Assembly: GCF_009763805.1 (NCBI RefSeq)
Contig: NZ_CP046804.1
Location: 682,001 to 746,000 of the forward strand
Reading direction: 5' to 3'
DNA length: 64,000 nucleotides
DNA from: Vibrio cidicii
GTDB lineage: Bacteria; Pseudomonadota; Gammaproteobacteria; Enterobacterales; Vibrionaceae
Position numbers and translations under genes: made by a program
The notes under the pieces: generated by a model
What the model saw: the letters and a program-made list of their open reading frames with translations, nothing else
Database searches by the model: none
What the model was told of the DNA's origin: nothing
In this document: piece by piece, positions 1 to 64,000 of the stretch
How the letters are laid out: each line of letters opens with the position of its first letter
Position numbering within the stretch: position 1 is the first letter of the stretch

Positions 1-388
1 AGAAAGCCACCATCAAGAACAAGCTCGCGCTGCCGCCGCCCATACTGAAGCTGAAACCAAGCATGGCAAGACCAGAAAGGATCAGCATGAAAGGAAGGAA
101 CTGCTTGGTGTTTTTGCCGTCAGCATAGTAGGAAACGACGGTTTTACCGATACCGTAAGTAATCGAAAAACCCAGACCAATTAAACCGAGATCGGTCATC
201 GACAAACCGTAAGTGGAGATCATGTCGTTTTGCGCGACGTTGAAGTTTTTACGGACCAGGTACATGGTCAAGTAACCAATAAATACCACTAGGTAAGATT
301 GGATAAATGGCTTGAACCACATTTTTCTACGTACTTCGACAGGAAGATCGAGGGTAGGTTTCCGGACTTGTTCAAGGAATTTTAACAT
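1..388 (-). CDS. uhpT: Hexose-phosphate transporter UhpT, N-terminal part
   Basis: Inner-membrane major facilitator antiporter that takes up sugar phosphates in exchange for phosphate. The frame starts at the ATG at 388 and runs off the left edge, so only about 129 of roughly 460 residues are present. The visible part follows E. coli UhpT almost residue for residue as I remember it: the start [16 protein letters not shown], then [25 protein letters not shown] and [14 protein letters not shown]. It therefore fits UhpT better than its relatives GlpT or UhpC. A CRP-like site lies 151 bases upstream of the start, which agrees with the CRP dependence of uhpT in enterics. No uhpABC regulator is visible in the window. 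Confidence 0.9.
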
Positions 389-538
389 CGTGAACTCTCT
401 TGGATTAGGGTGATGCACGTGCGTGCTCGCTTTCTTTTAACTGCTGGCGATTGTAGAGAGTCCACTTTTGAATCACATGAGAGGAGGGCTTAGATCGGCT
501 AAGAAAAATTCCTAGAAAAGAGTGAGTGAGCGCTAAAG

Positions 539-554
539 CGTGAAAATCATCACA
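539..554 (-). promoter_or_regulatory. Putative CRP site upstream of uhpT
   Basis: On the minus strand the sequence reads TGTGATGATTTTCACG, which is TGTGA, six bases, then TCACG: one mismatch from the CRP consensus TGTGA-N6-TCACA. It lies 151 bases before the uhpT start. Enteric uhpT is known to need CRP, so a direct role is likely but untested here. Confidence 0.55.
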
Positions 555-627
555 TTCTGTGTGGCATAGTGTTAATTCGCACAATGTAAGGCTTCAACCG
601 CTCGCGCCTTGCGACGCGCATAACGTA

Positions 628-659
628 GGCTCGCATCCATCGGGCGATGGATGCGAGCC
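628..659 (-). terminator. Perfect 13-bp inverted repeat after the peroxidase gene
   Basis: Arms 628-640 and 647-659 pair perfectly around a six-base loop, five bases beyond the stop codon of the minus-strand peroxidase gene. There is no T-run on the minus-strand side, but on the plus side it is followed by TTATTTTTC. I read it as a stability or termination hairpin, not a textbook intrinsic terminator. Confidence 0.5.
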
Positions 660-664
660 GCTGC

Positions 665-1816
665 TTATTTTTCTTCGAGCAGGTGTTCGTAGCGTTGGTC
701 GGTGAGTGTCTTCATAAAGGCGACTAACGCGTCTACTTGCTTATCGGTCAAAGCGCGCGATTGAAATTTTGCTTCGGTGAGCGCCAAGTTTTTATCAACC
801 TCAGGCGCTCGCCAAGGCTGGCCTGTTTCCGGGTTAGTCGTGCGGGTTGAGTTATTATATTTGTCGTAAAACAGCACCACAGTACGCAAGTCTTTAAACA
901 CGCCGTTGTGCATATAAGGGCCAGTCACGGCGACGTTGCGCAGTGTCGGCACTTTAAACTTGCCAGCTTGCGCTTCATCGTTGATGCGCGGGTGTTCAAG
1001 CAGCCCTTTGTCAATGTGCTTCGTGCCTAGGCCGTTAACCTTACGCACCGCCGTATTCACCGGAACCCCTAAGTTATGGTACTCATAGTTGCTAAATGTT
1101 TCCCCTTGGCTGTTCGGAAAAGCTTTTAGCTGGTGGCATGCGTTGCAATTGGTAAACTGCTGAGAAAAGAACAGCGCCTCACCCAACGACTCTTGTTGAG
1201 TCAACTTGACTTCATCACGCAGATAACGGTCATATTTAGAGTCAAAGGGCGAAAAAAATTCCGTTTTTTCAAACGCGGCAATGCTTTCTGTCATTGCAAG
1301 GTAGGCGGCGTCGGTGTCTGACCATATCGCGTCACCAAATAAAGCAGTGAACCCTTGTACGTAGACACGGTTTTCCTTGAGCCGTTCGATCACGGCTTGT
1401 TTGTTGGGCATGCCCATTTCAAGTGGATTTAAAGGAGGGCCACCAGCTTGGCCAGCCAAATCGCGCTCTCTGCCATCAAGGAATAGCCCACCTTTAAATT
1501 CGCCCGCGTTATTACGGGTTATGCGAGGGATTTTGTTGGCGTAAGAGGCAGTTGGTGTATTGCGGTCACCAAACGACACCCCATCGTCACCTTTTGAGAC
1601 CATTCCCTCCAGCTCTGACTCTCTGTTGTCAATAAAAGCATGGTTCGGATTGTGGCAAGTAGCGCAAGATTGCGTTCGATTTTGCGAGAGATTGACATCA
1701 AAAAACAACATCTGCCCGAGTTGTTCCTTGGTCATGGCTGAACCATCGCTAGCTGCAATAGGGTAAGCATGAAGTAACGCAACAAGACCTAGCCATAACG
1801 CTGTGGGTTTGGACAA
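665..1816 (-). CDS. Di-haem cytochrome c peroxidase (CcpA/MauG family)
   Basis: Periplasmic di-haem peroxidase, a family that reduces H2O2 using electrons from small c-type cytochromes. Two haem c motifs are visible: CATCH (in SCATCHNPNHAF) about 50 residues in, and CNACH in the second half. A conserved family stretch reads VPTLRNVAVTGPYMHNG. The reading frame is open to 1843, but I chose the TTG at 1816: GGAGG sits five bases before it, and the protein then begins with a clean signal peptide (MSKPTALWLGLVALLHAYPIAA, about 22 residues). The length of 383 residues is normal for the family. It is a single gene with no partner; MauG proper would sit with methylamine genes, which are absent. Confidence 0.85.
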   Translation of the reverse strand: MSKPTALWLGLVALLHAYPIAASDGSAMTKEQLGQMLFFDVNLSQNRTQSCATCHNPNHAFIDNRESELEGMVSKGDDGVSFGDRNTPTASYANKIPRITRNNAGEFKGGLFLDGRERDLAGQAGGPPLNPLEMGMPNKQAVIERLKENRVYVQGFTALFGDAIWSDTDAAYLAMTESIAAFEKTEFFSPFDSKYDRYLRDEVKLTQQESLGEALFFSQQFTNCNACHQLKAFPNSQGETFSNYEYHNLGVPVNTAVRKVNGLGTKHIDKGLLEHPRINDEAQAGKFKVPTLRNVAVTGPYMHNGVFKDLRTVVLFYDKYNNSTRTTNPETGQPWRAPEVDKNLALTEAKFQSRALTDKQVDALVAFMKTLTDQRYEHLLEEK

Positions 1817-2023
1817 AATAACCTCCGTGGTAAGAATGCCCAAGCAGTTGGGCTGTCATAAGTGGTGAAGATTATACCTCAAGCACGCGACTAACGAATA
1901 CTGGATGAAGTCCTTAGTATCACTCTCTCCAAAGCAAGCCTCGCTGTCCGAGAGCTATTTTTGAGCAGGTAAACGGCACCTCAAGCAGGTGTGAGTTGTA
2001 CTCTGTAATCTGGGTGGCAGATT

Positions 2024-2065
2024 GCAGAAGATGCCGACTTTCCGTGCAGGAATAGCATCTTCTGC
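2024..2065 (-). terminator. 11-bp inverted repeat downstream of araH
   Basis: GCAGAAGATGC at 2024-2034 pairs perfectly with GCATCTTCTGC at 2055-2065 across a 20-base loop. It lies just beyond the araH stop on the minus strand, at the end of the araFGH transcription unit. There is no clear T-run, so termination is probable but not certain. Confidence 0.4.
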
Positions 2066-2086
2066 TTAGGGAGGGCTAGGTAAAGA

Positions 2087-3040
2087 TTACTGCTTTTTCT
2101 GTTTGTAGCGGTCGAAAATGACCGCTGCGAGCAAAATGATACCGCGTACTACGTATTGAGCGAAACGGTGACATGTTCAACAGGTTCATCGCGTTTTCAA
2201 CTGTACCGAGAATTAGCACGCCTGCGACAACATAAGACACCTTGCCAATACCGCCTTTAAGTGATACGCCGCCAAGTACACAAGCAGAGATCACGACGAG
2301 TTCGAAACCGACCGACGTCATTGGTTGGCCACTTGTCATCCGTGCGGCGAGAATCACGCCCGCTAGTGCGGAGATGAATCCCGAGATGGTGAAGATTATC
2401 CTCTTGGTTTTTACTACGTTGACCCCAGCTAGGCGTGCCGCTCATATACGGTGCGGTTGAGAAGGAAGGCAAACACCCCGAAAGTGATCAGTGTTAACCA
2501 GATTGGAGTCGGGATACCCAGAATAGAAGAGTTGCCAAGGGTGAAGAAGCTCTCTTCAGTGATACCTACCGCTTTACCGTCCGAGATGATATAGCCTAGA
2601 CCACGGGCAATTTGCATCGTGGCCAGTGTCGTGATCAGCGCGTTGATTTGCAGTTTGGCAATCACGAAGCCGTTTAGAAGACCAAATAGAACCCCTGAAA
2701 GTAGGCCAGCACCAATACCGAGCACGACACTGCTGGTGGCGTTGATCGCCACTGCGGTAACCACGCCTGAACAGGCGATAATAGAAGCAACCGATAGGTC
2801 AAGGTCGCCGCAAGCTAAGCAAAACAGCATTGCACACGCTACCATGCCACTCATTGAAATGGCCAAGCCAAGGCCTTTCATGTTGATGAAAGTGGCAAAG
2901 TAAGGCACGAACAGACAGCACAGCAAGAATAAACCAGCAAATACCATCAGCATTCCAAATTTGTCCCAAATTTTTGAGAAGTTGAGTTCGCGGGATTTCG
3001 CCTCAGATGCCATCGATTTGGTAGGGCTAGATAAAGACAT
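2087..3040 (-). pseudogene. araH: L-arabinose ABC transporter permease AraH, broken twice
   Basis: Inner-membrane permease of the AraFGH importer. The start is the ATG at 3040 (MSLSSPTKSM), with GAGGA just upstream. The first about 200 residues are normal (GDLDLSVASIIACSGVV, then a conserved NALITTLATMQIARGLGYI stretch). Near 2430 the frame ends at YERHA. The family continues with about 12 residues that are missing here before LAGVNVVKTKRIIF resumes in another frame, so this looks like a small real deletion. The conserved MTSGQPMTSVGFELVVISACVLGG stretch follows. At 2162-2166 one extra base (GAAAC on the plus strand; GTTTC in the gene) shifts the frame again. Without it the protein ends SPFAQYVVRG...DRYKQKKQ, stopping at 2087. 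The importer cannot be functional as read. Confidence 0.85.
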
Positions 3041-3057
3041 AATAGTGTTCCTCAGTG

Positions 3058-3653
3058 TCAAGCTGCTGCTGACTCTTTGTTGATCATCGCCAGACGAAGC
3101 GCAGTTTGTTCGTTAAATTGATCGCGTTGCAGTTCTCCCGTCACCGCCCCGTCTTTCATGACAAGGATGTGATCAGAGATGCCCAACACTTCTGGTAAGT
3201 CGCTGGAAACCACCAAAACGGTGACGCCGTTTTCCGCCAGCTTAAAAATTAATTCGTAAATTTCAGACTTCGCGCCCACATCGATGCCTCGGGTTGGTTC
3301 ATCAAGTAGGATCACGCTCATCGCGGTGGACAACCAACGTCCAAGAATCACTTTCTGTTGGTTGCCGCCTGATAATTTTCCGATTGGTTGCTCGAGAGAC
3401 GAAGCCTTGACATTGAGTGCCTGCTTTTGTTTAGTGGCGTTCTCTTTTTCCCAAGCGAAATCAATGAGGCTGCGAAATTTAAGATGCCACGGGCGAGCAC
3501 TAATATTGGTGTTTTCTTATACCGACATAATTGGCACGATCCCGTGGGCCTTGCGATCTTCTGAACAGAGTGTAATGCCAGCGCGAATCGCATCTTGTGG
3601 GTTCTTTATGCCGATTTGGATATCGTGCAGGAAGAGATTTCCACTGGTCATGC
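3058..3653 (-). pseudogene. araG: L-arabinose ABC transporter ATPase AraG, C-terminal remnant
   Basis: Only the last about 195 residues of an ATPase of roughly 500 residues remain. The visible frame begins around RMTSGNLFLHD, continues CSEDRKAHGIVP, meets an in-frame TAA at 3517-3519, and then resumes in the same frame with the second-domain signature LSGGNQQKVILGRW and ILLDEPTRGIDVGAK to the stop at 3058-3060. The whole first ATPase domain and the first Walker A are gone. The 5' side is joined directly and in frame to araF sequence near 3654. The gene abuts araH. It cannot make a working ATPase. Confidence 0.88.
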
Positions 3654-4413
3654 GCTCTGCGCCAAAACCTTGTCCTTCAGTGGCACGCACGCCACCCAGG
3701 ACGGTGTTATCGTTCATGCCTACCACGAGCCATTGCTTAACTTTTGGGTATTGGACCAGCAGCGAGTTAGCGGCATCCAATGCCCCGGGGATGTCGTTTG
3801 ATTTGGTGGGTACACGATAGATTTGAGTGGCCGGGAACCCAGCTTGTTTGAGTGCAGAGATAGCGCCATCAACACGATGACGAGCAGTGTCAAGTTCGTC
3901 AGCGGTAATCGCCATCACGCCAGTTGTTGCAACATCCCAACGACGCTTTTGCATTTCTTTATAAAGCTCGGAACCTTGGCGTTCACCAATGGCCGTTGCG
4001 GCCATCATTACTAAAGGGACTTCCAGCATCGGTTCACCTTTGGCGTTGAGAAACTGATCATCTACTGTCACGACTTTTAGATCATAACTTTTGGCTTTTG
4101 CCATGATCGCAGGGCCTAACTTGGGATCCGGTGTGCAGATCACGAAACCTTTCGCGCCTTGAGCCGCAAGTGTGTCAATCGCATTCAGAGTTTTTTCACC
4201 ATCTGGTACCGCCATCTTTACCACTTCAAACCCAAGGTCCTTGCCTGCTTTTTCAGCAAATGACCATTCGGTTTGAAACCAAGGCTCCTCAGGTTGTTTG
4301 ACTAGATAACCTAATCAAAGCTCATCGCTTGAACCAAAGAATGCGCTGGCAGAAGCACTTAAGAGAGTTAGCCCAGATAAGGCCGCAGTTGTTAGTAAGG
4401 TTTTTAATTTCAT
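3654..4413 (-). pseudogene. araF: L-arabinose-binding protein AraF, 3'-truncated and fused to araG
   Basis: Periplasmic arabinose-binding protein. It starts at the ATG at 4413 with a signal peptide (MKLKTLLTTAALSGLTLL, then SASA), but codon 33 is an in-frame TGA (4315-4317) where the family has lysine or a similar residue, just before LGYLVKQPEEPWFQTEW. The frame then stays open through KMAVPDGEKTLNAID, FVICTPDPKLG, VTVDDQF, LVMMAATAIGERQG and VGMNDNTVLGGVRATEGQGFG. At about residue 250 it passes without a break into AraG sequence, so the last about 80 residues of AraF and about 330 residues of AraG have been lost in one deletion. The gene is dead on two counts. Confidence 0.88.
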
Positions 4414-4478
4414 TGTTATTCCATCCACTGGGTAGGGGGTGTTTCAGGCACATATTTGAAGATTTTGTTTTAAGTTGA

Positions 4479-4494
4479 AGTGATGAAAATCACA
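4479..4494 (+). promoter_or_regulatory. Putative CRP site in the ara control region
   Basis: AGTGATGAAAATCACA: AGTGA, six bases, TCACA, one mismatch from TGTGA-N6-TCACA. It lies 66 bases from the araF start and 281 from the araB start, so it is better placed for araFGH. CRP control of arabinose genes is established in enterics. Confidence 0.55.
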
Positions 4495-4513
4495 GCAGAG
4501 GATTGTGGCGTTT

Positions 4514-4530
4514 TTGTCCATGTATTTAGC
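4514..4530 (+). promoter_or_regulatory. Candidate AraC operator, araF-proximal copy
   Basis: TTGTCCATGTATTTAGC, repeated with one mismatch at 4687-4703 in the same orientation. It contains the TCCAT and TAGC elements that make up enteric AraC half-sites. Two spaced copies flanking the control region suggest a looping arrangement. Confidence 0.5.
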
Positions 4531-4686
4531 GGAGGTGAACATGATAGCGATCGCACTTATTACGTTTTAGTGCATTTGTAGAGATGTTTTTGGTGAGAGG
4601 AATCGATTGTTTGATGATTTTCTCTCGACTTATAAAGGTATGAGCACTTATTAAAACCAAAACACAGAAATGAAGCTGTGACTAAT

Positions 4687-4703
4687 TTGTCCATGTATCT
4701 AGC
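4687..4703 (+). promoter_or_regulatory. Candidate AraC operator, araB-proximal copy
   Basis: TTGTCCATGTATCTAGC, 16 of 17 identical to 4514-4530 and 173 bases from it. A second half-site-like sequence (TGGC-N7-TCCATG at 4715-4731) follows on the araB side. Assignment to AraC is inferred from position and motif. Confidence 0.5.
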
Positions 4704-4774
4704 AGGCAAGGTCATGGCTGAATCATCCATGCGGGGTATAACAAAAAAGAAATATCACCCTACCCGGAGTTGTT

Positions 4775-6258
4775 ATGAAGCATTTAGCGACACACCCTGC
4801 ACATGTTATTGGTCTGGATTTTGGGTCAGATTCAGTACGTGCACTATTTGTCAACGTAATCAACGGAGAAGAAGTGGCATCTGGTGTTGCTTACTACCCT
4901 CGTTGGATGGAAGGACGATACAGCGACCCTGAACAGTCTCAGTTTCGCCATCACCCGAAAGAATACATCGAAGCAATGACTCAAGCGATACGTGAAGCGC
5001 TTGAACAAGTTCCAGCGGACATCGCTCAGTCTGTCGTAGGTATCGGTGTTGATACAACGGGCTCTACGCCAGCCCCCGTTGATGCACAAGGTAATGTCTT
5101 AGCGTTGTTACCCGAATTTGCAGAAAACCCGAACGCGATGTTCATTTTGTGGAAAGACCACACTTCAGTATCCAAAGCGGATTTGATTAATGAGCTGGCT
5201 CACGGTGGCGAGTTCATCGACTACACCAAATTTATTGGCGGGCTCTACTCATCAGAATGGTTCTGGGCAAAAGCGGCTTGGGTGAGTGAGCAAGACGAAC
5301 AAGTGGCGAAAGCCGCTCACAGCTGGGTGGAACTGTGTGACTGGATCCCAGCGCTGCTGTCTGGCAACGAACACCCAAGCAAGCTCCGCCACGGTATCTG
5401 TGCGGCTGGTCACAAAGCGATGTGGCATGACAGCTGGGGTGGCCTGCCGGATCAAAAATTCCTCTCTGCCATTTCGCCAACTCTTGATGGTATTCGTGAG
5501 CGTATGTTTGATGAGGTTTACACTGCTGAAGATGTTGCGGGCTATCTCACTCCAGAGTGGGCGAAAAACTGGGCTTACCGTCAGGAATAGCGATTGCGGT
5601 CGGTGAGTTTGACTGCCATATGGGTGCGGTAGGCGCTGGGGCAGGCGAGCATGATTTGGTGAAAGTGATAGGTACATCAACATGTGACATTTTAATGTTT
5701 GATGCAGACCAAGTTGGCGACCGTACTATTCACGGTATTTGTGGTCAGGTCAAAGGCAGCGCGCTACCAGGTTTGATGGCTCTGGAAGCCGGTCAGTCGG
5801 CATTTGGTGATGTTTATGCTTGGTATAAACGCGTGCTGATGTGGCCAATTCAAGCATTAGCGAAAACCAATACCGACGCGGCAAAAGTGATGGAGCAGTT
5901 GGATAAAGCGATGATTCCAATGCTTGCGAGTTCTGCGCAGCAATATGGATTCAACGACAACTCACCATTAGCGATGGACTGGCACAATGGCCGCCGCACA
6001 CCTTACGCCAACCAGCGACTCAAAGGCGCAGTCACCGATTTGAACTTAGGTTCAACCGCACCAGCGATGTTCGCCGCTCTGGTTGAATCAACCGCTCACG
6101 GCGCGAAAGCGATGGCTAGCCCGATCAGCCAAGTTTATAAGCCGAATGCAGCAGCAAAAGCGCTACGTGAACAACGTTACTCTGCTTACCGTGAACTGGG
6201 CCAACACCTAGAACAAATCTCTGAAGTAAAACTGTCTCAGGAGTATAGCCATGGGTGA
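4775..6258 (+). pseudogene. araB: L-ribulokinase AraB, frameshifted and internally deleted
   Basis: Kinase that phosphorylates L-ribulose in arabinose catabolism. The N-terminal FGGY-kinase core is intact (GLDFGSDSVRALFV, GVDTTGSTPAPVD, FILWKDHTS, YSSEWFWAK, GHKAMWHDSWGGLP). At about 5562 one base is missing: the frame reads EWAKNW where the family has a pattern like EWAEKLGLP, consistent with loss of a G before GAAAAAC. After the shift the protein resumes (FDCHMGAVGAGA, IGTSTCDIL, GLEAGQSAFGD, NGRRTPYANQRLKG). Then STAHGAKAM joins directly to SPISQVYKPN, skipping about 70 residues that in E. coli AraB hold the ALGGIARKN nucleotide-binding segment. Total coding length is about 495 codons against 566 in E. 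coli. It ends eight bases inside araD. Confidence 0.88.
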
Positions 6259-7006
6259 GTTAGCAACGGGCGCAGCTAAGTCGGTACTGAGCCAAGAAGA
6301 GCGCCTGAAAAAGCTTCGTCATGATGTGTGGCAAGCGAACTTAGATCTCGAACGTCACAAGTTAGTGACATTCACTTGGGGCAACGTTTCCGCTATCGAT
6401 CGTGAGTCGGGTTTAGTGGTGATTAAGCCAAGCGGTGTTGCTTACGAAGATCTAAGCGCAGAAAACATGGTGGTGGTCGATTTGCAAGGCAATGTGGTTG
6501 AAGGGGATCTGAACCCGCCTTCAGATACCGCAACGCATTTGGTTCTGTATCGCACCTACGCCAAGATCGGTGGGGTGGTGCATACGCATTCTCCACGAGC
6601 CACGGCTTGGGCACAAGCTGGCAAGGAGATTCCTGCGTTAGGAACCACTCACGCTGATTATTTCTACGGCAGCATTCCATGTACGCGTCCGCTGTCGAAC
6701 AACGAGATCGCTCGCGATTATGAACTTAATACCGGGTTAGTTATCGTGGAAACCATTGGCGACAGGGATCCAACGTCAATTCCCGGAATATTGGTGAAAG
6801 AACATGCGCCGTTTTGCTGGGGGAAAGATGCCTATCAAGCGGTACACAACGCCGTGGTGACAGAGGTGGTGGCCGGAATGGCGCTGCAAACTCTGCAGAT
6901 CAATCCTGCAGCGCAATACATCAATCAAGCATTGCTTGATAAGCGTTACTTACGCAAACACGGAGCCAATGCTTATTACGGTCAATCTGAAAAGAATAAA
7001 GGGTAA
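6251..7006 (+). CDS. araD: L-ribulose-5-phosphate 4-epimerase
   Basis: Zinc-dependent class II aldolase-fold enzyme that turns L-ribulose 5-phosphate into D-xylulose 5-phosphate. Visible hallmarks are [23 protein letters not shown], the zinc-ligand region [26 protein letters not shown] and the C-terminal [18 protein letters not shown]. It has 251 residues, about 20 more than E. coli AraD, because of an N-terminal [18 protein letters not shown] extension. The start overlaps the araB end, so it was translationally coupled to araB. It is the only enzyme gene of this arabinose locus that reads as complete. Confidence 0.92.
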
Positions 7007-7009
7007 GTC

Positions 7010-8057
7010 ATGAAAGTCTTCAACGAAAAAAGTGTTTGGTTTGTCACCGGTTTTCAAACCTTGTACGGGCCTAAAGTATTGGAAAATGTGGCGCAAGACA
7101 GCGCGCAAATCGTCGCAAGCTTTAATCAGAGCAGCACAATTTCAGTTCCGATGTTGGATCAAGGAACGGTGAAATCGCCGGATGAGATCCTGCAAATCTG
7201 TCGAGCGGCCAATAACGGCCCCAACTGTATCGGTTTGGTGTTGTGGATGCATACTTTTTCGCCAGCAAAAATGTGGATAGCGGGGCTCTCACAACTGAAC
7301 AAGCCCCTCTTACATCTACATACCCAGTTCAATGCCGCTCTGCCTTGGAGTGACATCGACATGAACTATATGAACACTCACCAAAGTGCGCATGGCTGCC
7401 GTGAGTTTGGCTTTATCGGCACACGCATGGGAATCGTTCGGAAAGTGGTGGTCGGCCATTGGCAAAACCCCAATGTTCATGCAGAGATTGATGACTGGTG
7501 CCGCGCAGCGATTGGTATTCATGCAGGGCAAAACCTGAAAGTGGCCCGTTTTGGCGACAACATGCGGCAAGTTACGGTGACAGAGGGAAATAAAGTCTCC
7601 GCGCAAATCCAATTTGGCTACGAAGTAAATGCTTACGGTTTGGGTGAACTGACGGAAGCTGTTCGGTCGGTATCGGATGCCGATGTTGCCCGTTTGCTGG
7701 ATGAATACGCCTCAACCTATGTAATGACACCTGAATTGCTGACAGATACTGCGCTACTAAAACTAATGCAGCACGAAGCACGCCTAGAAATGGGTATGGA
7801 ACGTTTTTTAATCGACGTAGGTGCAAGCGCATTTACTAACACCTTTGAAAACCTAACCGGTTTGGGCTCTCTCCCAGGGCTAGCCACGCAACGCCTGATG
7901 GCGAAAGGTTTTGGCTATGGTGGAGAGGGGGACTGGAAAACGTCTGCGATGGCGCACATCATCAAGCAGATGGGTAAAGGACGCCAAGGTAACACGCCAG
8001 TTCAAGCAAGATCTCAAAATCAACAGCTTGTACTACCGACTTGCTGTTGGGGTTTAA
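7010..8057 (+). pseudogene. araA: L-arabinose isomerase AraA, about 150 codons deleted
   Basis: Manganese-dependent isomerase of L-arabinose to L-ribulose. Residues 1 to about 328 are normal ([52 protein letters not shown], [18 protein letters not shown]). Directly after GNT the frame leaves the family. In another frame the true C-terminus appears, [18 protein letters not shown], stopping at 8055-8057, which matches the FKxALxxNxxYY end of E. coli AraA (500 residues). About 150 codons are therefore gone, including the segment that holds the second catalytic glutamate and the metal-binding histidines. As read, translation continues out of frame to a stop ending at 8098. The start is the ATG at 7010, four bases after araD. 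Confidence 0.88.
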
Positions 8058-8069
8058 CCGCTAAAGCGC

Positions 8070-8100
8070 CCTCACAGCCACTAGACATATGGCTGTGAGG
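8070..8100 (+). terminator. 11-bp hairpin between araA and the next gene
   Basis: CCTCACAGCCA (8070-8080) pairs perfectly with TGGCTGTGAGG (8090-8100) around a nine-base loop. It follows the ancestral araA stop by 12 bases and precedes the 8121 start by 20. There is no T-run, so it may be a partial terminator or an mRNA-stabilising hairpin that sets different levels for the downstream genes. Confidence 0.45.
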
Positions 8101-8120
8101 ACGCGGTTGAAGAGGACATT

Positions 8121-8651
8121 ATGCCGCTTAACCAATCTAAACTTGCCCACGATTTGCCTATTCACAGCCACTTCGCGATTCACTACCACCACTGGACGCT
8201 GCGCGTGAAGGCCGAGTGTTCGGTGATGTTCGAGTTGATATATCGAGAACAAGTGCAATACCAAGGTAAACTGGAACTGATGAATAACGGTGAACTGCTG
8301 GATATCTCCCAAGTTCAGTGGAAATTTCCTCATCGCCCTGATCGCATTGAACAGTGGTGTCAGTTGCACCATGCTGACAAACTCTCACTCAATATGAATT
8401 ACTTTTTTCACGACCAGGCGCTGGTGATTGAGTATTTGGCGCGCAATAGTATTCCTACACGTTTAGACATTAGACATGAGATAGTGCCGCTGGATAGCGT
8501 GGAAAACGATAAACCGTCACATTCGGAAAAACTGGATTGGCAGCGCTGTCGTCATGGTCTTCCTAGTGAATCGATTCGCCATTCCATTAAGCCCGATCTG
8601 TTTCGCGAAGCATTTTCTGCCACTCAGTGGATTGTGTTGGATAAAATGTGA
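8121..8651 (+). CDS. Uncharacterised protein in the arabinose operon
   Basis: A 176-residue protein starting at the ATG at 8121, with AAGAGGA eight bases upstream. Its stop (TGA 8649-8651) overlaps the araC ATG. It has no signal peptide, no membrane segment and no motif I can name. It is rich in His and Trp at the N-terminus ([15 protein letters not shown]). The middle section [25 protein letters not shown] faintly recalls the beta-sandwich strands of aldose 1-epimerase-like proteins. A mutarotase would make sense beside araBDA, but the catalytic His and Glu contexts are not obvious. Given the state of its neighbours it may itself be shortened. Function unknown. Confidence 0.55.
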
Positions 8652-9547
8652 TGTCGAAAATCGCAATGCTGCCCAGTGCAACATACACTAGGGAAAACTT
8701 CAATGATAGCTGGTCTATGCAGAACACAGATCCCCTTAAGCCGGGATATAATTTTGATGCTCATTTAGTTGCCGGTCTCACACCTATTATCGAAGGTGAT
8801 GAGCTCGATTACATCATCGATCGGCCTAATGGCATGAAAGGATACATCATCAACATCACCAGTAAAGGGGAAGGAACGGTTTTCTCTGGTGAACAGCAGT
8901 TCCACGCTAAAGCAGGAGATCTGCTTCTCTTCCCCCAAGCGCTGCCCATTACTACCATCGAAAGGACGATAATGCCTCTTGGTTTCACCGTTGGATCTAT
9001 TTCCGCCCGCGTGCGTTTTGGCATGATTGGTTAAATTGGCAGGAGGAGCGTAACGGGGTGTACGTTACTGGTGGCTTATCGACGCAGGATATTTATTGAA
9101 CACATTGAAAGTCTGTTTGTTGACATCGAATACACCGCAAAATCGGATATGCCATATCGAGATGATCTCGCGATTAATCTATTGGAGCAATTGCTAATTC
9201 GCTGTAAAACGGTGCAGCCTGATGTAGTGAATAAACCGCTCGATCCGCGTATTGTTCAAGCGATCAACTACATGACGCAAAATCTCAACCAAGACTTCAC
9301 TCTTGAAGATATTGCTGCGCACACCTGCTTGTCGCCATCGCGCTTAGGGCATCTGTTTCGCGATGAGATGAAAATGACCATTACCCAATGGCGAGACGAT
9401 CAGCGAGTTAGCCGGGCAAAACAATTGTTGGTCACCATTCACTATTCAATTAACCATATCGGAAGAATTGTTGGTTACTCTGATCCCCTCTATTTCTCTC
9501 GTGTATTTAAGCGCAAAGCCGGGGTTAGCCCTACTCTACCGAGATAA
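8651..9547 (+). pseudogene. araC: Arabinose regulator AraC, frameshifted twice
   Basis: Transcription factor with an N-terminal cupin arabinose-binding domain and a C-terminal double helix-turn-helix. The N-terminal part aligns well ([41 protein letters not shown]). At about 8935 one C appears to be missing from a C-run (CTTCCCCCAAGC): restoring it gives [12 protein letters not shown] and then [20 protein letters not shown]. Near 9090 one extra base (GATATTTATTG) moves the frame back, giving IEHIESLFVDIEY. The DNA-binding part is intact (TCLSPSRLGHLFRDEMKMTITQWRDDQRVSRAKQLL, GYSDPLYFSRVFKRKAGVSP) but stops about 20 residues earlier than E. coli AraC. Neither break fits the GAAAC pattern seen elsewhere in the window, so real decay is plausible. 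Confidence 0.85.
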
Positions 9548-9578
9548 AATTGCTTAACATATCGCTCTCGGCAGCAGG

Positions 9579-9765
9579 TTACCAAAGGATCTCACTGCCA
9601 ACATAGGTATAAAAGCGTCCGCTCTGTACTGGTGTCGCCGATGCAATCAAAGCAACCAAATTCTCTACCACTCGGCTGGACTAAAGGGGTTACCCGCAGG
9701 GACATTGTTGTGAAACAGCACAGAGAGTTTGTTATCGGTCGTACCGGGATGCAGCGCCCTTTTTT
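9579..9765 (-). pseudogene. Remnant of an SDR oxidoreductase 3' end
   Basis: This stretch aligns along its whole length with the 3' end of the intact SDR gene at 27332-28039. Read on the minus strand it gives LHPGTTDNKLSVLFHNNV, a frameshift, then a piece like RVVENLVALIASATPVQSGRFYTY, and the same stop context (CTTTGGTAA at 9579-9581). The intact copy has [18 protein letters not shown] and [20 protein letters not shown]. Only about 62 of 235 residues remain, and homology stops near 9765, facing the tad locus. It is a broken duplicate. Confidence 0.85.
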
Positions 9766-10142
9766 GGGGGGAGTGGCACTATTCCTCTGATGCTGACAGG
9801 CCAGTGTAGTGCGATCATAGCCTGCATTTATTGAAAGTGTCGGAAAAATTAAAAAAGTGACAATTTTCGATGATATTTTAGAATGTCAATGCAACTTGGT
9901 TAAATTGTTCAATATATGGAAATGTCAATAAAAATAGGCTGTTAGTGCTGTTATTTGGCTTTGATTAGAAATGTTCGTGCAATAAATCTCGGATTTGAGA
10001 CTTGTTGTAATTTGTGCATGGTTGAATAAGAAATTATTATATTTTCGATGGACATCAAGAGTTTTTTTGTTACGATCCCGAACGAAGTCTGGTTTAAGGT
10101 AAGACTTTTTCAAAAAATATTTAATTATGAAAAGGAAAAATC
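9766..10142 (+). promoter_or_regulatory. AT-rich region upstream of flp
   Basis: About 375 bases with no gene between the SDR remnant and the Flp pilin. The part from 9830 on is clearly AT-richer than its surroundings, typical of a promoter region open to H-NS-like control. TGTCAAT occurs near 9884 and again near 9923. The flp ribosome binding site is AAAAGGAAAA, just before 10143. I cannot assign a specific promoter or operator. Confidence 0.4.
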
Positions 10143-10361
10143 ATGTTAACGAAAGCTTATGTAAAAACTCGTCTGCTGTTAGAGTCGTTTGCCAAAGACC
10201 AACGCGGTGTCACCGCAATTGAATACGCGATTATTGGTGTGGCGGTTTCGGCAATTGTTTTAGCGATGTTTAATACGGATCTAAAAACTTCTTTGACTGC
10301 GGCTATGACTAAGATTACAACAGCGATAAATGGTGCTGATGCCGCTGCGCCTAAACAATAA
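10143..10361 (+). CDS. flp: Flp-type pilin, major subunit of the Tad pilus
   Basis: A 72-residue type IVb prepilin. The short basic leader ends in a G followed by the conserved start of the mature pilin (RG|VTAIEYAIIGVAVSAIVLAMF), with the EY pair typical of Flp proteins. Cleavage by the TadV peptidase encoded next door is expected after that Gly. The remainder is a short polar and alanine-rich tail. It stands first in the tad operon behind an AT-rich promoter region, three bases from tadV, and is expected to be the most abundant product. Confidence 0.92.
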   Translation: MLTKAYVKTRLLLESFAKDQRGVTAIEYAIIGVAVSAIVLAMFNTDLKTSLTAAMTKITTAINGADAAAPKQ

Positions 10362-10363
10362 CT

Positions 10364-10789
10364 TTGTTAGTTTTTCTCAATCTCCCCCTGCTACTCCTGA
10401 TTGCCATAAACGACATCAAATCTCGTTTCATCGATAATCGTGCAGTAGTGGTGTTGGCTGTGCTAGTGTTATTAGGCTGGTTCAACCAGCCTAATTGGCA
10501 GATTTGGCCTTATACCTTGGCAATTGTGCTCGGTGGGCTGTTGCTTTTTCAGCTCGGTGTGCTTGGCGCTGGTGATACAAAACTTTTGGCGGTCATTAGC
10601 CTCGGTATTGATCCCGCTTATATGCCACTGACGTTAGTTGGCATCGCCATGGTTGGCGGGGTAATGGCGCTAGGTTATTTGCTTTACGGCTTAATGACGG
10701 ATTTAACCAAAGTGCGCCAGCGTGGTATTCCTTATGGGGTGCCGATCTGTTTGGTCGGCGGCTTAGCCATTGTCGTTTCTGCGCTTTGA
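10364..10789 (+). CDS. tadV: Flp prepilin peptidase TadV/CpaA
   Basis: Membrane aspartyl protease that cleaves the Flp prepilin and the pseudopilins TadE and TadF. Both catalytic aspartates are visible: IND at about residue 16 and the conserved GAGDTK motif at about residues 68-73. The protein has 141 residues and is mostly transmembrane helix, normal for the short TadV form that lacks a methylase domain. It starts with TTG at 10364, only two bases after the flp stop, so it is probably translated by coupling. A gap of about 220 bases follows before rcpC, where I see no clear terminator. Confidence 0.9.
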   Translation: MLVFLNLPLLLLIAINDIKSRFIDNRAVVVLAVLVLLGWFNQPNWQIWPYTLAIVLGGLLLFQLGVLGAGDTKLLAVISLGIDPAYMPLTLVGIAMVGGVMALGYLLYGLMTDLTKVRQRGIPYGVPICLVGGLAIVVSAL

Positions 10790-11008
10790 GCGTCATTAAG
10801 TGATTGCTGAGCGTTGAACAAAAAGGATTTTTATAATTTTCAAATAACACCTGAAAAATTTTCCGTTTAATAACGTTGATATCCAACGGCAATGTAGCCA
10901 CAAACTGCTTATTAAAATAATCAACGCCATAGTTTGCTCTGACGCATCCATAATGGCGATGTTTAAACGACATTAAGATAAGCCATATTTCTCACTTGGG
11001 ACGGTGAT

Positions 11009-11815
11009 ATGAACTCCAAGCTTTTAATTGCAGTGGCGCTGATGGTCATTGGTATTGGTGGTTATGGATTACTGACGCCTTCAACACCGATCGCGACTGC
11101 GCCAATTGAAGAGGCCACACCCAACACGCCCATCAAGCAATATCAAGTGTGGCTGGCAAAAGAGCCGCTACAAAAAGGCCAGTTAGTCAGCCGTACTGAT
11201 CTTGAACTGCGACGTATCGATGAGGCGCAAGCGCTCAGTTTGGGCGTGAATCAAGATATTGAACTCACTTTTGTGGCCGATCTACGTATCGAGAGAGATT
11301 TGGCTGCTGGCGAAGTGGTTTGGCCCGAGTGGTTGATAACCCCTGAACAGCCGGCGTATTTGGATCTGATTTTAACCCCTAACCATGTGCCATTTGCCAT
11401 TCAGGTTAATCCTCAATCGGTGATTGGCGGTGTAATTCGCCCTGGTTCTTTGGTCGATATTCTTGCCCTTTCTTCTTTAAAGCAGAATCTGGCGACCGAA
11501 GAAACGGTGCGCAGTTTTGAAACCGTTTCGCTTACCCCAGTGCTAATGGGTGTCAAAGTGTTGCAAGTCAATCAACAGCCAACTACATCTAGCTCTGGGC
11601 GTAACGAAGAGTTGACCAGCCAAGCCAATGTGATTGTTGAGCTAACCCGTAAGCAAGTCGCAACGTTAACCATCGCCCGCCATATTGCCCAATTAGAGAT
11701 CCATCTTTCGACCGGCAACAGTTTAGCTAGCGACCTTTCCGCCAACGCAGGCGATGTATTAACCGATTATAAAGCGATTCAGGAGTTTCGTGCTGGCAGC
11801 GCGACAACACGTTAA
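11009..11815 (+). CDS. rcpC: Tad pilus assembly protein RcpC/CpaB
   Basis: Periplasmic, inner-membrane-anchored protein of the Tad secretion system. An N-terminal membrane anchor (LLIAVALMVIGIGGYGLL) is followed by a SAF-like domain (VWLAKEPLQKGQLVSRTDL, IERDLAAGEVV) and a beta-rich C-terminal domain of the RcpC type (GGVIRPGSLVDILAL, VILELTRKQ-like). At 268 residues it has normal length. It is transcribed with rcpA, 11 bases downstream. It probably helps position the RcpA secretin. Confidence 0.88.
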   Translation: MNSKLLIAVALMVIGIGGYGLLTPSTPIATAPIEEATPNTPIKQYQVWLAKEPLQKGQLVSRTDLELRRIDEAQALSLGVNQDIELTFVADLRIERDLAAGEVVWPEWLITPEQPAYLDLILTPNHVPFAIQVNPQSVIGGVIRPGSLVDILALSSLKQNLATEETVRSFETVSLTPVLMGVKVLQVNQQPTTSSSGRNEELTSQANVIVELTRKQVATLTIARHIAQLEIHLSTGNSLASDLSANAGDVLTDYKAIQEFRAGSATTR

Positions 11816-11826
11816 GGATAGAGAAA

Positions 11827-13155
11827 ATGAGACAACGTTATGTGTATGGCTTATTCGCGGTTTTGCTCAGTGTGATTGCCCTGCCCGCCGCGGCGCAGCG
11901 GATCCTCAACTTAGCAGAAGGGGATGCGCAAACCTTACGTTTGGATAAAGAAATCCAGTCGGTGTTTGTTTCGGATCCGAAAGTCGCCGATTATCAGGTC
12001 ATTGACCGCAAAACCGTGGTGATTTTCGGCAAACAAGTGGGTAATACTAGCCTACTGGTCTTTGGCGAAAACAGTGAAACCCTAGCCAGTCGCCGTTTGG
12101 TTGTTAATACCAGCATGGTGCATATCCAGCAACAAATTGCTGTTAAATATCCGCACGCTGAAGTCTCGATTTACAATCTAGGCCAACAGGTGGTGCTCAG
12201 TGGTACGGTTGCAACTGAAAAAGAGCGCGATGAAATTAATCTGCTGGTGGGTGAGCTGCTCGGAAAATCCTCAACCGATACCGATGTAGAATGGAAAATT
12301 GGTGATAACAGTTACAAAATGGACTTTATGCAAAAGCGCCGTTTTGAAGGTGTGGTCAATAACATTGAAGTCGCCAGCACTAAGCAAATCAATGTCAAAT
12401 TATCCATTGCTGAAGTCTCGCAAACCTTTATGGAGAAGTTCGGCATCCAACTTGGCACCAGTGGACAAAGCAGTGGTGTGTTCGTTAATCCATTGAGACA
12501 GTTTAGTAGCAGCGATATCATCACGTTAATCAGCGCCATTGGCGATGACAACGTCGGGCAAGTGCTTGCCGAGCCAAATTTGTCGGTGATTTCGGGTGAA
12601 ACGGCCAGTTTCCTTGTCGGGGGGAATTGCCCGTTGTCACCATCGTCGATGGCGGCACCAATGTTTTATATAAAGAGTTTGGTGTACGTTTAGAGATGAT
12701 GGCCAAAGTGCAACGTGATGACAAAATCAGGCTGTCTTTAATGCCTGAAGTCAGTTCGCTCGATACCCAATATGCCAACTCAACTTATAATTTACCTGCG
12801 CTAAAAACGCGCCGCGCTCGCACCACCGTTGAACTCGGCGATGGTCAAAGCTTTGTTTTGGGCGGCTTGCTTAATAAAGAAGAAGCAGAATCGCTGCGTA
12901 AAATTCCTTTTATTGGCGATGTTCCTGTTTCTGGGCGCTCTGTTTCGTCATACCGAAACCACCCGCAATAAAACGGAACTGGTGATCATTGCGACGGTAA
13001 ATTTGGTTCAGCCGATTGAGCCATCGAGTATTCAACTGCCCACCATGCAGCGCAGCTCAACTTTGGAACGCTTCTTTGCATTGCCTAAAGAGCGTCCAGC
13101 CATCGAACAGCAGCTTAGCCAACAAATCCTAGCGACGGGAGGGTTTAAACAATGA
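11827..13155 (+). CDS. rcpA: Outer-membrane secretin RcpA/CpaC, two frame breaks
   Basis: Outer-membrane pore of the Tad system. It has a signal peptide (VLLSVIALPAAAQ), the N-terminal secretin domain (ILNLAEGDAQTLRLDKEIQSVFVSDPKVADYQV), a BON-like part and the secretin core (VLAEPNLSVISGETASFLVGG). At about 12620 one G is missing from a G-run (GTCGGGGGGAATTG): restoring it gives VGGELPVVTIVDGGTNV. At 12927-12931 one T too many (GTTTC for GTTC) breaks IGDVPVLGALFRHT. The two changes cancel, so the total length is a multiple of three (443 codons). With both repaired the protein is a full-length secretin, about 442 residues. I favour sequence errors over a true pseudogene. Confidence 0.88.
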
Positions 13156-13682
13156 AAAATCCAACTTTGAGTGTGCTTTTACTCAGTACTGCGCTAGTAG
13201 GTTGCAGCTCAGGTTTGCCAGACAAGCCCGGCCCGGCAATAGATGTCTACCCCGTGCACAGCAGTTTGTCTTTGCAAACCGATGCGAAACAAGTGACTCA
13301 AGCACAACGCTCTTTGGAGCAATTTTTGGCTCAACAGCATAACCAACTAGTAACGAAAAACAGTGTGCTGTATTGGAGTACCAAGGCTGGCGAACGCTTT
13401 GCACTAAAAGCGGAAAAACAGCTGCGCAAACTGGGCGTCGCCCCAGAAAGTGTTCGGGTAGAAAAAATGCCGGCAGGCTTTGGCCAACATTTCGATTTTA
13501 AAATTGAAATCGTCGCTCATCGTGTCGTCGTACCCTTATGTGATGCGGTAAATATTAGCCAGTTTAGCCAAGAAAGTAATGGCTGCGTGAGCGAGTCGTT
13601 GCGTTGGCAATCTATGGTCAACCCACAAAAAATGTTAACAAATCATCCAATTGCATCTCCAGAGATGGCGGTAGGGGAATAG
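13152..13682 (+). CDS. rcpB: Tad locus lipoprotein RcpB
   Basis: A 176-residue outer-membrane lipoprotein: the signal peptide ends in the lipobox LVGC (residues about 14-17). The position directly after rcpA, overlapping its stop by four bases, and the size fit RcpB, which works with the RcpA secretin. The body shows no motif beyond a Cys pair near the C-terminus (LCDAVN, NGCVSES) that could form a disulphide. The assignment rests mostly on gene order. Confidence 0.75.
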   Translation: MKNPTLSVLLLSTALVGCSSGLPDKPGPAIDVYPVHSSLSLQTDAKQVTQAQRSLEQFLAQQHNQLVTKNSVLYWSTKAGERFALKAEKQLRKLGVAPESVRVEKMPAGFGQHFDFKIEIVAHRVVVPLCDAVNISQFSQESNGCVSESLRWQSMVNPQKMLTNHPIASPEMAVGE

Positions 13683-13690
13683 CGCTTATT

Positions 13691-14941
13691 ATGTTTGATT
13701 TAGTTGATCGATTAAGTAAAAAACAGTCTAGTGAAGTGATTGAACAACAGAAGATCACGACAGTCCTGTTTTATCAAACCAGTGAATGCCAAGAGTTGGT
13801 TATGGAAGCCTATCGCTTTGAAGGGGTAGTGCCGCCTGTCACTGTTAAAAATAGCGATGAAGCGATAGCAGAGCATGTTCGTCAATCCGATATCGAAATT
13901 GTGATTGTGGAACTCAATAACAGCCTCAATATCAGCCAAGACGCGGAACGAATCAGTCACCTACTGCCCAATCATGCTTCTGTGATCATTGTCGGTAGTG
14001 AAGATGCCATTTCGACCATTCGTAATTTAAAAAGCATGGGCTTTTACTACGTCTTTTGGCCTGTGACCAAGCAAGAGCTGATTGATTTTGTTAAGAGTGT
14101 CTACGATAACCGCCAACGCAGCAGCCACCGCGGGCCAGGCCAGAAACGCAGAGCCAAGTACATCACGATACTCGGCAGTAAAGGAGGAGTGGGGACCAGT
14201 TTGATCACTGCTGAAGTGGCTCATCAGCTCTCCAGTGTACGAAAAACTTCCTGTTTGATCGTTGAGCAGCATTTTCATGGTGGCAATTTAGATATTTTGC
14301 TTGGTATTCGCAAAATGGAAAAACGACGAATTCAGAAGGGCTCGCTCTCCTCTTCTCTCGACACTGCTTCCGCGCAGAGCATGGTCTATAAGCACAACAA
14401 CATGCTGTCGATTTTAGCCTTAACCTCAGAACAGCTCGACAGTCTATCCCTGCTTGATTACAGCAACGCTGTCGTCGATCAGTTATCAGAGGATGTGAAT
14501 TTCATTCTTGAAGATCTCTCTGCTTCGGTTGGTTTCGCTATTGAAGCGGATAAATTCGTCGCTCAGGCGGATGTGGTGGTGGTGGTGATTGAACCGACCG
14601 TCTCTTCCGTACGTGAAGCCGCTCGCTTAAAAGAGCGCATCAATAAATGCAACAGCAATCGCGCTCTACGTTTACTGACGGTGTTCAATCACACCTTGCC
14701 ACTTAAGTTGCAATCCGCCAGTAAACAAGATGCGGAAACCATTTTAAAACAAGCTATTGATATTGAAATTCCTTTTTGTGAAACCATCAATCGTACCGTT
14801 TTGGAAGATCAAAGAGTGGTGACGTCCAAGTTAAAGGCCGCGGAGCCACTGAAGAATCTGAGTGCCATGATCCTTGGTGAAACGATAAATAGCACGCCCA
14901 GTTTCTTTGCTTCCCTTAAGCAGAGGTTGTCTCGCTCATGA
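13691..14941 (+). CDS. tadZ: Tad pilus localisation ATPase TadZ/CpaE
   Basis: MinD/ParA-like ATPase that sets the polar location of the Tad machine. I chose the ATG at 13691 (MFDLVDRLSK) because TAGGGGAA precedes it and earlier in-frame codons overlap rcpB. The N-terminal about 140 residues form an atypical receiver-like domain. The deviant Walker A motif GSKGGVGTS lies at about residues 162-170, after a basic linker (RGPGQKRRAK). The protein has 417 residues and overlaps tadA by four bases (ATGA). Confidence 0.88.
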   Translation: MFDLVDRLSKKQSSEVIEQQKITTVLFYQTSECQELVMEAYRFEGVVPPVTVKNSDEAIAEHVRQSDIEIVIVELNNSLNISQDAERISHLLPNHASVIIVGSEDAISTIRNLKSMGFYYVFWPVTKQELIDFVKSVYDNRQRSSHRGPGQKRRAKYITILGSKGGVGTSLITAEVAHQLSSVRKTSCLIVEQHFHGGNLDILLGIRKMEKRRIQKGSLSSSLDTASAQSMVYKHNNMLSILALTSEQLDSLSLLDYSNAVVDQLSEDVNFILEDLSASVGFAIEADKFVAQADVVVVVIEPTVSSVREAARLKERINKCNSNRALRLLTVFNHTLPLKLQSASKQDAETILKQAIDIEIPFCETINRTVLEDQRVVTSKLKAAEPLKNLSAMILGETINSTPSFFASLKQRLSRS

Positions 14942-16227
14942 TCGGTGCAAAAGCGATATATATTGGTATTCGCAAGCAAATTTTCGATGCTCTCGAGCCC
15001 GAAGCGATCGCGCAGATGACCAAAGATCAACTGGCCAAGCAGTTGGATGGGGCAGTAGGGCTATTAATTGAACGTGAGCGGTTAAGCGTGCCTAAAATCA
15101 TCCGCGCTGAGTTTGTCAAAAACTTGGTGGATGAACTGATAGGGTTAGGGCCGCTACAAACCTTGATGGATGATGACACCATCAGTGACATCATGATCAA
15201 CGGTCATCATAACGTCTTTATTGAACGTGGCGGTTTGGTGGAAAAGGCACAGATCGACTTTATTGACGAACGCCAGTTACTTGATATCGCTAAGCGAATT
15301 GCCTCACGAGTCGGTCGGCGGGTTGATGAATCCTCACCCACTTGTGATGCGCGTTTGCAAGATGGCAGCCGAGTTAACATTGTTATTCCGCCGATTGCCA
15401 TTGATGGAACCGCCATTTCGATCCGTAAATTCAAAAAACAGAGTATCGACTTTACCAAGTTATGTGAATTTGGTGCCATGAGCCCAGAGATGGCACAAGT
15501 GCTGATGGTAGCAGCGAGATGCCGTCTCAACATATTGATTTCCGGTGGTACCGGTTCAGGTAAAACCACCATGCTCAACGCGCTCTCGCAATTCATTTCA
15601 GAAAATGAACGGATTATCACCATCGAAGATGCCGCCGAGCTGCGCTTACAGCAGCCACACGTTGTTCGTTTGGAAACACGTACCGCAGGGATTGAAAATA
15701 CCGGGATGATTAATCAACGTGATTTGGTGATCAACTCACTGCGGATGCGACCCGACCGAATCATTGTCGGTGAGTGTCGAGGCGCAGAAGCGTTTGAAAT
15801 GTTACAAGCAATGAACACCGGTCACGATGGTTCGATGTCGACTCTGCATGCCAATACACCAAGAGACGCACTGGCTCGTGTTGAGTCTATGGTGATGATG
15901 GCAACGAGTAGTCTTCCTTTGGAAGCGATCCGCCGCACGATAGTCAGCGCCGTGGATTTGATTATTCAGATCAGTCGCCTGCATGATGGTAGCCGTAAAG
16001 TGATGAGCATCACTGAAGTGATTGGTCTGGAAGGTTCGAGCGTCGTATTGGAAGAAATTTTCCGTTTTCAACCCAATTTGCGCCAAAGTGAAGATGGCAA
16101 AGTCAATGGCAGTTTTATTACCTCTGGCTTAATGCAGCGCTCGGTTCTGTATGAAAAAGCACGCTTTTTTGGATTGGAAGAGAAACTCGCTCAAGCCTTT
16201 CGTTCGTTAGAGGAGAAATCGGCATGA
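14938..16227 (+). CDS. tadA: Tad secretion ATPase TadA/CpaF
   Basis: Hexameric type II/IV secretion ATPase that powers Flp pilus assembly. An N-terminal region with [20 protein letters not shown] is followed by Walker [10 protein letters not shown] (about residues 202-210), the Asp-box region [11 protein letters not shown], Walker B IIVGECRG (about 274) and the His-box [18 protein letters not shown]. At 429 residues it is complete. It overlaps tadZ and tadB by four bases each, so the three are tightly coupled. Confidence 0.95.
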
Positions 16228-17144
16228 TGTGGTTGCTGCTGCTAATGGTCGGCATCCTGTTGCTGCTGCTAGGTATACAGCAAAGGAAAAGTGCCCGATA
16301 TGATTATCTTGCTGAGTTTGCTAAAACGGTGCATGTTGACTCCATGATTGCTGAGCACCAAGCAATTGATATGAAATCACTCTCCGATCGCACATTAAAA
16401 GACCGCCTAGATCAGAGTTGGAAAAACCTGAGTAAACAGCTAGGGAAACTGGCGCTGTTAAAGGTGCTTGGTTTTATTGCCTTACTGATTTTTCTCGGCG
16501 TTGAGTTTAATCAGCGCTTTGTTCGTGGCTCTGACCTGATGGTCGTCGTCATTGTCGTAGTTGCAGGATTAACCTTTGCCTATTTTTGGCTGCAAAAGCG
16601 TGAACAGACGCAATTTGAGGACAGTTTTCCTGATGCCTTAAATATGCTCAGCAGTGCCGTCTCATCGGGTGAAAGTATTACTCACGCGATCATGTATGTC
16701 GGTAACACTCTCAATAGCGATGTCGGTAGAGAGTTCAAGATCATGGGTAAGCGTTTACAGCTTGGTGAGTCACCCGATGATGTATTTCGTAAAGCTTGCC
16801 TGCGCTTTCCTTATCCTTCTTTTCATTTTTTTGTCATTACTCTGCGCGCCAATATGCAGCGTGGCGGTCAGCTGAAAGAAGTGATTCTGCGCCTCAATCG
16901 CTTATTATTTAATGCTCGTTCGATTGAAAAAAAGAAATTTGCTTTGACCTCGGAAGCTCGAACGTCAGCCAAAATTGTTGCCGCTATTCCGTTTTTCTTC
17001 TTATTTATGCTGCAATACCTTAGCCCTGAAAATTACGAGTTTGTGATGTTTGATCCAGCCGGTCGCCCTATCCTTTACTACGTACTGATCAGCGAAGCAA
17101 TTGGTATCGCGATTGTATGGGGGTTAATGAAGAGTGTTCGCTAA
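16224..17144 (+). CDS. tadB: Tad inner-membrane platform protein TadB
   Basis: Polytopic inner-membrane protein of the GspF family. It has an N-terminal transmembrane helix ([17 protein letters not shown]), two more around residues 75-120, the cytoplasmic T2SSF domain (FEDSFPDALNMLSSAVSSGESITHAI, QRGGQLKEVILRL) and a C-terminal helix pair. At 306 residues it is complete. It overlaps tadA by four bases and tadC by about ten. With TadC it forms the platform that TadA acts on. Confidence 0.92.
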   Translation: MMWLLLLMVGILLLLLGIQQRKSARYDYLAEFAKTVHVDSMIAEHQAIDMKSLSDRTLKDRLDQSWKNLSKQLGKLALLKVLGFIALLIFLGVEFNQRFVRGSDLMVVVIVVVAGLTFAYFWLQKREQTQFEDSFPDALNMLSSAVSSGESITHAIMYVGNTLNSDVGREFKIMGKRLQLGESPDDVFRKACLRFPYPSFHFFVITLRANMQRGGQLKEVILRLNRLLFNARSIEKKKFALTSEARTSAKIVAAIPFFFLFMLQYLSPENYEFVMFDPAGRPILYYVLISEAIGIAIVWGLMKSVR

Positions 17145-18043
17145 TATTTCTCTGCCCACCATTGGGCAAGCCGGTCCGCTTTTTCCCATCGTTTCTCGTA
17201 CTGATCGGTGTATTGCTACTGCTTGCTTCGCTGCGCAAAGAGAAAAAAAAGCAATTCTGGAAAGATTATTATCTGCACCAAACCGCAGAGCAGACTACCG
17301 TAAAAGTCAGCTTACTTGAACGCCTATCGGCAACGCTCAATCGACTATTTTCCTCTGACAAGCATCTGCAGCAGCAAAAGATGCTAGCGGCGGGTTTTTA
17401 TAATGCCAATTTTGCCACCTATTTTATGCCCCTTAAATATTCGCTATTGCTGTTAGGCGCAGCGGGAATTTATTTTTTATCATTGAAAGTAGCATGGCTA
17501 GCAAACAATCTAATGCTATTTATGGCGCTATGGTTGGTGATCAGCCTGATTTTACCTGATAGCTATTTGGCGATTCGGGCAAAAAACCTGAGCCATAAAA
17601 TTTCGAATAAACTGCCGTATCTGCTGGATTTAATGGCGGTATGTGTGCAAACCGGTATGACGATTGAAGCGGCGATCAGTTATCTTGCCAAAGAGATGAA
17701 AGGATTTGATAAAGATATCAGCTATTTATTGGTGAAAACCGATGATAGAGCACGTTTAGTCGGTCTAGAGACTGCGCTCGATGAACTTTACGCTAGGGTG
17801 CCCTCGAATGAAATGCGTAGTTTCGTCATGACGTTAAAGCAAAGTCTGCAGTATGGCAGCTCAATTTACAGTGTTTTGACCACCCTATCGGCGGATATTC
17901 GAGAGGTTCAAATGCTGCAGATCGAGGAAAAAATTGGCAAATTGGCGGCAAAAATGTCTATTCCTCTGATTGTCTTTATTATGGTGCCGATTGTGATTTT
18001 AATTGCTGCCCCTGGTGTAATGAGGATGATGATCAATGCCTAA
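17134..18043 (+). CDS. tadC: Tad inner-membrane platform protein TadC, one frame break
   Basis: Second GspF-family platform protein. The likely start is the GTG at 17134 overlapping the tadB end, giving a start like MFANISLPTIGQAGPLFPIV. One extra T at 17191-17195 (GTTTC for GTTC) then shifts the frame. Removing it yields PIVLVLIGVLLLLASLRKEKKK, a proper first membrane helix, and the rest is open to 18043. An uninterrupted alternative from the ATG at 17117 exists, but its N-terminus (MGVNEECSLIFLC) looks unnatural. Family features include LPYLLDLMAVCVQTGMTIEAAI and the C-terminal helix IPLIVFIMVPIVILIAAPGV. About 302 residues when repaired. It overlaps tadD. Confidence 0.85.
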
Positions 18044-18933
18044 TAGAAAGTCGAGTAAAATACCTAGTGCTCTATGGCTGTTGTGTGCCTTATCACTTTC
18101 GGGCTGCAGTGGTTTATATCAAACATCCAACAACGAAGGAAGCCAAGCGCAAAATCGCGATAAGCCTTTGGACTTTGATCAGGAGTCTTTGCTGATCAAA
18201 ACCAATAATCAAGCGGGTTTGATTGAGTTGTATAAGGCTCAACTCCAGCAGCAAGAAAACCCACAAACACGTTTAAAATTGGCTCAGGCTTATTTCGATG
18301 GTAACGATCCGGAATCGACCTTATTTGTACTGACTCCTTTACTCAGTGGCAGCACAACTTTGCCGCGTGATGAACTTTTTTTTCTTCAAGGTCGAGCTCA
18401 ATATCAACTGGGGCAGATAGAAACAAGCGCAACGTTCACTGTCATCCGCTCTGGAAGTGAACCCGAGCAGTGCCAAAGCTTTTAATTCGATCAGCATTAT
18501 TTATGCGCAGCAAGGGGAGTGGCGAAAAGCACGTGAAGGCTTTAATCGTGCCCGAGAACTGATGTTTGATGATGTAACGGTCAAAAATAATTTGGCGCTG
18601 ATTGATATCTTGGAACAGGATTATCAAAGTGCTGCAGCGCGTTTGTTACCAATTTATCTCAATGGCCAAGCGGATGATATGGTCACCGCGAATTTAGCCT
18701 TAATCATGGCCAAAATAGGCAGTTATGAACACTTACGCTCTTTTTATGGTCAGCAATATAACGATGAGGAACTATATCTGGCCTATCTCAACCTGCGTGA
18801 CGTGCAATTAATGAATCACACGCCAGCAGAGGCAGCGGCTAATTCAAAAAAACATCTGTTGCAGCCAAATAACAATAACACAGAGGTTGTTATTCCCGCT
18901 GAGGAGCCAAAAGATGCGTCGTTTGTTTTCTAA
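18036..18933 (+). CDS. tadD: Tad lipoprotein with TPR repeats TadD, one frame break
   Basis: Outer-membrane lipoprotein with tetratricopeptide repeats, needed for Tad assembly. The lipobox is LSGC (after WLLCALS). TPR-like segments follow (TRLKLAQAYFDGNDPESTLFVLTPL, SSAKAFNSISIIYAQQGEWRKAREGFNRA). The frame breaks at 18420-18424: GAAAC instead of GAAC. Removing one A gives GQIEQAQRSLSSALEVNPSSAKAFN, a typical TPR helix, and restores one reading frame of about 298 residues. The 3' end overlaps tadE. I treat it as one gene with a probable sequence error. Confidence 0.85.
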
Positions 18934-19432
18934 GCAATCGCCAGCGAGCGGATCAAAGCAATCGGGTGTTGCCACGATTGAATTTGTTGGTGGTTTCTTT
19001 GCCTTTTGGCTGATGTGTATGGCTTGGGTTGAGATGAGCTTTCTCTCTTATGTCTCGAGTTTGGGTGATTTAGCGATTGCCACCGCGGCAAGGGAAACAA
19101 AAAAAATTGATGGCGATGATTATCAAGCGCAGTTCAAGACCATTTTGCAGCAGCAAAATAGCCTATGGCGCTATGTAGTGGACGCCAACAACTTCAAAAC
19201 TAGCATCCAATATGTCAAAAAATTAGACGATTTACACAATTACGAAAAGATTTGCCTGGGTGAGAACGGCGATCAGCTGAACTGCAGTGATGCAAAAGAT
19301 ATGGCGATTGCTGTCTATAGCATTAGTTATGATTACACGCCGATTTTTAATTTCTTTTTGAATGATAAAACGGTGTTTGCCCGTGAGGCGATGGTGATTC
19401 AGGAGTATCAGCGTGAAAAATTCACCCTCTAA
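18914..19432 (+). CDS. tadE: Tad pseudopilin TadE
   Basis: Minor pseudopilin of the Tad system. The ATG at 18914 (MRRLFSKQ) lies inside the tadD end. The short basic leader ends in QSG|VATIEFVGGFFAFW, the TadE-type processing site with the conserved Glu five residues into the mature part, followed by one hydrophobic helix and a globular domain with two Cys (EKICLGENGDQLNC). It has 172 residues. It overlaps tadF by 20 bases. Confidence 0.85.
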   Translation: MRRLFSKQSPASGSKQSGVATIEFVGGFFAFWLMCMAWVEMSFLSYVSSLGDLAIATAARETKKIDGDDYQAQFKTILQQQNSLWRYVVDANNFKTSIQYVKKLDDLHNYEKICLGENGDQLNCSDAKDMAIAVYSISYDYTPIFNFFLNDKTVFAREAMVIQEYQREKFTL

Positions 19433-19952
19433 GTTACAACAGGGCAATTTTACCGTCGAATTTGCTATCGTCGGCGTTTTTTTTGCCTTGCTGTTGGTTT
19501 TTAGCGCGGATGTGGTGGTCAAGCTTGCTTATAAAGGGAAATTAGAACGGCTTTCTTATTCTGCCGCCAGCATTATGAAAGAGCGCACAGAAATTTATGG
19601 CGAGGATCATTTTCCTTTTGAACCAGGAAAACCGATTGGTGCAGAAGCCACTCAATTGTATGACATTGTGCTGGCTTCGTTAAAAAGAACGTCAGGCAAT
19701 TTCGATGCGGAAAAATTTGGTTTTCAAGTGCGTATGGTGCGAGAAAATAAAAACGTGCGTGCACCTTTTACTCAAGGCATCAATTGCAATGACAACCAGT
19801 CACTGCAACCGCTGGACTTTGTTACGACCTTTGGTCGACATGCAACACTTTACGAAGTGACACTGTGTTATGAGACACCGAGTTGGTATGGCAATTTAAT
19901 TGGCAAAGAATTCTCTCGCGTCAGCAGCCGCTCAATCAGCATGGGGAGATAA
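19413..19952 (+). CDS. tadF: Tad pseudopilin TadF
   Basis: Second minor pseudopilin. It starts with GTG at 19413, inside the tadE end, with a leader of ten or so residues, then QQG|NFTVEFAIVGVFFALLLVFSADVV: a prepilin-peptidase site with a Glu at position 5 and one long hydrophobic helix. The 179-residue length and position between tadE and tadG fit TadF. The C-terminal half has two Cys (INCNDN, TLCYET) that may pair. Confidence 0.83.
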   Translation: MKNSPSKLQQGNFTVEFAIVGVFFALLLVFSADVVVKLAYKGKLERLSYSAASIMKERTEIYGEDHFPFEPGKPIGAEATQLYDIVLASLKRTSGNFDAEKFGFQVRMVRENKNVRAPFTQGINCNDNQSLQPLDFVTTFGRHATLYEVTLCYETPSWYGNLIGKEFSRVSSRSISMGR

Positions 19953-19954
19953 AG

Positions 19955-21244
19955 ATGAAGCAATATTGTCGTTTACACCGCCAATCTGGTCATGCCGCGA
20001 TTCTTTTTGCGCTGTTTATTCCTTTGTTGTTTGGGGTATTCACTCTAGGTACCGATGGCGCTCGGGCGGTACAAGATAAAGCGCGCCTATTAGAGGCCGT
20101 TGAGGTCGCGAGTCTTGCTGTCGCTGGGCAAGGCTCCGATAATGCAGCTCTGGCAAAAAATTATTTAGAGTACTATTTCCCCTCCGCCACGATTAATAAC
20201 AATGATATTCAAATTAAAAAAATCAACTGTGAAGATAATGCGGATTGTAAGAACAGCAATCGCCGTTTTTTTGAATATCAAGTGTCAGCAAAAATTAGCC
20301 AGCCAACGTGGTTTCCTGGCAATGATGCCATTATTGGGTTCGGCGAAAATTATTCGGTGGGTGGTCATTCATCAGCAAGAAAATTTCATGCTGAAACGGT
20401 CGATGTAGTACTCGTTGCTGATTTTTCTGGTTCTATGGCATGGCGTTGGGATAAAAACGGCTCACAAAATTCGGCTAATCCAATACGCTATATTATGATG
20501 AAAGAGATCATTACTGAGATTGCCGATGAACTGGAAAAGTTTAATAAAAACACGGTCAAAAAAAATAAATTGTCAGTTGTTGGATTTGACTATTTTACGG
20601 TTGAAAAACAACCCAATGGTTCTTTCAAACATTATGATCACATAATATGTTCAAACAAGAGATGTAATAGTTATTATCAACCAGGTAAGAATAGTGATGT
20701 TTCTAAAAACACAGTCGTTGACAACATCTTTAATTTGTCTCATATTTCCCATTCAGTTGAAAGGCTAACTACGTATGGTTCGGCATCTGGATATTCTACC
20801 TTTTTTAATATTCCTCTTACTGACAATTTTAATTCTTTAAAAAGTGATATCAATACATTTGTTGTGCGAGGGAGTTCTATTAGCGGAACTGCTTCTTATG
20901 CTGGTATTATCCGAGGTGCACAATTTGCGTTGACTGGTGTAAATCCAAGACGCTTGATTATCATTTTGTCAGATGGTGAAGATTCTTTTATCACTAACAC
21001 TAATAATTTGATAGCTGCAGGCATGTGTACGAAGATATTGGAGACCTTGAATGCTCAAATTATTGGTGAAGAGAAAGTCAAAGCTAGGATGGTAGCGGTT
21101 GGTTTTGCGTACAATATTACAGCTTACCCGCAGATGAAAAACTGCGTTGGTGAAGAGAATGTTTTTTCGGCAAAAAACAGAGACGATATCAAAAACAAAA
21201 TCCTTGAGTTGATCACCGAAGAAATAGGCCATTTAGCGCTATGA
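19955..21244 (+). CDS. tadG: Tad-associated protein TadG with a von Willebrand A domain
   Basis: Large pilus-associated protein. The ATG at 19955 begins MKQYCRLHRQSGHAAILFALFIPLLFGVFTLGTDGARAV, the TadG/TadE-like N-terminal helix. A VWA domain follows with its metal-binding DFSGS at about residues 155-159, and its later half carries IILSDGEDS. The stretch from about 20560 to 21200 is markedly richer in A and T than the flanking tad genes, as if this part had been exchanged. 430 residues. It overlaps the next gene by four bases. It may act as an adhesin or anchor at the pilus base. Confidence 0.87.
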   Translation: MKQYCRLHRQSGHAAILFALFIPLLFGVFTLGTDGARAVQDKARLLEAVEVASLAVAGQGSDNAALAKNYLEYYFPSATINNNDIQIKKINCEDNADCKNSNRRFFEYQVSAKISQPTWFPGNDAIIGFGENYSVGGHSSARKFHAETVDVVLVADFSGSMAWRWDKNGSQNSANPIRYIMMKEIITEIADELEKFNKNTVKKNKLSVVGFDYFTVEKQPNGSFKHYDHIICSNKRCNSYYQPGKNSDVSKNTVVDNIFNLSHISHSVERLTTYGSASGYSTFFNIPLTDNFNSLKSDINTFVVRGSSISGTASYAGIIRGAQFALTGVNPRRLIIILSDGEDSFITNTNNLIAAGMCTKILETLNAQIIGEEKVKARMVAVGFAYNITAYPQMKNCVGEENVFSAKNRDDIKNKILELITEEIGHLAL

Positions 21245-21612
21245 AACACATTATCCTATTTTTGCTAATCAGCGTATTCACCCTGCCAAGCTGGGCAGAC
21301 AATTTATTGCTCTTTATTAATAGTGATGATCAGCTGCAACAACAGCAAGTTAATGTATTTAATCATCTGCTGTTTGAAGAGAAAATTCGTGGTTACGAGA
21401 CGGTTTACATTATTGATTTAGCTCAAGAGCAACGCCCATTTCGTGGTGAAGCAGAATATATTCACGATGACCAAGGCTTTTACAGTGCAAAGTACCTACC
21501 CACTCAAACCCCACAAGTCATGGTGGTTGGCCGCCAAGGTGTGCGCCAATCCTATCGATTAACGGATTTTCTCGGCCACTATTTGCCCCCTTCAGCAAAG
21601 GAGTTTCCATAA
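21241..21612 (+). CDS. Small secreted protein at the end of the tad operon
   Basis: A 123-residue protein with a clear signal peptide (MKHIILFLLISVFTLPSWA|D), hence periplasmic or secreted. The rest resembles the loose pattern of DUF4174 proteins: an N-terminal strand LLLFINSDDQLQQQQVNVFNH, then a middle stretch and a strand VMVVGRQGVRQSYR followed by an end close to the DFLGHYLP helix. That family has a thioredoxin-like fold and no known function. It overlaps tadG by four bases and touches the next gene, so it is part of the operon. Confidence 0.6.
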   Translation: MKHIILFLLISVFTLPSWADNLLLFINSDDQLQQQQVNVFNHLLFEEKIRGYETVYIIDLAQEQRPFRGEAEYIHDDQGFYSAKYLPTQTPQVMVVGRQGVRQSYRLTDFLGHYLPPSAKEFP

Positions 21613-22253
21613 TGAACACAACCAAACGTCAGCTATCGCTTGCTTTATCACTACTTTGCTTTGCGGCTGCCTCGGTCTATGCATCGCCCAACCAAGATCA
21701 AAGCGCGTTTCATCATTACTGCAACGGCATCGACCTTGAGTTTGAGCAGAAAGTGCAAATCGCACCGGGTCGGCGCGTTCTACTTAACCACTCGGCTTTT
21801 CCGCTTATTGAACAAAGTGGAGAGCACCATGCCAGTGCCACTTTTATCGAACAACAGATGATTGCTGCCGGAGTGCAAGGCAATTGTGCTGAATATCTTT
21901 TGAGCCACGCTAAATCTTGGCAAGGGGAATCAAAAGAAGCGTTGGCGCGCGTCTACTTCTCGTTTAACAGTGCCGAATTAACTTCAGCTTCACGCTATTT
22001 ACTCAACCAGCTTTTGGCACGGCTAAGAACCAATAATACGCTGACGGTAGAAGGGCATACCGATGATATTGGTAGTGAAGAGTACAACTTTGCCCTAGGG
22101 CTACGTCGTGCTGAAAGTGTGGAAGCTTACTTAAAGCAATATGCTCAAACACCTGTGCAATTACAAAGCGTTTCTTACGGTGAAAAGCGCCCCATCACCA
22201 CGAATGCCAGTGAAACTGGCCGAGCACAAAACCGAAGAGTGGAAATTAAGTGA
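21612..22253 (+). CDS. OmpA-family peptidoglycan-binding protein
   Basis: A 213-residue protein with a signal peptide (LALSLLCFAAASVYA) and a C-terminal OmpA-like domain from about residue 115: VYFSFNSAELTSASRYLLNQL, VEGHTDDIGSEEYNFALGLRRAESV and GEKRPITTNASETGRAQNRRVEI. The NxxLGxRRAxxV pattern that binds diaminopimelate is largely present (FALGLRRAESV). Its start abuts the preceding gene, so it is the last gene of the tad operon. It probably ties the Tad apparatus to the cell wall. Confidence 0.87.
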   Translation: MNTTKRQLSLALSLLCFAAASVYASPNQDQSAFHHYCNGIDLEFEQKVQIAPGRRVLLNHSAFPLIEQSGEHHASATFIEQQMIAAGVQGNCAEYLLSHAKSWQGESKEALARVYFSFNSAELTSASRYLLNQLLARLRTNNTLTVEGHTDDIGSEEYNFALGLRRAESVEAYLKQYAQTPVQLQSVSYGEKRPITTNASETGRAQNRRVEIK

Positions 22254-22300
22254 TAACTTAAGATGAAATTTTATAAGTTGGCTCAAACTAAGGAAGATGC

Positions 22301-23359
22301 ATGTTGAGTGCGTGGATCGCAAAATGGCTTGCGCTGCGCGTCGATGATGAACGTTACAAGGATTACTGCTTCTTAGTGATGGCGTTGGTGGCGTTGACTG
22401 TCACCAATTTGTTTTTCCTCTTGTACAACATCTTTGCTATTCCTGATCAAATGATGCGAAGTATTCTCGCGATCGCGACCTCCTCGTGTCTACTCAGTTT
22501 GCTACTGATGAAAGGGTGTCGTGCACCGAAAGTCGCGGCATTTATCATGCAGTTAAATATTACGCTGTCGGGCTTTGCCTTAGTGCTGGCGGCTGGGCAC
22601 AGTGCGTTTTCTCTCGCCTTTATGTTTATTACGCCAGTGGTGTCGATGTTCATCCTAGGTTACAAATTAGGCGCATGGTTTAGCAGCATTACGTTTGTTG
22701 TTATCGCTTCTTACACGTTTTTATCCATGGAGGCTTGGGGACCGGCTTACTTTGACACCATCAGTTTTATCCACTTTACCGCAGTGTTTGCCTTTTTGTT
22801 TTTTGTCGGTTTCTTTTACGATCGTAGTCGCCATCAATTATTGGCTTCTTTGCGTCAATCTAACCAAACATTGCAAGAGTTGGCGACAAAAGATCCACTG
22901 ACAGGCTTGGCGAATCGTCGCTGTTTGGATGATTTTTTGCGCAATGTACAACGAACTCGCTGGATCGCTATGATTGATGTGGATGACTTCAAACAGATCA
23001 ATGACCTATTGGGTCACGATGTAGGGGATTCGGTATTATTTAATCTCGCGCGCTGTTTGGAACAAGTGGCAGAGTTAGGGGACCTTGTTGGCCGCTGGGG
23101 TGGGGAAGAGTTTCTCTTCTCGATTGAAGCTGAAAGCGAACAAGTTGCGCAGAAAAAAGTACAATGTTTACTTGATGGTATCACCTCTTTTGATTTTTCT
23201 ATTGAGTTGCCTGTAACCGTCAGTATCGGCTTGGCGATTCATCAACCAGGTCAACATCGTAGCGCACTGCTACATGCTGATGAAGCTCAGTATCGTGCCA
23301 AAGCTTCAGGTAAAAATCAGTGTTGTCTTGCGATGGCGAAGTTTGAGTACGCTGTATAA
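22301..23359 (+). CDS. Membrane diguanylate cyclase, copy 1
   Basis: Makes cyclic di-GMP. The first about 180 residues hold several membrane helices and no recognisable sensor motif; a short coiled linker (LASLRQSNQTLQELATKDPLTGLANRR) leads to the GGDEF domain. The active-site loop is GGEEF at about residues 267-271, a form compatible with activity. The inhibitory RxxD site is absent: the sequence before it reads ELGD. At 352 residues it has exactly the length of a paralogue at 29696-30754, and the two share the first 20 or so codons almost base for base. The location just after the tad operon is suggestive, since pili are often controlled by cyclic di-GMP. Confidence 0.9.
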   Translation: MLSAWIAKWLALRVDDERYKDYCFLVMALVALTVTNLFFLLYNIFAIPDQMMRSILAIATSSCLLSLLLMKGCRAPKVAAFIMQLNITLSGFALVLAAGHSAFSLAFMFITPVVSMFILGYKLGAWFSSITFVVIASYTFLSMEAWGPAYFDTISFIHFTAVFAFLFFVGFFYDRSRHQLLASLRQSNQTLQELATKDPLTGLANRRCLDDFLRNVQRTRWIAMIDVDDFKQINDLLGHDVGDSVLFNLARCLEQVAELGDLVGRWGGEEFLFSIEAESEQVAQKKVQCLLDGITSFDFSIELPVTVSIGLAIHQPGQHRSALLHADEAQYRAKASGKNQCCLAMAKFEYAV

Positions 23360-23512
23360 ATTGAGTTGTTCACAACTGTGCCAATTTTTTGTGATATCAC
23401 TCATCCTTTGCTTTGCTCTAGAAGTCGCTTCCAAACAGACTAGCTGTTTTTTAGGAAACGCAGCCCAAACAGCTTGAATATTGCCATTGCTTTGTAAATA
23501 GTAGCTCTTGCG
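23360..23512 (-). pseudogene. Remnant of a choloylglycine-hydrolase-family gene (3' end)
   Basis: Read on the minus strand this gives RKSYYLQSNGNIQAVWAAFP, then KKQLVCLEATSRAKQRMSDITK. The intact hydrolase at 30742-31842 ends with KRYYLQSNDTIQTVWVEFP and SICLDATFRAAQVMGDVTKK, the same block. In both places the block directly follows a diguanylate cyclase gene in convergent orientation. Only about 50 C-terminal residues remain; there is no start or catalytic Cys. Confidence 0.85.
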
Positions 23513-23564
23513 TAACAATTCGTCAGTAATCAATTGAGGAAATGCTGGCAGCGTAAGGCGCGAA

Positions 23565-23598
23565 AAAAAGCTCAGCATGACAACATACTGAGCTTTTT
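23565..23598. terminator. Bidirectional intrinsic terminator
   Basis: AAAAAGCTCAG (23565-23575) and CTGAGCTTTTT (23588-23598) form an 11-bp stem with a 12-base loop, with T-rich sequence on both strands. It now lies left of the insertion sequence. Before that insertion it would have stood about 25-30 bases beyond the chemoreceptor gene, whose natural terminator it probably was. Confidence 0.75.
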
Positions 23599-23622
23599 AC
23601 GTTTTTTACAGGTCAAGCCGTT

Positions 23623-23631
23623 CTCGTTACA
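23623..23631. repeat. Putative target-site duplication, left copy
   Basis: CTCGTTACA here is repeated at 25393-25401 directly after the right end of the insertion sequence. The right copy contains the stop codon of the chemoreceptor gene. Six bases (TCCGTC) separate this copy from the left inverted repeat, so the exact boundary is not settled. Confidence 0.55.
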
Positions 23632-23637
23632 TCCGTC

Positions 23638-23653
23638 ATTCCGCAGCCAATTT
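23638..23653 (+). repeat. Left terminal inverted repeat of the IS
   Basis: ATTCCGCAGCCAATTT, an exact inverted match to 25377-25392. Confidence 0.8.
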
Positions 23654-23764
23654 CAGAATTAAAACAATGTGATCCAGTGATCGTTTACAAATGTTAGTGC
23701 GACAGACCTCTTGACCGCGATCCCCAGTTTTGATCTATTACTGTTATTTAACGGTCACTTTATT

Positions 23765-25378
23765 ATGTCTGCTGCTCAACCTGTCATTAAACGCCTAGAC
23801 CACTTAGGGCTAATTGCTGCTTTCTGTCATGAAATCGGTTTACCAGACATTATTGATCGCGTCATTCCTAAGTACTCGGATCACAATGTTTCACATGGCG
23901 ATGCTGTCTTAGCAATGATTCTTAATGGCCTTGGCTTTCACAGTAGAACGCTGCATATGTTCTCTTACTTCTTCGAGACAAAGCCTGTTGCCAAGTTGCT
24001 CGCTAAAGACATTGAAGCGCACCATTTAACTGACGATGTACTCGGACGTACTTTAGATGCTTTATATGAAGCAGATGTCTCCGCACTTTATCAAGCGATT
24101 GCGGAGCATGCCGTTGATAAGCTAGGACTTAAAACAGACTCTGTCCACCTTGATATCACTAGCTTCCATGTCGATGGTTAATACGCCCAAGACGAAGATC
24201 TTAATGCCATCAAGCTGGTAAAAGGCTACAGCCGAGACCACCGTCCAGAGCTAAACCAAGTGGTCCTTGAGCTGATTTGTGAAAACCAAGCAGGCCTACC
24301 TGTTTACATGCAAGCGCTTAGTGGCAACACCAACGATGCTAAGGCATTCTCAGAGGTCACTAAACGGCATATTCATTGCCTGAAGGCAGCTCAAAACAGT
24401 CGCTACTTCATCGCCGATGCCGCTCTATACACCGAAGAAAGCATTCGTTCACTTGATGAGCAACAACAGAAGTTTATTACGCGTGTTCCAATGACCATTA
24501 AATCAGCCAAAGAAGCCTTAATGAACCTTGAGCCAGAGCAGTTGAGCCGTATCGGCAATGGTTACTCGGGTTGCTGGGTTGACGCTGATTATGGCTCGGT
24601 ATCTCAGAAGTGGCTGTTGATTCATAGTGAACAAGCAACCAACCGAGAACAGGTAACGTTTTATAAGAATTTAGACAAAAATATCATCAAAGAGCAGAGA
24701 GCGCTGGGCCAACTAATGAAAAAGAAGTTTGCTTGCGCAGTGGATGCCGAGCAAGCAATGGGCGACTTCGCCAGCCAGTGTCATTTGCTTGGCTTTGCAC
24801 AATCAACCATCGTTAAGGAGCCAATCTATTCAGGTCGTGGTCGGCCGAAGAAAGACGAAAAGCCAACGGGATACCACTATTTGATAGATGCTACGCCTTA
24901 TACCGATCTAGAAAAAGTAAAACTGGCCAAGCTTAAAGTGGGGATGTTTATTCTCGCCACTAACGATACTGAAGGCCTCGATCTCACAATGGCTGCATTG
25001 CTTGATCATTACAAGCCTCTGCAGAAGGTTGAGCGCGGCTTTCGCTTTTTGAAAAGCCCTGAGTTCTTAACATCATCAATTTTCCTGAAGAAACCTTAGC
25101 GAATCGAGGCATTACTGATGATCATGACGCTTAGTCTACTCGTTTACGCAGGCCTAGAGCACAAAATCCGAGAGAGTCTCACTACGACCGAAGAATTCTT
25201 TCCTAGCATGGTAAAGAACAAGACGACAACTAAACCGACGGCACGTTGGGTATTCTTAAAATTCGAAGGTATCGACACACTCGAATTTGGCGGCCAAAGC
25301 TTCATAACGGGTGTTCAAAAGCACCAGACTCGGCTGCTTAAGCTTCTTGGTGTATTGTATGAAGCGGTTTATTCCTAA
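23765..25378 (+). pseudogene. IS1634-family transposase with two nonsense codons
   Basis: DDE transposase. It starts at the ATG at 23765 (MSAAQPVIKRLDHLGLIAAF), and the frame runs unshifted to 25378, about 537 codons. Family features include MILNGLGFHSRTLHMFSYFF, DVLGRTLDALYEADVSALY, HLDITSFHVDG, SRDHRPELNQVVLEL and YHYLIDATPYTDLEKV. Two in-frame stops interrupt it: TAA at 24179-24181, where GAA (FHVDGEYAQDED) is expected, and TAG at 25097-25099, where GAG is expected before RIEALLMIMTLSLLVYAGLEHKIRESL. Both are single G-to-T changes in glutamate codons. The element is dead unless helped in trans. Confidence 0.85.
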
Positions 25379-25392
25379 ATTGGCTGCGGAAT
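25377..25392 (-). repeat. Right terminal inverted repeat of the IS
   Basis: AAATTGGCTGCGGAAT, the exact complement of 23638-23653. It overlaps the last two bases of the transposase stop codon. Confidence 0.8.
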
Positions 25393-25401
25393 CTCGTTAC
25401 A
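25393..25401. repeat. Putative target-site duplication, right copy
   Basis: CTCGTTACA, the same as 23623-23631. It includes the TTA (25397-25399) that is the stop codon of the minus-strand chemoreceptor gene, so the IS entered exactly at the end of that gene without damaging it. Confidence 0.55.
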
Positions 25402-27037
25402 CTTTGAAGAAGGCCACTTCCTGTTTGAGATGGTTGGAAAGGGCATTCAAGTTCTGGCTGGCGACTTGGTTGTTCTCCATTAAGCGGATGGACTCGTTCG
25501 ACATACTGGAGATTTGTTGCATGGCGACGACTAACTCGCGAACCACTCCCACTTGCTCATCGGTCGCAATGACAACGTCACGCACTCGATTGAGTGAGTC
25601 CTGAGACTGCTGCTCAATGCTCACCAGCAGTTGGCTTGCTTCCGCAGTATTTTTCTGGCAACTCTCGACTTTAGGTTGGGTGTTCTCCATGGCGGTCACG
25701 CTCGCCACAGTCTGGGCCTGCACTTCTTTGAGCATCGCTTCAATTTGTGTTGTCGCTTCGCCAGTGCGTTTGGCTAGGTTTCTCACTTCATCGGCTACCA
25801 CGGCAAAACCGCGTCCGGATTCGCCTGCACGTGCCGCTTCGATCGCCGCGTTCAGAGCAAGCAAGTTGGTTTGCTCTGAAATACCGCTGATCATATTGAC
25901 GATTCCACCGATATCGCGCGTTTTTGCCTCAAGCTGTTTGACCTGAGCCACGGTGTCATTGACCGCTGTGGTGACAGAAAGCATTTGTTCAGCAACCGCC
26001 GCTATGCGAACGCGACCATCGCGCGCATTGTCCGATGTGTTGACCGAGTTTTGCTCTGTAAGGCTGACCACTTTGGCGATGTCATCAATACTCGCGTGCA
26101 TGGTTTCTAACTGAGTTGCCATATTCTGCGTCAGAATAGCCTGCTGCTGCGCTGAATCAAACACCGAGCTAGATCCGCTAGAAACGGCTTCTACCTGGGT
26201 TGCCAACTGCTCTGATGCGCGGCGGATATTGAGCACAATCGAGCTCAGTTTGTCGGACATCAGTGACAGAGAATGGAGAATGCTACCGCGTTCACTGGGT
26301 TCATAGTGCTGAGTGAGTTCGCCGCTGGCCATTAATTGAATGGCATTCTGTGCCACATACGGTTCACTGCCTAAGGAAAGACGAAAGCTGCGTTCGATCA
26401 TAAAGGCCACCAGTGCGGAGATCACGACCGCGATACCGCTTAAAGCCAGCATCAGGCTTTGAAATCCATTGGCTTGTGCTCGCGCTATTGGCGTAAGTTG
26501 CTGATTGAGAGATTCTTGATAATCAATAAATTCATTGATCGCCGTTAACCAGTTGGCGAAACTTGGCCGAACCTTATCCAGCAGAAGCGGGCTAACATCA
26601 ACGCCACTTGTTTTCTTCGCGATGACCTCTTGCACTAGGGGCAGAGTCTTGGCTTGTATTTCATCAATTCGTCGCAGAATGTCCCGTTCCTTCGCTGAAA
26701 ACGGAACGCCGTCGGACATCATACGTTGCATGTTTTGCTCAGATTGCTGATAAAAGGTTTCCAAATGGCGTATATCGTCTTCAAACTGGCTAATTTCCCT
26801 TGTGCTTCGGGCCATCGCCACATCACGAATCGCAATCGCTCGGTCATGAACACTGCCTCGATAGTTGATGGCGTAGCGCTGTTTCACGGAGTTGATGTCG
26901 GTCACCTCCTCTAAGCTCATATCGATAAAATTGACTTTTTGAATACCAATAATGGTCAGTACGCCCATTAGAGCGACTAAGGTGCCAAAACCTAGAGCCA
27001 AACGCGTCCTTACTTTTAACTTTGCGAGGTATTGCAT
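25397..27037 (-). CDS. Methyl-accepting chemotaxis protein
   Basis: Transmembrane chemoreceptor, 546 residues. TM1 is at about residues 12-32 ([20 protein letters not shown]), followed by a four-helix-bundle type periplasmic domain to about 190, TM2 at about 195-217 ([20 protein letters not shown]), a short HAMP-like linker and the cytoplasmic signalling domain. The signalling tip is intact ([39 protein letters not shown]). The C-terminus has no CheR-binding pentapeptide. An insertion sequence lies exactly at its stop codon and separates it from its likely terminator. Ligand unknown. Confidence 0.93.
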
Positions 27038-27064
27038 TTCATTCTCCTCATAGCAAACGAAATG

Positions 27065-27087
27065 GTTGGGGGGCGTCCCCCAAACCT
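27065..27087 (-). promoter_or_regulatory. GC-rich hairpin in the chemoreceptor leader
   Basis: Read on the minus strand, GGTTTGGGGGACGCCCCCCAACC can fold into a very stable hairpin (G-run against C-run). It lies about 30 bases before the chemoreceptor start and just upstream of its ribosome binding site (AGGAGAAT). It could be a leader attenuator, a stability element or the end of an upstream transcript. I see no riboswitch. The rest of 27088-27331 holds no gene that I can recognise. Confidence 0.45.
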
Positions 27088-27331
27088 GTATTTTTGGTTT
27101 TTTAGAAAGCAGATAGACCTTGCTCTATTTAAAAAAATGACAAGCAACGAGTGAAGAGCAGATTCGCCACAACAGAGGCGAAATGGGCTTTTAATCGCGC
27201 ATGTTGTGGTTTCACCTGCGTATCTTTGCAAGGATTGGGCGGGCATGTCCAATCACTTGCCTCGATTGCATTAATTGGTGGGATCAATTGTATCGAGCTT
27301 AATTAACGATACAGCTCGCTCGCTACCCAAG

Positions 27332-28039
27332 TTACCAAGGCAGCGTCTGACCATCGTAGGCATAAAATCCGCCGCTTTGTTCAGGCGTCGCCGTTGCAAT
27401 CAAACCAATCAAATCGTGCGCAACACGGGCGGGGCTGAACAGTTTCTCTGGGGCGACATTGCTGTGAAACGGCGCAGAGAGTTTGGTGTCGGTCGTGCCT
27501 GGATGCAGTGCCAACACCACCCCTTTTCTCAGTGAGCGTTGCCATTCAATCGCTAACGTTTTCAGCAGCATATTGAGCGCCGCTTTCGATGCGCGATAGC
27601 TGTACCAACCGCCGAGTCGGTTATCACTGATACTGCCGACCTTGGCGGAAAGTGTGGCAAACTTGGCCGCCTCACTCTGCTTCAGTTTGGCGGTGAAATG
27701 CTTGGCAAGCAGTAGGCTAGGCAAGGCATTGTGGGTCAGGTTGTAGAGGAAAAAATCCGCATCTAAGGCATTGAGGTTCTTTTCTGGTCCTTTACTTGCT
27801 GTATGCAGTACGCCGACACAGTTGATAAGCCAGTCGACTCGGCTAAATTGCCCACTCAGCGCTTGTACCTGCGCTTCTTGCGTGGCATCGAGTGCATGCC
27901 AAGTCAGCCGCGGGTGCTGCCACGTCGGCGTAGTACTGTGGTATGTCGCATGCACGTTGGCCTCACTAAAACGGTTCAACACTTCTTGCACCATCGCCAA
28001 ACCAATACCGCCGCTGCCACCGATGATCACGATATTCAT
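27332..28039 (-). CDS. SDR-family oxidoreductase (C-factor/CsgA-like)
   Basis: Short-chain dehydrogenase/reductase, 235 residues. It has the nucleotide-binding GGSGGIG at residues 7-13, NCVGVLH for the NNAG region, a Ser-containing strand ([18 protein letters not shown]) and the catalytic YSYRASK at about 146-152, followed by [14 protein letters not shown], a pattern seen in CsgA-like SDRs. The substrate cannot be told. It is followed on the same strand by nothing until the chemoreceptor. It lies 114 bases downstream of the DASH cryptochrome gene, and the two are probably cotranscribed. A broken copy of its 3' end lies at 9579-9765. Confidence 0.88.
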
Positions 28040-28153
28040 GATGAGCTTTCCTTTTTTTGGGGATGATGGATAAGATGAGACGCGCTGGCGGCGATTGGCC
28101 AGTCAACCATATCGACACTGTCGAGCGCCAAATTTTCGAGAGCATTTCGCTTG

Positions 28154-29422
28154 TCACAAGCCGTTTCCGCACCATTTGGCAACGAACTCGCCCTTTGGAT
28201 CGTAAGTGTGCGCCTGTTTTTCGAGGTTGAATTGCCGCGAGCCGCGTGGGTCGGCTCCGACTCCCGCCGAATATTGCCAGTTGCCCCAGTTGGATCCGAC
28301 ATCGTAATCCACTAACTGGGTTTCAAAATAAGCGGCACCATAGCGCCAATCTAAGCCTAGTTCGTGGACTAGGCAGCTGGCGACTAACTGTCGACCACGG
28401 TTGGACATGTAACCCGTTTGATTCAGTTGCCGTATGCAGGCATTCACAATAGGAAAGGGCGTTTCTCCGTGCTTCCACTGTAAAAAGCGCTGCGCATAGA
28501 AACTGGTGAGCGGTTTTTTCTCGCCAATCCCAGAGAAGCGAAACAGTTTTGCGCCATAGCGCCGCGCGTACCAGTAAAAATACTCACGCCACAGTAACTC
28601 AAAGAAAATCCAGTAGGTGGAATCGTTCGCGCCATGTAGAGCTTCATAACGCTGCAACATGGCATAAATGGTTTTTGGCGAAACCGCGCCGAGCGCGAGC
28701 CAAGGCGAAAACTTAGTGGAATAATCCATGCCGTCTAACCCATTGCGCGTCTCTTTATAGCGACTGGGGAGCATGGAGGAGAAATAGTTTTTGCAATGCG
28801 TCAGCCCTGCTTGCTCACCACCGATAAAGGCGCTGTGATTCGGCTCGGCAACAATGCCCATCAAAGGCAACTGCCAGCCTTGCTCAATGGGTGGCAAAAC
28901 ACGCGGATAACCCATCGGCGCAGAGAGGGAGAGCGTTTCTACTTGCTTACGAAATTGGGTAAAGGTGCTCGGTAGCGCCTCAAGTGCAAACGGCAACTGC
29001 GGCTCACTCAATAAGCTGTGCAGAGCTTGCTGATGGATGTGCACAGACGGAAATTCCTGATGAATGCGCGCGATAGCTTGGCGCTCATCTGAGCCCGCCA
29101 TTGCATCCACATAAATATCCGTAATCTCGACTTGAGTCAGTAGATGGCGCAGCGCTTGATAGGGCAAAAGTGGCGTCACCCAAAGCTTTTGGCCTAGCGT
29201 ACTGAGCGAATGATCTAAGTCAGCCAAGGTTTGGTTGAGAAACCTTTTTTTGGCTTCGCCCCATTGTGTTTGCTGGGCGTAGTGCGCCAAAAATGGCGTA
29301 ATCGAGGGATAACAGTACAAACAGATCAAGCGATCCACTTGCTGCGCGGCTTGCTCAAGTAGCGGGTTATCGTTTACTCGTAAGTCGTTGGTAAACCAGT
29401 AAAGGCCGATTTTTTTACTCAA
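28154..29422 (-). CDS. cryD: Cryptochrome DASH
   Basis: Flavoprotein of the photolyase/cryptochrome superfamily; DASH members repair cyclobutane dimers in single-stranded DNA and bind FAD plus a folate antenna. It starts [17 protein letters not shown], has the FAD-binding [52 protein letters not shown] and the DASH signature [27 protein letters not shown] through [22 protein letters not shown]. At 422 residues it is slightly short at the C-terminus. It is paired with an SDR downstream. Confidence 0.93.
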
Positions 29423-29695
29423 GTTTCGCTCTCAATCGCAGATATTATTAGTCATTAGAGGTATATACGCAGCTAAAGGTGAGGCGATCAGTGGAGGCTT
29501 GGATTCTGCCAATCTCGAAAAGATGCAATAAGGCGGATGCATCCTAAAACAATAGAAAATTAGCCGCATTTAACCTATTGAATGATGTCAATTGCATACT
29601 CTTCATCATTCACTATAATTCGTTATTATTATTGTCAATATACAGCGCTAATCTATCGAGTAATTCTATGGGTTGGTTTAGATTAAGGAAGACAC

Positions 29696-30754
29696 ATGTT
29701 GAGTGCGTGGATCGCAAAATGGCTGGCGCTGCGAGTCGATGACGAACGCTATAAAGATTACTCTTTTCTGGTGATTGCCTTGATGATTCTCGGTTTCACC
29801 AACTTATTCTTTCTTCACTACAATATCTTTGTCATACCCAACACGCCAATGCGTAACACTTTGGCGATTGGTATGGTCTCGTGTGTGATCAGTTTGCTGC
29901 TGATGAAAGAGTGTCGAGCGCCAAAAATTGCAGCGTTTATCATGCAGTTAAACATGACCCTTTCGAGCATGTCTATCATTGTTCAGGAAGGGCACCACGA
30001 ATTTTCACTTGCATTCATTTTTATCACCCCAATGGTGTCTATGCTGATTCTGGGCTACAAGTTGGGCGCTTGGTTTAGCAGCATAACTTACCTTATCACT
30101 GCATCCTATATATTAACGACGATGGACTCTTGGCAGCCGGCCTATTTTGAGACGATCAGTTTTATTCATTTCACTACAGTATTTGCCTTTTTGTTTTTTG
30201 TCGGTTTTTTTTACGATCATAGCCGTCGTCAGTTATTGGAGTCCTTGCGCAAATCAAACCAAAAATTGCACGAGTTAGCCACTAAAGACCCTCTGACAGG
30301 GCTGGCAAACCGCCGATGCTTGGATGATTTTTTGCACAACGTACAGCAGACTCGTTGGATTGCGATGATTGATGTGGATGACTTTAAAAAGATTAATGAC
30401 CGATTGGGGCATGATGTCGGAGACTCGGTGTTGTCCAATCTTGCTCGCTGCCTAGAAAAAGTGGTGGAGCCGGGCGATTTGGTTGGCCGTTGGGGAGGTG
30501 AGGAGTTTCTGGTGTCCATCGATGCAAGCCATGAGCAAATTGCCAAAGAGAAGGCGCAGAGATTGCTAGACAGTATTGCCCAATATGATTTTGCGATTGG
30601 ACAACCTGTGACGGTCAGTATCGGTTTGGCACTTCATCAGCCAGAGTACCATCGTAGTGCTCTGCTTCATGCCGATGAAGCGCTCTATCGTGCCAAAGCC
30701 TCAGGCAAAAATCAGTATTGCCTTGCTATGGATAAGTTTGACTATGCCGTGTGA
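29696..30754 (+). CDS. Membrane diguanylate cyclase, copy 2
   Basis: Paralogue of the cyclase at 22301-23359: same length (352 residues), same membrane N-terminus, same linker (KLHELATKDPLTGLANRRCLDDFL) and GGEEF at the same place (about 267-271), with EPGD in place of an inhibitory RxxD site. The similarity to copy 1 begins about 30 bases before the start codon (TTAAGGAAG...CATGTTGAGTG). The 270 bases upstream are AT-rich and hold no gene. Its 3' end overlaps the convergent hydrolase by 13 bases. Confidence 0.9.
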   Translation: MLSAWIAKWLALRVDDERYKDYSFLVIALMILGFTNLFFLHYNIFVIPNTPMRNTLAIGMVSCVISLLLMKECRAPKIAAFIMQLNMTLSSMSIIVQEGHHEFSLAFIFITPMVSMLILGYKLGAWFSSITYLITASYILTTMDSWQPAYFETISFIHFTTVFAFLFFVGFFYDHSRRQLLESLRKSNQKLHELATKDPLTGLANRRCLDDFLHNVQQTRWIAMIDVDDFKKINDRLGHDVGDSVLSNLARCLEKVVEPGDLVGRWGGEEFLVSIDASHEQIAKEKAQRLLDSIAQYDFAIGQPVTVSIGLALHQPEYHRSALLHADEALYRAKASGKNQYCLAMDKFDYAV

Positions 30755-31842
30755 AGAGGGTGTTGTGTCACAGGGTGCATCTTCTTGGTGACATCGCCCA
30801 TCACTTGCGCCGCTCTAAAGGTGGCATCCAGACAGATCGACTGTGCTTGTTCAAGCGATTTAGGAAACTCCACCCAGACAGTTTGAATAGTGTCGTTACT
30901 TTGTAAGTAGTAGCGCTTATTTTTACAGTCGCTGATGTTGGTCCATAAGGTGAAAGAGTTGAAGGTGATGCCAGCCTTTTTCTCCAATTGCTCTTCAAGA
31001 TTGTTAGGATGCAGCGCTTCAAACCCTTGTGGGACTTTACATGGGGAAATCATGGCCGCGACTTGAGCAACACGATCAACCTGAGTTAAATTCTCGTTTT
31101 GCAGCAACCGATAGTAGCTAGCGCGTTCAAATCTTTGTACCGAGGTATGGCCTCCCGGCGTGGTAAAGACTGGGTTTTGATTCGCGCTTTTGGTTTTGTT
31201 CCATTGATAACGCCAGTACGTATCTAGGTTGAGCTGGGTCTGATAATCCGGCTCGTTGGTCATGACCGTATAGTCACGGTGATGATAGATGGTTAGTTTG
31301 CCCTGATGAATTTCCAAAATAGCGGAATCACCGTGTCGGTCAGAAATCGCTGCATGAACCTGTGCGGGGGCGTTGGGATCACCGGGAACGCTGCCGCCGA
31401 AAAAGCAGATCTCCATACCCGGTTCTGGGAACGAGAAATAGCTCACCGCTTCTCGAACAGACGCGAAACAATCCAGCATAAATTGCCCCCAGCGTAGAAC
31501 ACTCAAGCCTTTTTGCTCGTCGCTAAGTGACCCTTGGTGAAAGGTGCAGTTGGTGTCGTATAACACGTTGGCGACAAAACCTTTTTCATTCATGCCATCG
31601 CAAAAACCAAAGCCATCTTCGTCATCGCCTAGTAAGGTGGCTATGCTCGCATATTTTGCCTGCCACTTAAGCACTTGCTTTTTTGTTATCCCTTCTTTTT
31701 TTCTTTCCGCTTTACTCATGCCGACTGCGCAGTCGCCCGCTGGGGTAAGCATTAGTGTGGCATCAAGGTGAAACTCCCAATCCATGTTGCGAGCCACAGC
31801 GACTTGTTTGTTATCCATATTGTTGAGAATGCGTGTACACAT
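30742..31842 (-). CDS. Choloylglycine hydrolase / penicillin V acylase family protein
   Basis: Ntn-hydrolase that cleaves linear amides; family members act on bile salts, penicillin V or acyl-homoserine lactones. It begins MCTRILNN, so Cys2 becomes the N-terminal nucleophile after Met removal. RNMDWEF provides the conserved Arg and Asp region, and the family stretch DGMNEKGFVANVLYD follows. At 366 residues there is no signal peptide, so it appears to be cytoplasmic. The substrate cannot be read from the sequence. It is convergent with the cyclase upstream. A truncated relative lies at 23360-23512. Confidence 0.87.
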   Translation of the reverse strand: MCTRILNNMDNKQVAVARNMDWEFHLDATLMLTPAGDCAVGMSKAERKKEGITKKQVLKWQAKYASIATLLGDDEDGFGFCDGMNEKGFVANVLYDTNCTFHQGSLSDEQKGLSVLRWGQFMLDCFASVREAVSYFSFPEPGMEICFFGGSVPGDPNAPAQVHAAISDRHGDSAILEIHQGKLTIYHHRDYTVMTNEPDYQTQLNLDTYWRYQWNKTKSANQNPVFTTPGGHTSVQRFERASYYRLLQNENLTQVDRVAQVAAMISPCKVPQGFEALHPNNLEEQLEKKAGITFNSFTLWTNISDCKNKRYYLQSNDTIQTVWVEFPKSLEQAQSICLDATFRAAQVMGDVTKKMHPVTQHPLHTA

Positions 31843-32091
31843 TGTATTTTTCTTTCCTTCTGGTTGTCTTCCCGACGGTCTAGGCGAACCAGCTCAACAA
31901 CGATTGACGACCTTGTTGAGCCTAACTGAAGATTAGCTTTAGCAGATTATGACGAGCTTGGGCGGAGTGCGATATTTAAAATGAGAGTTGTGCTTACTTT
32001 TTGGTGTGAAATTCTACTGTCATATTAAGTGGTTAACTTGTGCGGCGAGTTTATCGAGGCGGTTGATAAGCCCCAAATAATGTGAAGTGCC

Positions 32092-32379
32092 ATGCGTAAG
32101 AAATTCAATCCATCCGATTCCACCATTATCAAGCTTTTGCAACAGCGTGGTTTGATCAAAAGTGAAGCCGTTGCAAAACTCAAGCAGGATGTCTATCGCT
32201 TACATCCTGAGGAAGTGACGAAAGTGAAGAATTATGCCGAGCATTTTGGCATCCATGCGAAGGAAAAACTCATCGATGAAATTCTGGATCTGCGCCGCGA
32301 AGCGTTAATTCATCGCCTGTCGCGTGAGAGCGAAGTGATTCCATCTCAGCCACAAAGATCGTTGTCAGCGGTAGACTGA
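32092..32379 (+). CDS. Small uncharacterised basic protein
   Basis: A 95-residue protein, mostly helical and charged (IIKLLQQRGLIKSEAVAKLKQDVYRL, then KEKLIDEILDLRREALIHRL). It has no signal peptide, membrane segment or Cys. It could be a small DNA- or protein-binding factor, but I recognise no family. The ribosome binding site is weak (GTGAAG). About 250 bases upstream separate it from the divergent hydrolase and contain nothing I can name. Confidence 0.5.
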   Translation: MRKKFNPSDSTIIKLLQQRGLIKSEAVAKLKQDVYRLHPEEVTKVKNYAEHFGIHAKEKLIDEILDLRREALIHRLSRESEVIPSQPQRSLSAVD

Positions 32380-32407
32380 GTCTCGCAGGATCTAAACGAT
32401 AGAGAGG

Positions 32408-33394
32408 TTACTCTTCGTCATGATTTGGCGTAACGACGGGAAGCTGAAAAGAGAAGGTCGCACCGCCCGTGGGTGTCAGTTCGACATCGCGTACGAACTC
32501 CAGCAAAAACGCATTCTGATCGATCTCCAGTTGTTTACGTGCTGCGATCGCAAAAAGGGCATCTAAGGCAGCGCTATAGGCGACATCAGAGACAAGATAA
32601 ACTTCAGCGCAAAGGTAGTATCCTTCAGGCAAGGTGAAGTCGTGCTGGCTCTGCTGGGCTTGCCAATCGCCGATAAAGGTTTCAATCAGCTGCCAAGGGT
32701 TGTCTAACTGCGCGATGGGTGTTGCGCTGAGCAAGCGTCGCGATTTCTCTCCATAGATACCTATGACGTTATCCCAGTCAGGGTTAGCAAGTGTGAGCTT
32801 TTTCATCCCGCGCGCAGGATACCAGACCAATTCGGTTGGCATCGCTTGTACCAGCTCTGTTTCGAGCGAATGTTGCGGGCTAGGGTGGGCGAGTTTGGCG
32901 ATGAGCTCTGCTGTTTCATGCGGAGTGGCGTGATCTGCCATTTGGCGGATGGTTTTGGCGCTGATAGCGAGCTCTCTTTTTAAGGCTTTGGCCAGCGCTT
33001 GCGAAGAAGAAAAACCACACTCATGGGCAACCTCTGTCACACTGTGCTGCTCTTGGCTCAGCAGCAGGTTCACGGCATGTTGCAGCCGTAGCCGCGCAAG
33101 ATATTGGCCCGGAGTCTCGTGAAAAAGCTCGGTAAATTGGCGATGAAAATGCGACGGGGAAATCGCGCTGGCGGTGGCTATTTCTTGCCAAGAGCGGGGT
33201 TGCTGCCAATCTTGATGCATCAGCGTTAGAGCATCGGCAAAGCGTTTTTGCCAGTGTTCTGGTAATGGCTGGAGTAGGGCAATTTCTGGCACAAGGTTGA
33301 ACGGCGATTGGCGTGATGCAGACATCGATAGGGGCTCCAATTTGGCAACCGACTTACTATCGTCCGTTAACTTGATAAGGTCAACACAATACAA
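32408..33394 (-). CDS. AraC-family regulator with GyrI-like ligand domain
   Basis: Transcription factor with the helix-turn-helix domain first (RSWQEIATASAISPSHFHRQFTELFHETPGQYLARLRLQHAV, VTEVAHECGFSSSQALAKALKREL) and a GyrI-like small-molecule-binding domain second (ELVWYPARGMKK, EGYYLCAEVYL, FLLEFVRDVELTPTGGATFSFQLPV). The TTG at 33394 has a very good AAGGAGG six bases before it and gives 328 residues; the ATG at 33325 is an alternative. Such regulators often control efflux pumps, and the RND operon lies just beyond, in the same orientation upstream. Confidence 0.85.
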   Translation of the reverse strand: MYCVDLIKLTDDSKSVAKLEPLSMSASRQSPFNLVPEIALLQPLPEHWQKRFADALTLMHQDWQQPRSWQEIATASAISPSHFHRQFTELFHETPGQYLARLRLQHAVNLLLSQEQHSVTEVAHECGFSSSQALAKALKRELAISAKTIRQMADHATPHETAELIAKLAHPSPQHSLETELVQAMPTELVWYPARGMKKLTLANPDWDNVIGIYGEKSRRLLSATPIAQLDNPWQLIETFIGDWQAQQSQHDFTLPEGYYLCAEVYLVSDVAYSAALDALFAIAARKQLEIDQNAFLLEFVRDVELTPTGGATFSFQLPVVTPNHDEE

Positions 33395-33435
33395 AAGTAG
33401 CCTCCTTGCTGCGGCTCGCTATTCACGTGCCTAGG

Positions 33436-34447
33436 TTATTGAGCTTGAGCAACCTGGCTAAGCCAAGTGTCAAGAGTGTCGAAAAATTCTCGGGCATACG
33501 CCTCGTCGCCATACCAACTGAGCTTGATGAGAAACCAAAGGTCTGGGGTCTGGGTATTGAATGTGGGATGCTTAAGTAAACTGTGTGTTGCGTTAGCAAT
33601 TCGCTTGATGGTCAGGCTGCTTTTCCCTTCAAATAGTTTGCTTAGTCGCCGATGAGTGTGGTTGATATCCACATTGAGGTCCTGCTCTCCCAGTAAGATG
33701 AGCCCGGGTTTTGTCAGATTATGGTAATCATTGCTCGCATCCGCAAAGGCGTTCAGTTTGGCAAAGTGAAAGCGTTTCTTTACTCATCAAGTCCGGCTGG
33801 TTGGCGTACTGCGTTTTATAATCGGCGTAGGTGGGATTGGCTTGCCAAAAAGCAATCTCTTGCAAATGGTGCTGATAGGCCTTGGCGATGTCACTTTCGT
33901 TGGCCCCGTTTGCTTCTAAGCGTGTTTTCGTCAAGTACCAGCTTTGCTGCATCCAATTGATGGCAAAGCCGACGCCGATGAAAAAATCCACCTCATCATT
34001 GCTTTTTGCAACGGCCGGTACCACCCATCCTGCTTGGCTAAAGCCCATCAAGCCAAGGCTTTTGGTTTGGTGACGGAAATGGTTTTTGACAAACGCGATG
34101 GCGTCGTGAACTTCTTGTTGGCGATCCTGCATTGACTGGTTAAGCCAATTGCCCGTCGAGTCGCCAACGCCCGGTTTATCCCAGCTAAAAACCGCATAGC
34201 CATTGTCAATCAGTCGCTGCCAAATTGGCTCATAATAGCCATAGGCGTCATAGCTGAGCGCTCCATCACCATGCACAAAAAGAATCACCCCTTTGCTGTC
34301 GGTTGGCTTTTCGGCCGATAAATAGTAGCCAGCGAGGATATTGTCGCCACTTTGAAAGCGAATTCTCTGCTCTTTGGCGTGTAAAGGAAAACTCACGCTC
34401 AAACAGAGCAGCAAGGTACTAAGCAGAATTTTGGTCAGGACTTTCAT
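33436..34447 (-). CDS. Secreted alpha/beta hydrolase, one frame break
   Basis: A hydrolase with signal peptide (LLSTLLLCLSVSFPLHA), oxyanion strand VILFVHGDGALSYDAYGYY, PGVGDSTGNW and nucleophile elbow GFSQAG. At 33774-33778 one extra base (GTTTC on the plus strand; GAAAC in the gene) breaks the frame. Removing it gives MSKERFHFAKLNAFADASNDYHNLTKPGLILLGEQD, then the acid and His region, ANATHSLLKHP, to the stop at 33436. The repaired length is about 336 residues, normal for this family. The start is the ATG at 34447 with GGAGAA upstream. It lies 19 bases after the RND pump gene and is probably in that operon. Confidence 0.82.
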
Positions 34448-34466
34448 GGTCAATTCTCCATATCAC

Positions 34467-37400
34467 TTAAATAGCGCCATTCTTTGCGCTTTCACCTGAG
34501 TTTAAGTTTGGTTCTAAACGCGTAGTCTCAAGCGTCGTTTCTTTCGGCTTAGAGTGAGTTAACGCGAGTAAAAGTGGGACTAACAATAGGGTGACTGCGG
34601 TGGCAAACAGTTCACCAAAGACCAACGACACGGCAGCAGGTTTGAGATATTGCGCTTGTTCGGCACTTTCGCTTAACAGTGGCAATAAGCCGCATACCGT
34701 GGTTAAGGTGGTGAGAAAAATCGCCCGAAACCGGCGAGCTCCTGCATTGATTAACGCCTGTGTCAGCGTGGCGCCCGCTCGATACTCGCGGTTGAAATAG
34801 GTGATCAAAACCAACGAGTCGTTGATGACAATGCCGCTCATCGCCATCATGCCGAACAGCGACAGCAGGCTGATTGGCAAGTCCAGCAAATAATGTCCAA
34901 AGATAGCACCAGCAAAGCCAAATGGGATCACCGCCATAATTAATAGCGGTTGCCAGTATGATTGCAGCGGTAGCGCCAATAGAACATAGATCAGCAGCAA
35001 CGTCAGCAGCATTGCCGAGCGGAATCCGTCAGAAACTTCGCCTATCTCTTCAAGTTCACCGCCTGCGCGGATCGTGACTTGCGGATACTGCTGATTGAGC
35101 GCAGCAATTGAATCTTGCAGTTGCATCAGCGTTTGTTCGGGAGCTTGAATGGCTCTGTTTTGCTGCCAAAACAGATTGACCACAGGGTCGCGATCGCGTC
35201 GATAGAGGATTTGCGGCGGCTGTTGGTAATGAAAATCGGCAATATCAGCGAGTAAAACACTTTGACCTTGAGCGAGTGGCAAGCGAGTTTGCTCAAGCTG
35301 CGCTATGGTTTTGCGCTCGTCGGATGGATAGCGTAGCAGCACTTGCGTTTCTTGGCCTTGTTCCAGCAAACGGTGGATTTCTCGCTCGCCAAACGCGTCT
35401 CCCGCTAGGCGCGCCAGCTGTTCCTGCGTTACACCTAACTGTTGGCCATATGCGTTAAGCAGCAAACGCACTTGCGGTTGCCCGTCTTGTCCGTCGTCAT
35501 ACACGTCATTGACGCCGGGTAAACTTCGCAGCGTTTTCGCCAACTGGCGAGCGACTTGCTTGGCGAGCTCTCGCTCAGTGGCAGAGATGGAGAGAAAAAT
35601 CTCCCCAGCGGGCGTTTCTGCGCTGCTGAATTGCTGAGAATAAGCACCTTCAATGGAGCCGGTAGCTTGGCGCCAAAGCTCGGTCAGCGATGATGCGGGT
35701 AAGGTGCCAAGCGCCTCACTGCTCAGTTGCGCCGTCACTTCTATTTCGCCATGGCCGTCCGACCAAGCCAGTAAATTGACGACTGGCCGCGTGGTTAAGC
35801 TTCCTTTTGCTAACAGGTGCTCTTCAACCTGAGTTATGGCTTGTTCGAGTTGTATCAGCGCCTGCTTTTGAAGTGGCAAGGGCGCGCCTTGTTGCAACAC
35901 CACCTTGGCGGTGATGTATCGGCCAGGAATATCGGGAAAAACAGCGCTGCGAATGGCGCCGTTTGCCCACATCCCATACGCCAGCACCACTGCGGAGATA
36001 AAGCCAAACAAGGCGGCAAGTTTGTGGCGCAGCACGGCCTTGAGCAGCGGTAAATAGACGCGAGCAATAAACCAGTTCAGCCTTTGTTGCACCGCCCTTT
36101 GCAGCTTAGCGAATCGTCCTTGGCTCTTTTTTGTCGCTGACAACTGCGCCAGATGCGATGGCAAAATAAACTTGCTTTCCAGCAGGGAGAAGAACAGAGC
36201 AAAGATCACCACGGCCGAAAAGCCAGCGAGGAGGCGAGCCAAGTCATTGTTGATCCACAACATCGGCGAAAACGCAGCCATGGTGGTGAGCACGCCAAAT
36301 ACCGTTGCCACCGAGACCGAGTGCACGCCCTGCCAAGCGGCTTTACGAGCGTTTAGTTGTTTGCTGCGTTTGTCATAAATCGCTTCACCGACCACCACCG
36401 CGTCATCGACCAGAATACCCAACACCAGAATAAAGCCAAATAGAGTAATGTCATTGAGGCTGTAATCGGCAATGTGCATCGCCGCCAAGGTACCTGCAAG
36501 TGCGACGGGAATGCCTGCCGCGACCCAAAAGGCTAGTCTTAAGTCAAGAAAGAGGCCAAGCACGACGATGACAATCAATAATCCCTGCCAAGCACTGTTG
36601 CCTAAGCGCTGCAGTTGATCTTCAATGTAGGGCGCCATGTCGGCGATGGTGCTGAGCTGGATGTCGGCGGGCAGCGATTTTCGCTGCGCAGCTAAGGTCT
36701 CTGCTATCGCCGCGCTGACGTCCAGCAGGTTGTCTGTTTGACTGGTGCTGACTAGCAGGGCAATCGCATTTTCACCATTGTTGCGCACAATGGCACCGCT
36801 TGCTTCATAGCCACGGTTTAACTTGGCGATGTCACCGAGAGTGACACGTCCTTCGGTCTGAGAAACGATGGTTAGGCGGCTGAGTTTTTGCAAATCATCG
36901 GCGATCCAGTCTCCTCGAAGCAGCACCCTGCCACGTTCGCTCACCAGCTCACCGCTGCGAGTCTGTAGAGACATCCGCTCTATGGTTGTCGCCAGATCTT
37001 CCAAGCTAAGTCCCAGTGCGTGCAATCGGGCCGGATCGGGCTCAATCACCAACTGAGGTTTACGCCGTCCCCAATTGGCGACGCTGGAAATATCGGGATG
37101 CCTTTTTAGTGCTTGTTCAACCTGACGAGCGATGGGTTGCAGCGCATCATCGCTGCGAGGGCCGGAGATGACGACAAAAGCGGCCAAATTGGTGAACTCA
37201 TTGCGCGTGACTTGCGGCTTTTCCGCCAGTGTCGGTAAGGTGCTGATGGCGTTGACACGATTACGCACGTCATCGAGCAGTTGGTTAAGGTCTGCACTGC
37301 TGGTTTTACGTACGATGATATTGGCCATTCCAGCAACGGATTGACTGGTGACTTGCTTGATGCCAGCAATGCCGCTGATGGCTTCTTCAATACGCTGCGT

Positions 37401-37592
37401 GACACTGTCGTCAATCTGCTGCGCACTGCCGCCGGGATAGCTCACCGAAATGGCGATTGAAGATGGCGCGATTTGGGGGAAAGACTCGACACGCAACTGA
37501 CCATAAGCCAACAAGCCACTGATTAGAATGGCGAACATCAGCAAGTTTGCCCCAACCGGGTGGTGAATAAACCACTTTGTTAGCCAGTTCAT
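34467..37592 (-). CDS. RND efflux transporter, inner-membrane pump
   Basis: Proton-driven inner-membrane pump of the AcrB/MdtB type, 1041 residues and complete. TM1 (HHPVGANLLMFAILISGLLAYGQL), the porter domains (VSYPGGSAQQIDDSVTQRIEEAISGIAGI), TM4 with the proton-relay Asp pair (GILVDDAVVVGEAI) and the C-terminal half with SGIVINDSLVLITYFN are all visible. It overlaps the fusion protein gene by four bases (ATGA). Sequence style (FPQIAPSSIAISVSYPGGS) is closer to the VexF/MexW-like branch than to AcrB, but the substrate cannot be predicted. No outer-membrane partner is encoded here, so it may use TolC. Confidence 0.93.
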   Translation of the reverse strand: MNWLTKWFIHHPVGANLLMFAILISGLLAYGQLRVESFPQIAPSSIAISVSYPGGSAQQIDDSVTQRIEEAISGIAGIKQVTSQSVAGMANIIVRKTSSADLNQLLDDVRNRVNAISTLPTLAEKPQVTRNEFTNLAAFVVISGPRSDDALQPIARQVEQALKRHPDISSVANWGRRKPQLVIEPDPARLHALGLSLEDLATTIERMSLQTRSGELVSERGRVLLRGDWIADDLQKLSRLTIVSQTEGRVTLGDIAKLNRGYEASGAIVRNNGENAIALLVSTSQTDNLLDVSAAIAETLAAQRKSLPADIQLSTIADMAPYIEDQLQRLGNSAWQGLLIVIVVLGLFLDLRLAFWVAAGIPVALAGTLAAMHIADYSLNDITLFGFILVLGILVDDAVVVGEAIYDKRSKQLNARKAAWQGVHSVSVATVFGVLTTMAAFSPMLWINNDLARLLAGFSAVVIFALFFSLLESKFILPSHLAQLSATKKSQGRFAKLQRAVQQRLNWFIARVYLPLLKAVLRHKLAALFGFISAVVLAYGMWANGAIRSAVFPDIPGRYITAKVVLQQGAPLPLQKQALIQLEQAITQVEEHLLAKGSLTTRPVVNLLAWSDGHGEIEVTAQLSSEALGTLPASSLTELWRQATGSIEGAYSQQFSSAETPAGEIFLSISATERELAKQVARQLAKTLRSLPGVNDVYDDGQDGQPQVRLLLNAYGQQLGVTQEQLARLAGDAFGEREIHRLLEQGQETQVLLRYPSDERKTIAQLEQTRLPLAQGQSVLLADIADFHYQQPPQILYRRDRDPVVNLFWQQNRAIQAPEQTLMQLQDSIAALNQQYPQVTIRAGGELEEIGEVSDGFRSAMLLTLLLIYVLLALPLQSYWQPLLIMAVIPFGFAGAIFGHYLLDLPISLLSLFGMMAMSGIVINDSLVLITYFNREYRAGATLTQALINAGARRFRAIFLTTLTTVCGLLPLLSESAEQAQYLKPAAVSLVFGELFATAVTLLLVPLLLALTHSKPKETTLETTRLEPNLNSGESAKNGAI

Positions 37593-38725
37593 CGCATCGC
37601 CTCCTCGTGTAAGACATAAGCAGTGTGTGATTGTGGTAAAACTTGTTGACCCTCGAGCATAGAAAGCAGCGGATAGAGCACGACGCGGCGGGTTTTATTA
37701 CTGTTCTCAACAAAACGTACGTACACATGCTCTGGTGTTTGTGAGACCAGAGTCACCCGCTCTTTTTGCAGGCGTTGCTGTTCGTCTAGCGTCCAGACAT
37801 CACCATCTCGAGTGATGGCACTAAGTGGTAGAGCGGTAATATCGGCCTGTTTGGCAAGCTGGACGATGACATTGACTGGTTGGTTTGGGCGTAAGTTCGC
37901 GCTACCTTGATAAGGCTCAGTAACGGCAAACACCACTTGCCTTTGGCGAGTAAGGGCATCAACCTCTGGCAACACATAACGCAGATAAGCGGGCCACGTT
38001 TGTCCGGCGCGATCTTGCACCTTAACGTGGGCGCTGGATAATTCCGCTTGCAGTTGCTGCCAATGACGCTCAGAGACTAGGACGGTGACGTCGAGTGAGT
38101 CGCTGGCCGCTAAGCTAAACGCAGTTTGGCCTGCCTCCAGCCACTGGTTTGGGCTCACCGAACGTTTGAGGATCACCGCGTCAAAGGGGGCGATCATGCT
38201 GGCTTGGCTCAGTCGCTCCATTGCACTGGTCACTCTTTGTTTTGTCTGAGCAAGCAAAGCTTTCGCCGCGGCGACTTGAGGCTCGCGACGGGCAAATGCG
38301 GAACTTGGCGTGGCAGATAACATTTTTAGTGCCACGGTTTGTTCGTGTTCAACCTGTTGTAAGTTGAGCTGCGCTTGTTTGAACTGGCTATTCGCCTCGG
38401 CTAAATCGGCGGCTAGCGCGTGAGTGTCGAGTTTTGCCAGTTCTGTGCCTTTTTCAACCCGCATTCCGGGTTCTGCCTTTGGATGCAACCAAGTCAGCTG
38501 TGCGCTGCTGGTGGCTTTAAGTTCAATTGGCCAGCGAGCCGTGGTGGTGGCAAGCAATATAAGCCGAGGGGCGTAATCAGTTGGCACCACTTCCATTACC
38601 GTGGTGGTTGGCAACGGCTGCGGCTTTTCTTTAAATGCGACAGGTTGCGGCTCAAGTGCTTCTAGCGCTACCAGCGCAGCGATAATGCTGCTCGCACCAG
38701 CCAGCAGAACAAGAACTTTTTTCAT
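37589..38725 (-). CDS. RND efflux membrane fusion protein
   Basis: Periplasmic adaptor joining the RND pump to an outer-membrane channel. I chose the ATG at 38725 (MKKVLVLLAGASSIIAALVAL), which gives a membrane anchor; the frame is open farther upstream but there lies inside the ABC-type gene. It has a lipoyl/hairpin region (WLHPKAEPGMRVEKGTELAKLD, then a coiled coil at about residues 100-165), IAPFDAVILKRSVSPNQWLEAGQ and a beta-barrel. 378 residues. It overlaps the pump gene downstream by four bases and the upstream gene at ATGA. Confidence 0.9.
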   Translation of the reverse strand: MKKVLVLLAGASSIIAALVALEALEPQPVAFKEKPQPLPTTTVMEVVPTDYAPRLILLATTTARWPIELKATSSAQLTWLHPKAEPGMRVEKGTELAKLDTHALAADLAEANSQFKQAQLNLQQVEHEQTVALKMLSATPSSAFARREPQVAAAKALLAQTKQRVTSAMERLSQASMIAPFDAVILKRSVSPNQWLEAGQTAFSLAASDSLDVTVLVSERHWQQLQAELSSAHVKVQDRAGQTWPAYLRYVLPEVDALTRQRQVVFAVTEPYQGSANLRPNQPVNVIVQLAKQADITALPLSAITRDGDVWTLDEQQRLQKERVTLVSQTPEHVYVRFVENSNKTRRVVLYPLLSMLEGQQVLPQSHTAYVLHEEAMR

Positions 38726-39604
38726 TTGGTATGCTCCAGTGTGGCTAAGTTGCTCGCTGGCTGATTGAGCCGCTGACTGATCTCTTCTAATCGCGAGAGG
38801 GTTTGCAGCGTGATTGGCAGCATGACTGCGGTTTCGACAAATTCCAGTGAGTAGGTGACGACAGCAAATACTTGGCCCGCGGTGGGCGCGGGAAGGTGAC
38901 TCACCAGCCACAAGTTAGCGACCACCGAGCTAAAGAGCGCGATAAAAATCAGCCCATACACCAGCGCTTCAGTATCAGAGAGTTTAATTTCGCACTGTTT
39001 CAACCGCTCAAAGTGCGCCCGGATAGCGGCGAACGAACGGCCACCCAGCACGCCGACTTGCTGCTCAAGTTGATCATTGAGTGTGGCGTTGAGACGAGTA
39101 AAGGTGCGATGAAACAAAGTGTAAAGCAATAGCATGGCTAGCCCCGCGGCCAGAACGCACAGGGCGAGAGTGAAATGAAAGCTGGCGAGAATGACTAAAG
39201 TTGCCAGCAACTGCACCAGCGCGGTAATCACGGCGGGCAGATGTTGCTCTAGAAAGTCCACCAGTTTCCCGAGACATGGTCAGGCGCGCATCTTTCACGG
39301 AAATGGGCACGGCGCGCAAATTGCGCGCGACCAACTTGGCCAACCTGACTCTGATTGCTCCGTATACTCTGGTGTCGTAGACACGCCGCGCCACGCTGAT
39401 CACCACCAGCGCAAAGAGGATAAATCCGAGTGTCAGCAGCGGACGCAAGTTTTGCTCAAGCAGACCATCAATGGCAAAACCGATAAAAAGTGGCAACAAC
39501 ATCATCAAGACATTCTCTGCCAAGACGATGAGCCAAGTCAGGGCCACTCGTTTGAGACTGAGTTTGATCACCAAGCGCAGTGTGATGGGGTAACGAAATA
39601 ACAT
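38722..39604 (-). CDS. ABC-type six-transmembrane protein without ATPase, one frame break
   Basis: An ABC exporter-type membrane domain standing alone. It starts at the ATG at 39604 (MLFRYPITLRLVIKLSLKR) and has helices such as LTWLIVLAENVLMMLLPLFIGF and LLTLGFILFALVVISV, then TMSRE. One extra base at 39264-39268 (GTTTC on the plus strand; GAAAC in the gene) breaks the frame. Removing it gives LTMSRELVDFLEQHLPAVITALVQLLATLVIL and an open frame to 38722, about 293 residues. No Walker motifs exist. It overlaps the fusion-protein gene by four bases, so it is the first gene of the RND operon. Its role there is unknown. Confidence 0.82.
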
Positions 39605-39665
39605 GGTTGATCCCACAAATTGAAGTGGGATCAGTATTGATGAAGTGGGCGAAGAAAAAGTGTCC

Positions 39666-39710
39666 CAGTTTGCTGTTTTGTGCTTATCAGGCCGTCAAAA
39701 CAGCAAACTG
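39666..39710 (-). terminator. Inverted repeat after the SulP gene
   Basis: CAGTTTGCTGTTTTG (39666-39680) pairs perfectly over 15 bp with 39696-39710, with a 15-base loop, directly beyond the SulP stop. On the minus strand a T-run (CTTTTTC) follows within ten bases. A likely terminator that isolates the SulP gene from the efflux operon. Confidence 0.65.
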
Positions 39711-39725
39711 CTTAGTGGTAGCCGT

Positions 39726-41493
39726 TTAAGCCACTTCGGGAATCGGCTTGGCGGGCGCCTCGGGGTCGGGTTCTTTTTGGATCGCGGGCACTTGACCGTC
39801 GCCCACTGCGCTAAGGTAACAGCCACTCAGTTTCACCGCTAAATAGAGGTCGGCACGCAGCAGGATCCCGCCTTCACTGGTGCTGATACCCGTGAGCTCA
39901 CACCAGTTTCGCATGCTGCGCTTGCGTCCGGCCAGCACTAAACGGATGCCGCGCTGCTTCAATGTGGTATGCACATCCGAGAGCATCGCCATCACACTCA
40001 AATCGAGGTGGGTAAAACAGGAAACGGCGTCTACCACCACACAGCCCACATCGCCAGTGCTTTTCTCCGTGCACTCTAGCAGCCGGCGTTTAAAGTAGGG
40101 CGCGTTGAAGTAGGTCAGTGGCGAGTTGAAACGGTAGATCACCATACCCGGAATCGGGTTGGCTTTGCCCGTGCTGTCGATGGTGCGGATAGTGCCTTCT
40201 TCGTCTAGGCCGAGCTCCTGGTCACTTGGGCGCATCACAATGCGCAAAAACTGGAATAAGCCGAGTAACACCGCCAAGGTGATACCAGGGATCACACCGA
40301 CTATTAACACCGCAATAAAAGTGACGCTGGCGAGATAAAACGCGTCTTTGTCCCGCTTTCTCAATGCCCAAATGCCTTTGAGATCGAGCAGCGACAGCGA
40401 AGCGATCACTAACACGACACCTAAAGCGGCAATGGGAATATATTGCAGTGGCTGGTAGGCAAACACGGCGATGATGGCAATGACGGTGGCGGCGATGATT
40501 GACACCAGTTGCGATTTTCCTCCATTGGCATCATTAACGGCGGTGCGTGAGTCTGCGCCGCTGATAGCAAAACCTTGTGAGAACGCTGAAGCAATATTGG
40601 CAAAACCCAAGGCGCGAAACTCTTTATCCGCATCAATGTCGTAGCCATTTTTGGCCGCAAAGCTGCGCGCGGTGAGCATCATGCTGACAAAGCTGACCAT
40701 GGCTAAGTTCAGCGCTGGCACCACCAGTTTCGCGGCTCACGCCGATATCAAATTGTGGAGTTTGAAAATCAGGGAAACCACCTTGCGTTACGCCAACCAC
40801 GCTCACCCCCATGCTTTCCAAATGGAGCAACCACACCGCTGAGGTCGTGACGACAATGGCCAACATCGCCGCAGGCCAACCCGGGCGAAAACGTTTGGTC
40901 AGCAGGTACAAAAAGAGGGTGGTTGCACTCATTGCCAGCGTTGGCCAATGAAGTTCGCTCAGCAATTGTGGTGCTTCCCACAGCCGTTCCAAAAGGTAGC
41001 GCTGCTCAAACTTGAGACCGAGAACTTTAGCAAACTGGCCGACGATGATGGTCAGCGCGACGCCGTTAAGCAGGCCAAGCAATATCGGCCGAGAGAGAAA
41101 ATCCGCGAGAATGCCGAGTTTAAGGCGACTGGCCAAAACACACCAGATGCCCGTCATCGCGGTCATGGTCATCACCAATTGCCAGTGTTTGGTGGAATCG
41201 CCTGCGGCCAGTGGGGTGACGACCGCGGCAATCACGGCGCAGGTGGCCGCATCAGGGCCGACAATCAACTGTCTTGATGTGCCCATCAAGGCATAAATCA
41301 GCATAGGTAATACGCATGAATAGAGGCCAACAATGGCGGAGACGCCAGTCAACTGCGCATAGGCGATGGCAACGGGCAGTGCGACCGCGACGACAGAAAG
41401 TGCCGCGCGCAGATCGGCGGTGAACCAATCGCGCTGGTACTGTTTAAGCTGAAGTAACCCCGGGAACCACTGCTGTAATATTCTCGCTTTCAA
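39726..41493 (-). CDS. SulP-family anion transporter with STAS domain, one frame break
   Basis: Inner-membrane SLC26/SulP transporter (sulfate, bicarbonate or other anions). The likely start is the TTG at 41493 (MKARILQQWFPGLLQLKQY) with GGGAGG upstream. Transmembrane parts include LSVVAVALPVAIAYAQLTGVSAIVGLYSCVLPMLIYALMG and IVGPDAATCAVIAAVV, typical of the family. One extra base at 40727-40731 (GTTTC on the plus strand; GAAAC in the gene) breaks the frame. Removing it gives GVSRELVVPALNLAMVSFVSMMLTARSFAAKNGYDID and then the STAS domain (VVVDAVSCFTHLDLSVMAML). Repaired length about 588 residues. No carbonic anhydrase gene lies beside it. Confidence 0.87.
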
Positions 41494-41584
41494 CGAACGC
41501 TGCCTCCCAATCAATCGTTAAGTTACTGTAAAGCATACATCAATTGACTGTAACATTCGTGTCATTTTCCAAACGCGGTGAAAT

Positions 41585-42487
41585 TTATTTATCGCCCCAT
41601 TTGCGTTGATAGCGGGGCAGCATAGTTTCATTGCCGAGTAGTCCACCTTGATGCAGGTAAATGAGCGTTTTGTCTCGACGATTGGCTAGCCAAGGGCTTA
41701 AACATTGCCACATGAGGGGATCGTAAAGCAGATCGAACTCGATGTCGGTTTGGTCTAAAAGCGCTTGCCAAGTGCGGTAGTCTTCGTGATAGAGCTTGCC
41801 GAAGTGGTGTTTACGCGGTGCAGTCAGGATGGTCGGATAGTCTTGCTCTCCAAGCTGAGCAAACTGCTCAATCAGGTAGCGCTCTCCGCCAACGCAAGCA
41901 CAGGTCAGCACTTCGATGCCATGCGGCTTGAGGTATTTGTGCAGATAGAGTGCGGTGGTGCCAGTGCCAGAGGGCAATGCCACGACGAATGAGTGCTGGC
42001 TGGTAAAGCGTGTCCAGTCGAGTATTTCGCGGGCCAGCTCTTTAATGCCTTGTTCGGCCAAGGTAAAACGCCCGCCTTCGGGGACCAGATAACACGTTTC
42101 GTTTGGCTGGCGTACTTTTTCTATGTATTCGCTCGGATGCATTCCCGCAGCGAGTGTGCCCACTTCAATGATGTCCGCGCCCAGCTCCAGCGCACCGCGA
42201 TAATTCCCCATCGGCCGCTGCTTAAGCCAGTTGGGCAGATGGTCGACATAAAACTCCAGTTGCCAACCTTTGATGCGTGCCAGCGCCGCCAAAGAGTAGA
42301 GTGAGTTCGCTTGGGCGGATCCGTAACTGATCAGTGTGCGTACTTGAGGTTGTTCCAAGGTGATCAATGCGCTGAACTTGCGCGCTTTGTTGCCGCAAAA
42401 GTGTGAATGCAGCAGATCGTCTCGTTTAAGGAAAAAGGTGCGATCTGCGAAGCGATGTTGCGTGATGGGGCTATTGTTGAGTTTCAT
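41585..42487 (-). CDS. PLP-dependent ACC deaminase / D-cysteine desulfhydrase family protein
   Basis: Fold-type II pyridoxal-phosphate enzyme. It has the Schiff-base lysine in FCGNKARKF (about residue 35), the YGSAQANSLYSLAALARIKGW region, phosphate-binding LPSGTGTTALYLHKYL and a C-terminal LIYLHQGGLLGN. Members deaminate 1-aminocyclopropane-1-carboxylate or desulfurate D-cysteine; the D-cysteine activity is more likely in a marine Vibrio, but I cannot separate them by sequence. At 300 residues it is normal. It lies between ygiQ and the SulP gene, all on the minus strand. Confidence 0.85.
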   Translation of the reverse strand: MKLNNSPITQHRFADRTFFLKRDDLLHSHFCGNKARKFSALITLEQPQVRTLISYGSAQANSLYSLAALARIKGWQLEFYVDHLPNWLKQRPMGNYRGALELGADIIEVGTLAAGMHPSEYIEKVRQPNETCYLVPEGGRFTLAEQGIKELAREILDWTRFTSQHSFVVALPSGTGTTALYLHKYLKPHGIEVLTCACVGGERYLIEQFAQLGEQDYPTILTAPRKHHFGKLYHEDYRTWQALLDQTDIEFDLLYDPLMWQCLSPWLANRRDKTLIYLHQGGLLGNETMLPRYQRKWGDK

Positions 42488-42528
42488 AGCGGTGAGTAAG
42501 GGTTAAGTTATTGGCTTGAGGAGCAAAA

Positions 42529-42551
42529 TCGCCATCCGAGTGGGATGGCGA
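42529..42551 (-). terminator. Intrinsic terminator of ygiQ
   Basis: A nine-bp stem (42529-42537 with 42543-42551) and a five-base loop, 18 bases beyond the ygiQ stop on the minus strand, followed by TTTTGC. Confidence 0.7.
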
Positions 42552-42568
42552 CTGAGCATGTGCGTCGA

Positions 42569-44857
42569 TTAGCGCTGCGCTGCGCGCTGTCTGTTTTGCC
42601 CATTTCCTGTAGAGCGGCCTCGATTTTGTCCGCCCGCTGGTTTCTGAGCGCCATGCTTTTTCTGCCCACCTTCGCTGCGCGCGTTACCACTGGTGGTGTT
42701 CGACGCTGGGCGTGGTTTGTTGCCATGCGCCGCTTTGTCTCCCGGGAATCCCGGTTGTGTGCTGGTGTGCTTAGTGGCAAAGCGGTTTGAACCGTGGCGG
42801 CCCGATTTACGACGCTGTGCTGGCGTTCTGGAATCCATATCTTCCGCTGGCACCAGACAACCCGGCTTGTCACCAATCAAATATTTTTTACCCATATTGA
42901 TCAAGGCTTCGCGGATCATTGGCCAGTTCGCTGGATCATGATAGCGCAGCAGCGCTTTGTGCAAACGGCGCTGACGCTCCCCTTTGGCCACCGTCACTTC
43001 TTCACGCTGTTTGTACTTAACGCGCTTAAGCGGGTTGGTTTCGGAGTAGTACATCGACGTGGCGTTACACATCGGCGATGGGTAGAAGTTCTGCACTTGG
43101 TCACACTCGTAGTCGTGTTTTTTCAGCCACAGCGCCAAGTTCAGCATATCTTCATCAGTGGTACCGGGGTGCGCGGAAATAAAGTACGGGATCAGATACT
43201 GCTTTTTCCCTGCTTCTTTACTGTACTTCTCGAACATCTCTTTAAAGCGATCATAGGTGCCCATTCCCGGTTTCATCATCAGGTTCAGTGGGCCTTTTTC
43301 GGTGTGCTCAGGGGCAATCTTCAGGTAGCCACCGACGTGGTGCGTTACCAGCTCTTTGACGTACTCAGGTGACTCAATCGCCAAATCGTAACGCACACCG
43401 GAGGCGATCATCACTTTCTTAATCCCGTCGACTTGGCGTGCCGCACGATAGAGATCAATAGTGTGTTTGTGATCGGTATTGAGCTTGTGACAAATACCCG
43501 GGAAGACGCACGACGGACGGCGACAGTTGATCTCCGCTTTCGGATCGCTACAACCCAAGCGGTACATGTTGGCCGTTGGGCCGCCAAGGTCAGAAATGGT
43601 GCCGGTAAAGCCCGGAACTTTATCGCGGATCTCTTCCAGTTCGTTCAAAATCGACTCTTGCGAACGGTTTTGGATAATGCGCCCTTCGTGCTCGGTGATT
43701 GAGCAGAAAGAACAGCCACCAAAACAGCCGCGCATGATGTTGACTGACGTTTTGATCATGTCATACGCAGGGATTTTTGCGTTGCCATATTTTGGATGTG
43801 GCACACGGGCGTACGACAGCCCAAATACGTAGTCCATCTCTTCGGTTGAGAGTGGGATCGGCGCTTGGTTGACCCACAGTTCACGATCGCCATGGCGCTG
43901 GATAAGCGCACGGCCAGAATAAGGGTTGGTTTCTAAGTGCAAAATACGGCTAGCGTGCGCGTATAAGATGCGATCGTTTTGCAGCTTTTCGTAGTTCGGC
44001 AGACGCACCGCTGTGGTGGCAGCATCATGACGCGACGGACGAATCGTAATCGGCTGCGCTTTGGGTTCTTCGTCTTTTTTGCTTTCGCACTGCGTTTCGA
44101 CCTCGTAAGGGTTTGGCGGAATAAACGCCTCCTTACGCGGTTTTTCAATTCGAGAAGAGTCAATGATGGTGTAGCCTTCTGGCTCCGCAGCGAGGTTGAC
44201 TGCGGTGCCGCGAATGTTGGTCATCTGGGTAATGGATTCACCGTTTGCCAGACGATGCGCCACTTCCACCAGAGCGCGTTCGGCGTTACCAAATAGCAAA
44301 ATATCGGCTTTGGCGTCGAGCAGCACTGAGCGGCGAACTTTGTCAGACCAATAATCATAGTGCGCGACGCGGCGCAGGCTGGCTTCAATCCCGCCGAGTA
44401 CAATCGGTACATCTTTGTAAGCTTCACGACAGCGCTGCGAGTAAACTAAGGTTGCTCGATCTGGGCGCTTGCCGCCTTCGTTGTTTGGCGTATAAGCATC
44501 ATCGTGGCGCAGTTTTTTGTCAGCAGTGTAGCGGTTGATCATCGAATCCATGTTGCCCGCGGTCACGCCAAAAAACAGGTTTGGTTTACCAAGCGCCATA
44601 AAGTCGGTTTTATCTTGCCATTGCGGCTGAGCAATGATGCCCACGCGAAATCCTTGCGCTTCCAGCAAACGCCCGATGATCGCCATACCAAAGCTTGGAT
44701 GGTCGACATACGCATCACCCGTGACAATGATGATGTCACAGCTATCCCAACCCAGAGCGTCCATCTCCTTTTTACTGGTGGGTAAAAATGGAGCGGTACC
44801 GAAGCACTCCGCCCAGTATTTTTTATATTGATGAATTGGTGTGATATCGCTGTACAT
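42569..44857 (-). CDS. ygiQ: Radical SAM protein YgiQ (UPF0313)
   Basis: Radical S-adenosylmethionine protein of unknown reaction, 762 residues. The 4Fe-4S motif CFGGCSFC lies at about residues 372-380, within [22 protein letters not shown]. An N-terminal YgiQ domain precedes it ([25 protein letters not shown]) and a family-specific C-terminal domain follows ([30 protein letters not shown]). The last about 80 residues are a basic, Gly/Gln/Arg-rich disordered tail. It is divergent from the GGDEF/EAL gene. Confidence 0.93.
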
Positions 44858-45056
44858 AAAATAACCTCAGATTTCGCGAGCGCGAATTATAGCGGCTCGT
44901 TTGATCAGTATCCACCTCAACATGACCCCAGATTTCACGTGTGTTTACCATCATCCAGCGTCACTGGAGAGAATTTGCAAGCCGAGTCAAGGTTGTGTCA
45001 GCGTGGTTAGAATATACTTATGAAACAATAATTATATTGAGGATGAAGCTTGCTGT

Positions 45057-47546
45057 ATGGATGACCTCACGCAAAAATCATCGGCAATTGTGCCGATGTC
45101 TCAACCGACCAAGCCTTGGAATCACATCATTGACTGGCGGATCGACACCTCAGAGCAAACCTTTCATTGTGAGGCCGAGTGTTGTGTTTGGTTTGGCTTT
45201 GACGCAACCCCAGTACCTTTGAGCCGATTGATTCAGTCTGTTGCCACAGAACAAAAAAAGCGGGTGATTGAGACCTTCAAGCAAGTCCTTACCTCGGGCA
45301 AGGAACAGTTTTTACGCTGCCCGATTTTGCTACCTAACCACGCTTTTAGTTTGGTTGAACTGTATGTTGAAAAAATTTCTGCCCGTGAACTGCAGGGAAC
45401 CTTGACACCGCTGTTTACTGTCACCAGTCAGGAAGAGGTGGCGCAGGTACTCTACTCGGTATTTGAAAATGCGCATCATGGCATTTTAGTGACCGATGAA
45501 GAGACGCGTATTATTGCCTGCAATCGCTATTTTGAGCGCGTTACGGGTTATCAGCGCAGTGAACTCGCAGGTTTAAAAACCAACATTTTTAACGCCGATA
45601 AACATTCCGACAGCTACTATCAGGCGCTGTGGCAAAATTTGTCAGAGCATGGTTATTGGACCGGAACCATACTGACACGTACCGCCTCTGGTGAAAACTT
45701 GCCGCAAGAGTTAACCATTCAGCGCGTCAGCGTCAGCAACGGGCGTAAATTTTATCTTGGCCTTAGCACCGATCTGTCGGCCCATTTTGAGCGAATTAAT
45801 GATAATGAGCACGGCGGAGTGGATCTGCTCACTCAATTGCCAGCCAAAGATCGCTTTCTCTCGTTATTGGATGGATTATGTCGAAAGCGTAGTGAGGATC
45901 CAGACACAGGATGTATTTTGTTGGCCATTCAGCCCAATTTTGCTGAGCAAGATCTGCCGGATATCAAAAGAGCGTTTGCCAACTATTTGCAGCAACAGAC
46001 CAATGCGGTACTGAGCGGCTACATCGGGCACAATAAGTTTGCTGTGTGTATTGAGTTTCATCATCCGCAGCAGATGCAAAAGATCCGCGCCATCCGCCGA
46101 GCGATCAAACTGTTTTTCCACGCATTCAAAGCGGCCGATTTACTGCTGGCACAACCGCTGACTTCTGGCCGAACGGGGGTCTCCGTGTTGGGACTGGATG
46201 CAAAAACCTCGCGCACTTTATTTTCGCATGCCAATCAAGCGCTGCTCGAAATGCACTCCGGGCAGAAAAATCACATCAGTTTTTATGATCACCAAATGCA
46301 TGAGCAGATTGACAAGAAAAAACGCTTAGAAGATCTGCTGGTTCGCTGCGTGAAAGCGGCAGAGCTTGAGGTTCACTACCAGCCGATTGTCAACATTCAC
46401 CAATGGCGAGTCGAAAAGTTCGAAGCGCTGTGCCGTTTTCCTCCGGCGCTCAGTGCAGAAGCGTCGGTACAAGAGCTCATCACGATTGCTGAAGACTTGG
46501 AAATGATTGAAACCTTAGACCAACAGGTGGCGAGACAAGCACTGTGTGATTTACCGAAACTGCAAGCACTGTTTGGGGAACAGGTGGGCATTTCGTTCAA
46601 TCGTTCAGTTCACTCTTCAGTGAGCGTGGATGCTATTCTCGATCAAAGCGCTTTGCTGATTGATGAAAGTGGCGTTGCGCCGCAGAGTGTGACGTTAGAA
46701 ATTACGGAAAGTGCCTATTTTGCAAGTGAAGAACGTCATCATCACGCGTTGACGGTACTGCGGAACGCAGGCGTTACCTTAGCGGTAGATGATTTTGGCA
46801 CGGGTTACTCCTCACTCAGTTATCTCAAAGCGTGCCATTTTGATCTATTGAAGATTGACCGCATATTTGTCAGCGACATTAAATGTTGCTCGAATCAATA
46901 CCGCATTGTGCGTTCGTTGACTGAGTTATCTCATCAACTGGGTCTTAAGGTGATTGCTGAAGGCGTAGAAACGGAAGAAGAGCTGGAAATTATCAGCAGT
47001 ATTGGTGTCGATAGTGTGCAGGGATTTTTGTTCTCCAAAGCTTATTCGTTACAAAGCCTACAAGAGGGGGCATTTGACCCACAACTTTTGCAGCATTACC
47101 GCAATAAGTTTGGTGCGAAAGGGGTGATTGCTGAACTGGCCACACCGGCAACGCCACATCTTGATCCAGGAGAACCTATTTCCTTGGCCTATGAGTACCT
47201 GGCGAAGGAGGATCTCAATGTATTGCCGGTAGTTGATGAAAAAGAGTGCGTTGGTTTTGTGGATCGTGAAGCAATGAATCTGCATTTAACCCCACATATG
47301 GGCACGGATACCGAAAGCATGAAAGAGGCCTCGTTGTGGAACAAACGCATAAATCAAGTGATGGTAACCGCGTTTGAAGAGGTGCATTGGCAAACGCAGC
47401 TCAGCGCTTTACCGAGTGTGATCAACCAGACCAAAGCGTTTCCCTGGATTTTGGTCGATGACCAAGGGCATTACAAAGGCTTGGTGGAAATGCATACCGC
47501 ACTAAAGTATCTGATGCAGAGAAGTTTTTCATCGTCAGGGCAGTGA
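45057..47546 (+). CDS. PAS-GGDEF(degenerate)-EAL-CBS cyclic di-GMP phosphodiesterase
   Basis: Cytoplasmic multidomain protein, 829 residues. An N-terminal PAS-like region is followed by a clear PAS domain (VFENAHHGILVTDEETRIIACNRYFERVTGY, about 135-250). A GGDEF domain follows whose active loop reads GHNKF (about 324-328), so it should not make cyclic di-GMP. The EAL domain (FEALCRF at about 454, EITESAYF, DDFGTGYSSLSYL, KIDRIFV, IAEGVETEEE) keeps the metal- and substrate-binding residues and is probably an active phosphodiesterase. A CBS pair fills the end (about 680-815), ending VVDEKECVGFVD-like and WILVDDQGHYKGLVEMHTAL. No membrane segments. It is divergent from ygiQ with about 200 bases between. 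Confidence 0.92.
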   Translation: MDDLTQKSSAIVPMSQPTKPWNHIIDWRIDTSEQTFHCEAECCVWFGFDATPVPLSRLIQSVATEQKKRVIETFKQVLTSGKEQFLRCPILLPNHAFSLVELYVEKISARELQGTLTPLFTVTSQEEVAQVLYSVFENAHHGILVTDEETRIIACNRYFERVTGYQRSELAGLKTNIFNADKHSDSYYQALWQNLSEHGYWTGTILTRTASGENLPQELTIQRVSVSNGRKFYLGLSTDLSAHFERINDNEHGGVDLLTQLPAKDRFLSLLDGLCRKRSEDPDTGCILLAIQPNFAEQDLPDIKRAFANYLQQQTNAVLSGYIGHNKFAVCIEFHHPQQMQKIRAIRRAIKLFFHAFKAADLLLAQPLTSGRTGVSVLGLDAKTSRTLFSHANQALLEMHSGQKNHISFYDHQMHEQIDKKKRLEDLLVRCVKAAELEVHYQPIVNIHQWRVEKFEALCRFPPALSAEASVQELITIAEDLEMIETLDQQVARQALCDLPKLQALFGEQVGISFNRSVHSSVSVDAILDQSALLIDESGVAPQSVTLEITESAYFASEERHHHALTVLRNAGVTLAVDDFGTGYSSLSYLKACHFDLLKIDRIFVSDIKCCSNQYRIVRSLTELSHQLGLKVIAEGVETEEELEIISSIGVDSVQGFLFSKAYSLQSLQEGAFDPQLLQHYRNKFGAKGVIAELATPATPHLDPGEPISLAYEYLAKEDLNVLPVVDEKECVGFVDREAMNLHLTPHMGTDTESMKEASLWNKRINQVMVTAFEEVHWQTQLSALPSVINQTKAFPWILVDDQGHYKGLVEMHTALKYLMQRSFSSSGQ

Positions 47547-47629
47547 GATATTAGCTCGATGCTATCGATTGCCGTTGTGAATGGCTTTCGGTATCATCCG
47601 AGCTCGGTTTGCATTCAAATTAAACAATC

Positions 47630-48316
47630 ATGATCCAGTTTCTACTCTCTTCATTCGCACCCATGCTGCTTGGTGCCCAATTGGTTCTCACTCTCGTGCT
47701 GGTGAAAGGCGACATTTGCCCGGGGCAGCGTGGTCGCATTCACAAAGTGTTGCCCGCTCTGGGGCTGATGTGGATGGCGGTTTCCTCGCTGGAAATCGCG
47801 GCGTTTTTAGTGGTATTTGCCATTTTCTACTTTTATTCCAAAGTGCAGACAGGCAAAACGCGTCAAGAAGGGCCGCTTTGGGTACTGTATCTGGCCGACG
47901 GTTTAGCCCTCTCTTTTGTTGCTTTGCAAGCCGCAAAACAAGGTCACTGGGGCGGCGCTCTGGTAACGATGATTTTAACGGTATTGCTGGGCGCGATTTT
48001 TGCTCATTTGCTGTTGGTGATTGCTCGCTCACGCTTGCAGGCATTTCATCGAATTTTACCCTTTAGCGGCATTATTGCGGCAATGTTGACGGCGCTGGCT
48101 CTTCTGGGCGTCGCTTCTGGGTTTGGTGCTGAGCAGTTAGAGCAAGTTACTCCATTGATGCTCGCAAGCCTCGTGCTGATGATCGTAGGTGTAGTCATGT
48201 GGTGTTGGCACATTTTCTCAGGCAAAGCCGCGCACAAAATTCAATTAGCCACGGCGTGGTTGATGCTGTTGGCATCAGCAAGTTGCATGCATATGCTGTT
48301 TAGTCTCCCTGTCTGA
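47630..48316 (+). CDS. Uncharacterised inner-membrane protein
   Basis: A 228-residue polytopic protein with six or seven hydrophobic segments (LLSSFAPMLLGAQLVLTLVLV, IAAFLVVFAIFYFYS, ALVTMILTVLLGAIFAHLLLVIA, IIAAMLTALALLGVA, LMLASLVLMIVGVVMW). No motif or family recognised. A Cys at CPGQRG and at the C-terminus are the only unusual residues. It is monocistronic as far as I can see, between the EAL gene and the DUF4250 gene. Confidence 0.65.
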   Translation: MIQFLLSSFAPMLLGAQLVLTLVLVKGDICPGQRGRIHKVLPALGLMWMAVSSLEIAAFLVVFAIFYFYSKVQTGKTRQEGPLWVLYLADGLALSFVALQAAKQGHWGGALVTMILTVLLGAIFAHLLLVIARSRLQAFHRILPFSGIIAAMLTALALLGVASGFGAEQLEQVTPLMLASLVLMIVGVVMWCWHIFSGKAAHKIQLATAWLMLLASASCMHMLFSLPV

Positions 48317-48401
48317 TAGCGCGATTTAGACCTGCTTCACTTTTTATCTACGGATTTGTGGCTACGCTTATTACTTGAAGTACTCAAAAAGGAGCGTAGC
48401 G

Positions 48402-48602
48402 ATGGATCTGAGCAATGTAGAGCGCTTAGACAGTATTATTCTGCTGGGGATCGTCAATGAAAAGTTGCGCCTAGAATGTGACAGTTTTGACGATCTGATA
48501 AGCACGTATGAAATGGATGTTGAACAGGTGATCGTCAAGCTTGATGTGCTTGGTTATCAATACGATCCACTGACCAACCAGTTTAAATCTTACTCACGCT
48601 GA
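48402..48602 (+). CDS. DUF4250-domain small protein
   Basis: A 66-residue protein. The start at the ATG at 48402 is supported by AAAAAGGAG eight bases before it. The sequence (LDSIILLGIVNEKLRLECDSFDDLISTYEMDVEQVIVKLDVLGYQYDPLTNQF) matches the DUF4250 pattern, a short helical family of unknown function found in many Vibrionaceae. Convergent with metR, nine bases from its stop. Confidence 0.75.
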   Translation: MDLSNVERLDSIILLGIVNEKLRLECDSFDDLISTYEMDVEQVIVKLDVLGYQYDPLTNQFKSYSR

Positions 48603-48610
48603 GCGATTTT

Positions 48611-49523
48611 CTAAGCCATCTTGATACCATCAAGGTGGCTTTTGCATTGCTGGCGTGCGGTGGCAAAGAAAGCTTGCAGATAGCGCTTCTCTTTGTCGCT
48701 ATTGCGCGTTGCGGCAAACAAGCGACGCCACAAGCCCTTGCCCAGCGGGATGCTGGTAATGAGCCCTTGTCGGGAAAATTCGCTAATCGCCCAGTTTGGC
48801 AACGCAGCCACTCCCAGACCCGCCGACACCATCTGCACCAACATCAATGTGTTATCTGCTTGCTTCCATTTCGCCGGCTCTACGCCAGCGGGGGCCAGAA
48901 AGTGTTTGACCACGTCTAAGCGCTGCTTTTGCACCGGGTAAGTCAGCATGGTTTGATCCGCCAGATCGCTTGGTTTCTATGCGTGTTTTATTTGCCAATG
49001 GGTGATTGGTGGCGGTGATAAGTCGCATCTCAAAATCAAACAGAGGCTCATAGTGGATTTCACCGCGCGGTTGAATATCTGAAGTGATCACCAAATCCAA
49101 TTCGCCCGCCATCAGTGCAGGTAAAGGTTCAAAACCAAAACCCGATGAGAAATCGAGAGTCACGCTCGGCCACGTTAGTTGATACTCTTTCAAAGCAGGC
49201 ATCAGCCATTGAAAACAGGAGTGGCACTCGATCGCCATATGTAAACGGCCATTCACATCCTCTTTTAGGCTAGCAAGCTCGTTTTCGGCTCGGGCAAGTT
49301 TGGGCAAAACCTCGTCGGCGACGCGCAGTAAAATCTCCCCTTCGGAAGTAAATTTTACTGGACGTGTTTTACGCAAAAATAACTGACCACCTATCCTTGC
49401 CTCAAGATCCTTGATCTGATGGGAGAGGGCGGATTGAGTGAGGTGCAGCGCCGTTGCCGTTGCGGTGAGTGAGCCAGTATCGCGTAGCGATGTCAGGGTT
49501 TTTAAGTGTTTCAACTCGATCAT
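48611..49523 (-). CDS. metR: LysR-type regulator MetR, one frame break
   Basis: Activator of methionine synthesis that senses homocysteine. It is divergent from metE as in enterics. The helix-turn-helix (LKTLTSLRDTGSLTATATALHLTQSALSHQIKDLE) and core (IECHSCFQWLMPALKEYQL, DLVITSDIQPRGEIHYEPLFDFEMRL) match E. coli MetR. At 48973-48977 one extra base (GTTTC on the plus strand; GAAAC in the gene) breaks the frame. Without it the protein reads KTRIEPSDLADQTMLTYPV and runs to 48611, 303 residues, the family length. A sequence error is more likely than loss, since metE shows the same kind of error. Confidence 0.88.
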
Positions 49524-49784
49524 GAATCTCTCTCATCTTCCTTGCTGTGTGCATGAGTCTTTGTAACTTACCTGGATTTTTTGGAGCTGTAAACATCTAG
49601 ACGTCTATTTGTTTTGTGTCGACGTTTAGTTGGGTCATGAATTTTTTTAATAAACAAGTTGAATATTTGGCGCTTGTTCCATGGTGGGATTGACGAGATA
49701 GTTTAGCCATCTGGACATCCTGACGGGATGCAAAGCAAATTATCGAACAACGAATAGACCAAGCATAGAAAAAGGAATAAGACC

Positions 49785-52074
49785 ATGACGACCACAACGC
49801 ACATCCTCGGCTACCCGCGTATTGGTGAAAAACGAGAACTCAAGTTTGCGCAAGAAAAGTACTGGCGCGGAGAGATTGACCAAACCGAGCTGAAGCAAGT
49901 AGGCGCTCAGCTACGTCAGCAGAACTGGCAAGTGCAAAAAGAAGCAGGGCTGAGCTACGCCACCGTTGGTGATTTTGCTTGGTATGACCATGTGCTGACC
50001 ACCACACTACTGCTTGGCCATGTGCCGAAACGTCATCGTCATGGTTTTCCTGATCTCGATACCTTGTTTCGTGTTGGCCGCGGTCAATCGCAGTCCGCCT
50101 GTGGCTGTCATGGCGCAGCAGCATCGGACATGACCAAATGGTTTAATACTAACTATCACTATATCGTTCCGGAATTTAGCCGCGATGATACGTTTGAGGT
50201 GAGCTGGCCACAGCTGTTTGAAGAGGTCAATGAAGCGATTCAAGCTGGGCATAAGGTTAAACCCGTGCTGCTTGGCCCGCTAAGCTACCTCTATTTGGGT
50301 AAAGAGGTGGAACAAGGTTTCGAGCGTCTGACGCTACTTCCCCGTCTGCTTAGCGCTTATCAGGCGATTTTGGCCAAACTGGCAAAACAAGGAGTAACAT
50401 GGGTACAAATTGACGAGCCGATTCTGGCACTTGAGCTGGAAAAGCCCTGGTTGGATGCCTTCAAGTTGGCTTATCAAGTGATCCGTGGTGAGGTCAAAGT
50501 GCTGCTGACGACTTATTTCGATGCTGTGAGCGACTGTTTAGATCGAGTAGTGGCACTTGACGTGGACGGGCTACATATCGACCTTGCCGCGGCCCCTGAA
50601 CAACTGGATGAGGTGCTTGAGCTATTGCCAGCGCATTGGGTGCTGTCGGTCGGTGTGGTCAATGGTCGCAACGTGTGGCGCTCTGATCTGGCGACGCAAT
50701 ACCAACGCTTGCTGCCTGTGAAAGCGCAGCTTGGTGAACGTTTGTGGGTTGCGAGTTCCTGCTCACTGCTGCACAGTCCGGTGGATTTAGATCTTGAGCC
50801 AGCCTTAAATGAAGAAGTACGCAGTTGGTTGGCGTTTGCCAAGCAGAAAGTGTCGGAAGTGGTACTGCTTGGCCGCGCCTTGGACGGAAACGAGGACGCG
50901 ATTGCGCAATGCGCTGTGTATAGCCAACCAATTCAAGCGCGAAAGTCAGCAAGTCATGTTCATAAGCCGCAGGTACAAGCCCGTGTGAATGCGATTTCGC
51001 CCGCGTTTGCCAAGCGCAGTGCCCCTTATGCGCAGCGAGCCGCACATCAGGCCGAAGTACTAAAACTGCCGCTGTTGCCAACCACCACAATAGGATCTTT
51101 TCCGCAAACGGCCGAGATCCGGGTTCAGCGCAGTGCCTACCGCGCAGGCCAGTTGTCGCAGGTCGAGTACACACAGGCGTTGAAAGAGCACATTGCCGAT
51201 GCCGTGAAACGACAGGAGGCGTTGGATCTAGACGTGTTGGTGCATGGTGAAGCGGAGCGCAACGACATGGTGGAATATTTTGCTGAAAACTTGGCTGGCT
51301 TTCAAACCACTCAGTTTGGCTGGGTACAAAGCTACGGTTTCGCGCTGCGTGAAACCAGCCATCGTGGTCGCGGACATCGAACGAGAGCAACCCATTACGG
51401 TTGAGTGGTCCAAGTACGCGCAATCACTGACTTCAAAACATATGAAGGGTATGCTCACCGGTCCGGTGACGATTTTGTGTTGGACTTTCCCCCGTGAGGA
51501 CATCTCACGTAAAGCGATCGCCCAACAACTCGCACTGGCACTGCGTGACGAGGTCACAGACCTACAGCAAGCAGGGATCAACATCATTCAGATTGATGAG
51601 CCAGCGATTCGCGAAGGACTGCCATTGAAGAAGCGCGATCATCAAGCCTATCTTGACTGGGCGGTAGAGTCATTTCGCATTGCGGCGGGCAGTGCCAAGC
51701 CAGAAACGCAGATCCATACCCACATGTGCTACAGCGAGTTCAACGAAATCATTGAATCGGTCGCAGCACTGGATGCCGATGTCATCACCATTGAAACCTC
51801 GCGTTCAAATATGGAGCTGCTTAAAGCGTTTGAAGAGTTTAACTATCCCAATGAAATTGGCCCGGGTGTGTATGACATTCACTCACCGAACATTCCGACA
51901 GAGGAGTGGATTGTGGATTTAATCCAAAAAGCGGCGCAGAAAATTCCGCTCGAGCGTTTGTGGGTCAACCCAGATTGCGGTTTGAAAACGCGCAGCTGGC
52001 CTGAAACCGAAGCGGCACTAGCAAACCTCGTTGCGGCAGCAAAAACATTGCGCAGATCGCTGACAGAAGTATAG
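49785..52074 (+). CDS. metE: Cobalamin-independent methionine synthase MetE, one frame break
   Basis: Zinc enzyme that transfers the methyl of methyltetrahydropteroyl-triglutamate to homocysteine. N-terminal half: [46 protein letters not shown]-terminal half: [33 protein letters not shown], then the zinc ligands in [11 protein letters not shown] and NPDCGLKTR. At 51337-51341 GTTTC stands where GTTC is needed: removing one T gives [16 protein letters not shown], a conserved MetE block. Repaired length about 762 residues (E. coli 753). It is divergent from its activator metR with about 260 bases between, which hold a T-rich stretch but no MetR site I can fix. Confidence 0.92.
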
Positions 52075-52087
52075 AGCTAAAAAGAAA

Positions 52088-52110
52088 AGGGGTTGACTTA
52101 GTCAACCCCT
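52088..52110 (-). terminator. Intrinsic terminator between convergent metE and gspS
   Basis: A ten-bp stem (52088-52097 with 52101-52110; core GGGGTTGAC/GTCAACCCC) and a three-base loop. On the minus strand it is followed by TTTTCTTTTT, so it mainly ends the minus-strand gene at 52134; it may also serve metE. Confidence 0.8.
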
Positions 52111-52133
52111 GTCAGTTTCCGTTGGTGTAAAGC

Positions 52134-52526
52134 TTATTTTGCTGCGCAGGTTTGCGCAGTAACCAGTTGGTCTGCGACCAATTGACCGCGGGAGTTACGG
52201 ATCTTGATACGATAGGCTAAGCCTAACTCTAATTGGCTGCGAATTTCGTCGCTGTTGCAGTAACTTTGAATGCTATTTGCCAACACTTGCTCGGTCGGCT
52301 TAGCCCCTTGTGCGTCACTGTTGTAAATCATCATCATCTCAATCACGCTTTTGTTGGCTGAAATACGCATAACTTTGAGTGGGCCATGTTCTAGCGGTAG
52401 ACCCGCCGACAGCATGCCAGCACGATTTGAAGCCATCAGCTCCAATTGACGTTCTCGCTCATCATTTGAAGAGCAGCCTGCTAACGCAGAGAAAACGAGA
52501 GCAGCGCAGATAATTTTCTTAAACAT
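52134..52526 (-). CDS. Lipoprotein, probable type II secretion pilotin GspS-beta (AspS)
   Basis: A 130-residue outer-membrane lipoprotein (lipobox LAGC at about residues 15-18). The body (RQLELMASNRAGMLSAGLPLEHGPLKVMRISANKSVIEMMMIYN, then a CNS...TCAAK Cys pair) fits the Vibrio AspS/GspS-beta pilotin family, which carries the secretin GspD to the outer membrane. The comparison is from memory, so the name is a strong guess. The start codon directly follows the yciI stop. Confidence 0.65.
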   Translation of the reverse strand: MFKKIICAALVFSALAGCSSNDERERQLELMASNRAGMLSAGLPLEHGPLKVMRISANKSVIEMMMIYNSDAQGAKPTEQVLANSIQSYCNSDEIRSQLELGLAYRIKIRNSRGQLVADQLVTAQTCAAK

Positions 52527-52824
52527 TTAGAAGACTTTTTTGAATGGTTTGACTACGACATTAGCATAAACGCCGGCTTCGATGTACGGATCAGCATCTG
52601 CCCAAGATTGTGCTTCTTGCAGTGAAGCAAACTCAGCGATGACGGTCGAGCCAGTAAATCCTGCTTCACCTGGGTTCTCAGAGTCAATGGCTGGCATTGG
52701 ACCTGCGGTAAGTAAGCGTCCTTCATCTTGAAGCTGTTGTAAACGAGCAAGATGTTGCGGGCGAAACGCTCAAGCGCTTTTCCAATGAATTCTCGACATC
52801 CTGAGAAAAAATAACGTACCACAT
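52527..52824 (-). CDS. yciI: YciI-family protein, one frame break
   Basis: Small ferredoxin-like-fold protein related to muconolactone isomerase. It starts at the ATG at 52824 ([20 protein letters not shown]). At 52763-52767 GAAAC stands on the plus strand (GTTTC in the gene). Removing one base gives [46 protein letters not shown], ending [13 protein letters not shown] at 52527. The repaired length of 98 residues equals that of E. coli YciI, which argues for a sequence error. It stands with yciA and yciB as in enterics. Confidence 0.88.
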
Positions 52825-52928
52825 GGTTGATTCCTTCCGTATTTCAAGGTGAATTTGCGCTTAATCTACCGCAGTTTTCTCGTTGCAGACAAAGAAATTC
52901 GGCGTTTTGTGAAACGATGCGACAATTC

Positions 52929-53327
52929 TTATGATTCGCGCACCGGGCGCGGTTTGCCTTCGCCGTCAATCGCTACGTAGTTGAAGGTGGCGTTGCACAC
53001 CATGAAACGCTCTTCCACGCCATGGTCTCGGATTGGTTTGACCCACAATTCGAGATTAATCGACATTGAAGTGCGACCAATTTTGGTGCACTCGCCATAG
53101 CAGCACACCACGTCTCCTACTTTGACTGGCTTTTTGAAGATGATATCGGAGACCGATACAGTAACGATTCGCCCCGAAGAGATCTCTTTGGCGAGAATGC
53201 CGCCGGCAAGATCGAGCTGTGACATGATCCAGCCACCGAAAATATCGCCGTTGGCGTTGGTATCTGCTGGCATTGCAAGGGTTCTTAGCAGTAGTTGACC
53301 CTTTGGAGAGTTGTATTCCTGACTCAT
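52929..53327 (-). CDS. yciA: Acyl-CoA thioester hydrolase YciA
   Basis: Hotdog-fold thioesterase that hydrolyses a range of acyl-CoAs. Start at the ATG at 53327 (MSQEYNSPKGQLLLRTLAMPADTNANGDIFGGWIMSQLDLAGG); the active-site Asp is in NANGDIFGGW. VSVSDIIFKKPVKVGDVVCCYGE follows the family closely. 132 residues, as in E. coli. It is the middle gene of the yciB-yciA-yciI row on the minus strand. Confidence 0.92.
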   Translation of the reverse strand: MSQEYNSPKGQLLLRTLAMPADTNANGDIFGGWIMSQLDLAGGILAKEISSGRIVTVSVSDIIFKKPVKVGDVVCCYGECTKIGRTSMSINLELWVKPIRDHGVEERFMVCNATFNYVAIDGEGKPRPVRES

Positions 53328-53406
53328 TTTGACATCCGCAACAAACAAAACAGCGACCAAATGGGTCGCTGTAAGAATAAGTGGCGATTATAGCAAATAA
53401 TCTGGA

Positions 53407-53970
53407 TTATTCATCGCTTGTGACATCCGACGACTGGCTTTTATCCTCTTTTGGCATCTGCTTGTAGATGTAAACACCAGTTAGAACCGTGAAACCCAGT
53501 GTGGCGGCCAGCAGACCAAACACTTTAAAATTCACCCAAACATCCAGTGGTAGCTCGTAAGCAACGTAAACGTTGAGGCCAGCACAGAAGGAGAAGAAGG
53601 CAACCCATGCCCAGTTGATGTTGTTCCATACGCGATCCGGCAATGTGAGCTCTTTGCCGAGCATGCCTTTAATCGCCGATTTACCCATAGCGTGGCTAAC
53701 CGCTAAGCCAATGGCAAACACAACGTAAACAATCGTCACTTTCCATTTTATGAAGTTGTCGTCGTGCAAGAAGATGGTCATGCCGCCAAAAACGGCCACC
53801 ATAAGAAAAGTGATCAACTGCATCTTTTCGACTTTCTTGTATAGCACGTAAGTAATAACCACTTGCACCGCGGTTGCGGCAATCAGAGCACCAGTCGCGG
53901 TATAGATGTCGTACATCTTATAAAGGGCAAAAAAGATAATCAGTGGAATAAAATCAAGAATTTGCTTCAT
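53407..53970 (-). CDS. yciB: Inner-membrane protein YciB (intracellular septation protein A)
   Basis: Polytopic protein of cell-envelope maintenance, 187 residues, with about five helices. It begins [30 protein letters not shown], the typical YciB start, and has the conserved [21 protein letters not shown] charged tail closes it ([17 protein letters not shown]). First of the yciB-yciA-yciI group. Confidence 0.93.
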
Positions 53971-54119
53971 GAGGCAAAGAATTTCCTATTTATTGAATTG
54001 TCCACAGTCTATCTAAAACTGACCCAATGTGAAGGGGTCGAGACAAATGGATACAAAATTGGTTACGCAAACCGCATATCGGCGGCTTGCGAGTATGAAA
54101 GGGAATGCGCCGTGGTTGC

Positions 54120-54371
54120 TTAGTTGTAGTAAGCCCCCGATTGATATTCGCTGATGACTTGTTTCATATCGGCTAAATAGCCTTCACTACGTAAGTTATC
54201 GACGGTGTCTCGCAGCTCTTCATCGGTCATGGCAAAACAGGTGGATTTGCCCGTAGTGAGGTTGAGGTAGTGGTGGTATTCATCTTCGCTGAAGTGGCCG
54301 AAGCGGTCTAAAAGCAGTGCTTTATAACCATGATGAATCAAACCGTAGTAAGTGCGTCTGTGTAAGCTCAT
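54120..54371 (-). CDS. Small uncharacterised protein
   Basis: An 83-residue protein starting at the ATG at 54371 (MSLHRRTYYGLIHHGYKALLLDRFGHFSEDEYHHYL), preceded by GAGGG at good spacing; an ATG 15 bases upstream is also possible. It is rich in His and Tyr and has one Cys (STCFAMTDEELRDTVDNLRSEGYL). No family recognised and no signal peptide. Monocistronic. Confidence 0.6.
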   Translation of the reverse strand: MSLHRRTYYGLIHHGYKALLLDRFGHFSEDEYHHYLNLTTGKSTCFAMTDEELRDTVDNLRSEGYLADMKQVISEYQSGAYYN

Positions 54372-54486
54372 GACAAAAACCCTCATGTTCGCTTGAAGAG
54401 GCCAATAGTAAAACTTTTGACATCTCTTAGAGTGAGAAGTTCAAGCAATAGTAATGCCAGTCTTTATCGCTACGCGGCGAAATAAA

Positions 54487-54510
54487 AAGGAGCGGCAAAT
54501 GCCACTCCTT
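54487..54510 (-). terminator. Intrinsic terminator of the dicarboxylate symporter gene
   Basis: Hairpin AAGGAGTGGCAT/TGCCGCTCCTT on the minus strand, with one mismatched pair, followed by TTTTTATTTC, about 27 bases beyond the symporter stop. Confidence 0.8.
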
Positions 54511-54536
54511 CACTCTTTCTCTTTGCAATCGGCAAA

Positions 54537-55796
54537 TTACGCTTCTTGCTTTTGCATTTCCGCTTCGCTGGCTTCTTCTTCGATCAGCGCATCAACGATA
54601 ACGGCACAAGCAGCATCGCCAGTGATGTTCAGTGCGGTGCGGATCATATCGAAGATACGGTCGAGAGCGAACAAAAGTGGCAGACCTTCGATTGGAATGC
54701 CAGCCGCCAGCAAAACTGCCACGACAAGGAAAGATGGCCCAGGTACGCCCGCTTGACCAACGGCGCCTAGGGTCGCAGTAATGATGATCGCAATGTAGGC
54801 GCCCATGCCAAGATCGATGTTAAACAGCTGTGCAAAGAAGATAGCGACCAAACCGTAGTAAATCGCATTACCAGACATGTTGATGGTTGCACCCAGCGGC
54901 AAAACGAATGAGGCGGTTGAGTTACGCACGCCAAGTTCTTTTTCTACTGTGTCCATGGTGACAGGCAGTGTTGCCATGGAAGATGCTGTAGACAGTGCCA
55001 CGGCTTGCGGCTTTTTCATCGCTAGAATGAACTTCTTCGCCGAGGTTTTAGTAAACAGTTGGATCATCAGCGGGTAAGCGACGAAGCCGAAGATCAGGAT
55101 AGCAGCAACGTACACCACGAACAGTTTGAACACCACCATGAGCGCGCCAAAACCGAATGTGCCGACCGCTTCCGCCATCAGGCCAAACACGCCGATAGGA
55201 GCAATGATCATCACTTTGTTGATCATCCACACCATAGCGTCAACGATGCAGTTTACGCCGTTGATGATAGGTTCACGTTTTGCTTGAGGCTGCTTAGCGA
55301 TTGCAATGCCAAAGAACATGCAAAAGACAAGGATCTGTAGAATGTTAGCTTCGTTCAGTGATTGGAAAACGTTGGTTGGGATCATACCTGTAACGGTTGC
55401 CCAGAAAGTAGGGAGTTCACCTTTAGAAGCGTATTCGGCCGAGAACATGCTCTCGATGCCTGAAACGTCGATACCCGCGCCCGGTTGGAAAACTTCTCCC
55501 ATCACTAACGCCAGCGCAACGGCAAGTGCAGAGGTGATACCAAAGTAGCTTAAGGTCACCAAGCCCACTTTTCCTGCTGATTGGCTGTTCCCAAGACCAG
55601 CCGCGCCAGAAATCAGAGCAACCGCCACCAGAGGGATAACCAGCATCTTGATCAAGTTGATGAAAATAGCACCCAATGGAGCAAAAGCTGACGCGCTGTC
55701 ACCCATGAAGGCACCAACGGCAGTACCTGCAATCATGGCGATGACAACTTGTACGCCAATGTTGTTTAGCAAACTCTTTTCTTTTAACACTTCCAT
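54537..55796 (-). CDS. Dicarboxylate/amino acid:cation symporter (GltP/DAACS family)
   Basis: Inner-membrane symporter of glutamate, aspartate or C4-dicarboxylates, 419 residues and complete. Family features are LIKMLVIPLVAVALISG, the re-entrant loop STASSMATLPVTM, LPLGATINMSGNAIYYG (the NMDGT-type motif with Ser-Gly-Asn) and the second loop AGVPGPSFLVVAVLLAAG. The C-terminus is acidic (IEEEASEAEMQKQEA). The unusual NMSGN suggests a substrate other than plain glutamate. A 20-bp perfect palindrome lies 175 bases upstream of its start. Confidence 0.9.
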   Translation of the reverse strand: MEVLKEKSLLNNIGVQVVIAMIAGTAVGAFMGDSASAFAPLGAIFINLIKMLVIPLVAVALISGAAGLGNSQSAGKVGLVTLSYFGITSALAVALALVMGEVFQPGAGIDVSGIESMFSAEYASKGELPTFWATVTGMIPTNVFQSLNEANILQILVFCMFFGIAIAKQPQAKREPIINGVNCIVDAMVWMINKVMIIAPIGVFGLMAEAVGTFGFGALMVVFKLFVVYVAAILIFGFVAYPLMIQLFTKTSAKKFILAMKKPQAVALSTASSMATLPVTMDTVEKELGVRNSTASFVLPLGATINMSGNAIYYGLVAIFFAQLFNIDLGMGAYIAIIITATLGAVGQAGVPGPSFLVVAVLLAAGIPIEGLPLLFALDRIFDMIRTALNITGDAACAVIVDALIEEEASEAEMQKQEA

Positions 55797-56076
55797 AACC
55801 TCTGTGCTAACAAAATTTAAAATTCCAGTGTTACCCTCTGAACAAAAAGTGTTCTTTGGATAAATATATCGAGAAGCTTTTTACACGTTAATTTCACATT
55901 TATCAAGATGAGTCATTTTTAAATGTTGTGTTTAACGACAACTTTATTGATTAGTGACAATTTTTTGACCAATAGCAAACGTTTGCTATTGAGCATTTCT
56001 ATAAAATGGCGGGCTTTTATTGAGGATTTACTATTTATTGCTGAGTGGGAGTGGCGGTGGGAAATGTTAAGAGAAA
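55797..56076. promoter_or_regulatory. AT-rich control region of the symporter gene
   Basis: About 280 bases without a gene between the symporter start and the trp terminator. It is clearly AT-rich and contains the palindrome at 55971-55990. The symporter promoter must lie here; I do not assign -35 and -10 boxes. Confidence 0.5.
55971..55990. promoter_or_regulatory. 20-bp perfect palindrome, PurR/LacI-type operator
   Basis: AATAGCAAACGTTTGCTATT, perfectly symmetric with a central CG. The inner AGCAAACGTTTGCT closely matches the purine repressor box (consensus near ACGCAAACGTTTNCNT). It lies 175 bases before the symporter start on the minus strand and 87 bases downstream of the trp terminator. 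PurR or another LacI-family protein is the likely binder. Confidence 0.6.
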
Positions 56077-56109
56077 GATCGATTTCTTACTGAAAATAAG
56101 AAATCGATC
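56077..56109 (-). terminator. Terminator of the trp operon
   Basis: A perfect 13-bp stem (56077-56089 with 56097-56109) with a seven-base loop, 27 bases beyond the trpA stop on the minus strand, followed by TTTCTC. Confidence 0.75.
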
Positions 56110-56135
56110 CCATAGAAGTTGACGTGTCTAACACG

Positions 56136-56942
56136 TCATTTTTGCGTTGCAGATTTCATTATTGAAACAAAATCGCTGAGTTTATTTAACATCTTGTCGG
56201 GGGTTGATACGTTAGCTTCAATGATTTTGACCACAGCGGAGCCGGAAATTGCCCCCGCGGCGCCAGCATCAATCGCTTGTTTGACTTGCGCGGGTTCAGA
56301 GATGCCGAATCCGAGTAGGGCTGGCGGCGCGTTGAACTGGGCCAGTTTCGCCAGCATGTCACCGACAGGCATATTTGCTTTGGTTTCTGCCCCGGTAACA
56401 CCTGCACGTGAGAGCAAGTAGGTATAGCCGCCGCCCAATTTTGCTACCTCTTGGAGCGTCTCATCACTGGCCGTGGGCGGTGCGATGAAAATCGGATGCA
56501 CGCCAAATTTTTTCGCGGCGGCAACGAACTCGGCGCTTTCGTTGGTGGGCACATCGGCAATCAATACAGAATCAATGCCTGCCTTAGCGCAGCGTTGATA
56601 GAAATCTTCAATCCCTCGCGAGTACACCAGATTGGCGTACATCAGTAGGCCAATCGGCAACTGTGGATACTGGGCGCGGATTTGGGCAATCTGTTCGAAG
56701 CAGATGTCCGGTGTCGCGCCTGAGTCCAATGCACGGATATTCGCCCCTTGGATGGTTGGGCCGTCGGCCAATGGATCGGAGAAGGGAATGCCCAGCTCCA
56801 AAGCGTCTGCACCTGCTTCGACTAAGGTTTGCATGATGCGCAGTGACTGCTCAGGATTGGGATCGCAAACCGTTACGAACGGAACAAATGCGCCTTGTTG
56901 TTTCTCTGCCAGACGCTCGAACATGGCTTGATAACGGTCCAT
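56136..56942 (-). CDS. trpA: Tryptophan synthase alpha chain
   Basis: Cleaves indole-3-glycerol phosphate to indole within the alpha2-beta2 complex. It has 268 residues, the same as E. coli TrpA. Visible features: [31 protein letters not shown], the catalytic Glu in [19 protein letters not shown] and Asp in [12 protein letters not shown], then [14 protein letters not shown] and LLGFGISEP. The start overlaps the trpB stop. Last gene of the operon. Confidence 0.97.
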
Positions 56943-58132
56943 CAGATCGCTCCTTTTTCTTCTAAAATTGCGTGTACAGTAAAGATGTCTTTATCGCCGC
57001 GACCCGACAGGTTCACTACCAGCAGTTGCTCTTTGTCAGGATTGTTGCGCGCCATTTTCAGGGCATGAGCGAGTGCGTGAGAAGACTCAAGGGCGGGAAT
57101 GATCCCTTCGCTGCGAGCCAGCTCTTGGAACGCATCGAGTGCTTCATCGTCGGTAATGCTGTCGTACTCTGCGCGGCCAATGGCGTTGAGATGCGCATGC
57201 TGAGGGCCAACCGACGGGAAATCGAGGCCAGCAGAGACAGAGTAAGACTCCTCCACTTGGCCGTTTTCGTCTTGCATGAGTGGTGCTTTCATGCCAAAGA
57301 AGATGCCGGTTTTGCCGTGTTTAAGCGGCGCGCCGTGTTGGTCGGTATCGATGCCTTTGCCCGCCGGCTCAACACCAATCAAGCGAACGGACTCTTCTTC
57401 GATAAAATCAGCAAACATACCGATGGCGTTGGAGCCGCCGCCCACACAGGCAATCACCGCGTCAGGCAGGCGACCTTCTCGCGCGAGGATCTGGTTTTTG
57501 GTCTCTTCGCCAATCATACGCTGAAACTCACGCACTATGGTTGGAAATGGGTGAGGACCCGCCGCTGTGCCGAGAAGGTAATGCGCTGTTTCATAACTGC
57601 CGGACCAGTCGCGTAGCGCTTCGTTGCAGGCGTCTTTTAACGTGGCAGAGCCAGAGTGCACCGGAATCACTTCGGCGCCCATCAGTTTCATTCGAAACAC
57701 GTTCGGGCTTTGGCGCTCCACATCTTTTGCACCCATGTAAACGCGGCATTTCAGGCCGAGCAGTGCACAGGCTAAGGCCGTTGCCACACCGTGTTGGCCT
57801 GCGCCAGTTTCTGCGATGATTTCGTGTTTGCCCATGCGTTTGGCAAGCAGCGCTTGGCCGAGCACTTGGTTGGTTTTGTGCGCGCCGCCATGTAGCAGAT
57901 CTTCGCGCTTTAGATAGAGTTTGGTCTTGGTGCCTTTGGTAAGGTTACGCGTTAAGGTAAGCGCGGTCGGGCGGCCCGCATACTCTTGCAGCAAGCCCAT
58001 AAATTCACTGCGAAACGCGTCATCTTCTTGCGCATCAATGAAAGCCTGTTCAAGCTGCTCCAAAGCTGGGACCAGAATTTGCGGAACGTACTGACCGCCG
58101 TATTCGCCAAAGTAGGCATTCAGTTTTGCCAT
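56942..58132 (-). CDS. trpB: Tryptophan synthase beta chain
   Basis: PLP enzyme that joins indole and serine. I chose the ATG at 58132 ([20 protein letters not shown]), with AAGGA eight bases before; the frame is open a further seven codons upstream. The PLP lysine is in [27 protein letters not shown], the Glu in [12 protein letters not shown] and the phosphate loop in [12 protein letters not shown]. 396 residues. It overlaps trpA. Confidence 0.97.
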
Positions 58133-58156
58133 GGTGTTCATCCTTCTCGTCAATTT

Positions 58157-59575
58157 TTAGTAGTTGCGGATCGCAGCAAACGCTTGTTGCAACTTCTGTG
58201 TATCTTTTTTACCCGGTGCGCTTTCGACCCCGGAGTTGAAATCCAATCCTAGACAGCCGAGTGAAGCCGCTTGCTTTGCATTGTCTGCGTTCAAGCCACC
58301 CGCGAGCATCACCTTGCTCGGGTCGCCGATTAAGCTCCAGTCGAAGGCTTTGCCTGTGCCACCGCTTTGGTTGCCGACTTGGGCATCGAGAAGATGTCTG
58401 TCGACATGTTGGGTGAGGCGCTGCGTAGCGTGATCGGTCACGCCGTAGGCTTTCCAAATCGCGATATGCTCGGCGAGTAGGCTACGCAACTGCGTCACAT
58501 AGTGTTGATCTTCTTCGCCATGCAGCTGCACTGCGGCAATACCGAGTGAATTGGCGGTTTGCGCCACAAATTCAAGCGATTGATTTTGAAAAACGCCGAC
58601 GTAGTGCAGCGGCGCGCCACTCATAACCAAGCGTGCGCTGTCGGTATCCACCACGCGTTTTGACTGCTCAGCGAAAATCAGCCCGCCAAACACGGCCCCC
58701 GCATGGTACGCTTTGGCTGCGTCATCGGGTTGAGTCAGGCCACACACTTTATTCTCACCTAGCATTACTTTGCGCACCGCCAGTTCAAGATTTTCCTCGG
58801 CCATTAGCGAGCTGCCAATTAAGAAACCATTGGCAAACTGAGCCAGGTCACGCACTTGCTGGTGGGTGTAGATCCCCGATTCAGAGATGACAACCGCATT
58901 TGGTGCCAGTTTGCGCAGGGTAGGTGCGAGTAATTTGGTGCGATTCAGATCGGTGGTCAAATCACGCAGGTTTCGGTTGTTGATGCCAATGACTCTTGCC
59001 CCTAAGTTGACCGCGCGGGCTAACTCTTCCTCATTGCTGATTTCGGTCAGCACGCCCATATTGAGCCGGTGGGCAACGTTTGCCAGCGTTTGGTACTGCT
59101 CATCGTCCAAAACGGACAACATCAGCAAAATGGCATCCGCTTGGTAGTGTCGTGCCAGCATGACCTGATACGGATCGACCATAAAATCTTTACACAGTAC
59201 GGGCTGTTTCACTTGCTTGCGTACTTGCGGCAGGAAGTCAAAACTCCCTTGGAAATATTTCTCATCGGTCAGGACGGAAATGGCGTCTGCATGTCGGTTA
59301 TACACCGAGGCGATGTAATCCAAATCAAACTCTTGACGAATAAGTCCTTTCGATGGAGATGCTTTTTTACACTCAGTGATGAACACCGTTTTGCCGGTGG
59401 ACAGTGCTTGATAAAAGCTGCGATCGGAAGGGATGAGATCCGCTTCGAAGGTATTTAAAGGTTGCTGCTGTTTACGTAAAGCAACCCATTGATATTTATC
59501 GCGTACAATCTTTGCCAGCACTTCGGCCATTTGCGCTTCTTGCACCGATACGTGCTCGGACAGTTTTTCGCTCAT
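58157..59575 (-). CDS. trpCF: Bifunctional indole-3-glycerol-phosphate synthase / PRA isomerase
   Basis: Two fused TIM barrels catalysing consecutive steps from phosphoribosylanthranilate to indole-3-glycerol phosphate, as in enterics. TrpC part (residues 1 to about 260): FITECKKASPSKGLIRQEFD, VLTDEKYFQGSFDFL, VLCKDFMVDPYQV, GINNRNLRDL, VISESGIYTHQQV. TrpF part: KVCGLTQPDDAAKAYHAGAVFGGLIFAEQSKR, VGVFQNQ, VQLHGEED, MLAGGLNADN and LGLDFNSGVESAPGKKD. 472 residues. Confidence 0.96.
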   Translation of the reverse strand: MSEKLSEHVSVQEAQMAEVLAKIVRDKYQWVALRKQQQPLNTFEADLIPSDRSFYQALSTGKTVFITECKKASPSKGLIRQEFDLDYIASVYNRHADAISVLTDEKYFQGSFDFLPQVRKQVKQPVLCKDFMVDPYQVMLARHYQADAILLMLSVLDDEQYQTLANVAHRLNMGVLTEISNEEELARAVNLGARVIGINNRNLRDLTTDLNRTKLLAPTLRKLAPNAVVISESGIYTHQQVRDLAQFANGFLIGSSLMAEENLELAVRKVMLGENKVCGLTQPDDAAKAYHAGAVFGGLIFAEQSKRVVDTDSARLVMSGAPLHYVGVFQNQSLEFVAQTANSLGIAAVQLHGEEDQHYVTQLRSLLAEHIAIWKAYGVTDHATQRLTQHVDRHLLDAQVGNQSGGTGKAFDWSLIGDPSKVMLAGGLNADNAKQAASLGCLGLDFNSGVESAPGKKDTQKLQQAFAAIRNY

Positions 59576-59587
59576 CTCTTTTTCCTT

Positions 59588-60586
59588 TCAGACGTGTGCC
59601 GCGAGTTGTTCAACCAGTTGGTAGGCTTTACCTGAGTTCATCACTTCAATCGCTTGCTGGGTGTTAGCTTTGAGATCTTCATGACCAAACAGGCGCATCA
59701 GCAGTGCGACGTTAACCGCGACGGCACCAAGTTGCGCTTCGCTCCCTTTGCCTGTCAAGAGGTGCGTGATGATGGCGCGGTTTTCTTGCGGATCGCCGCC
59801 CTTAATCGCGTCAAGCGGGTGCTTTTGCAGGCCAAAATCGGCGGGCGTGAGAGTGTACTCATGGATTTTGCCATCTTTGATTTCCGCAACCGTGGTTTCG
59901 CCGTGGATTGCCACTTCATCTAACCCGCTACCATGTACCACCGCCGCGCGCTTCATGCCCATTTTCAACATGGTTTGTGCAATCGGCTTGACCAGCTCTT
60001 GGCTGTAGACGCCCATCAGTTCGATATTGGGCCGCGCCGGATTAATCAGTGGGCCGAGGATATTGAAAATCGTCCGGGTTTTCATGGTTTGGCGCACAGG
60101 CATCGCATGGCGGACACCGCTGTGATACTGCGGCGCGAACAAAAAGGCGACGCCAATCTCATCCATCGCTCGGCGAGTATCTTCGGCGCTCATCGCCAAA
60201 TTGATGCCAAACGAGTCAAGCAGATCGGAAGATCCCGATTTGCTCGACACACTGCGGTTGCCGTGTTTGGCAATTTTCAGCCCGCACGCCGCAGCCACAA
60301 ACGCCGCTGTGGTGGAGATGTTGATGGTGTTGTGCCCATCGCCACCAGTGCCGACGATATCAGCAAAGTCGTAATCTGGACGAGGGAAAGGGTTAGCGTT
60401 GGCCAATAAGGCTTTGGCGGCGCCAGCGATCTCATCTGGCGTTTCGCCTTTGATTTTCAATGCGGTGAGCGCTGATGCCATCAAAATCGGGTCCAACTCA
60501 CCGCGAATAATGGTGTCGAACAGCTGCTGGCTCTCTTGCTCACTTAGCGACTGCTGCTCATAAAGTTTGTTGATGATAGTTTGCAT
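59588..60586 (-). CDS. trpD: Anthranilate phosphoribosyltransferase
   Basis: Adds phosphoribosyl from PRPP to anthranilate. It has 332 residues and is a separate gene, not fused to trpG as in E. coli. Features: the PRPP loop [72 protein letters not shown] and [12 protein letters not shown]. It lies 18 bases after trpG and 12 before trpCF. Confidence 0.97.
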
Positions 60587-60604
60587 AATGGTCTCTCCCT
60601 GTCC

Positions 60605-61183
60605 TTACGCTAGCGCCCAGTCAATAGCATTGGCGAGCAGTGTCGCGCCGTACGTGGTCATGATCGATTCTGGGTGAAATTGAAAGCCGCACACCTTGTC
60701 TTGCTCATTCACTACCGACATGACCAAGCCGTCCACTTCCGCGGTGACGGTCAAGCTCTCGGGCACTTTTGTCGCGACTAAAGAGTGGTAGCGAGCAATC
60801 GCGAGAGGCGAAGGCAAAGTAGAATAAATCGCGTGACCTTGGTGCGCCATCATCGACACTTTGCCGTGAATGATCTCGCCCGCACCAGCAACGATACCGC
60901 CATACGCCTCGACGATGGCCTGATGACCAAGGCAGATGCCAATGACTGGCACTTTGCCTTTCACGCGTTGAATCAGCTCCGGCATCGAGCCCGCTTCTGA
61001 CGGAGCACCCGGACCCGGTGAGAGAAGCACCACAGGTTGTTCGAGCTTGGCAATGGCTTGCTCAATCACCTTCGCAGCAATGTGGTTACGGTAAATGGTT
61101 ACTTTGTGGCCAAGTGAACGGAACTGATCCACTAGGTTGTAGGTGAACGAATCGAAGTTGTCGATAAATACGATGTCAGCCAT
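60605..61183 (-). CDS. trpG: Anthranilate synthase glutaminase subunit
   Basis: Class I glutamine amidotransferase that feeds ammonia to TrpE. It has 192 residues. The catalytic triad is present: Cys in [15 protein letters not shown], His and Glu in [13 protein letters not shown]. The N-terminus reads [23 protein letters not shown]. Five bases follow trpE. Confidence 0.96.
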
Positions 61184-61188
61184 GTCCG

Positions 61189-62751
61189 TTACTCCTTATG
61201 TGCTTTCTGGATGGCAGAAATAACGGCCTGCGCCTTGCCGCGCGTCTCATCGGCTTCGGCTTGTGGGTCGGAGTCAAACACCACCCCCGCACCCGCTTGC
61301 ACTTGAGCGATGCCATTTTCGACGTAAGCTGAGCGGATCACGATGCAGGTGTCCAAGGTGCCTTCACCCGTTAAATAACCGACCGCACCGCCGTAACTGC
61401 CACGACGCGCGCCCTCCACATCGCGGATAAGCTGCATTGCGCGGATTTTTGGTGCGCCAGTCAGGGTGCCCATGTTCATGCAAGCTTGGTAGGCGTGCAG
61501 CGCATCCAGATCGGCGCGAAGTTGTCCTACCACGCGTGAGACCAAATGCATCACATGGCTGTAACGGTCAACTTTGAGCAAATCGGCAACATGGCGAGTG
61601 CCCGCTTGTGAGATTCGTGCGACGTCATTGCGCGCAAGATCCACCAACATCATATGCTCGGCGTTCTCTTTTTTGTCGGTGCGCAATTCCAGCTCGATAC
61701 GACTGTCGAGATCAAAATCAATCTCACCATTGGCTCGTTTGCCGCGACGGCGGGTCCCCGCAATCGGATATATTTCCACTTGGTTGGTGTCGGTTTCGTA
61801 TTTCAGTGCGCTTTCTGGTGATGCGCCAAATAAGGTAAACAGCTCATCTTGCATGTAGAACATGTAAGGGCTTGGGTTACTCAGCTTCAACTCTTTATAC
61901 GCTGCCAGCGGCGAAGGGCAGGGGAGCGTAAAACGGCGTGATGGCACCACTTGGAAGATGTCGCCTTTGACCACGTACTGTTTGAGATCGCGGACGATTT
62001 GGCAAAAAGCTTCGTCGCTGACACTCGGAGTGGCATCCACTTGTGCAAGTTTCACCGCTTGAGGCAGAGTTTTTGGATCGGCGCAGAGTGTACTGATTTG
62101 CTCAATGCGTGTTTCAAGTACGGATTTTTGCTCACTGTTGGCAAATAGCGTTGCTTGCAGGTGACAACTTTCCGTTTGGTGATCGACCACCAGCAGTGTC
62201 TCTGCGACATAAAATACGTAGTCTGGACATTGGTTCGTGGCGCTGGCGGGGCCCAAAGGTTCAAAATTGGCCACCAGATCGTAAGCAAACAGACCGCCGA
62301 TAAACAGCGCATGTTTGTCATGACCACCTAAATCAAAGCTGTGCTGAATTAAACGCAGTGCGTCAAAGCTAGACGCTTCGCGCAGACGCGAATCTTCGTC
62401 TAAGGTGTCGTCGGATTCGCTGAAGGTTAACGTCAGTGTTTGTCCGTCGAACTGCTGCTTGATCTCAGGTTGGATATTCCCCTGTACATGCGCCAGCAGA
62501 TGACGACCGTTATCCGTGAGGGCATTGCAGGTGACGGTTTGCCCGTAGCAGACAATACGCAAGGCGGAATCGACAATTAACAGACTCTTGAGATCCTGCT
62601 TCGAATCAATCTCGGCAGATTCGAGCAACAAGCTGTCCGTCTTGCTTTCGCATAAGGTATGGAACAGACGAGTCGGGTCTTGTGTGTATGGGACCGATGC
62701 CGTAATCACATCTAACTTGCCCAAGGTTTTGATCTTAATGGCCTTGTTCAC
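61189..62751 (-). CDS. trpE: Anthranilate synthase component I
   Basis: Converts chorismate and ammonia to anthranilate. It starts with GTG at 62751, seven bases after GGAGG. 520 residues, the E. coli length. The N-terminal tryptophan-binding site for feedback inhibition is present ([11 protein letters not shown], with the LLES motif). The chorismate-binding C-terminal part has [57 protein letters not shown] and [15 protein letters not shown]. First structural gene of the operon. Confidence 0.97.
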
Positions 62752-62890
62752 AAGACCTCCTTATTATTTCAAATCTGTTCTAGCTTCCTGTTGTACATAC
62801 TCGCACAAAGCAAACGTTCGCCCAACGTACAATTTAGTCAATCTGGTGAATATTTAATCGCTTGAATGTGAGTTATACAACAAAACAAAA

Positions 62891-62911
62891 AGCCCGCTGT
62901 TTAGGCGGGCT
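62891..62911 (-). terminator. trp attenuator
   Basis: On the minus strand AGCCCGC/GCGGGCT closes a seven-bp hairpin with a seven-base loop and is followed by TTTTTGTTTTG, 22 bases beyond the leader peptide stop. This is the classical Rho-independent attenuator, controlled by ribosome stalling at the Trp codons of trpL. Confidence 0.9.
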
Positions 62912-62932
62912 TCGTATCATGAGTGTCCTGAA

Positions 62933-63058
62933 TTAAAAGTACACGTTTGCCCACCAAGAACTTGTCCAGATGCGCCACCAAGCTAACTCCGCTGCATTCG
63001 ATTTCTCGTCATGCAGAGCAAGTTTCGCTTTTTGCTTTTGGTTAAGTTCTTGTAACAT
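62933..63058 (-). CDS. trpL: trp operon leader peptide
   Basis: A 41-residue peptide starting MLQELNQKQK and ending LAWWRIWTSSWWANVYF. Five Trp codons, in two pairs and one single, within 12 codons make it a tryptophan sensor: ribosome stalling here prevents formation of the attenuator downstream. It is longer than the 14-residue enteric leader, as in other Vibrio. Start at the ATG at 63058. Confidence 0.93.
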   Translation of the reverse strand: MLQELNQKQKAKLALHDEKSNAAELAWWRIWTSSWWANVYF

Positions 63059-63090
63059 AGTCGGCCTTACAGTCAGGTACTTTGTATTTG

Positions 63091-63110
63091 TGTACTAGTT
63101 AACTAGTGCA
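63091..63110. promoter_or_regulatory. TrpR operator
   Basis: TGTACTAGTTAACTAGTGCA, a near-perfect palindrome with the core ACTAGTTAACTAGT that is identical to the enteric trp operator core. It overlaps the -10 box of the trp promoter. Confidence 0.9.
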
Positions 63111-63125
63111 AGGGTAAAAAGTCAA
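63097..63125 (-). promoter_or_regulatory. trp operon promoter
   Basis: On the minus strand, -35 TTGACT (63125-63120), a 17-base spacer and -10 TTAACT (63102-63097). This is the architecture of the E. coli trp promoter, with the -10 box inside the TrpR operator. The -35 box lies 19 bases from the divergent yciV start, so the two genes share this short region. Confidence 0.85.
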
Positions 63126-63143
63126 CCCCCAAGAAGCAAATAT

Positions 63144-64000
63144 ATGAGAATAGATCTACACAGCCATACCACTGCCTCTGATGGCCGACTCACACCAGCG
63201 CAGTTGATTGACCGCGCAATCAGCTTTGAGCTGGATGTTTTAGCGGTCACCGATCATGATACTGTGCAAGCGCTGGAGGAGATTCACCGTTATGTGGCGC
63301 AGAATCAATTGTCGCTCACTATCATTAACGGCATTGAAATTTCGACCGTGTGGCAAAACAAAGATATCCATATTGTTGGTTTGAATATCGACCCACAAAA
63401 TGTTCAATTAAGCCAACTGATCGCTCAGCAGCAAGCGCATCGAGTCGCTCGCTCGGAAATGATCGCGCAGCGCCTTGGCAAAGCAACGCGAGAAGGAGTA
63501 CTTGAAGAGGTCAGAGCCATTGCCGATGGTGCGCCAGTGACTCGCGCCCATTTTGCCAAATGGTTGGTGGATAACGGTTTTGCAAAGAATATGCAGCAGG
63601 TGTTTAAAAAATACCTGACACGCAACAATCCCGGTTACGTGCCGCCGAATTGGTGTTCAATGGCTGATGCCATCGGCGCGATCCATGCCGCGGGGGGCCT
63701 GGCCGTGCTGGCTCATCCGGGGCGTTATGATCTCACGGCCAAGTGGTTAAAACGGTTGTTGCAAGCGTTTGTCGAGGCCGGTGGGGATGCTATGGAGGTG
63801 GCCCAACCACAACAATCGCAACAAGAAAGACGCACGTTGGCTGATTATGCTATACAATACAAACTATTAGCTTCCCAAGGCAGCGATTTTCACTATCCAT
63901 CCCCGTGGATGGAGTTGGGAAGAAACCTCTGGTTGCCCTCCGGCGTAGAACCAGTTTGGAAAGATTGGGGTTTAGAGTCCGCTCCTTTGGAGCCAGCACA
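63144..64000 (+). CDS. yciV: PHP-domain RNase AM / 5'-3' exoribonuclease (YciV), 3' end cut off
   Basis: Metal-dependent PHP phosphoesterase; enteric YciV (RNase AM) trims 5' ends of rRNA and degrades 3',5'-bisphosphate nucleotides. It starts at the ATG at 63144 and has [57 protein letters not shown], the middle [22 protein letters not shown] and [14 protein letters not shown], giving the full set of PHP metal ligands visible to me. 285 residues are present before the right edge, nearly the whole protein. It is divergent from the trp operon, as in enterics. Confidence 0.93.

Follow-up and report, generated by a model that had tools for sequence, protein, structure and literature searches.

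One-base insertions at GAAAC/GTTTC in a Vibrio cidicii assembly are specific to one motif and probably reflect misreading of Dnd-modified sites

Results

Broken genes in the window

The window analyzed here is a 64,000-nucleotide stretch of Vibrio cidicii DNA (contig NZ_CP046804.1, called C2 below, positions 682001-746000) that is part of a two-contig, 4.75-Mb genome. The nearest named matches to the MetE encoded in the window come from Vibrio, with ~80% identity. The initial annotation proposed that ten genes in the window are broken by single-base insertions, each of which can be placed at GAAAC or GTTTC where GAAC or GTTC is required for an intact frame. All ten five-mers are present at the positions given in that annotation. 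We compared them with homologues and with the DNA of two relatives of the same genus, G106 and G162 (98% and 95% identity, respectively, across the trp genes, and ~95% and ~94% along long collinear blocks). The sites are listed in window coordinates; the names hydrolase, ABC-type membrane gene and yciI are those of the initial annotation.

2162-2166: GAAAC in an araH-like gene; the match to the G027 homologue changes frame at 2163/2164
12927-12931: GTTTC in an rcpA-like gene; two homologues change frame at 12931-12935
17191-17195: GTTTC in a tadC-like gene; break unsupported, since a single frame (17060-18040) spans the whole G007 homologue
18420-18424: GAAAC near the frame break of a tadD-like gene; compatible, with homologues 34-39% identical and the switch between 18434 and 18463
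28163-28167: additional GTTTC site, absent from the original ten; insertion against a close relative, frame switch within 28155-28181
33774-33778: GTTTC in a hydrolase gene; insertion against G106 only (G162 does not align there), with a frame switch
39264-39268: GTTTC in an ABC-type membrane gene; insertion against G106 only (G162 does not align there)
40727-40731: GTTTC in a SulP-like gene; insertion against G106 and G162, with a frame switch
48973-48977: GTTTC in metR; insertion against G106 and G162, with a frame switch
51337-51341: GTTTC in metE; insertion against G106 and G162
52763-52767: GAAAC in yciI; insertion against G106 and G162

Close-relative DNA covers six of the ten original sites, and the extra base lies at the run in all six. 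Eight of the ten proposed breaks are firm. The tadD-like gene is read in two frames, and its distant homologues place the switch about ten bases past the five-mer, which is compatible with the proposal. The break in the tadC-like gene is unsupported (the region contains a 308-aa ORF at 17117-18043), and the site at 28163-28167 had been missed. MetR and MetE were named over the cut-off on the intact G106 copies, and the SulP model matches the intact G106 copy just under its cut-off. The initial observation is essentially correct and extends far beyond the window.

Excess of one-base insertions at a single motif

For the comparison with the relatives, 464 kb of the assembly, including the window, were aligned to 400 kb each from G106 and G162. 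Alignment blocks shorter than 1200 bases or below 90% identity (88% for two further genomes, G059 and G046), overlapping blocks and gaps of more than one base were excluded before counting. The three-way comparison comprises the 262,481 bases where both relatives align, and a one-base difference was counted as specific to the assembly when it was found against both relatives alike. A wider set, against G106 only, adds a second stretch (C2:1000001-1400000, where 103 kb of the 400 kb aligned and no inverted match was found) and totals 409,655 bases.

In the three-way comparison the assembly shows 73 specific insertions and 32 specific deletions of one base, and 42 of the 73 insertions read GAAAC or GTTTC where G106 and G162 both have GAAC or GTTC. 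The next-commonest insertion contexts account for at most three each, and the other XAAAY runs for a single insertion. Counted likewise in the relatives, insertions of this type number 0/23 in G106 and 0/47 in G162, so the recurrence of the five-mer is indeed beyond chance, as had been claimed from the window. Against G106 alone, 69 of 223 insertions are of the GAAAC/GTTTC type; in the second stretch by itself the share is 14/58, with 0/48 in the opposite direction. Over the 262-410 kb of these tallies the insertions are specific to the GAAC/GTTC motif, and equal rates in other A or T runs were not seen. One-base deletions are not in excess over the relatives, and once the GAAAC/GTTTC class is removed, the specific one-base indels are no more numerous than in the relatives. 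The assembly is therefore not generally poor; rather, its errors are restricted to one motif within an otherwise accurate sequence.

Frame breaks detected with homologues (matches below 45% identity were dropped and each switch was padded by 12 bases) gave a similar picture: the five-mer lies inside the padded switch in 4 of the 5 breaks in the window, one lacking it, and in 20 of 20 breaks in C2:746001-946000. An open-frame test on the assembly counted 59/4706 for GAAAC and 138/43172 for other XAAAY runs (p=2.6e-15), and found no GAAAC excess in G106, G162, G059, G046, G010 or G112, the last two sampled over 40 kb each. Extrapolated at the sampled rate, the whole genome would contain ~760-800 such breaks.

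The affected sites show no sign of selection. Of 54 affected sites, 49 map to an ORF in the relative, compared with 1820 of 2055 unaffected sites; this equal coding share makes the extra bases look like reading errors and led us to reject mutations filtered by selection. For the 49 affected coding sites, we scanned 40 intact copies from the relative. The genes named over the cut-off include those for monomeric isocitrate dehydrogenase, exonuclease III, RuvC, CmoA, DinG, HrpA, Uup, DNA polymerase II, RsmF, a SpoVR-family protein, MetE and MetR, while several of the copies matched nothing at the chosen cut. Since the joint loss of all these genes is implausible, misreading almost certainly accounts for the extra bases, and the genes are probably intact.

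Sequence context of the affected sites

Both G106 and G162 conserve 1369 GAAC/GTTC sites; in the assembly 32 of them carry an insertion, 1173 are unchanged, 161 are substituted and 3 are otherwise altered, in agreement with the initial impression that most GAAC sites are unaffected. The affected sites favor A or C (M) before the core and G or T (K) after it. We noticed this trend first, then compared it with passages of a published study of the Salmonella Cerro 87 system, in which phosphorothioated sites have M at -1, K at +1, C at -2 and G at +2 (PMC9521924), and then tested it in the second stretch as a replicate. The replicate (n=11) gave K at +1 in 11/11 sites (p=0.0001) and M at -1 in 8/11 (p=0.13), with neither G at +2 (2/11) nor C at -2 (1/11) enriched. 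In the pooled data, M at -1 is found at 35/43 affected sites vs 791/1717, K at +1 at 34/43 vs 777/1717 and G at +2 at 20/43 vs 460/1717, whereas the published preference for C at -2 is not seen (9/43 vs 375/1717). G at -2, G at +3 and C at +4 are also enriched at affected sites.

The combined class M-GAAC-K accounts for 27/43 affected sites vs 345/1717 (p=2e-9), and the opposite class for 1/43 vs 494/1717. M-GAAC-K is its own reverse complement (dyad-symmetric), as is expected for a modification of two strands. The flanks have no fixed outer half, and a bipartite type I motif was rejected on this ground. Part of this preference may come from the way the base-caller responds to sequence context.

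The dnd locus

The initial annotation had suspected a DNA modification by a Dnd system, whose genes are absent from the window itself. A search of the genome located dndBCDE and dptF on the same contig, to the left of the window: the dndBCDE operon occupies C2:664616-669728 on the minus strand (positions 2616-7728 of the extracted locus), 12-17 kb from the window, with the DndC search match at C2:667119-668520 (~14 kb), and dptF, one gene of the candidate restriction partner DptF/G/H, lies further left, at C2:653794-655293. The models TIGR03233, 03183, 03185 and 03184 all score over the cut-off for dndBCDE, dndC through its larger piece. The proteins share 66% (DndB), 68-70% (DndC, two pieces), 52% (DndD) and 74% (DndE) identity with those of dnd+ E. 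coli C1.

The dndC gene is itself split across two frames, with GTTTC at the switch (positions 6165-6169 of the extracted locus), and its pieces, each compared apart, match residues 1-148 (70%) and 150-526 (68%) of the E. coli C1 DndC. Two neighboring genes are split in the same way with the five-mer at the switch: that of a dnd-associated putative methyltransferase (TIGR04096), which adjoins dndB and matches model positions 2-330 and 333-476 in two frames, and manA (mannose-6-phosphate isomerase), which matches positions 3-253 and 251-389. If phosphorothioation is the cause, the cell would have a working dndC, and the apparent break in this gene would be an artefact produced by the activity of the protein it encodes.

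DndC was found over the cut-off in 29 of 196 genomes drawn from the genus, and a dndC search of G106, G162 and G046 gave no match (0/3). The two close relatives, which lack the insertion signal altogether, are thus also without a dndC match.

Other dnd+ genomes

We examined other genomes with dnd genes for the same signal. In the dnd+ Vibrio G059, 1 of 32 insertions over 140,844 bases is of the GAAAC/GTTTC type and no homologue-detected frame break was found in 141 kb; in the two dnd+ E. coli, such insertions number 0/7 for C1 and 0/5 for LR1 (38 and 37 kb aligned), and the dnd+ genome G112 has no frame break in the 17 kb covered. In G010, one frame break, with the five-mer, was found in the 3 kb covered, and its open-frame test gave 2/200 vs 7/1454 in a small sample of 40 kb; among the matches listed, with 48 of the 196 genomes unscored, no relative of G010 exceeds ~80%. 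The lack of an excess in G059, E. coli C1 and LR1 implies that dnd genes do not suffice for the signal. These negatives speak against the sufficiency of the dnd genes and not against the mechanism, since platform, polishing and occupancy may decide whether a dnd+ genome shows the signal.

Discussion

Phosphorothioation as the probable source of the extra bases

The motif tally, the dnd operon, the signal-free dndC-less relatives, the indifference of the insertions to coding sequence and the flanks at -1 and +1 together give good support to the idea, put forward from the window alone, of a reading error at Dnd-modified sites. Dnd phosphorothioation at a subset of GAAC/GTTC sites very probably caused a systematic one-base over-call, and the extra bases would then not be in the DNA of the cell. 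The presence of sulfur, its role as the feature misread and the use of native long reads are our inferences. In the mechanism we propose, DndBCDE, acting in the cell's defence, would swap a backbone oxygen for sulfur on both strands at a subset of GAAC/GTTC sites; the phosphorothioate linkage joins the G of each strand to the A or T that follows it (PMC9069010). Some sites would be modified in most molecules, and single-molecule sequencing of native DNA would misread them: the reader may slow or shift at the linkage, so that the adjacent two-base A or T run is counted as three. As the over-call would occur on both strands, the strands would agree and the error could survive consensus. In E. 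coli B7A, 360 high-frequency sites show no flank consensus and 60% of sites are less than 5% modified, according to passages of PMC6459556; given this low occupancy, majority miscalls in the present assembly would require either that more molecules are modified at each site or that the reader is highly sensitive.

Some GAAC sites might also be misread if this core carried another kind of modification, for instance bases methylated by the putative methyltransferase associated with dnd or by some unrelated enzyme, but we consider this unlikely. A methyltransferase typically marks nearly all its sites, whereas the insertions affect 32 of the 1369 conserved sites without a fixed longer motif, and the core and the flanks at -1 and +1 agree with phosphorothioation. 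The proposal draws on the position of the TIGR04096 gene next to dndB and on the methylation-linked motif errors described, in part of PMC10687267, for nanopore assemblies.

Still less probable is a true mutational origin of the extra bases, such as slippage in the cell at phosphorothioated or damaged sites. They do stand in the deposited sequence, but real mutations would have to strike coding DNA as often as non-coding DNA, to break the genes for monomeric isocitrate dehydrogenase, exonuclease III, RuvC, CmoA and MetE together, to reach the several hundred breaks projected for the genome and to leave dndC itself dead. It is scarcely credible that the assembly is simply weak, with ordinary homopolymer errors whose ambiguous positions let GAAAC be singled out by eye. 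For any single gene the insertion point is ambiguous within the run, and the tadC site among the ten listed turned out to be unsupported; however, base-level alignment fixes the places of the insertions, and general homopolymer error is rejected both by the indel contexts (one insertion in all other XAAAY runs vs 42, and no excess of deletions) and by the open-frame test, which shows no excess in the six other genomes. Phosphorothioation by Dnd, read as an extra base, therefore remains our preferred explanation.

Implications

This finished public assembly is likely to hold a readable map of phosphorothioation, in which several hundred highly modified GAAC/GTTC sites appear as one-base insertions, and from which the motif and the M-GAAC-K preference are recoverable with the deposited sequence and one relative. 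If so, hundreds of seemingly broken genes here are intact, work on gene loss may be led astray by comparable assemblies, and a dnd operon with a dead-looking dndC may be active, its product lying behind the false break. Run on archived assemblies, the same scan could reveal backbone modifications and reinstate genes falsely taken for pseudogenes, dndC among them, and the choice of few GAAC sites by Dnd would become open to study from such archives without new chemistry.

Comparison with known systems

The system resembles DndBCDE of E. coli B7A and Salmonella enterica Cerro 87 in its GAAC/GTTC core and in the small subset of sites concerned, and dnd+ E. coli C1 in having dndB, C, D and E in one operon (52-74% protein identity). 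It shares with the Cerro 87 phosphorothioate sites the preference for M at -1 and K at +1, and differs from them in lacking the preference for C at -2 and in that the sulfur is predicted here; the enrichment of G at -2, G at +3 and C at +4 in this assembly is absent from the Cerro 87 passages (PMC9521924). A literature search by title and start of abstract, with most subscription papers outside its reach, returned no report of consensus insertions at phosphorothioate sites. As described in part of PMC9069010, ELIGOS detects phosphorothioation at GAAC/GTTC from nanopore base-call errors, and in wild-type Salmonella 3.9-4.4% of motifs were called as modified, near the 2-3% affected in this assembly; ELIGOS is a read-level statistic against amplified DNA, whereas our signal is one extra base fixed in the consensus sequence that was deposited. 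In Listeria nanopore genomes, passages of PMC10687267 describe mismatches at GCAGC or GCTGG, in four strains linked to the mza methyltransferase system. The present case would be like that one in that a lineage-specific modification produces motif-specific errors in otherwise good assemblies, and unlike it in that the errors are insertions at GAAC/GTTC, tied to genes for a backbone modification. Consensus errors caused by modification are thus already known; here they would stem from a modification of the backbone and take the form of insertions.

Split genes around the dnd operon

The stretch directly left of the window (NZ_CP046804.1, 662,001 to 682,000), which carries dndBCDE on the minus strand (2616-7728 of that stretch), contains a dndC that is divided between two frames and has GTTTC where the frame switches; two genes near the operon are split likewise. 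In coordinates of this stretch, the split genes are:

4981-6613, dndC
7905-9891, dnd-associated methyltransferase gene
14073-15282, mannose-6-phosphate isomerase gene

The suspected error-causing gene, dndC, itself appears to be broken by those errors.

The assembly statistics of this two-contig genome list a completeness of 100% and a contamination of 3.23%, and we infer that the contamination figure could be inflated by genes split through false frameshifts. One frame switch in the window (9659-9689; homologue match, 66/53% identity) lacks the five-mer GAAAC/GTTTC and perhaps reflects a diverged paralogue. In another dnd-positive Vibrio (listed completeness 95%, contamination 5%), the sole frame break found, at about 12972-13006 of the stretch L252, carries the five-mer, although the 3 kb covered is too small to judge.

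Further open reading frames beside the dnd genes

Two other reading frames lie in the dnd neighbourhood, again in coordinates of the left-hand stretch:

1397-2560, strand opposite to dndE and immediately beyond it, second DndB-like (PF14072) open reading frame, 387 aa
10379-13285, helicase-nuclease-like protein, 968 aa, adjoining the dnd genes

The 968-aa protein has ResIII, PLD-like and S24-like domains and matches dnd_restrict_1 and PbeA, both weakly; it may be an additional restriction partner.
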